Shown here: one piece after another, positions 1 through 64,000 of the stretch
Position numbering within the stretch: position 1 is the stretch's first letter
Layout: every line of letters starts with the position of its first letter
Origin: Deuterostichococcus epilithicus
Lineage: Eukaryota; Chlorophyta; Trebouxiophyceae; Prasiolales; Stichococcaceae
Assembly (NCBI GenBank): GCA_033439295.1
Contig: JAVTLE010000007.1
Location: forward strand, 310,001-374,000
DNA length: 64,000 nt
Direction: 5' to 3'
Translations under genes and position numbers: made by a program
Notes under the pieces: generated by a model
The model's input: only the letters and a program-made list of their open reading frames with translations
The model's database searches: none
What the model was told of the DNA's origin: nothing

Positions 1-1177
1 AGTGGCGCCAGCAGTTCAGTGCGCATAATGAGGAGGCTTCATGTACGTCGTCTTGGGCGCCCTGCTCAGAGATCTGCGCACACATTTGACTAGTCTCCCA
101 GGGTTGCTGCCTTGAAGTGGCTGCCCCTCAAGCGTACCCCGGAGTTCTCCTATGGCTGCCTGGCTGAGACCCTCAGTCGCTCCACTCGGCGTCCACCTGC
201 GCAGAGATGGCGGCCTCCAGCCGTTGCGGCCGCGACTGGCCGCTGCCCTTGGCCAGGCCATCGCCGCCGCGCTCACCGCCAAACTTACGCTTGGCCCCCA
301 CAGGTCTGCAGGCGGGGCACCACAGCAACGCATTGGCACTGGAAGTGGGGCTGGTACAGCAGTAAGCAAGCTGAAAGATTGACTTTGGCGAGAGCAGCAC
401 TAGCTTTGGTTGGCGGCTCAGGTCTTGCAAGAGCAATGGGTCATGTCTTGAGGTGGAAGTTCGACCAAAATGCCGCGAGCAGCAGGCGCTGCGACGGCCT
501 GGCCATCTGCGGCAGCAGTGGCATTACATGCAGAAGTCAGAAGCAACTCACCTGGTTTGCAGCCCATAGGTCTCGCACCCGCCAACTATAGTGGCCGACG
601 CCTCTCCGCCTGGCTGCCGCACGTTCGGCCTGCGCATGCCGAGGACACCAGAGATTCATAACAGGCGTCAAATGCTCTGCAAGGCTGCGTGGCCTTGCAG
701 CTGCGCTGGAAGGCAGCCCCACCATGTCGACCGTCCGGCATGCAGCCGACCGGACAGCTTTGTCAGAGCTCCGCCTGCAGCGCCGCCAGAGACACGCATG
801 GCTGCCCCACTGAAAGATCCAGCAGCAATCCCATGCCTAGGGTCAGCCGTCCAAGACACGAAGCGGCGGCCCAGCGGCCGCCGCCTGGCGCACTTTGGGA
901 TTGAGGCCTCGACGCATGCAGAGCACTGCCAGCGGCTGAAGTGGTAGGCGCGATCCGTGAGGCTGCGGAGCCACATGGCATTGACGTTCTCTGCCGCATC
1001 ACATGCCGATATGTGTGGGTACACCTTCTCAGCCTGCGCCACAGTAAAAAATAAAGCCCTCGTGCAAGCAGCAAGCTCTGTTGCACTGTTCAAAAGGCTG
1101 GAAGACTAGGCCTAGAGAATCCAGACCTGTCGCACTGAAGCTTCATGATGAGGCTTGCGCGTTTGAGATTGCAGCAC
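1..1177. other. No supported gene (left edge)
   Basis: This GC-rich stretch has overlapping open frames on both strands, but none shows a motif or a convincing splice pattern. The part nearest 1177 is probably the 3' untranslated region of the minus-strand pseudouridine synthase. Confidence 0.4.
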
Positions 1178-3988
1178 CTACTGGGTGTGTCGGTGAGGAT
1201 GCGCAGCCATTCGAGCAGGAGGCAGCACTACCTTGAAGGCGTCAACACTGGCGCCCCAATCGGACAGCTGCAGCGGCTCACGGCCGTCGCCGCCGCCGCC
1301 GTCCGCCGCCCAGCGGTCGTTGTAGCTGGTGTAGCAGCACTCGTGCAGCAGCAGGCCCAGCGCCGGCGCCATGGGCACCTGGCGAGCCGCAGCACACAGC
1401 AAGATCTGACGTGTGCCATCGGAAGTGGAGAGGGCCGCTGCTGCCTCAGGATGCAATTGTATTCGATTCTTAGAGCCAATGCTTCGCCTCTGAGGCTGTA
1501 CCCATGTATGCCTGCACACAGTGGACAGGGCGGGCCTCCGGACAGCAAAACCAGTGCGGCCGTACTGTCTTAGACATTGCCCGTCCCAGCGGCTCTCCCC
1601 CAGCGGCTCTTCGTTGAGCCTCACGATCCTGCACCGCTGAAGGGCAGTGCAGACTGCAAGACAAGCGACTGTCAGCGATGGCCAGGCGCCTCACATCGAG
1701 GGTGCGCTTCGGGTCGAGAGCCAGCTGGAGGCAGCCGGGCGGCGCTGCTCCACGGAACTCGGCCAGCGCCATTCCCACCATGCGCCGGATCTGATGCATC
1801 ATGAAGGACTGGCCCACCACCTCCAGCCGCACCCACTGCCGCCCCTACGCTGGTGGGTCGTTGCGCGTCAAGGCTTAAGGCGCGCGGACTCGGAGGGTTT
1901 GCAGCGAGCGCCCGCCACCGGCTCCGGCATTGGGCGCGGCGGTGAGCACGTAAGGCGCTTCGCTGTCTCCCTGTGTGCCGCAGAGACGCATCCACGACAG
2001 AGTGGTGCGAACCGGTCATGCAGCAGTCCAAGGGCCTGGAAGCGCATAAAAGCCGGCAGCCCACCTCGATGCCAAAGGTGCCAGTGCAGGAGAAGGAGAC
2101 GATGTAGCGTTTTGCTGCCGGCGAGGTTGCCGGAACCTGTGTGTATCACAGTGCAAGTGAGCAAGGCCAGAGGTGGTTCACCAGGGCACCAAAAAGCCTT
2201 GCAAGATGTTGCTCATCAGCATGGTGCGGCTGCAGCAAACACACGACTAGATGCCTTGACGGTGAAGTTGTGGAAGTTGTGGGTGCCGCAGAAGCTGCTC
2301 AGGATGCCAGACAGGCGCTGGCGGCATGCGTCGTCAAAGCGAAAGTCGCTCTCGAATGCAGCTGCGGCGTCTGCGGCTGCTGCTGCCGCGGCGCCACTGC
2401 CGCCGCTCCGGCGGGCCGCCGCCTGTTGCTTTGTTGCAGGCTGCGCCGCCGACACTGCCTGCAGCGAGCCGGGTTCTGCCCCGGCATGCTCCACTGGCTG
2501 TTCTTCGCTGCAGGGCTGCACCGCTGCGGACGGCTGCTGCGCAGCAGGCATGCTGATTGGCGCCGCGTCAGCCGGCTGCGTTGTGGCTCCTTCTGCGGTT
2601 TCTGTGGCACCCCGCGGCTGGCAGGAGGCAGGGTCAAACGCGAACGCTGGGAGAATGTACTCATACCGCCGCCTGCAAGAGCAATCGGATTGGACGCAGA
2701 TGCGAATCCGTAGTCGATGGCGCTGGCTGCTAGCAGAGGCAAGCACCTCTGCCGTCCACCAAGCACACACAGCCCCAGACCACAGGGCAGGCCCTGACGT
2801 GCCTGTCGCACAGCTTCCGGGAGTCAAAGCCGTTGGTGACGCGGCGGAAGCCAAACACACGGATCGCTGGCGGCAGCGCCGCATTCAGGCGCGCCACGAT
2901 GTCCCGGTGCAGGCACAGCTTGAGGCTGACCACCTGGCGCGCGAATGCGAGGTGTGTCAGGAACAGGCGCAACAGCGGTGCGCTGCCGGGCACGACACTG
3001 CTCTGGGAAACCGCATCATGAGGCAAATCGGCTTACTCGCAGCACGGATGCAGTGAGGATGTCACCGACATGCTGAGCACCTGGCCGATGGCAGAGACGC
3101 CCTTGTCGGTGCGCGCCGCCCGGTTCCAGGACACCTGTGGATGGGGGCACCCCCTGGTGAACACATGCCAGGGTTGCGCCGGCGCATGTGATGGGGTGCG
3201 TCGGCAGGCTGCGCGCACAGGCAGTGTGTGGTGCATTGCACCGCACCAAGCCGCAGCCAAGCGAGTTGCATGCCGCACGCAGCGCCAGGTTCCCATGCCG
3301 GCCAGGGCGGCCGTGCGCTGACAAGCGCCGCAGGTGTCGGCGAGCGTTACAATGATGCAACGGCTGTGCTGCACACTGGGCTGCACGTACCTTTGCGAAG
3401 TCGTCGGCGTTGCCAGGGGAGATGCCGCCGGTGGCGACCAGGGCGGCGTGTAAATCTCCCTCGATCGTCTTGCACCCCGGGTTGCGCTGCATGCCCTGCA
3501 ATTGCGCACAGCACCATGGTATTTGCTGCAGAGTGTCACACTCCAGGCAGCTGGCGAGAGCTTGCACCTCGCACGCCGCTGCTTGGCATCTCCTTGTGGC
3601 GCGCTCTGGCGCACGACTGCAGGACGCCAGCCCTGCTCAGGCCCGCAGCCCAGGGTCTCACCAGGTAGCCAGCGCCGACGTAAGCCAGGAACATCGCCAC
3701 CTTGCGCTTCTGCACCCTTTGGCCGCCGGCAGGCACCACACCACTCGCTCCCTCCGCTGCTGCGCCTGCGACCGCGATCCCCGCCATGGTGCCGCCTTGC
3801 GCTGCCGCAACGAGCGCCGAGTGTGGCTGCGGAGCGGCCGCCGGCTGGTGCTCCGCAGGAAGCCGTCCGCCTGCGGGGCGGCAGCCGACTGCTGGTGGTG
3901 CGGCGCCGCCGAGGAGGTCGGCTGCAGCGGCGCCGTCCGCGCCTGGCTCTGCCGGGCATGGCGCCGCCTCCCGGCCCACTGCCGCCAT
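1178..3988 (-). CDS. tRNA pseudouridine synthase, TruA/PUS1 family, 8 exons
   Basis: Family role: isomerises uridine to pseudouridine in tRNA (PUS1-type enzymes also modify other RNAs). Eight exons read in continuous phase: 3988-3662, 3495-3391, 3134-3066, 2933-2803, 2672-2255, 2136-2065, 1835-1695 and 1378-1178, giving 487 aa. Exon 1 ends in AYVGAGYL and joins GMQRNPGCKTIE, the N-terminal signature. Exon 3 carries ARTDKGVSA with the catalytic Asp. Exon 7 carries RLEVVGQSFMMHQIRRMVG and exon 8 opens with APALGLLL, both typical of the eukaryotic branch. The introns after exons 4 and 5 use GC donors, the only choice that keeps phase and family continuity. An Ala/Gln-rich low-complexity insert lies in exon 5, before the conserved FCGTHNFHNFTVK. 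The Ala/Gly-rich N-terminus has no obvious targeting motif. The gene is divergent from the PP2A subunit gene, with about 500 bp between start codons. Confidence 0.9.
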
Positions 3989-4485
3989 GTCAGCAGCAGC
4001 AGCGGACGCAGCCGCAGCGGCCAGCGGTTTGCACTCAGCTTCCGGGGGCGGGCTGGAACCTTTCTACAACCTCAAAAAGTCAACGCGCTTTGCAGCTTCT
4101 CGAGCTGGGAGTCCAAACTAGTGGTGTCGACCAAAGTGCGAGTCTCTGTCGCGCCGCTGCACTGGCGGACAGGCGCCAATTTCCGATCCCGACATCGTCC
4201 AATCAGGCGTTTGAAGATGTCCTAAGGTAAACAGAGTGTGCTCCTGCCGCAAATGCAGGGTGCGATTTTCACGCAAGGGGCTGACAAGCTGCACAGCGGG
4301 GTTCGCGGATCTTGAGAGCAACAGGTCTGCAGGTTTGCAGCCAAAACTTCGCGTTGCGGCACTGGCGAGATGAGCCGCAGATGTGATGCACCAATCGATT
4401 GTTAACATTGCCCAGGGTCTTGTCCAGCGAGGTGGCAGAGTAGTGCGGTGCAGGGATCGGCACTGCTGACCCTCTTCCAGGACAT
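3989..4485. promoter_or_regulatory. Divergent promoter region
   Basis: About 497 bp separate the start codons of the minus-strand pseudouridine synthase and the plus-strand PP2A B'' gene. No TATA box or other single motif stands out. The promoter role is inferred from gene arrangement only. Confidence 0.45.
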
Positions 4486-7400
4486 ATGTCCTTGTCCATC
4501 GACACGCACCAAGCAAGTTTCCGTCCAGGTGAGGCGTCGTGCCTGAAACCGGCCTGCTGTAGGATCGCGTTGCTGGCTCGGAGCGCGACGAGCTGCAGAT
4601 GTGCGGAGTCATGTGTGCGCACTGAACAGGTCCGCCTTTGGGAGGCCATGGACTGTTCGGGCACAGCGGCCGCGACGGGACCTCGCTGTCTCGGTTTCCA
4701 TTGTCGAAGCTGAAGCTGGACAACTTCTTCCTCCTGTGGCTGGCGGTCCCCGAGTCGCAGAAGCTGGTGCGGCTTGACGTTGGCAATTGTTGGCCACGCA
4801 CGGTGCTGCTGGCGCACGGGGGCATGCATTGGGGATCTCCAGAGCGATTCCATAATACAGCCCTTGCCTATACCGCGTCGCCCTCCCCGCACAGGTACTG
4901 TCGCTGCTGGACAATGCAAAGCTTGGGAACCCGCTGCCGGGGCCGGCGGGCGGCTTCAGCCTGCCGTCGCTGGCTGCCGCGCTTTCCCAGGTGGGGCGCC
5001 GCTGAACGCCGCAAGCCCTGGCACCCCTTGAATGCGCTGCTGCACACACACTGCGCTGACCGCCGATATTTTCATAAATAAATTTATTAAGTTAAGCCGA
5101 TGTGCTCCCGCAGCCACCGCTGTCGCCCATCAAAGCCCGGCCACTAATTAGCCCCCTGGTGACGGCAAGACGGCCGGAGCAGCAGAAGCCACCGCGCCAG
5201 GTAAGCTTCTGCCTCACGCATGGCTTCCCAGACAGAGCAGCTGCCCCGCCATGCGGCGGCCCTCGCACGTTGAAGGCTCCGGCCCCTGCGCAAACTGCAA
5301 CGCTGTACGAAATTGCAATTGCCATGACCTTCATCGTGGCTGTAGGCGGCCGACGAGCACACGATTCCGGTGTTCTACGTGCCGCGGGGGGTGCAGGCGT
5401 CGCCCACCTCACATGGCCTCATGCAGGCCAAGATAGACACCCTGTTCAGCATGTACCCAGATGGCCTGACGATTCCTGCCATGAAGGAGCTTGTGAAGGA
5501 GGTGCGCTTGCAGCCGCGGCATGTGTCGCTCTGGAGGCAGTATCCTTTCGGCCCTTGGCATGTCTTCCGCCAAATTAGCCCAAGCCGAAGTTGCCCCGGT
5601 CCAGGTCCCTGTGCCGGTCGCAAATCTGCCTGCTCTGACATGCAAGAGCAAGCACCCCTTCGGCTTTGATGTGTCTTGCCGCCGCCTGATGATGCCGCTG
5701 CGTTTCCTCAGGTGTTTGAGCTGCCGACGGTGCTGGCGTACCCGCTGTTCTATAAGCTTGTGATTCCCGAGGCGTCGCTCGTCAGCAAGCCCGCGATGCA
5801 GGCATGGATCGGGCAGCGCGGCCTCGTGGGCCTGGACCTCCAGTCCCGCATGATGGAGGTGCTGTGCAGGGATGGCGCCGCCTCCGTCACGCAGGCGGAC
5901 CTGAAGTCCATGATGGCGGGCATCCTGCTGTCGCACCCTGGCCTGGAGTTCCTTCAGGACACCCCCGAGTTCCAGGACAGGTGCGGCCGTGCGCGCCGGC
6001 GTGTCTGCGCAACGATTGGGGCTCAAGAGCTGGACTGCAGCCCAGCCTGAGGCAGGACGGCAGCCCAGCCTTGTGTATAAGGCTCGAGTTTCGCCGCAGA
6101 GTTCTAGGGTTTAGGGTTTAGGGCATCATGCGCCTCGGCATGCAGAGCGTTGCAGAATGCTTTCAGAAGCGCCCTGCGCCGACGCTGCGATGCTGTGCCT
6201 GACGCTGTCCCTGTGCGCTTGCCTGCAGGTATGCCGAGACCGTCATCTACAGGATATTCTATGCCCTGGACCGGTGCGGCGCTGGCAGGCTGTCGCTGCG
6301 CGACCTCAAGCGGTGAGTGCGCCCCTGCCGTGCACCTGCCATGAGCACACCTGCTTGCCCGGCCGCGACCTTGTGGCGTGTCCTTACGGCGTGCGGTGCC
6401 TGCTACAGCGGCGGCCTGCTGCGCACGCTGCAGCTGCTCGACGAGGAGGAGGACATAAACAAGATACTGGACTTTTTCTCCTACGAACACTTTTACGTGA
6501 TCTACTGCAAGGTGCGGTGCCTGTCTGCTGGTTGACTGCCCTGCCGCCGGCTGCTGCACTTACCTCGCGTGCATGACCTGGCGCATGTGGCCTGGCGCAT
6601 TAGAGATTGCCTCCTGCACATTGCCTTCTTCACATCACCTCCTCCACATTGCCTTCCCCCCATGAGCCACAGTTTTGGGAACTGGACACGGACCACGACT
6701 TTTACATCACCAAGGAGGACCTGCTGCGCTACGGCAACCACTCTCTGACGTACAGAATTGTCGACCGTATCTTCTCCCAGGTGATGGCCAGCACGTCTGC
6801 TGCTGTCTTCGAGGGATCTCTGCCCCAACCTGGTAAGCTACCTCTACTTGATGCTACGGCCCTGCGCTTGATGCTGCGCGCTGCCGGCCACCACGCAGGC
6901 GGCACGCCCCTTTGCGAGCAATGTCGAGGGCAAGATGAGCTACGAGGACTTCGTGTGGTTTATTCTGAGCGAGGAGGACAAGAGCAGCGATGTGTCCCTT
7001 GAATACTGGTTCCGCTGCGTGGACCTGGACTGCGATGGCCACCTACAGCCCAACGAGATGCTGGTACGGGCAGCACGCTTGAAGCTGTCATCATCACTGT
7101 CCTGTACTGGGTGTATCTCCTGGACAGCAGTGGGGCCATTCCCTGAGCCGCATGCATGCGTTGTCAGCCGCCGGCAGCATGCATCACCCCTGATGTGCAA
7201 TCAAGTCGAATGTGCTGTTGGGGCGCTGATGCCAGAGGCCTGCGCTGGGCCCATCCCTTTGCAGTACTTTTACGAGGAGCAGCTGCACCGGATGGAGTGC
7301 CTCGCTCAGGAGCCGGTGCTGTTCGAGGACGTGTTGTGCCAGCTGCACGACATGATACAGCCAGAGAAGGAGGGCAGCTTCACGCTGCGGGACCTTAAGC

Positions 7401-7772
7401 GCAGCCGCGGCCTCGCCGGCACACTGTTCAACATCCTTTTCAACCTCAACAAATTCATCGCGTTCGAGACGCGTGACCCGTTTGTGATTCGGCAGGTGAG
7501 GCCCCCCGGCCTAATGCCCTTGGATGCCATGGCGCCTTGTGTGCGGCACCTGGTGTTCGGTGTGTTGTGCCAGCCGGTCTGCTGGAACGGATCCACACCT
7601 TCTTGCCGCCTCGAATTCGCAGGAGCGGGAGGAGTCGGGCCTGTCCGAGTGGGACAGGTTTGGCCGGACCGAGTATGTGCGGCTGGCCATGGAGGAGGAG
7701 GGTGACGAGGTGGCCGATGCCGAGGGCAGCCCTGACGTGTGGGGGGCCGGCTCTTTTGATGCCGCCTGCTGA
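4486..7772 (+). CDS. PP2A regulatory subunit B'' (EF-hand), 12 exons
   Basis: Family role: calcium-binding regulatory subunit directing the PP2A scaffold-catalytic dimer to substrates. Exons in continuous phase: 4486-4528, 4630-4766, 4895-4990, 5114-5200, 5346-5501, 5712-5980, 6229-6312, 6409-6511, 6673-6780, 6899-7063, 7265-7495 and 7623-7772, giving 542 aa, the usual size of plant B'' proteins. Landmarks: [11 protein letters not shown] near the N-terminus; [38 protein letters not shown]; one EF-hand loop at about residues 330-341 ([12 protein letters not shown]) and a canonical one at about 403-414 ([12 protein letters not shown]); [14 protein letters not shown]; and [16 protein letters not shown]. 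The C-terminus ([17 protein letters not shown], then DVW) fits the plant B'' group rather than the TON2/FASS group. The start exon is least certain: exon 2 has no in-frame ATG, and 4486-4528 is the upstream ATG exon that fits phase and splice sites. Confidence 0.92.
6103..6123 (+). repeat. Short interstitial telomere-like repeat
   Basis: Inside the intron between exons 6 and 7 of the PP2A B'' gene there are about two and a half copies of TTTAGGG, the plant and green-algal telomere unit. It is too short to be a functional telomere seed. Confidence 0.7.
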
Positions 7773-8801
7773 CGAATGCATAATAACGGACGCCGCAGAA
7801 TTCTGTCCGGGCACAATCCCCGGCATACGGGAACAAGTTGAGAACCCTCAGTTGCAGCCCAGTTGACGCGTGCGGGCGTGCGCTGGAGCCAGGCATGTGG
7901 TTTTCTTGTGCAGAGAACAACGAGGTGTTGTCTCGTCGAGCGGAGTGCAACATGTGCCTGTGTATCATACAATGAATATCGCATCAGGGTTCATCCCACC
8001 TCGTCACCTGCCTCAAGCTCTCTGGCACGGCTGCAACTTTGGTCATTTCCGCAAAGCGAGGTAGTGACCAGGTGCATTTCGCACAGGCGGACTCTGATGC
8101 TAGCTTCCTTGTGTTGGCGACGCAGATGCAACAAAGGAGGCGCCCACAACCTGTTTCTGGCTGCTATTCCGTGCGGCTCACATTCAGCAGAAGAGCAGAT
8201 CCTGGTGCTTCCGACTTGCTTCCCAGCACAACACATACTACGTACCCTAGTCAGGTACACGGGTTTTCTCACGGTTTCTCACGGGTTTTCGGACTACCAT
8301 ACCGCCATGCAGGGACGCAGCGCTTCCCTGCATGGCATTTTAATAGCATACATTCTTCGCTGCCTCAACGCCGCAAAAACCCATTCCCTATTTATATGCT
8401 CATGCTTCTTTGAGCATGGGATCTTTGTGTGTGGTGGAGAGCAAACATCCCACGAATAGCATGTAACCTCTGCTGTGCCAGGTCCTGCTTGAAACACCCG
8501 GCATAGCCTCACGAGGGGTGTAAACCCCACGTGCTTGTCTGACAAGGGGGGAGTCTCTTTTGACAAAGTTTATAATTTGGAATCCTGCTTTAGGGTTTCA
8601 CGGCTGATGCTTCCTTCGAGGCTCGAGGCCTTTGAGGTTTGAGCCTTTGGCAGCTTAGGAGCAGACGGCGTCAAACTCAACTCGAGTCTACCAGACGCGC
8701 AGTCGTCGTGCAGCTTGGAAATACAGAGTGCCCTGACGCACAGCCGCAGCAGCCTGCAGCTCGCCACCCACCCCCGACAGCGGAAGTTTGGCTGCTGCAG
8801 C
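7773..8801. other. Intergenic: 3' UTR of B'' gene and upstream region of RRM gene
   Basis: No gene is supported here. TGTAA, the usual green-algal polyadenylation word, occurs near 8461 and 8519 and could end the B'' transcript. The last 150-200 bp before 8802 probably hold the RRM gene's promoter and leader. Confidence 0.4.
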
Positions 8802-9903
8802 ATGGCCAGCAACGCGCCAAACTCCACGATTTATGTCAGCAACTTGTACGAGAAGCTGAAGAAAGAAGGTGAGCGCCTCCTCCCACGCCGTCCGTTGTCC
8901 TTGCTTCTGTAAGCCCTGCGCAGCCAAAGCTGAATACACCTGTGCCGTGCCACTTTCCTGCAGAGCTGAAGAAATGCCTGTACGCCATCTTCTCCCAGTT
9001 CGGAAAGATTCTAGACGTTATATGCATGAAGACCTACCGGCTGCGGGGGCAGGCGTGGATCGTGTTCTCTGACGTCACCTCCGCGACCAATGCGCTCACC
9101 TCCATGCAAGGGTTTCCCTTCTTCGACAAGCCTATGGTGGGTCCGCAGCTGCGCCACCTGTTGCGAGCCGGGCCTCAGAGTGGACTGGAAAGACGCAGCG
9201 AGCTTGCACAACCCTGCATGCTTGACCTCAGAAAACCTCCTGCCGGGCAACATGTGACCGGCCCTGCTGTCAGCGCGCAGCGCCTGCAATACGCGCATGG
9301 CGAGTCGGACGCCACGGCCCGCGCCCATGGCCGAGCGCCCGACAAGGAGGAGCGGCCGCGGAAGCGTGCGTCTGCTCGCGGTGAGGCGCCATCAGCAGGA
9401 GTTGCCACTTGCTTGCTGTTCACAGGCCGCACCGACACTGACGGAGGGTGTTTCGCTGTGCAGAGCAACACCTTGCAAAGGGATCGGCTCCTGCGGCCGC
9501 GCCAAATGATGTTGCGGCTACGTCTGCCAAAGTGGGTCTTGGTAGACTAGGCCGCTGCTGTCGTCTGTCTGCCTGCGAGTAGCCTGGTTATTGCGCCCAA
9601 TTGCATGCACCCGCCTCACTCTCGTGAAACAACTCTCTTGTATCGCAGGCACCGAGCGGAGCAGAGCCCCCAAACAAGATCCTTTTCGTTCAGAACCTGC
9701 CCCCCGCAACCAACAGTCAGATGCTCGGCATGCTTTTCCAGCAGTTTCCTGGGTTCAAGGAGGTCAGGATGGTCGATGCGCGTCCTGGCATATCGTTCGT
9801 CGAGTTCGAGAACGACATGCAGGCCAGCGTGGCGATGACAGGGCTGCAGGCCTTCAAGATCACGCCGACAAATGCCATGAACATCACTTATGCCAAGCAG
9901 TGA
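8802..9903 (+). CDS. Two-RRM snRNP protein, U1A / U2B'' family, 5 exons
   Basis: Family role: binds a stem-loop of U1 or U2 snRNA in the spliceosome; nuclear. Exons in continuous phase: 8802-8868, 8964-9136, 9281-9380, 9464-9531 and 9649-9903, giving 220 aa, close to plant U2B''. RRM1: RNP2 is TIYVSNL (about residues 9-15), followed by [18 protein letters not shown] and the RNP1-like [11 protein letters not shown] basic KEERPRKR linker and an Ala-rich segment follow. RRM2 starts near residue 137, with ILFVQNLPP as RNP2 and [10 protein letters not shown] as RNP1, and ends in NITYAKQ. The small fourth exon was placed because it is the only one restoring phase between RRM1 and RRM2. U1A versus U2B'' cannot be settled by eye; the short linker and overall length favour U2B''. 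Confidence 0.9.
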
Positions 9904-10574
9904 TGAACATGCGTGTTTGCGATGGCCAACTCGAAGGCGCTGCTGCCTGCTCGCGCGCATCGAGCCATATCTATGGTGATATGGTCTCACGCCCTTTTGG
10001 AGGATCGCCACGGGCTGTCCCACACACTTCATTGTGGTACCTTGGCCCCGAGATGCCCCTTAGTGAAGTGTGGCGCCCAGTAAACATTAGTGTCAGCAAT
10101 AGGAATGGTGTCCATCCACTCACAGGCTGCTTCTGGTGGCGTCCTGTCACCCTTTTGTAGGTGCTGGTACAGACGAATGCATGTATGTCGAGCATATTGC
10201 CTGACAAACTGTATTCAGCCCGCTGTGCCCCTCGCATGGTGACAGTGTCCTTCTGCAGCCGCCGTCTTTCGTGCACCAGACGCTCTTCCGGTCAGGTCAG
10301 CCCAGCCCTCAGATCAGGTGCCTCCGCTAATTGTGTGCATGTCTCGCTGGCCGACTCCGCTTGAGTGCATTCCACCCGCCCGCGCTACCTATTCTCAGTC
10401 TCCATTGTTGCGGGGAACATAGCTGTCCTGTTGACTCAAGCATCTGCGGATCTGTAGGTGGGGTGGAGGGGTATTTCATTAGTGTCGGGTGGGGGAAGGG
10501 GGTCACTGACTACGTACCTACCCTAAAACCAACATGCTGTCCCGGCCTGGCCTGGCCTGGGGAACCATCATATC
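9904..10574. other. Intergenic, downstream of the RRM gene
   Basis: No gene is supported. The first few hundred bases are probably the 3' UTR of the RRM gene. Confidence 0.4.
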
Positions 10575-10880
10575 AGGTACCTAGGTGTACGTCGGAAAAT
10601 GCGGAATGGTGGAATCCACTGATGGAAACGGTGGAATTCCACCATAGAACGTCCTGGTGGAACCCCAAATTTTCCATCAATGAATCCACCAGTGGAAACG
10701 GTGGAACACCACCGCCGCTCGTGGAATCCACCACGGGCTGCGTGCAGTGGAATTGTGACCGGCTTGATGGATTCCACCATTCATGCTGCAGTGAATTCCA
10801 TGGAATGCTGGTGGAAAGGTGGGATTTGTGTTCCCAAAACTGGTGGAATTACATTGTGGTGGAACCTACCATCACCAGGT
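10575..10880 (+). repeat. GTGGAA-saturated repeat element, copy 1
   Basis: About 300 bp contain roughly ten GTGGAA and a few TTCCAC words, many merging into near-palindromes such as GGTGGAATTCCACC. The left edge (CGGAAAATGC, then GAATGGTGGAATCC) recurs at the far edge of the copy at 13230-13545 in opposite orientation. No coding signal is seen. The density of one word in both directions resembles subterminal repeats of DNA transposons. Confidence 0.7.
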
Positions 10881-10976
10881 CTTGAACTGCTTGGCTGCCT
10901 ACTAGACCACTGCCTAGCACATGCCAACTGGTTGCCTCTGCAAAGCAAGAGCTACGTCCATGATGTCCATATATAG

Positions 10977-11115
10977 CGAGACGCCAATGGCGGTGCCCCC
11001 CGCGCCCGGATGTGGCATGCACGAATTGACAACTGTCCAACTCCAATACACCGTGCCAAGGCCGAGAGTTGCCAGTTGCTATCGCATTCCGACAGCCTTC
11101 GCCATTGGCGTCTCG
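10977..11115. repeat. 139-bp foldback with perfect 16-bp inverted ends
   Basis: CGAGACGCCAATGGCG at 10977-10992 is repeated exactly in inverted form at 11100-11115. The size and shape fit a miniature inverted-repeat element. No clear target-site duplication was found. Confidence 0.55.
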
Positions 11116-11117
11116 AA

Positions 11118-11816
11118 CTACGGCGCCTCCAATGCGCGCGCCGCCGCAATGGCGAGATCTGACGCTAAAGTCCAATTCCACAATGCTGACGACGGGCCAG
11201 TCATCGCGCGGAAGTTGATGTCCTCCAGCTCCTGCAGGCGGCCGGTGTATGTCAACTCAGCAAAGATCCACACAGTCAACACACAGGTCAGGTGAATGGT
11301 GGCGGCATGACGATGCGTCCTGAAAATCTGCAAGCAATTTCACCATACCCACAAAGCGGTTTTGTACAAGAAAGCCAAAGCACTTGCCCATCGCACCTTC
11401 AAAAGCTTGTCACACATGTTCATAGAACGGAGTCGCCTTCGCTGTCGACACCATCGTCTTAGGGGTCTTCATGCGCGCCTCCACCTGTATAGGAAGGAGA
11501 CCACCTCTGACGGCTGTATGAGCGGCATGCAATGCCGATTGTGGGGCGACATTATTTTCGAGGGGCCCTCGGGTTCACTATGTGCACAAATTCGACGGTC
11601 ATCACATGATGCGAATCGTTGCGAGGAAGACCACCGCGTGGTCCGGCCGCACATGCGGCTTTGACCCGCTGCCAGCTGGTTGTTGGCGGTCAGCGACTCC
11701 GCGTTGAAGCTCGTCGCCATGCCGAGCAGGACGTCAGGCTTGCCCATTGAGAAGCCACCTTGCTTGGCGCACGGGTCACCTGCGAGCAAGTTGCCCAGTG
11801 GGCAACGCAAGTGCAA
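11118..11816 (-). other. Possible coding fragments, unrecognised
   Basis: Two minus-strand stretches look protein-like without matching a known family. Around 11140-11320 there is a hydrophobic segment (VLTVWIFAELTYTG, then a polar stretch, then WNWTLASDLAIAAARA) suggesting one or two membrane helices. Around 11640-11790 there is GGFSMGKPDVLLGMATSFN. No splice model joins them, and they lie between repeats, so they may be remnants of a gene. Confidence 0.25.
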
Positions 11817-12049
11817 ATCATAGAGCAGTGAGAAACTTGATCCCTAACTGCAAGAGCTGCAGGAACGATGCGAGCTTGCCCATCACTCATGCAAGCATCA
11901 AGTCAGCTGGAAATGTTGACATGGTTTGCCTGTGCATGTGTTTGTGGTGCGGCAATATGCACAGAGTATACGAGATGTGGGCATGCACTCCAAAGCACAC
12001 AGTGTGCATGCTGTGATCAGCATGTGCTAGTATGCACAAGCTCAGCACA

Positions 12050-12730
12050 CCAGGAGGCTGCGCAGGTCTTTGTTCATAGAGTCATCGCCGGCGCTAGTGG
12101 CGTGCATGGTGGAGGCCAGTCTCCTACGGCTGGGGTGCAGCGAGCCCGACGCGCGATGCACTGCCAAGGTGGCGTACTGCCCCTGCAAGGTGAAGGGAGG
12201 AGAACCGCGTCAATGCCTCGTGCAGGGCGAAAGAAGTGCGCAAGGTGCTGTGGGGCGGGTCGCACGCATACTGCTAAGCACCGAACGCCTTCGGCCCATG
12301 CGCGCGCATGCAACGTTGTCCAGACGCAGGGGCGACTGGTAGCACCTGCAGCTGGATCATTTGGGCCACGAGCGTCTGCAGCTGGACTGCGCACCCTGCA
12401 GTGATGCCTCCAGCACATTGTCCGCTGGCCTCGACGTCCAGGCTGGCGGTGGGCTGCCCCCGTTCGAGGCTGCAACATCGCTGTCACTGTCAAAGCCGGC
12501 CGTTGCGGCAGCCCTGCTGCGCTGCGCCGCGAGCGGCTCGACATCGTCGTCTTTGCGGGGCCGTCGCTGTTGCCGGTCGGGCGCCAAGCGGCAGCGCCTG
12601 CAGAACAGTGGTGCTTGAGCGGGTGTTGCGGGGCTGCGCCATGCAGACCTCCGGCAATGCACAAGCCGAACAAGGGCAAAATGTGCTTTCGTGCTCTGGA
12701 CTTGGACTGCGCGAGCTGTTTGAAAGATAA
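12050..12730 (+). other. Possible coding stretch, unrecognised
   Basis: A GC-rich stretch contains a possible exon beginning after a CAG at 12066 (FIESSPALVACMVEAS, then LGCSEPDARCTAKVAYCPCK) and ending before a GTGAAG donor. A second open stretch at 12361-12618 is rich in Ser, Ala and Leu and ends in a basic tail (CRSGAKRQRLQNSGA). No domain was recognised and no full model is offered. A longer open frame on the opposite strand looks compositional. Confidence 0.25.
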
Positions 12731-13229
12731 AACCCTGAGGCAAGTTGAGGCATGAAGCCCGTGTCGGTGGCCAATCGGCGGACCTGACGCGTTACAGTCG
12801 CAGGTCCGACCCTCGGTCCGACACCTCGGCGGCGGTACACTGGTGAGCATGCGGCGGTTCCTAAATGCCACGGTGATCCACAGTGGTGCAGAAAGACATA
12901 CTTGAGTCCGTACGATACCATTACCGTCACGTCGATTCGCATAATTCAATCCGTCTCAAAACAGACGCACAGAAGCTAAGAAAAAAAGTCCGCTGTGAAA
13001 GGCAGATGGAAAGGAAAGCACATGCTAAGATCAATCGGCAGAAACTCCAGTAAGCCTTTCAGCATCTACTTTCAAAACCAACAGTGAACACAAGTGTCCG
13101 CTCCCGACAGGCGGCGTATAAGCGGCTGCGCGGATCACCCCCTCAACGAATCTTCGTTTTGCAAGAGGGACCTGTTGCATCACACACACACGGACTGTGG
13201 GTCCATTTACGAGAGGCTGCGGTAGAAAG

Positions 13230-13545
13230 CCACCGCGATTAATGGTGGACTCCACCGGTTTGGAGGCGGTGACTGTCATCATACACACTGGTGGAACCCT
13301 TTGGTGGATTTCCACCGTGACCACCGGGCACGGTGGTGCCATGGTGGAGCTTGGTGGAAACACGGTGGAATGGCTTTCCACTGCGATTCCACTGCACCTG
13401 GTGGAATTCCACAGTCCCGTCCACCGATGGATTCCACCAGTGGACGCGGTGGAAAGCGGTGGAAAGCGGTATGGTGGAATCCAACAGACGGATTCCACCA
13501 TTCAGCATTTTCCGATGTAGCTGGGTGCCACCAGCTAGTGTGGTC
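13230..13545 (-). repeat. GTGGAA-saturated repeat element, copy 2 (inverted)
   Basis: This second member of the family seen at 10575-10880 lies in opposite orientation. It carries seven or so GTGGAA and six or so TTCCAC words. Read on the minus strand, it opens with the same CGGAAAATGC and GAATGGTGGAATCC edge. The interiors are not alignable base by base, so the word rather than the sequence is conserved. Confidence 0.7.
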
Positions 13546-13608
13546 GATAGCAGCAAAGTTTCGCGGATAGGCTGATTCATGTCGGGGTCGGGTCTAAGGT
13601 CTCAGAAA

Positions 13609-13626
13609 TCTATATATATATATATG
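13609..13626. repeat. TA dinucleotide microsatellite
   Basis: A short run of alternating T and A lies just right of the second GTGGAA element. Confidence 0.7.
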
Positions 13627-14239
13627 TATTTGTCAGGTGGCAGGTGTTTAGTAGTCCAACACTGTTTGCGTTGCTACGTTCCTTCCCCTCTAAACGCTTT
13701 CGCATCCCGGAAGGCAGCCATCAATGCGATGTCGTCAAAATGTTCGTTGGCTGCCATGCACTTGGCAATCTTGTTAGCGCTTCCCAAGTGTTGTCGTCCG
13801 CGGAAGGATAGGTACTCAAGCCACTTGATCATGGAGCGTTCCTGCCGAAAAGGTCCTTCATCAGGTCTTCAGTTCATCTACCTATGCTCGCGTCGCCGAA
13901 CTGCCAAAACGTCCTTGGCTTCAACCACATTATTGAATATGGAAACTGGCTGGTAACTCTTTTGCAATCGAAGACACACTGCTGTCGAGGAAACGAGGTT
14001 CAGCTCGACCTGGGAGATCGCAGTATCTTCACCAAACGGCACAAGCTGACGGATGTGAGATACTGGTACAGGCGATATGCTCCAATCCTTCCAAGATTTA
14101 TGCTTGCATTTGCACGCTCGGCGGGTGGTTTGTGAATGAAATGCATTCGAAAGCCGAAGCTTGGTACCTGATATCATGTGGAGAGCTTGCCAGGAATGAC
14201 TAGTGAACAGCAAATGTCGATCTGCTGCCACTAGTTTGG

Positions 14240-14350
14240 GCTCGCCGTGGTGGAAGATGGAAAAATCTGGAAAAGGCAGCCCGCCGTGGTGGAAAAGGCA
14301 GCCGGTTGTGGTGGCGTATGAATCCATCTGAAGAAGGCAGCCCGCCGTGA
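14240..14350. repeat. Short tandem motif cluster
   Basis: The words GGCAGCCCGCCGTG and GTGGTGGAAAA recur three or four times with variation in about 110 bp. The cluster resembles the other short word-rich repeats in this gene-poor interval. No coding signal is seen. Confidence 0.45.
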
Positions 14351-14799
14351 CCGCAGTTGTAGTCTAAATCGTCCGTGGTTGGAAATTTACGAATTTTCTC
14401 AAACAATCGACAGCCATCATTCTGGAAATAGCATGCCCTTCCTTGGTCCTGGGCAGGTGTTGGAAATCATTGTAGCGCCCTCTTCAGAAGAAGCAATGTG
14501 TTTGGAATGACCAAAGATCGAAGCAAACACAATATGTATAGGATTTTCGATTTGCTATGTTGACACAATGATAAGCCACACGAATTGATGGACCGCTTGT
14601 CATCGAAGACCGAAGAAGAAGAGGCGGGGGGGGCAGCAGGGCTGCCGCCGTGCCCCAGACGGCGGCAGCAGCGCCACAGGCCGGCGGCTAGCTGATGATG
14701 ATGTATGGTACCGCACAGCGGCGGAGCATGACGTCCCTTGCTGAGTCTTATCCAGCCGGGGTGTCAAACCTATCATCTGCGGGCTGTCGCCGCTCGTGC

Positions 14800-15370
14800 C
14801 AACGGGTCGTCTCTGCTTGCTTTGTGCTGTAGATAGGCAGGTGGCAACCTCGTCTCGATGTGCAGTAGTGCAGTCTCTCGGTGCAGCATTTCGGCGTCTC
14901 TAGACAGGGTCCCTGGTCCTTCAGCTCGTCCCGAACGCTGTTGAAAGAGGGCTTAATGAGCATAGGATGCTGTCCGGCTCATTAAGCCCTCTTTCAACAA
15001 AAGCAGCAAGTCAGCATCTCGCGACACTGTCACTGGTCTGCAAGCTCGTCTCGTAAACAGTCTCGTTCAAACGTCTCCAAGCCAATCAAAGTCTCTGAGC
15101 ACGTCTCCACTGCACAAAGCAAACGTTCCGATACGAGTTTACCGGTGAGATTGCAGCAGAGATACCCCGAGACGGTGCATGGAGACGCTGGAGACGGTGC
15201 CACCGACCGTCTCGCAGCTTTTGTCTCCAACCCAAAATTGGCGTCTCTACGGCGTCTCTGCGGCGTCTCCACAGCTAGAAAGCATCTCGGGATGGACCAC
15301 AGAGACGCTAGAGAGATGACCCCGGGACGCCCATGGAGACGGAATTCAAGCTCGGGAGACGGATGCCCGT
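14800..15370. repeat. CGTCTC/GAGACG-saturated repeat element
   Basis: About 20 copies of GTCTC or its complement GAGAC lie within about 570 bp, most preceded or followed by C/G to give CGTCTC. The left part is mainly GTCTC; GAGAC becomes common after about 15165. A foldback at 14940-14998 appears inserted into it. No reading frame is supported. Confidence 0.65.
14938..15000. mobile_element. Foldback MITE, short copy
   Basis: GTTGAAAGAGGGCTTAATGA, continuing to GC at 14961, is repeated inverted at 14977-14998 around a 15-bp loop. The same terminal sequence forms the elements at 58465-58538 and 58721-58957, so this is a dispersed family. Confidence 0.75.
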
Positions 15371-16198
15371 TCTTAGAGTGATCTAGATCCACTAAACCTT
15401 TGAGCGATTGACAATTGTAGAAGGCCCATAAGTCGCAAGTAGCAACGGCAAGGAGCGTCATGACTGATGACGGACCTTGAGGAATCAACTCGATCTTAAA
15501 AGAAATGACGCGGAAGCCCTTCGTGCAGCAGCCTCCGAATTCATTATATATGCGTGATAACTGCGTGGCTGGTGTACGAGAATTTGAGCAAGCTATATTA
15601 ATGCCTTCGATGAGGGCCTCTCAAATGGGTATGTGTCTCCACCTTTATTTATAATGATTGTCCATAGTCACAAGCATTGTTGGCGCAAAAAGGATTTTCA
15701 GAGCGTTGTGCGAATGCACTTTGCACACTCATCCGCCGCTCACCGTTGTATCAGTACTACGAACTACTGCGATTGTGCCTAATTTTAAGCCCTGTATAAT
15801 TTCCCGCTGCGCGAGCTGTAAAGGAAACTGATCTTGACGGCTGCGTGCGTAATTCATGCGTGTGACTTCGGCATGTTCTTTTCCCAATGATGCAGTACTG
15901 AATCGTCATTATATGTATGCCTTATATTCACCTTCCACAGTATTACAAGACCTCCGAATAAGCAACAAACAAAAGACCAAACACTTGGATCAAGGTAGAT
16001 GCTGATTTTGAAATCGATGCCTTCTACCAAAATCGGTTTAGGGTCCGACTTGGACATCGTTCGCTATTGAATTGCACACGAATGGAATGTGGGTGATGGC
16101 ACAGAATTCGGGCAAATGGACTCTCCCCAGTAGTCAACGAACAAGAGCACAAGCTCGTGGTGGTCCGCACCATTGTCTGATGTTGGCATAGATCTACC
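15371..16198. other. AT-rich intergenic region
   Basis: No gene or repeat is recognised. Base composition turns clearly AT-richer than the housekeeping block and remains so through the divergent gene pair to the right. Confidence 0.4.
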
Positions 16199-17202
16199 TC
16201 AAGCAGCTGTGCCTTCATCAGGGATGCACAACGATGGCATTACCACCATTGGCTGCGCAGTTTGTTTCCAAGTTCTCGATCGCCAATTCGTGAACCAGTC
16301 AGCAACCTGCCACACCGTGTCAAAGCGAGTCGACTTTAGCTCAGGATGCGGCAAGAGCGAAGGCGGACTTGTTTCTGAAGCACCTGTTGTCGGGATTTGC
16401 AGCTGTATGTTGCAATCATCCTCTGTTGGTCGCGATCTGGGTATGGTTTCTCCCAGTGCAACATAGCCCAACAAAGTGAAGCGTTGGCCCTGCGACTTGA
16501 GAGTGAAATGTAATATGCGCATCGATGCAGGCGTAAATTAACCTTGCGGCAGATCTGCCTTGCCTCAACAGGCTCGTGCAGCGTTCTTCCAGTCTGATGC
16601 GCAACATATTGGTTATCATGTCTTCTTGAGTTCGCATATCGGTTGAGTCCGCAGTCTGCATACAGATGCATATTACTGTCAGCGATCGAGCCCCGGATGA
16701 AACGGTATTGAGAAGTGCTACTTGAGAGCACGACGAAATTCACCAGTAGGCCCGTGCGGACCAAGTCGGTCAAACTGATGTATATCTGGATCATTGATGT
16801 CCGAAGTGAGGAGAGGTTGAGTAGCAAGTCCTGTTCACTCCTTGATATGGAGCATTTGCTGGCAATGTCCGGAATGTGGCTCTTGTCACAGGTGCCTGAA
16901 CATTGAAACGACAGGTTCGAGCGGCCATCAGAGGCCATTGTACACAGTAACTGGTGGAGTCCTGATGTGCACCTACCGGTGACCGAGGCAATTTTATGTA
17001 TCTGAGGAACTTCTTGACACCCGATCGCCGTCAAAAGCCTTTCCATCTCCACAGTGATATTATGGTAGAGTGTCCGGCTTCTTAAACCAGCTGCATCCTC
17101 CATCTGGCAAGGTTGTGTGCGACACTCGATCGAATCGCAATTGCGGGCAAATGCAGGGGCAAGACACTCTCCACCGAGGTCCGTCCTTCCTTGAGTCTGC
17201 AT
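16199..17202 (-). CDS. Unrecognised 316-aa protein, 2 exons, divergent from the STAND gene
   Basis: A 660-nt open exon (17202-16543) joins in phase to a 291-nt exon (16489-16199) across a 53-bp GT-AG intron. The open length in AT-rich sequence and the clean intron argue for a real gene. The start could also be the internal Met near 17103 (MEDAAGLRSRTLYHN). The middle looks helical (SEQDLLLNLSSLRTSMIQIY, then LTDLVRTGLLVNFVVLSSS). The C-terminal exon contains RFDTVWQVADWFTNWRSRTW. No family was recognised and no function is proposed. Its start lies about 470 bp from that of the STAND gene, on the opposite strand, so the two may share a promoter region. Confidence 0.5.
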
Positions 17203-17668
17203 ATCTCACTTAGGATTTGCTTGTCGGTCTTGATGCGTGCGCAAGCGATTTTCAGGCTCCGTACGCGGCTTGTTGCGCACTTGCTGCAATTTCTTGGTGC
17301 ACTCTTCCCCGGTCACTCCGAAATTTGCACACCTTCAAGTTGGTTGTGACCGGACAGCAGCATGACGGCTAAAGTTGATGCATTGCAACCTCATGATCGT
17401 GCAATCGTGTCCGAGAACCCTGGGCACCCCTCCAAATCGCATTGACCAGAGCGGACTTGCAACAGCCCCCCTGCCGTGAACGGGGGTTGTTTCCCTTGTT
17501 TGCACACACCCGGCTGTACAACTTCCCTGCGCTGGACCGGTGATGCACCGATCCCACTCCAGCCTTGCATTTGCGGTCAGCTAAGATTATCAAGGCGGTT
17601 CAGATACACAGATACCAGCAAGCAGGGTCCCGCACATATTCACGAAAACGTAGGTCTGACACCTGAGC
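17203..17668. promoter_or_regulatory. Divergent promoter region between the 316-aa protein and STAND genes
   Basis: This 466-bp gap lies between two divergent start codons. No individual regulatory motif was identified; the promoter role is inferred from arrangement. Confidence 0.35.
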
Positions 17669-20600
17669 ATGAGCCACGTAGAGCTTCAAGGGGATGGGAC
17701 CTTCGAGATTCGCAAATGTTTTGGGCCGCGTGATACAGTTTCGACACCGCACAGACTGAAGGAACGCATATTGGAATACACCAAAGGATTTGCAGAGCTT
17801 GTCAGTTGCGATGTCTCTTGGATCCAGCCGCTGGTGAAGTGGGCTCAAGAAATGAAGGTATGTAAGTGTCTTTCATACATCGCGCTGCCGTAGCTGCCTT
17901 GCAACTGTGGCGCGCCAACGACGATCACAAGTTAGCGCACCCATCATCGCAGGATCGCCTTCCAGATGCGAACCCAGACATGCTGGAGTGGGTTCTGCTA
18001 GAGGACTGGTTTTTCAAAGTCAAAGGATGCATAAAAATGTACTCCGGCAGGTGCTCAATTCTGTTCGAGAACTCTCATGCGCCAAATCAAATATCAAGTC
18101 AAGTCAAGTCAAGTCAAGTCAAGTCAAGTCAAGCCAGCCTGAAAGCGCCTTGAGCAATGCACGCAGGGGCTGGTTGCGGAGGGCAGCACATACGCATGAT
18201 CAGTGTGTTGGGGAGTTGAAAGATATATTTTATACGATGAAAGAGCTTGACAGCAGTGTAAAGCTCGGCATGCACATCAATCACGTGAGTCACACAGTGG
18301 CAAAGTCGATAGGAATGACAAACCGCATAAGAAGCTGCCATCAACACAGTTTGTAACATCCATTATCTTAAAATAGGAGGATCTTTCAAAGGCAATATCG
18401 TCCATTCCAACTTTGGCAGACGCTACACTTACTCGGAAAGAAGGGCAGACGTCAGCTCTTTCAGCATGGTGGACACAGGTACTGGTATATGCATATCTCT
18501 CATCTCCTCGTCAACCTCCTGGCCTTACATAACACGACTTTCACAGCTGCAATGAATTTGCACGCAGACAGCAGCTGACGACATTTCGAGAGAGATGGAA
18601 TATGCCCAGGCGTCGATGGCTGCGGCTGAATCGCCAGGTGGCCATTGGGCAATTCGTGACGAATTCGTGCAGACTTGGTGGTGGCAAAGTTTCGGCTGTA
18701 GAGAGGAAGTGGCATGCGTTGAGTTTTGGTCGCATTTGCATAGGTGAGACGCTGTCAATAATTTCAGGCTAGGCTCCGTCCTTCCAGGTGAATGTTACGC
18801 TGTTGCGGCAACCCTGACTCCTCGCCTAGTTTCGGCAAGCTTCAGGGGTAAATCGAAGGTCTCGGTTTTAAGCTTGTCTCTGCTCTGGTGCTACAGTGTA
18901 CGACCCCAAGATGAGAGTGGGATATCTGATATGATCACTTCTACCGAATGCGATTTCAGGCTCCAATTCGCCCCGGAACCTTCTTGCACAAATGCCATGG
19001 ACAGGTAAGACGCGTTCCGAGGTTGGTGTCCTTCTGTGCGTCTTGTAGCTTAATTACTCGATGGTGGCGATTGAAAGACAAGAAATGTTCCAATCACCCG
19101 TCCTTATCAATTCTTTTCAGGTTGAGAGAACATGCGAGTTTAAATTGTCTCGACGAGCATCAATTTCTGCAAACGCTGAATCACCTCCCTTGCAATGACA
19201 ACCCCGGAAAGTCATGCAATCAGACCGGCTGTGAACCAACAATATCGGAACATCGGGTCCTCCAGCTGATTGGCCCTGAGAAGACAGGTTCGAGTGTAAA
19301 ATGTTTGACGGTGCTGTGCCAATGCATTTACACGGAAGGTGTGCTATCCAGTAAGTGGAGTGCTTCATGATTGTTGCAGGAAATGGCATTCTGGCTCTTG
19401 AGCTTGCGGATAGGCTTGCAAGTACCATATGGTCAGCAAGCTACAGCATCACGTTGCAGGTTATGCTTGGTCACCACATTTCGGCTGTTCCTTACCTTTG
19501 TGTAGTTGCCTTGTGGGAGAGCTACCTCCAAGGACTTGCAGGAGATAAAAGCTACTGCCAAGAACATGCAAGAGTTGATGAGGAAGATGCATGCTCCTGC
19601 AGAGCGTCAACAATGTCAACGAATTTGTATTTCAGCTGCTTGCAGCATGTGGCATCCCAACTGATTGCGCAGACCTATCCCGGGTTCTTTCATTTCTCTC
19701 GGAAAAGCGTTTTAGGCGACAAACTGCGAATTCCTTTGGTTTGATTTTGCTTGACGTAGACGAGCTTCTGTGTGACAGCACAACCGCCAAAGCCTTTGTG
19801 CATGTTCTGCTCACCATCTTGAAGGTTGGTCACACTGACATTAGAGGGTGCTGTCACACAGTCGCAAGTTGTACGCTGACTTGTTTATCGTAGCATCGAT
19901 AGGGGGCAAGTAGGCCGAACTCATGTTGCACGTTTTTCTGCAGGAAATTCCACAAGTCCAGCTCCTGTTGACAGCAACACAAGCAGTGTTGCCCTTGATG
20001 AATGTGAGCCTCATCTCAAAGGTTCCTTGGTTTGCAATGCAAGCTCAGGCTGCACTCCACGCCACATCTATTGTGACGGTGAGAAGTTTGGCTATCTTCG
20101 ACCAGCTTGAAGAAAAGGGCGGCAAATTTGAAAAGTTTGCAAATTGGTCTTCGATTTGCCAGCAGGAAGATAGCGGAATGATATACAAGTATTCCCCTCT
20201 GAGGGCGAAACTCCTTGCAGGCGCGGAAACGCGAGGCATGACACGATTTGCGCAGCTTCCATACTTGTCCGTGTCGTATCCCCTGGAAAGGTAATGTGCA
20301 TGTTTGAAGGCCGGCCAGAACCTGGTGTATTGTACAGCAGGCAGGCTCGCACCGTTAGTAACGCATTTTCCTTATGTGCGTGCACGTTCATAGCTTAATC
20401 CAGGCAATCGCGGCAGAACTACCGGAACAGGACATGCTAGCACTGTGTAGTCTTACAATTTTTCCATACTCCTTTGATTTGTCAGCGGCAGCTGCTGTAA
20501 CGGGCTTTGGCGACAATAAGATCAGAGAGACCCTGCGAAAGTTGACAATGCTGGGCATGTTGGCAAACGAACGTAATCTCGATACTCGCCACCATCTCTA

Positions 20601-23600
20601 TTCACAAGTCAAATCTGCTATGAAATCATTTTGCACTGAAAAGCAGATGGATCTGGATTATGCCAGGTATGATGCACAGATCCCGTAATTACAAAAGGAG
20701 TTCTGCACATCATTTCAATTCTTCATGCCACACACTGAATTTCGACATATCCTGCAGAGAGGCTTTATTGGTTCATGTTGCGGCTTTACTTTCCAAAATA
20801 CATGCAACATGGTGCACCGGCGCCCGGATAACTAGCATGACATTATACGGACAGGATCAACACAATTTCGTTGAAGTCATGACCTGGGCAGTAAGGGGTC
20901 AGGTTGATGCCTGGCATACGGTATACAACAATATTATGTGGCATGGAATGGCTGTCTTTAGGACGCGAGTATGTTTCAGTGTCAGACACGCTTTTGCACA
21001 GGCAAGCAGCAAGCAAAGTTATGGCGTGTGTATTTGACGTGGCACAAGACGTGGCACAACCGCTCCCAACAACTGAAGTTGAACCTGACACTATGAGTGT
21101 TGGGAATCTTGACAGGCATGCCTCAATATGGCGAAGCAAGCCCGCGATCTCGGTATGGAAGGCAAAGCCTTGTGGCATCTTGGGCTCTTGTTGGAAGAGC
21201 AATCGTGTAGGCGAGAGGCTGTGAAGGTGATGCAACGTGGATGCGAAATGCTCATGCACAGAAGCGACCTTTCGCCGCTGGACATGGCGGACTGCAATAC
21301 GGGTAAATATCTCACAATGCCGCAACATGCCATATCGTCGATCAAACCTTGTGAAAACGTGTTGAAATCTGCATGTGGAATCAAAACTCAACGACTAAAT
21401 CAAAATACGTGTTTGTAGAGCTGGCAAAACTATGTAGCGAAGTTGGCATGGATAAATTGGCCGAAACGTTTTTGGGTCGTGCACATGCTCTTCGGATGGA
21501 TTTGCTTGGACAACACCACGAGGTAGTCCTTTCAACACTCATACTACATGCAAAGGTCATGATTAATTTGAAGAAGCTCAACGAAGCTGAGGAGGTATTG
21601 CTGATGCTCTTGAAGTGTAGGTAAGAAATCTTGAAGATGGTTGTTGTGTGACACACAGTTGACAAGCATTAACCCCAGGAATCCCGATGAGATCATCAAG
21701 AAACTTCCGATGCAAGGCATCAACGCAATGAGCAGTTAAGGGCTGAAAACCTAGTACTTGTTCTTTAACAGGCATCAAACTGCGAAACTCTGCGACAACA
21801 GGCTGGGTGATGCCGAGGCCATGATCCAGCTTGCACAAGTATATCGGATCCAACGTAAACATGCAGAAGCATTTGATGCATTACAACGTTGTGCTGTACT
21901 ATATGAAGGAGAACTGACATACAAAGGATCAGCTCAGGTCCGCACAACATTGAAATTGGCATCGCACGCTTTTTGCTTGAACGCCCCTATAAACTGAAGG
22001 CTTTCTAAACGTGCGTGACTCATGTGCGGCAAAGGTGATTGCTATTATTGATATAATGGCTGGCCTTTTGATGGAAAATAACCGATTTGACAAGGCGATC
22101 GAATATCGTCAGAGACGACTTGCCCTCATGAACGGTTTGTCAATGCCGAACACGAGAATGGTAAGAATGAGCCTCACAAAAGCTCTGCTACTTCAGTCTG
22201 AGTACTTGCCTGCATAACCGCAACTCTGTATGTATTGTCAACGTGATTAGCATTTATGTCCATCGGCGGCAGAATTCTATTGAACAGACTGTGTCGCAAA
22301 GGGATCCTGACAGAAACGTTACGTTGCAGATTTTGTTGGGCCGACACGAATTGGCAAGTGCGCTTTGCAGATGCTCTGGCGGTGGTTCAGCAATACACGT
22401 CATCAAAGATGCTTTGATGGAGACAAAAGTACCTGATGCGCATGTTCTTTTACTTGGGCTCTGCCATGCAGCCCATGTTGCAATGGTGCTTCAAAGGTGA
22501 GTTCGACTGACACATGATGTTAATTTCACCTGGTTGTTGTTAACAAGCCACTGATGTTCACTGCCTGATACCTCGCATCGACAGGATGGGCGATGCACTA
22601 GCGATGTGTTCAGATATGGCCTTGTTGCTGGATGCATGTCGTGAAACATATCTGCCAGCCTCTGCCATAACTGTTGTGCTTACCACGATATCTGCAATTT
22701 ACCTCAGCACGGGTTCAGTCGAAGCCTTGAAGCATGTTGAAACACATGTGCTAGCTAGTTTACGATTGTGCCGGAGCGAACAGGCATATGAATCACCGCA
22801 ATCAGTAGCCCTGCACCGATTATTCGCAGGCGTGCAGCTCAATTTGAACAGGTGACTTCGAGTTCTTCTTGTTCAACTTGGCTTTTTCTGTGCTGGCACA
22901 TCCGTCCGCAGAGGAACTTTTCACCTGTTTTTGGGGCTGAACTTGCAGAATCTCCAATTCACGCGTCTATAGCCGATGAAAGCAGCTCACGTGTTAGTCA
23001 CGGGCATAACTTGCGCAAAAGCCAGGGTTAGTGGCAGTGCGCGAGTGCACTGTGCACGTCTTCTTATTCGCGCGAAGGTTGCTAGAATTCCGGGTTTCGC
23101 TGACACGACGCGTGATGCTCCGATTCGAGAATTCCATTCGACCCTGTTTATTTGGATGCAGCATTTGCACTTCTGCTTTTGCCGCATGGCCTGAAATGTT
23201 TTGAACACGTTGTCCAGACGCGTTAAAATTGAGTTGAGTGTCTGTGCCATTGGACACCATGTTGTTGTCCTGGGCCAAAAAGTCTGATGCCGAGTGGGGC
23301 GACATCATATTAGCACTTTGTAAGCTGGCGCGTCATGACAAGTATAAGGTCAAACCATGTGGAACGTGTCAATTAGCCAATGCAAAACCCTCGTCCTTCC
23401 AAGACGTTCAGAGGATGGCCACGACATTGCTGAAGGGTGCGCGCACTGATGGCAGTTTGCTGTGCTAGGCGGTGGAGAAGTGATGACAAGCTGCGGGAGG
23501 CTAAACATATTCTAAGTTTCGCTGCGCAAGAGCGCGCAAACATATTTGATCAATCCTTTCTAATTTCCTGCGCGATTCATGCCCGTGACTATGGAACAGC

Positions 23601-23718
23601 TTGCGGTCGTCAATCTGTGAACCTCGAGCGTGCTCTGAGCGACTGTGAAAGCCCATATTTATATATGGACGATCTAATGCGAATAAGCTGCGACGAGGCG
23701 ATCGCATATGGTTGTTAG
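17669..23718 (+). CDS. NLR-like STAND NTPase: helical N-terminus, NB-ARC, winged helix, TPRs
   Basis: Family role: STAND NTPases are signal-sensing switches, often in immunity or cell death. Ten exons run in unbroken phase: 17669-17857, 17953-18050, 18167-18284, 18377-18478, 18568-18743, 18960-19004, 19121-19287, 19380-19459, 19603-19824 and 19944-20078 (444 codons). Residues 1 to about 240 are helical with no recognised domain. The P-loop region is LQLIGPEKTGNGILALELAD near residue 300; GxxxxGK[ST] reads GPEKTGNG, so Lys and Thr/Ser are absent. Walker B is LILLDVDE (about 372-379), and QLLLTAT fits the sensor/RNBS-B position. Further right, exon 20404-20666 encodes a winged helix (LPEQDMLALCSLTIFPYSFD). 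Kinesin-light-chain-like TPRs then run through 21130-22850, for example LGRAHALRMDLLGQHHEVVL. Exon edges after 20078 and the end at 23718 are tentative. Confidence 0.75.
18095..18133 (+). repeat. CAAGT pentamer microsatellite in an intron
   Basis: Nearly eight tandem CAAGT units lie within the 18051-18166 intron of the STAND gene. An open frame reads through it, but the phase-correct model splices it out. Confidence 0.8.
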
Positions 23719-24190
23719 CTTTTGCGCAAATCGAGAGGTTCTCAATGTCGAAACTTATGTTTGTACACTAATCAATCGAACTGGGTGGCGGTAGCTCAGC
23801 TGCTCAGCATGCATGATGCGGATATTGCAGCCAGCCAGGTCCTTTGTGCTGAAGTCCGGTGATTGGTGAGAAAGCCGAGCCGAGTGATCACTTAGACTTG
23901 GCGACATAGTGTGCTTGGACACAACTTCAAATGGCCGACTATAATCATATAGGCCCGAGGGGAGGAGGCGGTCAGAATGCGCAGCAATATGCATCGTGCT
24001 AAGGTCCCGTCGAAGGGATGAGCGTCAAGCAAAGGATGATATATCTTCGCCAAAGATGTCCACCCGCCAACAGGCTGCCTCTGTAAACCCAAAAGTCGAG
24101 ACTCAAGAAGCAACCGCCGCCGACGAGTTGACCTTAACAGTTCACCAACATGGCGCCCTCTGTTTCGACAGCACATTGATGTGGGGCCTC
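23719..24190. other. Intergenic, nothing recognised
   Basis: This is the transition from the AT-rich STAND gene to the retroelement nest. Short frames on both strands carry no recognisable motif. Confidence 0.35.
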
Positions 24191-24440
24191 ACTAAGAGCT
24201 CGAGCCTTAGCACTCTAGCTCACAACAGCGATCGGCAATCCGATCTGCGCAGTGCGGCGGACATGCTTCCAAGCTGACAGGCTTCTACTGCTGCAAATAC
24301 GATTCGATCACCAGCTTGAAAGGCCCTCACGGTGGATCCGGTGTCAGCGAGCCAACAAGCTCGTGCGCCCTGTGTGCACCAGTCCCTGCATGGCCTGCGT
24401 GGGGTGTTTGGGTTCACTCGCGGATGCTGTGGCACAAAGT
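24190..24440. mobile_element. Old, diverged fragments of the LINE 3' region
   Basis: 24190-24275 resembles, at reduced identity, the stretch GAGCTCGAGCC...CAGCGATCGGC...CCAAGCTGGCAGG found antisense at the end of other LINE copies. 24340-24430 resembles the later 3' UTR (AGCGAGCCA...CTGTGGCACA). Many substitutions suggest older insertions than the copies to the right. Confidence 0.5.
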
Positions 24441-24522
24441 ATTACTATTAATTGGGGTTTCGAGTAGCAATTCACCTGCATACGAGTGCTCCCATCGGCA
24501 CCACCTCCATGACTTGGGGGTG

Positions 24523-24780
24523 GGGGTGGTGGAGCGTGAAAAGTGAAAGAACCATTGACCGGAAGGTTGGTTGTGAAAGTTGAATTAAATCCACTTATAT
24601 ACACAACCAAGAGATGATGGAGTGTCACCCGAAGGCGATCGATAGAGATGGGTGATTGTCGAAGCAATGCGAAAGCAGGGCAGTCATATGTATGACTATG
24701 ACCCAATTCACTCCTTTATTGTTGTCCGCATGAGGAATCGAACTCGAGGCCCCATGTGTATTTCTCCGTTTTCCAACCAC
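24523..24780 (-). mobile_element. SINE-like repeat, copy 1
   Basis: About 258 bp match the repeat at 28423-28680. Read on the minus strand it begins TGGTTGGAAAACGG, carries GAGTTCGATTCC (close to the Pol III B box GGTTCGANTCC), then a short hairpin, then GTGTATATAAGTGG, and ends TTTTCACGCTCCACCACCCCC. The A-box part is weak, so tRNA ancestry is an inference. Confidence 0.6.
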
Positions 24781-25310
24781 ACGACTGGAAATTCTTGGCA
24801 ACCTTGTATGCAGTTCTCGTTGTTCCTCAGCTTGTCGCCCTCCATGGCGCATTCTGACCGCCTTCGGGCCTGTCTAAAGCGTAGTTAACTACTTGACTGT
24901 ACAGTATGTGACCAAGTCCAAGTCCATTCCCACTGCCTTCGGGCTCTTTTTGTATTCAGCCACTTCACGGCAAACTACGTCAACAACTTGTCCAAGTAGA
25001 GCACATCCCCAAAGCCGGTCGGAAATCGCAACAAAAGGTGACGTGCAAAGGGAACAACTGGAAAAGGCTGCGAACAGGCAATAACCCACCACCAAACTGC
25101 GGTGCAAACGGGTACACTCGCCATGCGGATAAACTCCAAATTGGGGTTGCGGAACTTGATCGGTATTGTGAAAAGCGATGGAATGAGAAACCCTGTGGCG
25201 GAAGGCAAGTCGCCAGCTATGCGGCCGTCCACAGCGGCCTGCAAAGGCTCCCACTGCGGCGTCCACCTCGCCGCACCGGCATCAGCCCTACCGGGCTTGG
25301 CTACACAGAC
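24781..25310. other. Short LINE-tail remnant, then unassigned sequence
   Basis: 24830-24925 matches the LINE tail end in plus orientation (CTTGACTGTACAGTATG, then CCAAGTCC) with many substitutions. From about 24930 to 25310 no gene or repeat is recognised. Confidence 0.45.
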
Positions 25311-25314
25311 CCCA

Positions 25315-25950
25315 CCTTGGACTTGGACTTGGACTTGGACTTGGTTACATACTGTGCAGTCAAGTGGCTGACTATAGCACAGGCCCGAAGGCGGTCAGAA
25401 TGCGCAACAGCAAGCGACTTGGACTTGGACTTTGGTTACATACTGTGCAGTCAAGTGGCTGACTATAGCACAGGCCCGAAGGCGGTCGGAATGCGCAACA
25501 GCAAGCGACAAGCTGAGGGAACAAACGCAAAGGGCGTCGAGCAGATCAAAACGACATTGGCAACCATGTCCAGTGCTAGAGTCATGTGCCACAGCACTCG
25601 CGGGTAAACCCAGTAAACCCCGCGCAGACATACAGGACCACGAGCGCACAAGGCTTGGACTTGGACTTGGACTTGGTTACATACTGTGCAGTCAAGTGGC
25701 TGACTATAGCACAGGCCCGAAGGCGGTCGGAATGCGCAACAGCAAGCGACAAGCTGAGGGAACAAACGCAAAGGGCGTCGAGCAGATCAAAACGACATTG
25801 GCAACCATGTCCAGTGCTAGAGTCAAGTGCCACAGCACCCGCGGGTAAACCCAGTAAACCCCGCGCAGACATACAGGACCAGTTGCGCACAAGGCGCCGA
25901 GCTCTCTGGCTCGCTGGGACCGGAAACGCCGTGAGGCGCCCTGCATCGAC
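25315..25950 (-). mobile_element. Three nested LINE 3' ends, tail on tail
   Basis: Three consecutive minus-strand LINE 3' ends begin at about 25315, 25418 and 25652. Each opens with a GGACTT run (the complement of the AAGTCC tail) followed by GGTTACATACTGTGCAGTC. The first is only about 100 bp; the second and third continue through the 3' UTR. Each junction falls in or beside a hexamer tract. Confidence 0.75.
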
Positions 25951-28241
25951 CCTGACGCAGCCACGGCGGTGCTGTACGCAGCGATGCTCAACGAGAGGCT
26001 CATGGAGTGGACCGAGCGCCACGGGCTGCGTGCCCGCGGACAGGCTGGCTTCCGGAGGGACCACCGCACCACTGACCAGGTGTTTGTGCTCCGCACGCTC
26101 ATTGAGCGAGCCCGTGCAGACAAAAAGCCGCTGTATGTATGTTACGTTGACTTCAAAAAAGCATATGACACCATTCCACGTGACCTGCTGTGGCACAAAC
26201 TGCAGCGCATCGGGGTGCATGGGGACTTCTTGCGGGCGGTGCAGGCTTTGTATGCGGAGGTGCCCATGGGGGTGCAGTTTGCTGACGGCATGTCTGCCAC
26301 GTTCGATTCCCTGCTAGGTGTGAAACAGGGCTGCCCACTTTCTCCAACCCTGTTTGGCATCTTCATTGATGACTTCCAGGCTGAGCTCGAAGCCGGCTCC
26401 GCCGGCTTCGCTCTTCCCACACTGTCCGGCGTGCAGACGCCGGCGCTCTTCTACACGGACGACCTGGCACTGGTGTCCACCACCGTCGCCGGCCTGCAGG
26501 CGCAGCTGGACCTCTTGCAGGCATACAGCAAGCGCTGGCGGCTCACCGTCAACGTCAAGAAGACGAAGGTGGTGGTTTACACCACCGCGCGCGGCGCGGT
26601 GGCGGCGCCACAGCTCACCTACATGTCCGCCCCCATCGAGGTGCTTGACACGTTCAGGTACTTGGGGGTTGACCTGCACAGCACGAAGCCATTTGCTTCG
26701 AGCGCAGCGGACCGGGCGGCGTCCGCCCGACGCGCCGCGCTCGCACTGCATAATCGCTGTCGTGATCTCGGGCTGCATGATCCTGCACTGCTCATGCATC
26801 GTTTTGACGCACTTGTGCGCCCGGTGATGCTGTACGGTGTGGAGACTTGGGGGCCTGGGGCGCTGTGTGGCAAGGCCAGCGGCATGGAGGCTTGTGAGAA
26901 AGTGCAGAGGAGCTTTTTGCGGGCTCTTCTTGGCGTGCGTGCAGGCACGCCCAAGGCGGCGCTACTCGGCGAGGCGGGCCGCTTTGAGGCGGCGCACACA
27001 GCAGTGACGCTGATCTGCCGCTTCTGGAACCGGCTGGTGGACATGCCCGACACGCGGCTCACCAAGCAGGCGTTCCTCGAGAACGTCAGCATGGCCGGCC
27101 GCAGCGGCGGCATCCACTCGGCCTGCTGGACAGCCCAGATGGCCTCGTTCCTGGACTTCATGTCTCCCATTGTTGACAGTGTGCCGCAGCACATCGACCC
27201 TGATGCAGCCACGGCAGTGCTGCAGCGCCGACACTTTGAGTCGGTGAATGGCAGCGACGCCCGCAAGGTACGCGAGTGGCTGCAGATTCGGGGCCCTCTG
27301 GCTTTTGGTGCCTACGAACCAGCTATGTATCTGCAGGCGGTGGCCTCCAGGACCGGCCGCGTTCGGCTGGCGCAGTTTCGCACCGGCTCCCATTGGCTGC
27401 GGGTGGAGACAGGGCGGTGGGCCGGTCTGCCGCGCGAGCAGCGCAGCTGTCAGCGCTGCGACAGCAGCGAGGTTGATGACGCAGAGCACATGCTCTGGGG
27501 GTGTTTTGCTCTGCTAGACCAGCGCCTCCAGCACGTGGAGTTGTTCAGCCGGGGCGACGCCACAGTCGAGGCGTTCATGCAGCAGGACCCTGCCAGCTTG
27601 GGGGTGTTTCTGCGGCATTGCGCCGATCGCTGCGCGGAGCTATAGCTAGTGGGCTGAGGCTCGAGCTCTCAATGAGGCCTATCATCATCATGCTTTCGAG
27701 GCAGAGGGCACCTTGCTCTTGGGACTTTTGGGGTCGGCATGGGGGTAGATGGCGATTTCATTTTCTGTGTTTCGGAGTGATGTGCCATAGCGCTCGCGGA
27801 ATCCTGCGATGGGAGCGGCTAGCTCAGGTGCCGGGGGCACTTAGAGGCATGTTGCGCAGTCAGACATCCCGCAGCCTTGGCAGCGGGAGGTCAGGCCTAG
27901 CAGGTGGTTTTCAGTCCTTAGCTTTTGTGTTTGGCCTGTTTCCACCAGCGTGCAGGGCGCCTCACGGCGTTTCCGGTCCCAGCGAGCCAGAGAGCTCGGC
28001 GCCTTGTGCGCAACTGGTCCTGTATGTCTGCGCGGGGTTTACTGGGTTTACCCACGGGTGCTGTGGCACATGACTCTATGACTGGACATGGTTGCCGATG
28101 TCGTTTCGGTCTGCTCGACGCCCTTTCCGTTTGTTCCCTCAGCTTGTCGCTTGCTGTTGCGCATTCCGACCGCCTTCGGGCCTGTGCTATAGTCAGCCAC
28201 TTGACTGCACAGTATGTAACCAAGTCCAAGTCCAAGTCCAA
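25940..28241 (+). mobile_element. LINE copy A: reverse transcriptase, zinc knuckle, 3' UTR, hexamer tail
   Basis: A 5'-truncated non-LTR retrotransposon. An open frame at 25969-27645 (558 aa) holds RT motif A (YVDFKKAYDTI), motif B (GVKQGCPLSPTLFGIFIDDF), motif C (FYTDDLALVS) and the thumb region. Near the end is the zinc knuckle CQRC-x9-H-x4-C (CDSSEVDDAEHMLWGC). Motif C reads TDD where other copies read ADD, so activity is uncertain. The 3' UTR runs to 28220 and ends in CCAAGT/AAGTCC hexamers. At the 5' side, sequence normally encoding HIDPDAATAVL near the protein end is fused directly to RT-domain sequence, so this copy is rearranged as well as truncated. The endonuclease is missing. Confidence 0.85.
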
Positions 28242-28277
28242 GCCTTGTGCGCTCGTGGTCCTGTATGTCTGCGCGGG

Positions 28278-28422
28278 GATGTCGCACCCCCCTCGCCACC
28301 AACCCCGCCATCCTCCAGCCTACCACCATCGCCAACACCACCCACGTCCTCCTTCACTGCCCGCTCACATGCCCGGCCGCCCGCTGGATTTGCGACCTAT
28401 GGGCTGCCATCGACGGCGGCAG
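28278..28422 (+). mobile_element. Fragment of a second LINE family (C-terminal zinc-knuckle region)
   Basis: A short frame reads TTHVLLHCPLTCPAARWICD, with the His-Cys spacing of RT C-terminal knuckles in other non-LTR elements. It does not match the dominant LINE here. It is cut on the right by the SINE-like repeat. Confidence 0.4.
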
Positions 28423-28680
28423 TGGTTGGAAAACGGAAAAATACCCATGGGGTCTCGAGTTCGATTCCTCATGCGGACAACAATAAAGGAGTGAGTTGGG
28501 TCATAGTCATACATATGACTGCCCTGCTTTCGCATTGCTTCGGCAATCACCCATCGCTATCGATCACCTTCGGGTGACACTCCACCATCTCTTGGTTGTG
28601 TATATAAGTGGATTTAATTCCACTTTCACAACCAACCTTCCGGTCAAAGGTTCTTTCACTTTTCACGCTCCACCACCCCC
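28423..28680 (+). mobile_element. SINE-like repeat, copy 2
   Basis: A complete copy of the family described at 24523-24780, in plus orientation. The B-box-like GAGTTCGATTCC lies 38 bp from the left edge. AAGTGGATTTAATTCCACTT forms a perfect small hairpin. The right end abuts the LINE-derived tandem array. Confidence 0.6.
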
Positions 28681-31600
28681 AAGGGTGCTGTGGCACATGA
28701 CTCTAACACTGGACATGGTTGCCGATGTCGCTTTGGTCTGTTCGACGCCCTTTCCGTTTGTTCCCTCAGCTTGTCGCTTGCTGTTGCGCATTCCGACCGC
28801 CTTCGGGCCTGTGCTATAGTCAGCCACTTGACTGCACAGTATGTAACCAAGTCCAAGTCCAAGTCCAAGTCCAAGACCACTCCGAAACCCAAACACAGAA
28901 AATGAAATCGCCATCTACCCCCATGCCGACTCCAAAAGTCCCGACAGCAAGTTGCCCTCTGTCTCGAAAGCATGATGATGATAGGCCTCATTGAGAGCTC
29001 GAGCCCAAGCCCTCTAGCTACGCGCAGCGATCGGCGCAATGCCGCAGAAACACCCCCAAGCTGGCAGGGTCCTGTTGCATGAACGCCTCGACCGTGGCGT
29101 CGCCCCGGCTGAACAACTCCACGTGCTGGAGGCGCTGGTCTAGCAGAGCAGAACACCCCCAGAGCATGTGCTCTGCGTCATCAACCTCGCCGCTGTCGCA
29201 GCGCTGACAGCTGCGCTGCTCGCGCGGCAGACCGGATGTCTGCGCGGGGTTTACTGGGTTTACCCGCGGGTGCTGTGGCACATGACTCTAACACTGGACA
29301 TGGTTGCCGATGTCGCTTTGGTCTGTTCGACGCCCTTTCCGTTTGTTCCCTCAGCTTGTCGCTTGCTGTTGCGCATTCCGACCGCCTTCGGGCCTGTGCT
29401 ATAGTCAGCCACTTGACTGCACAGTATGTAACCAAGTCCAAGTCCAAGTCCAAGTCCAAGACCACTCCGAAACCCAAACACAGAAAATGAAATCGCCATC
29501 TACCCCCATGCCGACTCCAAAAGTCCCGACAGCAAGTTGCCCTCTGTCTCGAAAGCATGATGATGATAGGCCTCATTGAGAGCTCGAGCCCAAGCCCTCT
29601 AGCTACGCGCAGCGATCGGCGAAATGCCGCAGAAACACCCCCAAGCTGGCAGGGTCCTGTTGCATGAACGCCTCGACCGTGGCGTCGCCCCGGCTGAACA
29701 ACTCCACGTGCTGGAGGCGCTGGTCTAGCAGAGCAGAACACCCCCAGAGCATGTGCTCTGCGTCATCAACCTCGCCGCTGTCGCAGCGCTGACAGCTGCG
29801 CTGCTCGCGCGGCAGACCGGATGTCTGCGCGGGGTTTACTGGGTTTACCCGCGGGTGCTGTGGCACATGACTCTAGCACTGGACATGGTTGCCGATGTCG
29901 CTTTGCTCTGTTCGACGCCCTTTCCGTTTGTTCCCTCAGCTTGTCGCTTGCTGTTGCGCATTCCGACCGCCTTCGGGCCTGTGCTATAGTCAGCCACTTG
30001 ACTGCACAGTATGTAACCAAGTCCAAGTCCAAGTCCAAGTCCAAGACCACTCCGAAACCCAAACACAGAAAATGAAATCGCCATCTACCCCCATGCCGAC
30101 TCCAAAAGTCCCGACAGCAAGTTGCCCTCTGTCTCGAAAGCATGATGATGATAGGCCTCATTGAGAGCTCGAGCCCAAGCCCTCTAGCTACGCGCAGCGA
30201 TCGGCGAAATGCCGCAGAAACACCCCCAAGCTGGCAGGGTCTTGTTGCATGAACGCCTCGACCGTGGCGTCGCCCCGGCTGAACAACTCCACGTGCTGGA
30301 GGCGCTGGTCTAGCAGAGCAGAACACCCCCAGAGCATGTGCTCTGCGTCATCAACCTCGCCGCTGTCGCAGCGCTGACAGCTGCGCTGCTCGCGCGGCAG
30401 ACCGGATGTCTGCGCGGGGTTTACTGGGTTTACCCGCGGGTGCTGTGGCACATGACTCTAACACTGGACATGGTTGCCGATGTCGCTTTGCTCTGTTCGA
30501 CGCCCTTTCCGTTTGTTCCCTCAGCTTGTCGCTTGCTGTTGCGCATTCCGACCGCCTTCGGGCCTGTGCTATAGTCAGCCACTTGACTGCACAGTATGTA
30601 ACCAAGTCCAAGTCCAAGTCCAAGACCACTCCGAAACCCAAACACAGAAAATGAAATCGCCATCTACCCCCATGCCGACTCCAAAAGTCCCGACAGCAAG
30701 TTGCCCTCTGTCTCGAAAGCATGATGATGATAGGCCTCATTGAGAGCTCGAGCCCAAGCCCTCTAGCTACGCGCAGCGATCGGCGCAATGCCGCAGAAAC
30801 ACCCCCAAGCTGGCAGGGTCCTGTTGCATGAACGCCTCGACCGTGGCGTCGCCCCGGCTGAACAACTCCACGTGCTGGAGGCGCTGGTCTAGCAGAGCAG
30901 AACACCCCCAGAGCATGTGCTCTGCGTCATCAACCTCGCCGCTGTCGCAGCGCTGACAGCTGCGCTGCTCGCGCGGCAGACCGGATGTCTGCGCGGGGTT
31001 TACTGGGTTTACCCGCGGGTGCTGTGGCACATGACTCTAACACTGGACATGGTTGCCGATGTCGCTTTGCTCTGTTCGACGCCCTTTCCGTTTGTTCCCT
31101 CAGCTTGTCGCTTGCTGTTGCGCATTCCGACCGCCTTCGGGCCTGTGCTATAGTCAGCCACTTGACTGCACAGTATGTAACCAAGTCCAAGTCCAAGTCC
31201 AAGACCACTCCGAAACCCAAACACAGAAAATGAAATCGCCATCTACCCCCATGCCGACTCCAAAAGTCCCGACAGCAAGTTGCCCTCTGTCTCGAAAGCA
31301 TGATGATGATAGGCCTCATTGAGAGCTCGAGCCCAAGCCCTCTAGCTACGCGCAGCGATCGGCGCAATGCCGCAGAAACACCCCCAAGCTGGCAGGGTCC
31401 TGTTGCATGAACGCCTCGACCGTGGCGTCGCCCCGGCTGAACAACTCCACGTGCTGGAGGCGCTGGTCTAGCAGAGCAGAACACCCCCAGAGCATGTGCT
31501 CTGCGTCATCAACCTCGCCGCTGTCGCAGCGCTGACAGCTGCGCTGCTCGCGCGGCAGACCGGATGTCTGCGCGGGGTTTACTGGGTTTACCCGCGGGTG

Positions 31601-32941
31601 CTGTGGCACATGACTCTAACACTGGACATGGTTGCCGATGTCGCTTTGCTCTGTTCGACGCCCTTTCCGTTTGTTCCCTCAGCTTGTCGCTTGCTGTTGC
31701 GCATTCCGACCGCCTTCGGGCCTGTGCTATAGTCAGCCACTTGACTGCACAGTATGTAACCAAGTCCAAGTCCAAGTCCAAGACCACTCCGAAACCCAAA
31801 CACAGAAAATGAAATCGCCATCTACCCCCATGCCGACTCCAAAAGTCCCGACAGCAAGGTGCCCTCTGCCTCGAAAGCATGATGATGATAGGCCTCATTG
31901 AGAGCTCGAGCCCAAGCCCTCTGGCTCCGCGCAGCGATCGGCGCAATGCCGCAGAAACACCCCCAAGCTGGCAGGGTCCTGTTGCATGAACGCCTCGACC
32001 GTGGCGTCGCCCCGGCTGAACAACTCCATGTGCTGGAGGCGCCGGTCTAGCAGAGCAGAACACCCCCAGAGCATGTGCTCTGCGTCATCAACCTCGCCGC
32101 TGTCGCAGCGCTGACAGCTGCGCTGCTCGCGCGGCAGACCGGATGTCTGCGCGGGGTTTACTGGGTTTACCCGCGGGTGCTGTGGCACATGACTCTAACA
32201 CTGGACATGGTTGCCGATGTCGCTTTTTGGTCTGCTCGACGCCCTTTCCGTTTGTTCCCTCAGCTTGTCGCTTGCTGTTACGCATTCCGACCGCCTTCGG
32301 GCCTGTGCTATAGTCAGCCACTTGACTGCACAGTATGTAACCAAGTCCAAGTCCAAGTCCAAGACCACTCCGAAACCCAAACACAGAAAATGAAATCGCC
32401 ATCTACCCCCATGCCGACTCCAAAAGTCCCGACAGCAAGGTGTCCTCTGCCTCGAAAGCATGACGATGATAGGCCTCATTGAGAGCTCGAGCCCAAGCCC
32501 TCTAGCTACGCGCAGCGAGCGGCGCAATGCCGCAGAAACGCCCCCAAGCTGGCAGGGTCTTGTTGCATGAACGCCTCGACCGTGGCGTCGCCCCGGCTGA
32601 ACAACTCCATGTGCTGGAGGCGCCGGTCTAGCAGAGCAGAACACCCCCAGAGCATGTGCTCTGCGTCATCAACCTCGCCGCTGTCGCAGCGCTGACAGCT
32701 GCGCTGCTCGCGCGGCAGACCGGATGTCTGCGCGGGGTTTACTGGGTTTACCCGCGGGTGCTGTGGCACATGACTCTAACACTGGACATGGTTGCCGATG
32801 TCGTTTTTTGGTCTGCTCGACGCCCTTTCCGTTTGTTCCCTCAGCTTGTCGCTTGCTGTTGCGCATTCCGACCGCCTTCGGGCCTGTGCTATAGTCAGCC
32901 ACTTGACTGCACAGTATGTAACCAAGTCCAAGTCCAAGTTA
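28681..32941 (+). repeat. Tandem array of LINE 3'-end chimeras, seven units plus a partial
   Basis: Unit starts, marked by GGGTGCTGTGGCAC, fall near 28684, 29268, 29853, 30438, 31017, 31596, 32175 and 32756. The period is about 585 bp for the first three units, 579 for the next three and 581 for the seventh. Each unit is head-to-head: plus-strand LINE tail ending in CCAAGT hexamers, then antisense LINE sequence covering the last 70 or so codons (zinc knuckle) and early 3' UTR, then a return to plus-strand 3' UTR. The first units hold four hexamers and later ones three, which explains the 6-bp step. The last unit carries two extra T. The repeated open frames in these units are LINE fragments, not genes. 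Confidence 0.9.
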
Positions 32942-33854
32942 TCACTCACCACCACTCGTTTCTAGCCGCCACCTGCCGCCGCTCACCACAGTAATCCTCC
33001 CACCGCCTTCCTACCCGCCGCCTCGTCACCGTCACCACCGTACCGCCGCATCACCCCGCTGGCACCTTCACCGTCACCGTCATCGTCACCATCCACACCA
33101 CACACGCAAACACGAAGAAAAACATCCAACCATCGCCGTCACCATCACCATCATCATCACCGAGACTTAGAGGGAGAGCACATGGGAGAAGACCGGATTT
33201 CACTAACAGCACGGACTCATCTAGAGCCAGGCACCCGCGGAACCCGCTGCCATGGAGGCGTCGACCACAGATGACTGGGGTGCCCGGCGTTGCGCGTTAG
33301 TCTATAGCTGGCGGCGTCAGCCGTCTAGATGTCAGCCATTGCGGGCGCCAGCCCTCTGTCACCTTGGGCTCGGTTGCTTTCACCAGCATGCAGGACGCCT
33401 TGCGGCGGAACGGCCCCAGCAAGCCACAGAGCTCGGCGCCTTGTGCGCTACCAGCCTGCATGTCTGCTCGGGGTTTACTGGGTTTACCCGCGGGTGCCGT
33501 GGCACGTACAGACTTTGGCTCCACGTCTTATCTAGCGCGCTAGTTTGTCAGCGGATCGTTCCAGCCGCGTGTGCATGGCTTTGCTGCCGCCGCCGCCGTG
33601 ACCCCGCACTTGCAGGAGCGTCAGACAGTTCAGCCTCATCGGGACTATTGCCTTTCGCTAGTCTCATAGGACCTGCATTCCCCAGTGGTTTCAGAGTCCT
33701 CCACCGACACTTTTCGAACGACGATTCCTTTGGAGGTTCACCCCGCCGCGCCCTCGTTCACACATGGGATGCCGCATTGTGCCGCATTGCCTTGTTCTAG
33801 GACTTGGCTTTGGTCTGGACGCCCACTGTAAAAAACAAACAAACAAACAAACAA
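32942..33854 (+). mobile_element. CAAA-tailed element, copy 1
   Basis: A CCACC-rich lead (32942-33160) runs into a conserved body and ends in TGTAAAAAACAAACAAAC repeats. Part of the body (about 33380-33510) is homologous to the LINE 3' UTR, including GCGGGGTTTACTGGGTTTAC, but the tail is CAAA rather than AAGTCC. No RT is present, so this looks like a non-autonomous relative or a truncated sister LINE. It joins an RT fragment directly on its right. Confidence 0.65.
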
Positions 33855-35052
33855 GTACGGTGTGGAGACTTGGGGGCCTGTGGCGCTGTGTGGCAAGGCC
33901 AGCGGCATGGAGGCTTGTGAGAAAGTGCAGAGGAGCTTTTTGCGGGCTCTTCTTGGCGTGCGTGCAGGCACGCCCAAGGCGGCGCTACTCGGCGAGGCGG
34001 GCCGCTTTGAGGCGGCGCACACAGCAGTGACGCTGATCTGCCGCTTCTGGAACCGGCTGGTGGACATGCCTGACGCGCGGCTGACCAAGCAGGCGTTCCT
34101 CGAGAACGTCAGCATGGCCGGCCGCGGCGGCGGCATCCACTCGGCCTGTTGGGCTGCCCAGGTGGCCTCGTTCCTGGACTTCATGTCCCCCATTGTTGAC
34201 GGTGTGCCGCAGCACATCGACCCTGACGCAGCCACGGCAGTGCTGCAGCGCCGACACTTTGAGTCGGTGAATGGCAGCGATGCCCGCAAGGTACGCGAGT
34301 GGCTGCAGATTCGGGGCCCTTTGGCTTTTGGTGCATGCGAACCAGCTATGTATCTGCAGGCGGTGGCCTCCAGGACCGGCCGTGTTCGGCTGGCGCAGTT
34401 TCGCACCGGCTCCCATTTGCTGCGGGTGGAGACAGGGCGGTGGGCCGGTCTGCCGCGCGAGCAGCGCAGCTGTCAGCGGCTGCGACAGCGGCGAGGTTGA
34501 TGACGCAGAGCACATGCTCTGGGGGTGTTTTGCTCTGCTAGACTTGCGCCTCCAGCACGTGGAGTTGTTCAGCCGGGGCGACGCCACGGTCGAGGCGTTC
34601 ATGCAACAGGACCCTGCCAGCTTGGGGGTGTTTCTGCGGCATTGCGCCGATCGCTGCGCGGAGCTAGAGGGCTTGGGCTCGAGCTCTCAATGAGGCCTAT
34701 CATCATCATGCTTTCGAGGCAGAGGGCACCTTGCTGTCGGGACTTTTGGAGTCGGCATGGGGGTAGATGGCGATTTCATTTTCTGTGTTTGGGTTTCGGA
34801 GTGGTGTGCCATAGCGCTCGCGGAATCCTGCGATGGGAGCGGCTAGCTCAGGTGCCGGGGGCACTTTAGGCATGTTGCGCAGTCAGACATCCCGCAGCCT
34901 TGGCAGCGGGAGGTTAGGCTTAGCGTGTGTTTTTCAGTCCTTGGCTTTTGTGTTTGGTCTGCTTCCACCAGCATGCAGGGCGCCTCACGGCGTTTCCGGT
35001 CCCAGCGAGCCAGAGAGCTCGGCGCCTTGTGCGCAACTGGTCCTGTATGTCT
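33855..35052 (+). mobile_element. LINE copy B: C-terminal half of RT ORF and 3' UTR
   Basis: The frame from 33862 (METWGPVALCGKASGME...) covers the post-RT region and runs to 34500. One extra base near the zinc-knuckle codons shifts the frame relative to copy A. The 3' UTR continues to about 35050, where it meets the left arm of the large inverted repeat. Confidence 0.8.
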
Positions 35053-35100
35053 GCATGATGATGATAGGCCTCATTGAGAGCTCGAGCCTCAGCCCACTAG

Positions 35101-36690
35101 CTATAGCTCCGCGCAGCGATCGGCGCAATGCCGCAGAAACACCCCCAAGCTGGCAGGGTCCTGCTGCATGAACGCCTCGACCGTGGCGTCGCCCCGGCTG
35201 AACAACTCCACGTGCTGGAGGCGCTGGTCTAGCAGAGCAGAACACCCCCAGAGCATGTGCTCTGTGTCATCAACCTCGCCGCTGTCGCAGCGCTGACAGC
35301 TGCGCTGCTCGCGCGGCAGACCGGCCCACCGCACTGTCTCTACCCGCAGCCAATGGGAGCCGGTGCGAAACTGCGCCAGCCGAACGCGGCCGGTCCTGGA
35401 GGCCACCGCCTGCAGATACATAGCTGGTTCGTAGGCACCAAAAGCCAGAGGTCCCCGAATCTGCAGCCACTCGCGTACCTTGCGGGCGTCGCTGCCATTC
35501 ACCGACTCAAAGTGTCGGCGCTGCAGCACCGCCGTGGCTGCGTCAGGGTCGATGTGCTGCGGCACACTGTCAACAATGGGAGACATGAAGTCCAGGAACG
35601 AGGCCATCTGGGCTGTCCAGCAGGCCGAGTGGATGCCGCCGCTGCGGCCGGCCATGCTGACGTTCTCGAGGAACGCCTGCTTGGTGAGCCGCGTGTCGGG
35701 CATGTCCACCAGCCGGTTCCAGAAGCGGCAGATCAGCGTCACTGCTGTGTGCGCCGCCTCAAAGCGGCCCGCCTCGCCGAGTAGCGCCGCCTTGGGCGTG
35801 CATGCACGCACGCCAAGAAGAGCCCGCAAAAAGCTCCTCTGCACTTTCTTACAAGCCTCCATGCCGCTGGCCTTGCCACACAGCGCCCCAGGCCCCCAAG
35901 TCTCCACACCGTACAACATCACCGGGCGCACAAGTGCGTCAAAGAGATGCATGAGCAGTGCAGGATCATGCAGCCTGAGATCACGACAGCGATTATGCAG
36001 TGCGAGCGCGGCGCGTCGGGCGGACGTCGCCCGGTCCGCTGCGCTCGATGCAAATGGCTTCGTGTTGTGCAGGTCAACCCCCAAGTACCTGAACGTGTCA
36101 AGCACCTCGATGGGGGCGGACATGCAGGTGAGCTGTGGCGCCGCCACTGCGCCGCGCGCGGTGGTGGTGTATACCACCACCTTCGTCTTCTTAACGTTGA
36201 CGGTGAGCCGCCAGCGCTTGCTGTAGGCCTGCAAGAGGTCCAGCTGCGCCTGCAGGCCGGCGACGGTGGTGGACACCAGTGCCAGGTCGTCCGCGTAGAA
36301 GAGTGCCGGCGTCTGCACGCCGGACAGTGTGGGAAGGGCGAAGCCGGCGGAGCCGGCTTCGAGCTTAGCCTGGAAGTCATCAATGAAGATGCCAAACAGG
36401 GTTGGAGAAAGTGGGCAGCCCTGTTTCACACCTAGCAGGGAATCGAACGTGGCAGACATGCCGTCAGCAAACTGCACCCCCATGGGCACCTCCGCATACA
36501 AAGCCTGCACCGCCCGCAAGAAGTCCCCATGCACCCCGATGCGTTGCAATTTGTGCCACAGCAGGTCACGTGGAATGGTGTCATATGCTTTTTTGAAGTC
36601 AACGTAACATACATACAGCGGCTTTTTGTCTGCACGGGCTCGCTCAATGAGCGTGCAGAGCACAAACACCTGGTCAATGGTGCGGTGGTT
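35101..36690 (-). mobile_element. LINE copy C: RT domain to C-terminus
   Basis: A minus-strand frame carries YVDFKKAYD, QGCPLSP, FYADDLALVS and the zinc knuckle in order, lacking only the N-terminal endonuclease and the start of RT. The open frame continues to 37176, but codons beyond about 36690 come from an inverted LINE piece and the SINE-like repeat, so that longer frame is a chimera. Its mirror lies at 55412-57001. Confidence 0.85.
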
Positions 36691-36907
36691 GACGGTGTGC
36701 CGCAGCACATCGACCCTGACGCAGCCACGACGGTGCTGCAGCGCCGACACTTTGAGTCGGTGAATGGCAGCGACGCCCGCAAGGTACGCGAGTGGCTGCA
36801 GATTCGGGGCCCTCTGGCTTTTGGTGCCTACGAACCAGCTATGTTTTTGCAGGCGGTGGCCTCCAGGACCGGCCGTGTTCGGCTGGCGCAGTTTCGCACC
36901 GGCTCCC
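36683..36907 (+). mobile_element. LINE fragment, plus orientation
   Basis: The sequence encodes HIDPDAATTVLQRRHFESVN through RLAQFRTGSHW of the LINE C-terminal region. It lies head-on against copy C and is cut by the SINE-like repeat, with the rest of the LINE (from about 37198) beyond it. Mirror at 55195-55419. Confidence 0.75.
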
Positions 36908-37195
36908 ATTGGGTTGGGGGGTGGTGGAGCGTGAAAAGTGAAAGAACCTTTGACCGGAAGGTTGGTTGTGAAAGTGGAATTAAATCCACTTATATACACA
37001 ACCAAGAGATGGTGGCGTGTCACCCGAAGGTGATCGATAGCGATGGGTGATTGCCGAAGCAATGCGAAAGCAGGGCAGTCATATGTATGACTATGACCCA
37101 ATTCACTCCTTTTTTTTGTCCGCATGACGAATCGAACTCGAGACCCCATGGGTATTTTTCCGTTTGTCAACCACAATTTTTCCGTTTTCCAACCA
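36908..37195 (-). mobile_element. SINE-like repeat, copy 3
   Basis: A copy of the 24523-24780 family with a local duplication of the GGAAAAAT segment at its 5' end. It sits inside LINE sequence. Mirror at 54907-55194. Confidence 0.6.
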
Positions 37196-37483
37196 GCACG
37201 TGGATTTGTGCAGCCGGGGCGACGCCACGGTCGAGGCGTTCATGCAGCAGGACCCTGCCAGCTTGGGGGTGTTTCTGCGGCATTGCGCCGATCGCAGCGC
37301 GGAGCTAGTGGGCTTGGGCTCGAGCTCTCAATGAGGCCTATCATCATCATGCTTTCGAGGCAGAGGGCACCTTGCTGTCGGGACTTTTGGGGTCGGCATG
37401 GGGGTAGATGGCGATTTCATTCTCTGTGTTTGGGTTTCGGAGTGGTGTGCCATAGCGCTCGCGGAATCCTGCGATGGGAGCGG

Positions 37484-38180
37484 CTTTTTGTTTTTTTGCT
37501 TGGTTTTTACAGTGGGCGTCCAGACAAAAGCCAAGTCCTAGAACAAGGCAATGCGGCACAATGCGGCATCCCACGTGTGAACGAGGGCGCGGCAGGGTGA
37601 ATCTCCAAAGGAATCGTCGTTCGAAAAATGTCGGTGGAGGACTCTGAACCACTGGGGAATGCAGGTCCTATGAGACTAGCGAAAGGCAATAGTCCCGATG
37701 AGGCTGAACTATCCGACGGTCCTGCAAGTGCCGGGTCACGGCGGCGGCGGCAGCAAAGCCATGCACACGCGGCTGGAACGATCCGCTGACAAACTAGCGC
37801 GCTAGATAAGACGTGGAGCCAAAGTCTCTATGTGCCACGGCACCCGCGGGTAAACCCAGTAAACCCCGCGCAGACATGCAGGCCGGTAGCGCACAAGGCG
37901 CCGAGCTCTGTGGCTCGCTGGGACCGTTCCGCCGCAAGGCGTCCTGCATGCTGGTGAAAGCAATCGAGCCCAAGGTAACAGAGGGCTGGCGCTCGCAATG
38001 GCTGACATCTAGGTGGCTGACGCCGCCAGCTATCGGCTAACGCGCAACGCCGGGCACCCCAGTCATCTGTGGTCGACGCCTCCATGGCAGCGGGTTCCGC
38101 GGGTGCCTGGCTCTAGATGAGTCCGTGCTATCGGTGGAATCCGGTCTTCTTCCATGTGCTCTCCCTCTAAGTCTCGGTGA
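37484..38180 (-). mobile_element. CAAA-tailed element, copy 2
   Basis: The complement of the body described at 32942-33854, with the tail (complement of AAACCAAGCAAAAAAACAAA) at about 37484-37510 and the conserved body out to about 38180. A CCACC-rich stretch follows to about 38590. Mirror at 53922-54618. Confidence 0.65.
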
Positions 38181-38591
38181 TGATGATGGTGATGGTGACG
38201 GCGACGGTTGGATGTTTTTCTTCGTGTTTGCGTGTGTGGTGTGGATGGTGACGATGGCAGTGAGGGTGAAGGTGCCAGCGGGGTGATGCGGCGGTACGGT
38301 GGTGACGGTGACGAGGCGGCGGGTAGGAAGGGAGTGGGAGGATGGCAAGGAGCAAGCGGTGGCAGTGTCGGCGGGTGGCGGCGTGCGGCATGTGGTGGCG
38401 GGTGGGGGGTGNCAGGAGGTGGCGGCTGACGGCGGCAAGCGGTGGCAGGGACGAGGGGTGGTGAGTGATGGGTGGTCGTGAGTGTTCGAAAACACTGTGT
38501 GGGCGGGTGGCGGGTGGCGGATGACGGCGGGTGACGGGCGGTGGGTGTCGGGTGGCAAGCTAGTAGAGAGCATAGTGGCGGGGTTTTTGTT

Positions 38592-38775
38592 GGTTTGTTT
38601 GTCTCTTTGACGCACTTGTGCGCCCAATGATGCTCTACGGTGTGGAGACTTTGGGGGCCTGGGGCGCTGTGTGGCAAGGCCAGCGGCATGGAGGCTTGTG
38701 AGAAAGTGCAGAGGAGCTTTTTGCGGGCTCTTCTTGGCGTGCGTGCAGGCACGCCCAAGGCGGCGCTACTACCGC
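38592..38775 (+). mobile_element. Short LINE RT-ORF fragment
   Basis: The sequence encodes the FDALVRPMMLYGVET region through LLGVRAGTPKAALL. It is bounded on both sides by CCACC-rich repeat. Mirror at 53327-53510. Confidence 0.75.
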
Positions 38776-39880
38776 CTACCACCTGCCACTATGCTCTCTA
38801 CTAGCTTGCCACCCGACACCCACCGCCCGTCACCCGCCGCCATCCGCCACTCGCCACCCGCCGTACAAACAGGGTTCTGAACACACGCCACCGCCCACAC
38901 AGTGTTTTCGAACACTCACGACCACCCATCACTCACCACCCCTCGTCTCTAGCCGCCACCTGCCGCCGCTTGCCACCTTTAGCCGCCACCTCCTGCCACC
39001 ACCCCCCCTGCCACCACCACCCGCTGCAGCCCACCATCCACCGTCACCGCCACTTGCTGCCGCCACCTGCCACCTGCCGCCCACCACCTGGCACCTACTT
39101 CTTTGCTGGCTTGCCATCCGGCACCCACCGCCCGTCACCCGCCGCCACCCGCCACCCGCCACCCNNCACCCGACGCAGCCCACCACCCGGCACTCCCCAC
39201 CATCCACCACTCACCACCACGTGCCGCCGCCACCTGCCACTTGCCACCTGCCGCCTACCACCTGCCACATGCTTCTTTGTGCGCTTGCCACCCGGCACCC
39301 ACCGCCCGTCACCCGCCGTCATCCGCCACCTGCCACCCGCCACCACCACCCGCCGCAGCCCACCACCTGGCACTCCTCACCATCCACTGCTCACCGCCAC
39401 ATGCCGCCGCCACCTGCCACCTGCCTGCCGCCTACCACCTGCCACCTGCCACTTTGTTGGCTTGCCACCCGGCACCCACCGCCCGTCACCCGCCGCCATC
39501 CGCCACCCGCCACCCGCCACTTGCCGCACAAACAGTGTTTCTAAACACTCGCCACCGCCCACACAGTGTTTTCGAACACTCACGACCACCCATCACTCAC
39601 CACCACTCGTTTCTAGCCGCCGCTCGCCACAGTCAGCCGCCACCTCCTGTCACCCCCCACCCGCCACCACATGCCGCACGCCGCCACCCGCCGACACTGC
39701 CACCGCTTGCTCCTTGCCATCCTCCCACCGCCTTCCTACCCGCCGCCTCGTCACCGTCACCACTGTACCGCCGCATCACCCCGCTGGCACCTTCACCCTC
39801 ACCATCATCGTCACCATCCACACCACACACGCAAACACGAAGAAAAACATCCAACCGTCGCCGTCACCATCACCATCATC
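38776..39880. repeat. CCACC-rich minisatellite
   Basis: About 1.1 kb is built from variants of CCACCTGCCAC, CACCCGCC and GGCACCCACCGCCCGTCACC in irregular higher-order repeats. It includes three ambiguous-free copies of a block of about 150 bp and one block with two N (39165-39166). Translations are Pro/His/Thr-rich nonsense. It leads directly into the CAAA-tailed element body. Mirror at 52221-53325. Confidence 0.75.
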
Positions 39881-40571
39881 ATCACCGAGACTTAGAGGGA
39901 GAGCACATGGAAGAAGACCGGATTCCACCGATAGCACGGACTCATCTAGAGCCAGGCACACGCGGAACCCGCTGCCATGGAGGCGTCGACCACAGATGAC
40001 TTGGGTGCCCGGCGTTGCGCGTTAGCCGATAGCTGGCGGCGTCAGCCGCCTAGATGTCAGCCATTGCGAGCGCCAGCCCTCTGTTACCTTGGGCTCGGTT
40101 GCTTCCACCAGCATGCAGGACGCCTTGCGGCGGAACGGCCCCAGCAAGCCACAGAGCTCGGCGCCTTGTGCGCTACCGGCCTGCATGTCTGCGCGGGGTT
40201 TACTGGATTTACCCGCGGGTGCCGTGGCACGTACAGACTTTGGCTCCACGTCTTATCTAGCGCGCTTTGTCAGCGGATCGTTCCAGCCGCGTGTGCATGG
40301 CTTTGCTGCCGCCGCCGTGACCCCGCACTTGCAGGACCGTCAGATAGTTCAGCCTCATCGGGAGTATTGCCTTTCGCTAGTCTCATAGGACCTGCATTCC
40401 CCAGTGGTTTCAGAGTCCTCCACCGACATTTTTCGAACGACGATTCCTTTGGAGATTCACCCCGCCGCGCCCTCGTTCACACGTGGGATGCCGCATTGTG
40501 CCGCATTGCCTTGTTCTTGGACTTGGCTTTGGTCGGGACGCCCACTGTAAAAACCAAATAAACAAAAAAAA
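39881..40571 (+). mobile_element. CAAA-tailed element, copy 3
   Basis: The conserved body from GAGACTTAGAGGGAGAGCAC to TGTAAAAACCAAATAAACAA plus an A run. It joins an RT-ORF fragment on its right. The 194-codon open frame in it is not conserved in other copies and is not called a gene. Mirror at 51530-52220. Confidence 0.65.
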
Positions 40572-40826
40572 GGCGGCGCTACTCGGCGAGGCGGGCCGCT
40601 TTGAGGCGACGCACACAGCAGTGACGCTGATCTGCCGCTTCTGGAACCGGCTGGTGGACATGCCCGACACGCGGCTCACCAAGCAGGCGTTCCTCGAGAA
40701 CGTCAGCATGGCCGGCCGCGGCGGCGGCATCCACTCGGCCTGCTGGGCTGCCCAGGTGGCCTCGTTCCTGGACTTCATGTCCCCCATTGTTGACGGTGTG
40801 CCGCAGCACATCGACCCTGACGCAGG
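40572..40826 (+). mobile_element. LINE RT-ORF fragment
   Basis: Encodes the stretch from AALLGEAGRFEATHTAV to QHIDPDA and then joins endonuclease-coding sequence in a single step. Mirror at 51275-51529. Confidence 0.75.
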
Positions 40827-41104
40827 TTACTTTTGTCAGCCAGAGTCAGGAGGGCAGCAGCCACATCGACTATGTGCTGGCCAGCCCTGACGCCATGCCC
40901 TTTATTCAGTCTTTGCAGGTGCTGCCGGCGCCGGAGTCGGACCACCTTACTGTGGTCTTGCAGATAGAGCGTCGCTCCGCAGCCAGCCCGACCTCGCAAC
41001 GGCGGCGCCCGCGCCGCCGGCCAGCAATGCCGCCGCCGCCGGCTCGCGAGCCGCCGCGCCTTAAGACGGACGTGCAGCTGGCCGGCTTACGCACACCGTC
41101 CTGA
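40827..41104 (+). mobile_element. LINE endonuclease C-terminal piece
   Basis: Encodes SHIDYVLASPDAMPF and, a few residues on, SDHLTVVL, the last two conserved blocks of the APE-type endonuclease. A Pro/Arg-rich run follows to a stop at 41102-41104. It lies upstream of ORF1, whereas the endonuclease N-terminal part lies downstream, so the order is permuted. Mirror at 50997-51274. Confidence 0.7.
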
Positions 41105-42520
41105 TTGCTCCACGCTTGCTGCTGCACTTGCATCATAAGCACAGCCACGCGCTCACGCCGCCCTGACACGCTTTCTGTGCAGCTTGTGGCTGACTGTCGG
41201 TTGGCCACGTCAGCCAGCACCAGTCGCACAGATCTGCAGCGGTTAGCCAAGAAATACTCTGTCTCCGTGCGTCCAGGCGCATCGGAGGAGACGATTCGGG
41301 AGCAGCTTCGTCGCCACTTTGCATCGTCTGGCGTGGAGACGACAGCAGCCCCGGCAGCGGCAACCGCAGCAGACCTGCCTTCCTTCCCTGCCCCTCATGT
41401 CAGTGACGCATCGTCGTCCCTGTCCTGCGCGCCTGCATCGCAGCCCCCCACGGAGCCACAGCAGCAGCCAGCCGCTCAGCAGCGGCTGCAGCAGGCTTCG
41501 GAGCGGCATGCCTCCGCATTGCAGAACCTGTCCGAGTCTAGCACGCACGTGTTCTCTAGTTCGCAGCCACCCTTCCACGCAGAGCTGACTAGCTTGCTCT
41601 TGCGTGCCAGGACGGCTGAGAATGAGGTGGCTCGCTTGCGCGCTCAGGTAGCGGCGAGTGACGCTGACAGGGTGCGCATTGTGGTGCAGGTGACGGAGGT
41701 CGTCAGCTTGACGGTGCAGGTCGTGCAGGCGCCCGCGGCGAGCTACGGCGTTGCGCAGGCGGCTGGCCCCAAGCCCACAGCGGCGCTGGACGGGCCGCAC
41801 GCCCAGGCCATCTGCCGGGCAGCGCCGCCGACGCCGGCCTCAGGGCCGGCAGCCGCGGCCGCGGCTCCACCGCACAGCTCGCAGCTGCAGCAGCCAGCGT
41901 CAGCGCCACAGAGCCCCGATTGGGTCATCTCTGGACTCGACTTTGCCGCCGGCAGCAGCCGCGATGCGGCGCACGCGGCAGTGGCAGATTTTGCCGCCGA
42001 GAGCCTCGGCATGGCTGACGCAGCACCGCTCATCACGGTGCTGCGCGTCAGCGGGCACCGCGATGGCCTGGCGGTCTTCCGGCTCGCGGACCGGTCTGTC
42101 GAGCGTGCGTTGCGCAGCGCCAAGGCGCTGCTGCCGCACGACTGCCCCGTCAGCATCTACCGCAGCCTGCCGCCGCAGCAGCGCGGCGCCNCCCCGCAGC
42201 TGCGACTAGCACGTCGCCAAGAGCAGCTGCTCACGCCGCAGGAGGTGGCGACCGCGCGCCGCGCGGCCAAGGCCGCGCTGGACTTCGCCCGACAGCGCAT
42301 CGCCGACCAGCGGCGCTCGCCGATTCACCGCGCTTTCCGCCCTCTTCCTGTTGCAGTCCCCCTGGGAGTGCCATCATTCTTCAGTGTCCTGCATGACGAG
42401 TCTGCACCCACTGCATCGCCGGACGTCCAGGCGCCGGCAGAGGGCTTTACCCCTCCGACGGCTGCGGCGGCCGCCGACCCCACCACCATGCCTGCTGCTG
42501 CACGCATCGATGTCTGCTAG
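41105..42520 (+). CDS. LINE ORF1 protein (coiled coil plus RRM-like), left copy
   Basis: A 471-codon open frame. The true start is unclear because the first 25 or so residues are Cys-rich and atypical. Residues about 160-210 (LLLRARTAENEVARLRAQVA) have coiled-coil character. Residues about 270-370 resemble an RRM-like fold followed by a C-terminal domain (DWVISGLDFAAGSS, ITVLRVSGHRDGLAVFRLAD, then VSIYRSLPPQQRGA), the plan of L1-type ORF1 RNA-binding proteins. An ambiguous base at 42191 affects one codon. The ORF2 endonuclease begins about 45 bp downstream. The role (binding element RNA) is inferred from architecture. Confidence 0.6.
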   Translation: MLHACCCTCIISTATRSRRPDTLSVQLVADCRLATSASTSRTDLQRLAKKYSVSVRPGASEETIREQLRRHFASSGVETTAAPAAATAADLPSFPAPHVSDASSSLSCAPASQPPTEPQQQPAAQQRLQQASERHASALQNLSESSTHVFSSSQPPFHAELTSLLLRARTAENEVARLRAQVAASDADRVRIVVQVTEVVSLTVQVVQAPAASYGVAQAAGPKPTAALDGPHAQAICRAAPPTPASGPAAAAAAPPHSSQLQQPASAPQSPDWVISGLDFAAGSSRDAAHAAVADFAAESLGMADAAPLITVLRVSGHRDGLAVFRLADRSVERALRSAKALLPHDCPVSIYRSLPPQQRGAXPQLRLARRQEQLLTPQEVATARRAAKAALDFARQRIADQRRSPIHRAFRPLPVAVPLGVPSFFSVLHDESAPTASPDVQAPAEGFTPPTAAAAADPTTMPAAARIDVC

Positions 42521-42565
42521 GGGTGTTGGGGCCGGGCTGAGCCCGGTGCCGTCCGGTCCCCTCAC

Positions 42566-43005
42566 AGCTCATTGTCCGTGTTGCACCTGAACGTCCATGG
42601 CTGGCTCTCAAGAAATGCGTTTGCTATCACGCAGGCCATCCAGGGAGCGGCCTACGACGTTCTGGTGTTCACGGAGACCTGGCTGCGGGAGGGCGCTGAC
42701 GCGCCGGAGCTGGCAGGCTACACCGCCATCCTCAATCTGCCTCGGAGCCGAAAGCTTCAGCACGGCGGCACGCGAGGCGGCATCGCCGTCTACGTCGCTG
42801 ACGCGCTGACTAAAGGTCACGGTGCTGTCGACAGGGCCACAGGGCTGCTATGCCTTGTTGTGTCTTGATGGCTGCATCGGGCAGGAGGAGGATGCATACA
42901 TGTTTGCATGCTACATTCCGCCAGAGGGCAGCTCAGCACTAGTTGGGAAGGGACCTGCGGTTTGGGAGGCATTGCGTGAGGAGGTCGGGGCCACCTCGCG
43001 CTTGG
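42566..43005 (+). mobile_element. LINE ORF2 endonuclease N-terminal part, broken
   Basis: Opens with SVLHLNVHGWLSRNAF and YDVLVFTETWL, the first conserved blocks of APE-type endonucleases, then GGTRGGIAVYV. Near 42840 the frame shifts; the homologous continuation (FACYIPPEGSSALVGKG) is in another frame. The piece stops at about 43005 against the hexamer tail of an inverted LINE 3' end. Mirror at 49096-49535. Confidence 0.75.
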
Positions 43006-44800
43006 GTCTTGGACTTAGACTTGGTTACATACTGTGCAGTCAAGTGGCTGACTATAGCACAGGCCCGAAGGCGGTCGGAATGCGCAACAGCAAGCGACAA
43101 GCTGAGGGAACAAACGGAAAGGGCGTCGAGCAGATCGAAACGACATCGGCAACCATGTCCAGTCACAGAGTCATGTGCCACAGCACCCGCGGGTAAACCC
43201 AGTAAAACCCGTGCAGACATACAGGGCCAGTTGCGCGCAAAGCGCCGAGCTCTCTGGCTCGCTTGGACTGGAAACGCCGTGAGGCGCCCTGCATGCTGGT
43301 GGAAACAGGCCAAACACAAAAGCCAAGGACTGAAAAACACCTGCTAGGCCTGACCTCCCGCTGCCAAGGCTGCGGGATGTCTGACTGCGCAACATGCCTA
43401 AAGTGCCCCCGGCATCTGAGCTAGCCGCTCCCATCGCAGGATTCCGCGAGCGCTATGGCACACCACTCCGAAACCCAAACACAGAGAATGAAATCGCCAT
43501 CTACCCCCATGCCGGCCCCGAAAGTCCCGACAGCAAGGTGCCCTCTGCCTCGAAAGCATGATGATGATAGGCCTCATTGAGAGCTCGAGCCCCAGCCCAC
43601 TAGCTCCGCGCAGCGATCGGCGCAATGCCGCAGAAACACCCCCAAGCTGGCAGGGTCCTGCTGCATGAACGCCTCGACTGTGGCGTCGCCCCGGCTGAAC
43701 AGCTCCACGTGCTGGAGGCGCTGGTCTAGCAGAGCAGAACACCCCCAGAGCATGTGCTCTGCGTCATCAACCTCGCTGCTGTCGCAGCGCTGACAGCTGC
43801 GCTGCTCGCGCGGCAACCCAGCCCACCGCCCTGTCTCCACCCGCAGCCAATGGGAGCCGGTGCGAAACTGCGCCAGCCGAACGCGGCCGGTCCTGGAGGC
43901 CACCGCCTGCAGATACATAGCTGGTTCGTAGGCACCAAAAGCCAAAGGGCCCCGAATCTGCAGCCACTCGCGTACCTTGCGGGCGTCGCTGCCATTCACC
44001 AACTTAAAGTGTCGGCGCTGCAGCACCGCCGTGGCTGCGTCAGGGTCGATGTGCTGCGGCACACTGTCAACAATGGCAGACATGAAGTCCAGGAACGGGG
44101 CCATCTGGGCTGTCCAGCAGGCCGAGTGGATGCCGCCGCTGCGGCCGGCCATGCTGACGTTCTCGAGGAACGCCTGCTTGGTGAGCCGCGTGTCGGGCAT
44201 GTCCACCAGCCGGTTCCAGAAGCGGCAGATCAGCGTCACTGCTGTGTGCGCCGCCTCAAAGCGGCCCGCCTCGCCGAGTAGCGCCGCCTTGGGCGTGCAT
44301 GCACGCACGCCAAGAAGAGCCCGCAAAAAGCTCCTCTGCACTTTCTTACAAGCCTCCATGCCGCTGGCCTTGCCACACAGCGCCCCAGGCCCCCAAGTCT
44401 CCACACCGTACCAACATCACCGGGCGCACAAGTGCGTCAAAGAGATGCATGAGCAGTGCAGGATCACGCAGCCCGAGATCACGACAGCGATTATGCAGTG
44501 CGAGCGCGGCGCGTCGGGCGGACGCCGCCCGGTCCGCTGCGCTCGAAGCAAATGGCTTCGTGCTGTGCAGGTCAACCCCAGGTACCTGAACGTGTCAAGC
44601 ACCTCGATGGGGGCGGACATGTAGGTGAGCTGTGGCGCCGCCACTGCGCCGCGCGCGGTGGTGGTGTAAACCACCACCTTCGTCTTCTTAACGTTGACGG
44701 TGAGCCGCCAGCGCTTGCTGTAGGCCTGCAAGAGGTCCAGCTGCGCCTGCAGGCCGGCGACGGTGGTGGACACCAGTGCCAGGTCGTCCGCGTAGAAGAG
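43006..44800 (-). mobile_element. LINE copy D: 3' half, minus
   Basis: From the inside out: RT motif C region (FYADDLALV) at about 44790, post-RT region with METWGPGALC near 44404, zinc knuckle at about 43760, 3' UTR, and a degenerate hexamer tail at about 43006-43024. A one-base change near 44577 and one near 44411 shift the frame relative to copy C. Mirror at 47301-49095. Confidence 0.85.
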
Positions 44801-45265
44801 CTGAGCTCGAAGCCGGCTCCGCCGGCTTCGCTCTTCCCACACTGTCCGGCGTGCAGACGCCGGCGCTCTTCTAAACGGACGACCTGGCACTGGTGTCCAC
44901 CACCGTCGCCGGCCTGCAGGCGCAGCTGGACCTCTTGCAGGCATACAGCAAGCGCTGGCGGCTCACCGTCAACGTCAAGAAGACGAAGGTGGTGGTTTAC
45001 ACCACCGCGCGCGGCGCGGTGGCGGCGCCACAGCTCACCTACATGTCCGCCCCCATCGAGGTGCTTGACACGTTCAGGTACTTGGGGGTTGACCTGCACA
45101 GCACGAAGCCATTTGCTTCGAGCGCAGCGGACCGGGCGGCGTCTGCTCGACGCGCCGCGCTCGCACTGCATAATCGCTGTCGTGATCTCGGGCTGCGTGA
45201 TCCTGCACTGCTCATGCATCTTTTTGACGCACTTGTGCGCCCGGTGATGCTGTACGGTGTGGAGC

Positions 45266-46929
45266 CGACACCATCGCCGACACCATCGCCGGCGTCACGA
45301 GAGCCCTCCTACTCGCCTCTGGCTATGCCGACGCAGAGTTCCAGGTGCTGGCAGAGATGCTGGGCGGCGCTCGCCTGCCGGCCCACCTGCAGACCGTGCA
45401 CGGCAACACCTCCGTCGTGAGGGCGATCGTGCGCATGGAGGACCTCGCGCACGGATTATGCCCTCGAGTCCAGGACATCCACCGGGGCGACCACGCCGGC
45501 CCCATCATTGTCAGCGCCACCTTCGCCGGCGACCAGGACATTCTCATCCGCCCCTCCTGCCCACAGCACCGCCAGCACCNGCCCCCGCCNCCACNACCAC
45601 CGCCACCCGCCGCCACCGCCACGCCGACGCCCTNGGGCTGCAGCCCGGGAGCCCACCGCCGCAGCGGCTCCGCCGCCGCTGCCGCCGGCGCAGACGTAGC
45701 AGAGCCCATGAGCGACACGGAGGCGGCCGCCGTCGGCACCGGCAGCGACCACCCTATGCTTGGCAATGGCGACTCCAGCGAGGCACCCGCCTCCACGCGC
45801 GGCGACGGCTGCACCGACACGGTGTCAGACACCGACGACCCAGCGCCGCCCCCGACACAGCGCCGACGCACAGATGGCGTGATGGAGGTCACAGGCACAG
45901 ACACCAGCCTGCCCCTTGCGACGCCGGCTCTCACAGATGCCGTCGTCGACGCTCACCTCGCCGCCATGGACACCAACCTCGCCGCCATGGACAGCTCCGC
46001 CCGGGCGGCGCAGCAGGTGGCCAGCTATGCGGTGGATTTAATTCCACTTTCACAACCAACCTTCCGGTCAAAGGTTCTTTCACTTTTCACGCTCCACCAC
46101 CCCCAAGTGGCTGGAGCCAGTGCTCTGGCGGACATGGACCACCTGCGGTAGCGGGAGCGCCATCCCCGGTGCGCTGCTGCCGGCATTGGACCGCATCCTC
46201 CGCCATGCCGACGGCGACCGCTCCCCCGCCGGCCACTGGGTTCCCCACACCGACGCCGACATTGTCATCGCGTCGGTGCCCGACTCTTACATGATGGCAG
46301 CGGGCCACTATGCCCTCGTGGCGGAGGTGCTGACCGCCGATGGCACGGAGGCTGAGGCCCCTGTGGACTACATCCTGAGCTCCTGGGCCGCCTCCCTGCC
46401 GGAGTCCTCCCTAGCCCGCCACCGCACCCACGGCGTCGCCCTCACACCGGCAGAGCTAGAGTCTCTCACAGCGGCCGCCGACCGCTGGCGGTGCCAGAGG
46501 GCTGATGGCCAGACCACCTACGCCGACATCCTCCGCATCAGCAGGGAGCCCAGGCCTGAGACCTCCAGTTCCATTCCGCCGCCGGACCAGCCTGAGCAGC
46601 CCTGGCAGCAGCCGACCCGCCGGAGACGCATGGTCCGCGCCGCCGCCGCCGAGCCCGCCGTTGGGCTGCGGAGCACACGGTGGGTGCAGGCGCTCAGACT
46701 GCCCACCCGGCGCACACGGTCGCCGCCGTCGACGGGCACCCGCCAGCCTCCGGCCGCCAGCGCTCTCACGCCGCCGACCGTCACCCGGAGCGGCCGGACC
46801 AGCCACCCCCCCGCCCCCTACTGGCTCGGCTCGCTCACCGCCTGGGCGACAGACCGGGCGTCCTGCGCCACCCCCTCCACCCCACATTCTGGCCGCGGCG
46901 CCGTGAGGCGCCGCAACGGGGCGCCATGA
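45266..46929 (+). other. Unrecognised open frames split by a SINE-like fragment
   Basis: The left part encodes LLLASGYADAEFQVLAEMLG, HGNTSVVRAIVRMEDLAHGL and later an acidic Ser/Thr-rich stretch. The right part encodes HWVPHTDADIVIASVPDSYM and VDYILSSWAASLPESSLARH before a Pro/Arg-rich tail and stop at 46927-46929. The two parts are in different frames with the SINE-like piece between. No domain is recognised; it may be the ORF1 or gene of another element. Confidence 0.35.
46028..46106 (+). mobile_element. SINE-like repeat, 3' fragment
   Basis: Only the last 79 bp are present, from GTGGATTTAATTCCACTTTC to CTCCACCACCCCC. The absent 5' part is as expected from 5' truncation during reverse transcription. 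Confidence 0.65.
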
Positions 46930-46964
46930 GCGCCCACGCCGACCGCCCCCGCCTGCGCCGACCG

Positions 46965-49095
46965 CCCCCGTGCAGACAAAAAGCCGCTGTATGTATGTTA
47001 CGTTGACTTCAAAAAGCATATGACACCATTCCACGTGATTTGCTGTGGCACAAACTGCAGCGCATCGGGGTGCATGGGGACTTCTTGCGGGCGGTGCAGG
47101 CTTTGTATGCGGAGGTGCCCATGGGGGTGCAGTTTGCTGACGGCATGTCTGCCACGTTCGATTCCCTGCTAGGTGTGAAACAGGGCTGCCCACTTTCTCC
47201 AACCCTGTTTGGCATCTTCATTGATGACTTCCAGGCTGAGCTCGAAGCCGGCTCCGCCGGCTTCGCTCTTCCCACACTGTCCGGCGTGCAGACGCCGGCA
47301 CTCTTCTACGCGGACGACCTGGCACTGGTGTCCACCACCGTCGCCGGCCTGCAGGCGCAGCTGGACCTCTTGCAGGCCTACAGCAAGCGCTGGCGGCTCA
47401 CCGTCAACGTTAAGAAGACGAAGGTGGTGGTTTACACCACCACCGCGCGCGGCGCAGTGGCGGCGCCACAGCTCACCTACATGTCCGCCCCCATCGAGGT
47501 GCTTGACACGTTCAGGTACCTGGGGTTGACCTGCACAGCACGAAGCCATTTGCTTCAAGCGCAGCGGACCGGGCGGCGTCCGCCCGACGCGCCGCGCTCG
47601 CACTGCATAATCGCTGTCGTGATCTCGGGCTGCGTGATCCTGCACTGCTCATGCATCTCTTTGACGCACTTGTGCGCCCGGTGATGTTGGTACGGTGTGG
47701 AGACTTGGGGGCCTGGGGCGCTGTGTGGCAAGGCCAGCGGCATGGAGGCTTGTAAGAAAGTGCAGAGGAGCTTTTTGCGGGCTCTTCTTGGCGTGCGTGC
47801 ATGCACGCCCAAGGCGGCGCTACTCGGCGAGGCGGGCCGCTTTGAGGCGGCGCACACAGCAGTGACGCTGATCTGCCGCTTCTGGAACCGGCTGGTGGAC
47901 ATGCCCGACACGCGGCTCACCAAGCAGGCGTTCCTCGAGAACGTCAGCATGGCCGGCCGCAGCGGCGGCATCCACTCGGCCTGCTGGACAGCCCAGATGG
48001 CCCCGTTCCTGGACTTCATGTCTGCCATTGTTGACAGTGTGCCGCAGCACATCGACCCTGACGCAGCCACGGCGGTGCTGCAGCGCCGACACTTTGAGTC
48101 GGTGAATGGCAGCGACGCCCGCAAGGTACGCGAGTGGCTGCAGATTCGGGGCCCTCTGGCTTTTGGTGCCTACGAACCAGCTATGTATCTGCAGGCGGTG
48201 GCCTCCAGGACCGGCCGCGTTCGGCTGGCGCAGTTTCGCACCGGCTCCCATTGGCTGCGGGTGGAGACAGGGCGGTGGGCTGGGTTGCCGCGCGAGCAGC
48301 GCAGCTGTCAGCGCTGCGACAGCAGCGAGGTTGATGACGCAGAGCACATGCTCTGGGGGTGTTCTGCTCTGCTAGACCAGCGCCTCCAGCACGTGGAGCT
48401 GTTCAGCCGGGGCGACGCCACAGTCGAGGCGTTCATGCAGCAGGACCCTGCCAGCTTGGGGGTGTTTCTGCGGCATTGCGCCGATCGCTGCGCGGAGCTA
48501 GTGGGCTGGGGCTCGAGCTCTCAATGAGGCCTATCATCATCATGCTTTCGAGGCAGAGGGCACCTTGCTGTCGGGACTTTCGGGGCCGGCATGGGGGTAG
48601 ATGGCAATTTCATTCTCTGTGTTTGGGTTTCGGAGTGGTGTGCCATAGCGCTCGCGGAATCCTGCGATGGGAGCGGCTAGCTCAGATGCCGGGGGCACTT
48701 TAGGCATGTTGCGTAGTCAGACATCCCGCAGCCTTGGCAGCGGGAGGTCAGGCCTAGCAGGTGTTTTTCAGTCCTTGGCTTTTGTGTTTGGCCTGTTTCC
48801 ACCAGCATGCAGGGCGCCTCACGGCGTTTCCAGTCCAAGCGAGCCAGAGAGCTCGGCGCTTTGCGCGCAACTGGCCCTGTATGTCTGCACGGGTTTTACT
48901 GGGTTTACCCGCGGGTGCTGTGGCACATGACTCTGTGACTGGACATGGTTGCCGATGTCGTTTCGATCTGCTCGACGCCCTTTCCGTTTGTTCCCTCAGC
49001 TTGTCGCTTGCTGTTGCGCATTCCGACCGCCTTCGGGCCTGTGCTATAGTCAGCCACTTGACTGCACAGTATGTAACCAAGTCTAAGTCCAAGAC
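46965..49095 (+). mobile_element. LINE copy D', RT to 3' end
   Basis: Mirror partner of copy D but longer at its 5' side, because it begins in the spacer. RT motif A is out of frame with the rest: the A run in the FKKAYD codons has five A here and six in other copies. QGCPLSP and FYADDLALV follow in one frame; the same one-base change as in copy D then shifts the frame near 47524. The ORF from 47697 to 48527 carries the post-RT region and zinc knuckle. Confidence 0.85.
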
Positions 49096-49580
49096 CCAAG
49101 CGCGAGGTGGCCCCGACCTCCTCACGCAATGCCTCCCAAACCGCAGGTCCCTTCCCAACTAGTGCTGAGCTGCCCTCTGGCGGAATGTAGCATGCAAACA
49201 TGTATGCATCCTCCTCCTGCCCGATGCAGCCATCAAGACACAACAAGGCATAGCAGCCCTGTGGCCCTGTCGACAGCACCGTGACCTTTAGTCAGCGCGT
49301 CAGCGACGTAGACGGCGATGCCGCCTCGCGTGCCGCCGTGCTGAAGCTTTCGGCTCCGAGGCAGATTGAGGATGGCGGTGTAGCCTGCCAGCTCCGGCGC
49401 GTCAGCGCCCTCCCGCAGCCAGGTCTCCGTGAACACCAGAACGTCGTAGGCCGCTCCCTGGATGGCCTGCGTGATAGCAAACGCATTTCTTGAGAGCCAG
49501 CCATGGACGTTCAGGTGCAACACGGACAATGAGCTGTGAGGGGACCGGACGGCACCGGGCTCAGCCCGGCCCCAACACCC

Positions 49581-50996
49581 CTAGCAGACATCGATGCGTG
49601 CAGCAGCAGGCATGGTGGTGGGGTCGGCGGCCGCCGCAGCCGTCGGAGGGGTAAAGCCCTCTGCCGGCGCCTGGACGTCCGGCGATGCAGTGGGTGCAGA
49701 CTCGTCATGCAGGACACTGAAGAATGATGGCACTCCCAGGGGGACTGCAACAGGAAGAGGGCGGAAAGCGCGGTGAATCGGCGAGCGCCGCTGGTCGGCG
49801 ATGCGCTGTCGGGCGAAGTCCAGCGCGGCCTTGGCCGCGCGGCGCGCGGTCGCCACCTCCTGCGGCGTGAGCAGCTGCTCTTGGCGACGTGCTAGTCGCA
49901 GCTGCGCGGCGGCGCCGCGCTGCTGCGGCGGCAGGCTGCGGTAGATGCTGACGGGGCAGTCGTGCGGCAGCAGCGCCTTGGCGCTGCGCAACGCACGCTC
50001 GACAGACCGGTCCGCGAGCCGGAAGACCGCCAGGCCATCGCGGTGCCCGCTGACGCGCAGCACCGTGATGAGCGGTGCTGCGTCAGCCATGCCGAGGCTC
50101 TCGGCGGCAAAATCTGCCACTGCCGCGTGCGCCGCATCGCGGCTGCTGCCGGCGGCAAAGTCGAGTCCAGAGATGACCCAATCGGGGCTCTGTGGCGCTG
50201 ACGCTGGCTGCTGCAGCTGCGAGCTGTGCGGTGGAGCCGCGGCCGCGGCTGCCGGCCCTGAGGCCGGCGTCGGCGGCGCTGCCCGGCAGATGGCCTGGGC
50301 GTGCGGCCCGTCCAGCGCCGCTGTGGGCTTGGGGCCAGCCGCCTGCGCAACGCCGTAGCTCGCCGCGGGCGCCTGCACGACCTGCACCGTCAAGCTGACG
50401 ACCTCCGTCACCTGCACCACAATGCGCACCCTGTCAGCGTCACTCGCCGCTACCTGAGCGCGCAAGCGAGCCACCTCATTCTCAGCCGTCCTGGCACGCA
50501 AGAGCAAGCTAGTCAGCTCTGCGTGGAAGGGTGGCTGCGAACTAGAGAACACGTGCGTGCTAGACTCGGACAGGTTCTGCAATGCGGAGGCATGCCGCTC
50601 CGAAGCCTGCTGCAGCCGCTGCTGAGCGGCTGGCTGCTGCTGTGGCTCCGTGGGGGGCTGCGATGCAGGCGCGCAGGACAGGGACGACGATGCGTCACTG
50701 ACATGAGGGGCAGGGAAGGAAGGCAGGTCTGCTGCGGTTGCCGCTGCCGGGGCTGCTGTCGTCTCCACGCCAGACGATGCAAAGTGGCGACGAAGCTGCT
50801 CCCGAATCGTCTCCTCCGATGCGCCTGGACGCACGGAGACAGAGTATTTCTTGGCTAACCGCTGCAGATCTGTGCGACTGGTGCTGGCTGACGTGGCCAA
50901 CCGACAGTCAGCCACAAGCTGCACAGAAAGCGTGTCAGGGCGGCGTGAGCGCGTGGCTGTGCTTATGATGCAAGTGCAGCAGCAAGCGTGGAGCAA
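49581..50996 (-). CDS. LINE ORF1 protein, right copy
   Basis: Mirror of 41105-42520. The translation is identical apart from the residues at the left arm's ambiguous base, where this copy reads QQRGAAAQLRLA. This arm has no N in the gene, so it is the better reference for the protein. Confidence 0.6.
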   Translation of the reverse strand: MLHACCCTCIISTATRSRRPDTLSVQLVADCRLATSASTSRTDLQRLAKKYSVSVRPGASEETIREQLRRHFASSGVETTAAPAAATAADLPSFPAPHVSDASSSLSCAPASQPPTEPQQQPAAQQRLQQASERHASALQNLSESSTHVFSSSQPPFHAELTSLLLRARTAENEVARLRAQVAASDADRVRIVVQVTEVVSLTVQVVQAPAASYGVAQAAGPKPTAALDGPHAQAICRAAPPTPASGPAAAAAAPPHSSQLQQPASAPQSPDWVISGLDFAAGSSRDAAHAAVADFAAESLGMADAAPLITVLRVSGHRDGLAVFRLADRSVERALRSAKALLPHDCPVSIYRSLPPQQRGAAAQLRLARRQEQLLTPQEVATARRAAKAALDFARQRIADQRRSPIHRAFRPLPVAVPLGVPSFFSVLHDESAPTASPDVQAPAEGFTPPTAAAAADPTTMPAAARIDVC

Positions 50997-53900
50997 TCAG
51001 GACGGTGTGCGTAAGCCGGCCAGCTGCACGTCCGTCTTAAGGCGCGGCGGCTCGCGAGCCGGCGGCGGCGGCATTGCTGGCCGGCGGCGCGGGCGCCGCC
51101 GTTGCGAGGTCGGGCTGGCTGCGGAGCGACGCTCTATCTGCAAGACCACAGTAAGGTGGTCCGACTCCGGCGCCGGCAGCACCTGCAAAGACTGAATAAA
51201 GGGCATGGCGTCAGGGCTGGCCAGCACATAGTCGATGTGGCTGCTGCCCTCCTGACTCTGGCTGACAAAAGTAACCTGCGTCAGGGTCGATGTGCTGCGG
51301 CACACCGTCAACAATGGGGGACATGAAGTCCAGGAACGAGGCCACCTGGGCAGCCCAGCAGGCCGAGTGGATGCCGCCGCCGCGGCCGGCCATGCTGACG
51401 TTCTCGAGGAACGCCTGCTTGGTGAGCCGCGTGTCGGGCATGTCCACCAGCCGGTTCCAGAAGCGGCAGATCAGCGTCACTGCTGTGTGCGTCGCCTCAA
51501 AGCGGCCCGCCTCGCCGAGTAGCGCCGCCTTTTTTTTGTTTATTTGGTTTTTACAGTGGGCGTCCCGACCAAAGCCAAGTCCAAGAACAAGGCAATGCGG
51601 CACAATGCGGCATCCCACGTGTGAACGAGGGCGCGGCGGGGTGAATCTCCAAAGGAATCGTCGTTCGAAAAATGTCGGTGGAGGACTCTGAAACCACTGG
51701 GGAATGCAGGTCCTATGAGACTAGCGAAAGGCAATACTCCCGATGAGGCTGAACTATCTGACGGTCCTGCAAGTGCGGGGTCACGGCGGCGGCAGCAAAG
51801 CCATGCACACGCGGCTGGAACGATCCGCTGACAAAGCGCGCTAGATAAGACGTGGAGCCAAAGTCTGTACGTGCCACGGCACCCGCGGGTAAACCCAGTA
51901 AACCCCGCGCAGACATGCAGGCCGGTAGCGCACAAGGCGCCGAGCTCTGTGGCTTGCTGGGGCCGTTCCGCCGCAAGGCGTCCTGCATGCTGGTGGAAGC
52001 AACCGAGCCCAAGGTAACAGAGGGCTGGCGCTCGCAATGGCTGACATCTAGGCGGCTGACGCCGCCAGCTATCGGCTAACGCGCAACGCCGGGCACCCAA
52101 GTCATCTGTGGTCGACGCCTCCATGGCAGCGGGTTCCGCGTGTGCCTGGCTCTAGATGAGTCCGTGCTATCGGTGGAATCCGGTCTTCTTCCATGTGCTC
52201 TCCCTCTAAGTCTCGGTGATGATGATGGTGATGGTGACGGCGACGGTTGGATGTTTTTCTTCGTGTTTGCGTGTGTGGTGTGGATGGTGACGATGATGGT
52301 GAGGGTGAAGGTGCCAGCGGGGTGATGCGGCGGTACAGTGGTGACGGTGACGAGGCGGCGGGTAGGAAGGCGGTGGGAGGATGGCAAGGAGCAAGCGGTG
52401 GCAGTGTCGGCGGGTGGCGGCGTGCGGCATGTGGTGGCGGGTGGGGGGTGACAGGAGGTGGCGGCTGACTGTGGCGAGCGGCGGCTAGAAACGAGTGGTG
52501 GTGAGTGATGGGTGGTCGTGAGTGTTCGAAAACACTGTGTGGGCGGTGGCGAGTGTTTAGAAACACTGTTTGTGCGGCAAGTGGCGGGTGGCGGGTGGCG
52601 GATGGCGGCGGGTGACGGGCGGTGGGTGCCGGGTGGCAAGCCAACAAAGTGGCAGGTGGCAGGTGGTAGGCGGCAGGCAGGTGGCAGGTGGCGGCGGCAT
52701 GTGGCGGTGAGCAGTGGATGGTGAGGAGTGCCAGGTGGTGGGCTGCGGCGGGTGGTGGTGGCGGGTGGCAGGTGGCGGATGACGGCGGGTGACGGGCGGT
52801 GGGTGCCGGGTGGCAAGCGCACAAAGAAGCATGTGGCAGGTGGTAGGCGGCAGGTGGCAAGTGGCAGGTGGCGGCGGCACGTGGTGGTGAGTGGTGGATG
52901 GTGGGGAGTGCCGGGTGGTGGGCTGCGGCGCTGNGGCGGGNGGCGGGTGGCGGATGGCGGCGGGTGACGGGCGGTGGGTGCCGGATGGCAAGCCAGCAAA
53001 GAAGTAGGTGGCAGGTGGTGGGCGGCAGGTGGCAGGTGGCGGCAGCAAGTGGCGGTGACGGTGGATGGTGGGCTGCAGCGGGTGGTGGTGGCAGGGGGGG
53101 TGGTGGCAGGAGGTGGCGGCTAAAGGTGGCAAGCGGCGGCAGGTGGCGGCTAGAGACGAGGGGTGGTGAGTGATGGGTGGTCGTGAGTGTTCGAAAACAC
53201 TGTGTGGGCGGTGGCGTGTGTTCAGAACCCTGTTTGTACGGCGGGTGGCGAGTGGCGGATGGCGGCGGGTGACGGGCGGTGGGTGTCGGGTGGCAAGCTA
53301 GTAGAGAGCATAGTGGCAGGTGGTAGGCGGTAGTAGCGCCGCCTTGGGCGTGCCTGCACGCACGCCAAGAAGAGCCCGCAAAAAGCTCCTCTGCACTTTC
53401 TCACAAGCCTCCATGCCGCTGGCCTTGCCACACAGCGCCCCAGGCCCCCAAAGTCTCCACACCGTAGAGCATCATTGGGCGCACAAGTGCGTCAAAGAGA
53501 CAAACAAACCAACAAAAACCCCGCCACTATGCTCTCTACTAGCTTGCCACCCGACACCCACCGCCCGTCACCCGCCGTCATCCGCCACCCGCCACCCGCC
53601 CACACAGTGTTTTCGAACACTCACGACCACCCATCACTCACCACCCCTCGTCCCTGCCACCGCTTGCCGCCGTCAGCCGCCACCTCCTGNCACCCCCCAC
53701 CCGCCACCACATGCCGCACGCCGCCACCCGCCGACACTGCCACCGCTTGCTCCTTGCCATCCTCCCACTCCCTTCCTACCCGCCGCCTCGTCACCGTCAC
53801 CACCGTACCGCCGCATCACCCCGCTGGCACCTTCACCCTCACTGCCATCGTCACCATCCACACCACACACGCAAACACGAAGAAAAACATCCAACCGTCG

Positions 53901-54906
53901 CCGTCACCATCACCATCATCATCACCGAGACTTAGAGGGAGAGCACATGGAAGAAGACCGGATTCCACCGATAGCACGGACTCATCTAGAGCCAGGCACC
54001 CGCGGAACCCGCTGCCATGGAGGCGTCGACCACAGATGACTGGGGTGCCCGGCGTTGCGCGTTAGCCGATAGCTGGCGGCGTCAGCCACCTAGATGTCAG
54101 CCATTGCGAGCGCCAGCCCTCTGTTACCTTGGGCTCGATTGCTTTCACCAGCATGCAGGACGCCTTGCGGCGGAACGGTCCCAGCGAGCCACAGAGCTCG
54201 GCGCCTTGTGCGCTACCGGCCTGCATGTCTGCGCGGGGTTTACTGGGTTTACCCGCGGGTGCCGTGGCACATAGAGACTTTGGCTCCACGTCTTATCTAG
54301 CGCGCTAGTTTGTCAGCGGATCGTTCCAGCCGCGTGTGCATGGCTTTGCTGCCGCCGCCGCCGTGACCCGGCACTTGCAGGACCGTCGGATAGTTCAGCC
54401 TCATCGGGACTATTGCCTTTCGCTAGTCTCATAGGACCTGCATTCCCCAGTGGTTCAGAGTCCTCCACCGACATTTTTCGAACGACGATTCCTTTGGAGA
54501 TTCACCCTGCCGCGCCCTCGTTCACACGTGGGATGCCGCATTGTGCCGCATTGCCTTGTTCTAGGACTTGGCTTTTGTCTGGACGCCCACTGTAAAAACC
54601 AAGCAAAAAAACAAAAAGCCGCTCCCATCGCAGGATTCCGCGAGCGCTATGGCACACCACTCCGAAACCCAAACACAGAGAATGAAATCGCCATCTACCC
54701 CCATGCCGACCCCAAAAGTCCCGACAGCAAGGTGCCCTCTGCCTCGAAAGCATGATGATGATAGGCCTCATTGAGAGCTCGAGCCCAAGCCCACTAGCTC
54801 CGCGCTGCGATCGGCGCAATGCCGCAGAAACACCCCCAAGCTGGCAGGGTCCTGCTGCATGAACGCCTCGACCGTGGCGTCGCCCCGGCTGCACAAATCC
54901 ACGTGC

Positions 54907-55194
54907 TGGTTGGAAAACGGAAAAATTGTGGTTGACAAACGGAAAAATACCCATGGGGTCTCGAGTTCGATTCGTCATGCGGACAAAAAAAAGGAGTGAA
55001 TTGGGTCATAGTCATACATATGACTGCCCTGCTTTCGCATTGCTTCGGCAATCACCCATCGCTATCGATCACCTTCGGGTGACACGCCACCATCTCTTGG
55101 TTGTGTATATAAGTGGATTTAATTCCACTTTCACAACCAACCTTCCGGTCAAAGGTTCTTTCACTTTTCACGCTCCACCACCCCCCAACCCAAT
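54907..55194 (+). mobile_element. SINE-like repeat, copy 4 (mirror of copy 3)
   Basis: Same as 36908-37195 in reverse, within LINE sequence. The start of the 691-codon open frame at 54926 lies in this repeat. Confidence 0.6.
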
Positions 55195-55411
55195 GGGAGC
55201 CGGTGCGAAACTGCGCCAGCCGAACACGGCCGGTCCTGGAGGCCACCGCCTGCAAAAACATAGCTGGTTCGTAGGCACCAAAAGCCAGAGGGCCCCGAAT
55301 CTGCAGCCACTCGCGTACCTTGCGGGCGTCGCTGCCATTCACCGACTCAAAGTGTCGGCGCTGCAGCACCGTCGTGGCTGCGTCAGGGTCGATGTGCTGC
55401 GGCACACCGTC

Positions 55412-57001
55412 AACCACCGCACCATTGACCAGGTGTTTGTGCTCTGCACGCTCATTGAGCGAGCCCGTGCAGACAAAAAGCCGCTGTATGTATGTTACGT
55501 TGACTTCAAAAAAGCATATGACACCATTCCACGTGACCTGCTGTGGCACAAATTGCAACGCATCGGGGTGCATGGGGACTTCTTGCGGGCGGTGCAGGCT
55601 TTGTATGCGGAGGTGCCCATGGGGGTGCAGTTTGCTGACGGCATGTCTGCCACGTTCGATTCCCTGCTAGGTGTGAAACAGGGCTGCCCACTTTCTCCAA
55701 CCCTGTTTGGCATCTTCATTGATGACTTCCAGGCTAAGCTCGAAGCCGGCTCCGCCGGCTTCGCCCTTCCCACACTGTCCGGCGTGCAGACGCCGGCACT
55801 CTTCTACGCGGACGACCTGGCACTGGTGTCCACCACCGTCGCCGGCCTGCAGGCGCAGCTGGACCTCTTGCAGGCCTACAGCAAGCGCTGGCGGCTCACC
55901 GTCAACGTTAAGAAGACGAAGGTGGTGGTATACACCACCACCGCGCGCGGCGCAGTGGCGGCGCCACAGCTCACCTGCATGTCCGCCCCCATCGAGGTGC
56001 TTGACACGTTCAGGTACTTGGGGGTTGACCTGCACAACACGAAGCCATTTGCATCGAGCGCAGCGGACCGGGCGACGTCCGCCCGACGCGCCGCGCTCGC
56101 ACTGCATAATCGCTGTCGTGATCTCAGGCTGCATGATCCTGCACTGCTCATGCATCTCTTTGACGCACTTGTGCGCCCGGTGATGTTGTACGGTGTGGAG
56201 ACTTGGGGGCCTGGGGCGCTGTGTGGCAAGGCCAGCGGCATGGAGGCTTGTAAGAAAGTGCAGAGGAGCTTTTTGCGGGCTCTTCTTGGCGTGCGTGCAT
56301 GCACGCCCAAGGCGGCGCTACTCGGCGAGGCGGGCCGCTTTGAGGCGGCGCACACAGCAGTGACGCTGATCTGCCGCTTCTGGAACCGGCTGGTGGACAT
56401 GCCCGACACGCGGCTCACCAAGCAGGCGTTCCTCGAGAACGTCAGCATGGCCGGCCGCAGCGGCGGCATCCACTCGGCCTGCTGGACAGCCCAGATGGCC
56501 TCGTTCCTGGACTTCATGTCTCCCATTGTTGACAGTGTGCCGCAGCACATCGACCCTGACGCAGCCACGGCGGTGCTGCAGCGCCGACACTTTGAGTCGG
56601 TGAATGGCAGCGACGCCCGCAAGGTACGCGAGTGGCTGCAGATTCGGGGCCCTCTGGCTTTTGGTGCCTACGAACCAGCTATGTATCTGCAGGCGGTGGC
56701 CTCCAGGACCGGCCGCGTTCGGCTGGCGCAGTTTCGCACCGGCTCCCATTGGCTGCGGGTGGAGACAGGGCGGTGGGCCGGTCTGCCGCGCGAGCAGCGC
56801 AGCTGTCACCGCTGCGACAGCAGCGAGGTTGATGACGCAGAGCACATGCTCTGGGGGTGTTCTGCTCTGCTAGACCAGCGCCTCCAGCACGTGGAGTTGT
56901 TCAGCCGGGGCGACGCCACGGTCGAGGCGTTCATGCAGCAGGACCCTGCCAGCTTGGGGGTGTTTCTGCGGCATTGCGCCGATCGCTGCGCGGAGCTATA
57001 G
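55412..57001 (+). mobile_element. LINE copy C' (mirror of copy C): RT to C-terminus
   Basis: Carries YVDFKKAYD, QGCPLSP, FYADDLALVS and a CHRC-x9-H-x4-C knuckle without internal stops. It differs from copy C mainly in the last 450 bp, for example ETGRWAG against ETVRWAG and CHRCDSSEVDDAE against CQRCDSGEVDDTE. The N-terminal endonuclease is missing. Confidence 0.85.
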
Positions 57002-57049
57002 CTAGTGGGCTGAGGCTCGAGCTCTCAATGAGGCCTATCATCATCATGC

Positions 57050-57600
57050 TTTCGAGGCAGAGGGCACCTTGCTCTTGGGACTTTTGGGGTCGGCATTGGG
57101 GTAGATGGCGATTTCATTCTCTGTGTTTGGGTTTCGGAGTGGTGTGCCATAGCGCTCGCGGAATCCTGCGATGGGAGCAGCTAGCTCAGGTGCCGGGGGC
57201 ACTTTAGGCATGTTGCGCAGTCAGACATCCCGCAGCCTTGGCAGCGGGAGGTTAGGCCTAGCATGTTGTTTTCAGTCCTTGGCTTTTGTGTTTGGCCTGT
57301 TTCCACCAGCATGCAAGGCGCCTCACGGCGTTTCCGGTCCCAGCGAGCCAGAGAGCTCGGCGCCTTGTGCGCAACTGGTCCTGTATGTCTGCGCGGGGTT
57401 TACTGGGTTTACCCGCGGGTGCTGTGGCACATGACTCTAACACTGGACATGGTTGCCGATGTCGTTTTTTGGTCTGCTCGACGCCCTTTCCGTTTGTTCC
57501 CTCAGCTTGTCGCTTGCTGTTGCGCATTCCGACCGCCTTCGGGCCTGTGCTATAGTCAGCCACTTGACTGCACAGTATGTCACCAAGTCCAAGTCCAAGT
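57050..57600 (+). mobile_element. LINE 3' UTR and hexamer tail outside the right arm
   Basis: The LINE 3' UTR of copy C' continues past the palindrome edge and ends in CCAAGTCCAAGTCCAAGTCC. The left arm's counterpart stops at its edge, so this is where the two flanks diverge. Confidence 0.8.
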
Positions 57601-57838
57601 CCTTTCGCTAGTCTCATAGGACCTGCATTCCCCAGTGGTTTCAGCGTCCGCCCCCAAGTCCTCCACCGACATTTTTTGAACCACGATTCCTTTGGAGATT
57701 CACCCCGCCGCGCCCTCATTCACACGTGGGATGCCGCATTGTGCCGCATTGCCTTGTTCTAGGACTTGGCTTTGGTCTGGACGCCCACTGTAAAAAACAA
57801 ACAAACAAACAAACAAACAAACAAACAAACAAACAAAT
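57601..57838 (+). mobile_element. CAAA-tailed element, 5'-truncated copy with long tail
   Basis: Only the last 190 bp of the body are present, joined directly to the LINE hexamer tail, followed by TGTAAAAAA and ten or so CAAA units. This is the longest CAAA tail here and probably the youngest insertion of this element. Confidence 0.75.
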
Positions 57839-58350
57839 AGAGACACTGGTTGGGCGCCGCTTTTGCGCTCAGCCACTTGACCATTCTGCGCCACCTGCTT
57901 TCCCACGAATGAGAGCTATAGCCCCCGGGCACCAATCAGTGGCACGGGATAGCTCTAGGGAAAGCACCTGGGGGTTTTGGCGGTTTACCCCAGACTGTGG
58001 TTTCGTAACAATGTTGATGGCCTGCCTTTTTGTTTATAGGACAAAATTTCTTTCAGGCGGGGAAGGTGTGTAGTAGAACAGCCTCCCTTGGGCCTTTTTT
58101 CCCAGATTCGCTTGCGTCGGATCTTCCTAAGATCTGACACATGTTGTCTATACGAACGGTCAATAGCTGTACACTTCCTTTACCTTGACATCAGCGTTCT
58201 TACAGTATTGGTGTAAAGTTGTGCATTGTATGCTGACCTGCTCCAAACTGTACGGGACTTCGCGCTTTCACACTGAGCAGCTCCGTAAATCCTTCGAGCA
58301 TCCAAAAGTACAGCGAAGTCGAGACTCTTAGCATACAAAACACCCGTTCT
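57839..58350. other. Unassigned
   Basis: No gene is recognised. On the minus strand, GGTGGCGCAGAATGG near 57895-57880 loosely resembles a Pol III A box, but no B box follows. Confidence 0.3.
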
Positions 58351-58352
58351 AC

Positions 58353-58460
58353 TATAAGAGGGCTGGGGCTCCAGCTCTCAGTGAGGCCTATCATCATCAT
58401 GCTTTCGAACAGATGGCGCTTTGCTTACAGGACTTTTGGGGTCGGCATCGGAGTAGCTGG
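58353..58460 (+). mobile_element. Diverged LINE 3' UTR fragment
   Basis: Matches GAGCTCTCAATGAGGCCTAT through GGACTTTTGGGGTCGGCAT of the LINE 3' UTR with several changes. It is ended by the foldback palindrome. Confidence 0.65.
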
Positions 58461-58464
58461 CTGC

Positions 58465-58538
58465 TGAAAGAGGGCTTAACGAGCCGGACAGCACCCTATG
58501 CGCATAGGGTGCTGTCCGGCTCGTTAAGCCCTCTTTCA
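58465..58538. mobile_element. Perfect 74-bp palindrome (foldback MITE without loop)
   Basis: Each 37-bp half begins TGAAAGAGGGCTTAACGAGC and meets the other at ATGC/GCAT with no spacer. The half matches the terminal inverted repeat of the element at 58721-58957. Confidence 0.9.
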
Positions 58539-58540
58539 AC

Positions 58541-58722
58541 AAAACATGTAGACTGGGGTCTTCAAGTGGTGTAGCCACCGTTCATCTCCCAGTTACCGTT
58601 CCCAGTCGGCTAGCAGAGGCCCCCATTAGCTTGCCAGGCCAACTCGTGCCCCATCACATGCCTGCCCTTTTGTCAGTTGCCCCTTCTGGGAGTCGAACCT
58701 GAGTCCCCAGTCTACATGTTTT
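58541..58722. mobile_element. Element with 18-bp inverted ends and a Pol III B box
   Basis: AAAACATGTAGACTGGGG at 58541-58558 is repeated exactly inverted at 58705-58722. On the minus strand just inside the right end is GGTTCGACTCC, an exact match to the B-box consensus GGTTCGANTCC. The inverted ends run on into the flanking foldback elements, so three inverted-repeat units are chained. Confidence 0.6.
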
Positions 58723-58957
58723 GTTGAAAGAGGGCTTAATGAGCCGGGCAGCACCCTATGCGCCCACGCAGGGGGTCTCTCTGTCAACACTGGCGATGTC
58801 ATTTTCTGTGTCCCTCAGCTTGTCGCTTGCTGTTGCGCATCTCGACCGCCTTTGGGCCTATGCTATAGCCAGCCACTTGACTGCACAGTATGACTGGACT
58901 TGGACTTGGTTAGGGCGCGTAGGATGCTGTCCGGCTCATTAAGCCCTCTTTCAACAA
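58721..58957. mobile_element. Foldback MITE carrying a LINE tail fragment
   Basis: Ends TTGTTGAAAGAGGGCTTAAT and onward form about 41-bp inverted repeats with three mismatches. The interior (about 58815-58912) is LINE tail sequence, including CTTGACTGCACAGTATG and a GGACTT hexamer run in the opposite sense. No transposase is present. Confidence 0.75.
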
Positions 58958-59784
58958 CATCAGCAGCCAGCAACGATTGTGCTACGCATGCACTCGGGTG
59001 CTGAGTGTGTGCATTGAGTTGCAAACGAAATATTGATGTTTGAACTCCACTTGATAAAGCAAGAATGGGCGAGATTGCGACGTGTCAGGCGCTCGTTGAA
59101 AGTTGTAGTGATCTTGGCCTGCGTGACTTTAATCGACTTCCGACGTAGTACATACACCATGGGTACTGGAGCCAGCTGATCAGAAGGCCCGAGGCTCGAA
59201 TGTGGCCCGGCCATCACCGTCCCATTTTCAGCTTAGCACAAAGCAACAAAGAGTTTACCAGGCTGGCCTTGAGGAGGGGGGGCGTCCCACGTTGGTTGAC
59301 GATAAACATCGAAGCTTGATGGTGATCAGATATGCTCATATTGTCGCCGCTGGGAAGCGCTTTGACCGCCTGAGGTCCTGAGCCAATGGAAAGCCGGTGA
59401 TCGATTCCTCCGGAAATCTGGGATAAAATTTTCGACTCTTTGAACGAAGCCCGGGGCAGACTGATGCCCGGGGACCATGCGACGATCTGTATTCACGCTT
59501 GGCTTGCCTCCAGTTTCCAAAAAACCCAGCTCGTTCCACACTGTGCGCTGATTTCAATGCCGTCGTTCACATTTGGTGAAGTGCATCCTCTGCGGAAAGG
59601 ACGTGGTCATTGGTGTCGCAGTATTCACGCACGGTTGCACTTCCCTTTCAGCTCCCTGACTTGACACATTTTGTGTGTCCGACTGTGAAACGCTTATTGT
59701 GAAACACTAAGCAAAGGAGCAGTCGCTGACCATCGGAGCTTCATTGCTTGGCTTGTAGACTGGTTTGCGTGTCAGGCGGAGAAC
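58958..59784. other. Intergenic, probable promoter region of the monooxygenase gene
   Basis: Mixed composition with no recognised gene or repeat. It ends at the upstream ATGATG of the FAD monooxygenase. Confidence 0.35.
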
Positions 59785-62481
59785 ATGATGTACGCCCAGT
59801 CTGATAGCTCTCGTGCAGCGTCGTTCATCTCGTCGCATTTCGGAAGGAGCGACGTCAGAAACTGCCGTTCTCCGCTGTCAGCTCGACTACATACTTTCCG
59901 TAGAACGGCCTTGTTCATTCCGCCAGACTGTGCCAGAGCGGCTCGCAATGTTATTGGAGTTTGCATCGCACCCACTGAAGCCTCGTCCCGGAACAGATTG
60001 GAGATGGGTGCCGTGGACAACTCTCGGAGAATATCAAGCAATTCAAATGTGATTGGACGGACCATCATAATTGGTGCTGGCATGGCCGGACTTTCGGCTG
60101 CTCATGTCACGAGCAGATACAGCCGAGAAGTGATTGTGCTTGAAAGGGACGTTGTTGATTTCAAAGTCGTTTCCAGATCCGACGGAGAGACCGCTAGTTT
60201 GCCCGAGGTGAGGCTTTACATTGATGACACCAATTGACTCCATGGTTGTGCGAAACTTTTCTGATATGCTGTCTTTGCCGGTTTTTCTGACTTTGCAGTT
60301 TCCAGGCCACCACGCTGAAAAATCCAAACGACCGGGTGTCGCACAATATCTGCAAATACACATCCTAGCGAAACGGGGTTTGAATTTACTCAACAAGATG
60401 CTGCCTGGCTTCGAAGAAGCACTTGTAGCAGCAGGCGCATTACGCGCCAACTGGATTATCGACAACCGAGCGGTACGAGCAATTGGTACTTCACGATTAT
60501 TTGAATCATAGTACAAGAAACATACGTTGACCGCTGCCATGTGTAATTGCAGTATGAATACGGAAAGTTTTACCCAAGAGGTGATTTATCTGGAATCGAG
60601 GAGGCCAATGGGTTAAGCGCTTCGCGGGATCTGATTGAAAGGCAAACACGAGAATGGGTTATGGACAGGAATCCAAACATTGAAATGAGATTAGGTGCAA
60701 AGGTCACAGATGTGATTCTTGAAAAGTCTACAAATACCGTCACAGGTAAGACTATGGAGGAACACACTGAGGACGGGATAGAGCCTCCGTCATGATGGTG
60801 TACACAATGCTGTTGACAAGTTGAAAATGGTCCGACATGTCACGTAGAAGGGTATCAATTCACTTGTTTCGACAGTGAACATTGGTGATTGTTGGCGCAG
60901 GGCTGAAAACTTCCAATGGCGAGACTATGCAAGCTGATCTGATTGTTGACACGTCAGGACGACATTCCCAGATATCTTCGTTCTTGAAACGACAAGGCGT
61001 TGATCCTCCTCCACAAACTGAGATCAAGTCTAAGTTGGCGTACGGCACACGCCTGTACAAGATTCCTCCCGACCTCGAATGGGACAAGGTACGTTGTCAA
61101 CTGCTGGCAACAAGCAGTAAGAAGCTTCTATGAATCCAAGATAGGACTTCTTTTGGTACTGAAGGATTATATCTTTGAAGATATATCCTTGACATCACGA
61201 TCTGACAAACACTGGAGGGACAAACATCATTGACTGTTACACATTGCTGAGGACCTCCCGGGGTCTTCACCGGTCCCTCAGTCTGCCAATGTCCGCATTA
61301 GCATGTGGGAGGGTGCTTTATAAAAAAGAGGTGCCCGATTCTTAAACGTCACCTACCGTGCAGGTTGCAGGATGCAAAGTAATGGTTTGTGTGACGCAGC
61401 CGCCGCTGCGTCGCACAGCTTTTGTCTTTGAGATTGAAGGGGGTTTCTTACAAGTGAACCTGTCTTCTGAGGGCGACAAAATGATTCCCACCGACGATGA
61501 AGGTTGGCTGGACTTCATCAAATCACTGCCCGATCCTGAGATATTCAAGTCCATTTCGCCACTCGCTCCAGTTGGGAAGGTGCAAGGGTACAAGCGCCTC
61601 TCAAACGTTTGGAAGCATTACGAACGTGTAAGTCTGGCAACCATCATCGCAAAATTACGAAAGTTGATCATCTACATGAGTTTATGTGGTTATCACGTAC
61701 AAACTCAAACGAGGTGTTGCTGTGCACGCAGACAACCATGCCGGATGGCATCATTTTTATGGGTGACAGCGTAGCTTCTGTCAACCCAAAATATGGGCAA
61801 GGCATGACTATTGCTCTCTCGGAGGCTGAGGTACTGGACCAATGCCTCGAACATATTGTGAAGTCAGGCGCTGGATCGCTGGAAGGACTGTCCCAGGTGC
61901 GACAAAAGGTTGGTTGATCGCATTTCTGGACTTACATACCGATTACGGGGAGACATCGAACAGGCATCGGGACTGACACCGGCACAGACACCACGCATAC
62001 AACATTGCTCGATCTGTCACAGGTGTTTCAAAATAGAATTCCTACAGTCCTTACCAAGCCTTGGGCGCATTCCACTGCGGACGACAAGATTCGGTAAGTT
62101 GTTTGCAGAAGTGCAGCTGTATCCTTTCACATCGTGTGTAGGTTTCTTAAGGATTTTGGCATCAGAGACAGCGTATCGGCCAAGGCAATGTTCCATAAAA
62201 TTTTCCAACCTTACATTAGACATTGCAAGTGTCACCGACGTAGGCATGGTGTCGAATTGGGAGTGCACAATCTAAAGGATATTTGGAATGCTCGGATGGT
62301 TGAGTATCTCAAAAAAACTGCACTGGTGCACCCTGAGCTACATCTGGATCTCTTCAGAGAACTGCATCTCATTCCTGAGACGGGAAACTCTCATGTCAAA
62401 AGAATCAAAAAGTTCATGTCCGTCGCTCCTGCGTTCGGTCAGGTGGTGGTGACTGACATAGCGTCGTACCGCCCAGTCTAG
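59785..62481 (+). CDS. FAD-dependent monooxygenase / epoxidase-like oxidoreductase, 8 exons
   Basis: Family role: flavin-dependent oxidation of an unknown small molecule with NAD(P)H. Exons in continuous phase: 59785-60207, 60299-60472, 60553-60745, 60901-61088, 61364-61627, 61681-61896, 62023-62093 and 62142-62481 (622 aa; 549 aa if the start is the ATG at 60004). Motifs in order: dinucleotide-binding IIIGAGMAGLSAAHV then IVLERD; RPGVAQYLQIHILAKRGLNL; ADLIVDTSGRHS (the DG-type block); and IIFMGDSVASVNPKYGQG, the second FAD-binding GD motif, then MTIALSEAEVL. The closest remembered relatives are bacterial-type FAD epoxidases/hydroxylases with PGVPQxxHxHxLLARG. The extra N-terminal 73 residues are rich in Ser, Ala and Arg, as in chloroplast transit peptides. 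Codons are AT-richer than in the housekeeping genes at 1-10 kb. Confidence 0.85.
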
Positions 62482-62781
62482 TGCCTCAAAACTACGTTAT
62501 GGATAGGAGCCACTAGCGTAAAGCGAAAAGCTGAAACCATATTCGAGCAAACAGCAAGCACTCAGGCAACTTATCTCATGCGTGTTGATATTCTGTGATA
62601 TTGCGGTCTGTTGCACCTTTACTTTGGATCCGTCCAACGAGCAATTCAATTTTGTCTTCAAGTGAATGAAGGCTACTTAGGAATACTACACGGCGTGGAA
62701 GCACACTCCAAAGAACGCTGTTAGCCGGTTGCATCGTCCGATGAATAGCCAAACAACTTTCAGGAGATATGTCAAGGCCAA
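62482..62781. other. Convergent 3' region
   Basis: Lies between the end of the monooxygenase gene and the probable end of a minus-strand gene. It should contain both 3' UTRs; no motif was singled out. Confidence 0.35.
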
Positions 62782-62940
62782 TCAAAAAGTCTCTAGAAAT
62801 GCTGCATCGTTGTCGCCAACGACGGAGACTGATGCTAGCATGATAACATCTGTTATCAACAGAGCAACTGCAGCAAACAACATGGCCGCATGTAGGTGGT
62901 CAAGTCTGCCGGTTTCATCTTGCACAGCCCGCTGGACTGG
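62782..62940 (-). CDS. Probable last exon of an unrecognised membrane protein gene
   Basis: Read on the minus strand, a CGTTAG acceptor is followed by 53 in-phase codons including the stop. They encode VQDETGRLDHLHAAMLFAAV, running into a hydrophobic span (ALLITDVIMLASVSVV), and end in AAFLETF. One transmembrane helix is likely. Upstream exons could not be placed, and the family is unknown. Confidence 0.35.
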   Translation of the reverse strand, partial: PVQRAVQDETGRLDHLHAAMLFAAVALLITDVIMLASVSVVGDNDAAFLETF

Positions 62941-64000
62941 CTAACGATCGCTGATCCTCAGTATGTGTGTGCACAACGATTAAACTTTATCAGGTGGTAT
63001 AGAGGTGTGACCGACACTTCTGGCGTGGTTTCGGTGGCTTGCCATCAACTACTGTCCTCGCAACAACGGAGATAGAGCGTCCCCAAAGCACGACGAACCG
63101 CCAAGACCCCTTCTTTCTTCCCTTTTCAACCCTATGTTTTTCCTTGGTTAGAGTTTTGAAATCCATTCACGTCCTCCGGCCCTCTTCAGCAGCCACGCAG
63201 GCCCACTTCGTCTTCTTCCCCATGTTTTCGTTGCCGCCGAGAAATATTCTTATTGATAAGTCCTCCAGTCCTCCTCCACCGCCAGGCCTCACTTCTTCTT
63301 CTTCCCATTCTTAGGGTGTTGCCGCCTGCAGAAGCATTGGCGCCTGCTGCAGGTGCTATATCAGCTGCTGAGGGCAAATGCCGCAGGCTGTCGCGGGCAC
63401 ACTGCCAGCTGCTGCGGCTGTGCTGATTACTTCGCCATGCATGGTGTATGTGTGGCTGGGGGCGGCGGCTGCATCACTACTACGCTGCATCATCTGCGGG
63501 AAGCGGCGGCTGGCTCCTCCACAACAGAGCCGAGGCCAAGTTGAAACCTGATTTGCTCTGTGCCAGCACCGACTTTCGTCAGCGTCCCGCACTACCTGGA
63601 CTGCCACGCCCTGAGCAATTTAATAACCTGCTAGCGACTGGCAAATTTCAGTAGGTGTAGGTATTGCACCTCAAGGATGCGAGACCACTCAACACGGCAG
63701 CAGGAAAAGCGCAAGTGGAAGCGACTATCAGCAGGCAGCCGGTTTAAAACAGAATAACTAGCGATCGATAGACCCCAGTCGACTGGACATTGCGACTGAG
63801 AGACTCTTTCGCAGATCCTCCCTATTCCTTCGATTATAAATCAACTCTTGGTTTTTAAATGCCCCTTGTCAGGTCCTGTTGTGCAGTCGGACATCGCCGA
63901 ACTTAGGCGTCCCAATAAATACGTGATTAGGTATGCCTAATACGTGAAATCATATGATGAATGTCCTTAATAGAATGCCAAAGTGGACCTGCCTGAAACC
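62941..64000. other. No supported gene (right edge)
   Basis: Pyrimidine-rich sequence around 63100-63310 and short frames on both strands, without motifs. Upstream exons of the minus-strand gene ending at 62782 may lie here. Confidence 0.3.

Follow-up and report, generated by a model that had tools for sequence, protein, structure and literature searches.

We found a near-perfect inverted repeat of about 9.75 kb per arm in one contig (C6) of a 46.8-Mb, 21-contig algal genome assembly, and this structure probably reflects a genuine inverted duplication of recent date, although its outer join is doubtful and its arm phase unreliable. The window, which is the whole stretch of 64,000 nucleotides that was analysed, corresponds to positions 310001-374000 of C6. 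Self-BLAST of the window aligned the left arm with the minus strand of the right arm at 99.754% identity over 9,749 columns, with 23 mismatches and one gap, which lies within low-complexity sequence, and the arms are separated by a 2,500-bp spacer (Table 1). These results confirmed the near-perfect 9.75-kb repeat and 2.5-kb spacer described by the initial annotation. The coordinates of mirrored positions sum to 92102 at 35053-39168 and to 92101 at 39169-44800, in agreement with the two sums given earlier, and outside low-complexity sequence the arms differ by substitutions only, in line with the earlier description of them as nearly free of indels. The longest perfectly mirrored run spans 3,638 bp from 35453, and mirror identity ceases beyond both arm ends. 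The window contains 11 N, every one of them at 38412-53690, within the repeat and spacer. Each arm is tiled by ~15 homologous segments mirrored in the other arm, so the count of some twenty element fragments was roughly right. The mirrored segments agree with the view that all of these fragments are older than the duplication, a conclusion that would not hold if gene conversion had overwritten one arm. The inverted repeat is a true feature of the assembly, and chance is no explanation of its origin.

Table 1. Coordinates of the inverted repeat, its LINE copies and neighbouring features in the window
Feature	Position	Strand	Remarks
Left arm, tentatively the derived copy	35053..44800	+	99.754% to 57049-47301; ends are joins of opposite-orientation LINE copies
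Right arm, tentatively the source	47301..57049	-	both ends inside LINE copies that continue
Spacer, 2.5 kb	44801..47300	.	core 45265-46966
Zepp-like LINE copy, 3' 2.2 kb, coordinate reference 1-2180	26060..28239	+	RVT_1, E 2.2e-25
Reverse transcriptase frame of the reference LINE copy	25858-27645		
LINE fragment (reference 773-1972), left of left arm	33855..35054	+	
Outer LINE copy, left arm (reference 1634-1)	35053..36689	-	without 3' end in C6; complete in C2
Outer LINE copy, right arm	55413..57602	+	complete to 3' tail of CCAAGT-type repeats
Inner LINE copy, left arm (reference 2180-386)	43008..44800	-	head-to-head with + fragment 321-785 at 44800, one-base overlap
Inner LINE copy, right (reference 52-2180)	46967..49101	+	spans repeat boundary 47301
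Short imperfect palindrome at left inner join	44399..45264	.	92.5%, self-comparison
471-codon open frame, left arm	41105..42520	+	mirror 49581-50996, minus strand; Pfam match sub-threshold only
Low-complexity stretch	38516..39546	.	mirrored in right arm
Inverted copies of 1.0-kb repeat flanking the low-complexity stretch	37481-38516 and 39546-40575		mirrored in right arm

The repeat lies within a cluster of retrotransposon copies. A query taken from the repeat detected a single compact cluster on every contig that measures at least 1.6 Mb (15/15), a pattern of one cluster per chromosome, and no cluster on the nuclear-type contigs C16 (1.06 Mb), C17 (0.38 Mb) or C8 (29 kb), both among the best 40 of 113 candidates. 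Contig C1 starts with CCCTAAA telomere repeats, and C20 and C21, with GC contents of 0.33 and 0.28 at their starts, look like organelle DNA. The arms consist of fragments of an RVT_1-bearing LINE and of other repeats that are best matched in the same clusters, and RVT_1 was found both in the window and in the clusters. The LINE copies are nested and mostly 5'-truncated, with a common 3' end and start points that vary among copies. We call them Zepp-like by this pattern only. Further reverse-transcriptase genes exist outside the clusters.

Clusters of this kind have been described in other green algae. Coccomyxa subellipsoidea C-169 has one nested Zepp LINE cluster per chromosome, which was read as the probable centromere (PMC3446292), Zepp-like elements (ZeppL) mark the putative centromeres of Chlamydomonas (PMC8226300), and transposon-rich centromeres of two Chlorella species are supported by CENH3 ChIP-seq (PMC11005252). 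The clusters described here resemble those of Coccomyxa and Chlamydomonas in their nested, often 5'-truncated LINE copies and in the presence of one GC-rich cluster per chromosome, and by analogy the window probably spans the candidate centromere of its chromosome. Unlike the Coccomyxa and Chlamydomonas clusters, one cluster here contains a 9.75-kb near-perfect inverted repeat, and the LINE 3' tail is a CCAAGT-type repeat. The string "palindrom" was absent from the available text of the Chlamydomonas ZeppL paper (PMC8226300) and the Chlorella centromere paper (PMC11005252), and none of the listed titles or abstract openings on Zepp retrotransposons and green-alga centromeres dealt with a palindrome in such a centromere.

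The two arms differ at 24 columns, 10 of which are N calls or low-complexity positions (39091-39173, plus the N at 42191). The other 14 are ordinary substitutions, including 10 transitions and one change, at 42194, located three bases from an N. Twelve of the 14 substitutions fall in the terminal LINE copies and two in the middle 5.7 of 9.1 kb (binomial P 0.0003), and this substitution-poor middle could be a product of conversion or of mis-mapped polishing. The terminal variants were compared with 92 and 130 LINE stretches of ten clusters. The results showed that seven of the 12 recur in other LINE stretches, perhaps because LINE copies exchange sequence or because polishing reads were mis-mapped, and that five do not (35293 and 44544 in the right arm; 35333, 35341 and 35452 in the left arm). 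These five private variants favour the existence of two physical copies. Both right-arm private variants were seen again in a second contig, C2, and, together with the arm substitutions in general, this argues against one arm having simply been printed twice. Among 253 pairs of 23 one-kb LINE copies, with the arm and C2 copies included, the median identity was 96.35%, and the best pair outside this locus reached 99.08%. The arm divergence is far below this LINE-copy divergence, suggesting that the duplication is either young or homogenised. At 99.75% against the 96.35% median the arms fit homogenisation, and youth would have the same effect.

Contig C2 (14,706 bp) carries an arm, the whole spacer and 1.78 kb of a second arm. 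Its positions 105-10403 match window positions 57602-47301 at 99.84%, and positions 658-14660 match window positions 35053-49081 at 99.27%; the second arm past its first 1.78 kb is present in C6 only. Only C6 and C2 gave full-length matches to the spacer core, the other matches being to 846 bp of it in C1 and to a repeat of 76 bp that is common in the clusters. Thus, two contigs cover the arm, the spacer and the initial 1.78 kb of the second arm. C2 is the same locus as the C6 repeat, and it supports the arm-spacer-arm core. It also bears on the arm extent claimed by the initial annotation, which stands at 9.75 kb in C6, but in C2 one arm reaches the LINE 3' end at 10.3 kb. C2 is noisy, with 46 changed positions in 44920-45197 and N at its ends.

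The two contigs disagree in phase and at the left outer junction, so at least one of them is misphased or misjoined. At 43387 and 44544, the variants in C2 are swapped relative to C6, those of the right-arm type adjoining the left end of the spacer and those of the left-arm type its right end. At 43495 and 43945 the phase of C2 is that of C6, and at 44001 and 44005 the right type is present in both C2 copies. The evidence on spacer orientation is thus a mosaic, which could have been caused by flipping, conversion or misphasing. At its outer end, C2 has the LINE tail in full, next to a plus LINE copy (51 bases, reference 1960-2010, 43 identical), whereas the left outer join of C6 connects plus 1972 to minus 1634, so that C6 is 584 bp shorter. 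The C2 tail contains four repeats versus three in the right LINE copy, and the outer left-arm variants of C6 at 35265, 35333, 35341 and 35452 are missing from C2. A 200-bp sequence across the C6 left outer join had no second full-length match among the best 40 of 274 candidates. Neither a comparison with seven junctions nor a search of ten clusters turned up a match to both sides of the C2 head, and its borrowing from another cluster is unsupported.

We examined the anatomy of the four repeat boundaries. Both right boundaries lie inside uninterrupted LINE copies, and both left boundaries are joins of opposite-orientation LINE copies with overlaps of one or two bases, suggesting, tentatively, that the left arm was recently copied, in inverted orientation, from the right. 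The left outer join lacks a LINE 3' end, unlike 12 of 14 abutting plus-then-minus LINE pairs from seven clusters, which have an intact LINE 3' end, as from insertion (a single tandem array supplies four of these 12). The left inner join, from a minus head to a plus copy, is of a type that is common in the clusters and that ordinary insertions would leave at their 5' ends; it therefore argues only weakly for the direction of copying and is no proof of a rearrangement break. A fold-back at the short palindrome is disfavoured, its halves being only ~92% alike, and twin-priming of one LINE at 44800 is disfavoured by the same ~92% halves and by segments that overlap by 400 reference bases. A native left arm, with its host LINE split by the inner copy, is unsupported, since the flanking LINE pieces do not account for 246 bases of the C5 copy, nor for an even longer stretch of the C13 copy.

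The account that we favour, to which as a whole we give slightly better than an even chance, is a recent inverted duplication within a centromere-like LINE cluster. In a setting of nested Zepp-like LINE copies, a block of ~10 kb would recently have given rise to an adjacent inverted copy, by break repair (end joining) or by replication template switching, with the right block tentatively as the source and the left arm as the copy. The roughly one dozen arm differences might then have arisen by mutation or by exchange between LINE copies, or the arms might have been kept alike by gene conversion.

The initial annotation had offered a recent inverted duplication, a conversion-kept palindrome and an artefact as explanations. 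This interpretation is partly supported, with all three still candidates; missing from it was the context provided by the LINE cluster on each long contig, the C2 core, the arm substitutions and the left-junction conflict. The main rival, which we consider unlikely, is an assembly that was misjoined or misphased. Near-identical LINE copies would have led to a misjoin or to a block being printed twice, and the cell would contain one arm or some other arrangement. This would be consistent with the existence of C2 as a small additional contig of this locus whose ends are noisy and N-bearing, with the disagreement of C2 and C6 over the left junction and arm phase, with the confinement to C6 of the left outer join (best 40 of 274 candidates) and of the second arm beyond 1.78 kb, and with the location of every N of the window inside the repeat and spacer; mis-mapped polishing reads could also generate both the terminal clustering of substitutions (12/14) and the shared variants (7/12). 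Against an artefact, the arm is joined to both spacer ends in two contigs, and the arms differ by substitutions, two of which, in the right arm, are confirmed in C2 and unseen elsewhere. A palindrome generated by a missed adapter is expected without a unique 2.5-kb spacer and without differing flanks, at odds with the structure found here; a missed-adapter (hairpin) read as the sole cause is disfavoured, the spacer as a whole not being palindromic and the flanks being different.

If the palindrome were older, gene conversion having kept its arms alike and recombination having flipped its spacer, C6 and C2 would reflect the two isomers, a reading that we regard as improbable. The almost difference-free arm middle, where 5.7 of the 9.1 kb hold just two of the 14 substitutions, and the exchange of right and left variants at the spacer ends of C2 (43387 and 44544) would fit, and such behaviour is known from a 24-kb flip/flop region close to a Saccharomyces centromere (PMC9731477). 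However, two positions keep the C6 phase in C2 and two others are of the right type in both copies, and misphasing yields the same picture. Moreover, the C2 head adjoins a plus LINE copy instead of the C6 right flank, indicating that C2 is no clean flipped isomer; with its mosaic phase and different outer join, C2 as an exact flipped isomer is unsupported. Less probable still is a giant LINE-type retro-insertion. The left arm would then derive from a read-through RNA of 10.3 kb that extended from the inner LINE copy to the outer one and was reverse transcribed, and it would have been inserted in antisense orientation with a 5' truncation. The outer arm end in C2, with a complete LINE 3' end and tail against a plus LINE, is the usual insertion join, the tail has four repeats in C2 and three in the right copy, the inner end is shaped like a 5' truncation, and the LINE copies at both source ends are sense to such an RNA. 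This reading depends on 51 noisy C2 bases, and the RNA would have to ignore an internal tail near 49093. There is also no target-site duplication, with host coordinates of ~2010 versus 321, whereas at nested insertions in C18 (776697-778693) and C19 (763586-765057) the host resumes with 12- and 14-base overlaps, respectively.

We compared the inverted repeat with nine other clusters, in stretches of 14-30 kb, those of C3, C9, C10, C11 and C12 being left out. An inverted repeat of at least 3 kb was present in only one of the 10 clusters compared. The longest inverted pairs in the other nine ranged from 1.1 to 2.86 kb, the longest of them in C14 (2,855 bp, 99.23%), indicating that the inverted repeat is no general part of these clusters, and its interpretation as a standard centromere part is unsupported by them. 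Near-identical tandem duplications were found in C19 (5.2 kb, 99.65%), C15 (2.2 kb, 99.35%) and C6 itself (3.7 kb, 99.10%), showing that rearrangement is frequent in such clusters.

A core flanked by two inverted arms of kilobase scale is also found at the centromeres of Candida tropicalis, C. sojae, Komagataella and other yeasts (PMC7292649, PMC12711049). In C. tropicalis and C. sojae, an inverted repeat is present at all seven centromeres, and in C. sojae the arms measure 3-12 kb and the core about 2 kb (PMC7292649). The present structure differs in its occurrence in one of 10 clusters and in its arms, which are largely retrotransposon debris. By analogy, the best precedent for a single case would be Barnettozyma, in which inverted repeats occur at some but not all centromeres (3-5 per species), with arms 99-100% identical, and for which the authors suggested that inverted repeats are created or destroyed in place (PMC12711049). 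The Barnettozyma arms are 0.5-4.3 kb long and lie in long intergenic regions at Hi-C-mapped centromeres, whereas those described here are 9.75 kb long and lie in a LINE cluster at an unmapped candidate centromere. In the flip/flop region of Saccharomyces chromosome XIV, inversion was shown between homogenised repeats (PMC9731477). It likewise has a near-identical inverted repeat that is kept alike and an intervening part that inverts, but flipping is only hinted at here, and that region contains 15 genes and 4-kb repeats. In origin-dependent inverted-repeat amplification, a replication error at short inverted repeats produces interstitial inverted copies (PMC4689423); its product is an inverted triplication, whereas only two copies are present here. 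The algal repeat might work like the yeast inverted-repeat systems at most by analogy. A hybrid centromere, with a homogenised 10-kb inverted repeat around a unique 2.5-kb core that flips, arisen in an algal LINE-cluster centromere, is very unlikely; if true, it would show a yeast-type inverted-repeat centromere starting inside a retrotransposon centromere.

If the duplication is real, algal retrotransposon centromeres would undergo large, very recent inverted duplication, and the locus would offer a defined place for testing recombination and gene conversion inside a centromere. If it is an artefact, contig structure in such clusters would be untrustworthy, even in near chromosome-level assemblies. 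Both arms contain the same 471-codon open frame, which, as a guess, is perhaps the ORF1 of a LINE.

Among the 14 abutting plus-then-minus LINE pairs, which come from seven clusters, the only join without the LINE 3' end besides the left outer join of the window's inverted repeat (~35053) was that at C15:894857, on another contig of the same genome. The fragments at C15:894857 meet at +1929 and -1578 (orientation and coordinate on the reference LINE copy at window 26060-28239), and these coordinates are similar to those of the left outer join (+1972, -1634). Tandem duplications with an identity of >99% were observed within the C15 cluster (906913-909947, unit of ~0.88 kb) and the C19 cluster (753438-760718, unit of ~2.1 kb). 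In the clusters read, the longest inverted pair after the window repeat was located on C14 (1399694-1402544 and 1404882-1407735; 2,855 bp, 99.23% identity, 2.3-kb spacer).

The units of the tandem array left of the inverted repeat shared 97-99% mutual identity, and each contained two inverted LINE fragments, with reference -1363 joined to +1965. Immediately ahead of the array was a further copy (28608-28683) of the 76-bp repeat. Of the 15 contigs that carry a cluster, 14 had this repeat among the matches listed, the exception being C18.

Features in the window
Feature	Position	Description
Open frame	6872-7705	EF-hand pair, sub-threshold (E 3.3e-5)
Tandem array	28683-32939	~7 units of 580-585 bp each
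76-bp repeat	46032-46107	Copies frequently 100% identical

The GC-rich cluster was flanked on either side by sequence with GC down to 0.47-0.52 (14000-24000 and 58000-64000). The open frame may resemble a PP2A B'' subunit.
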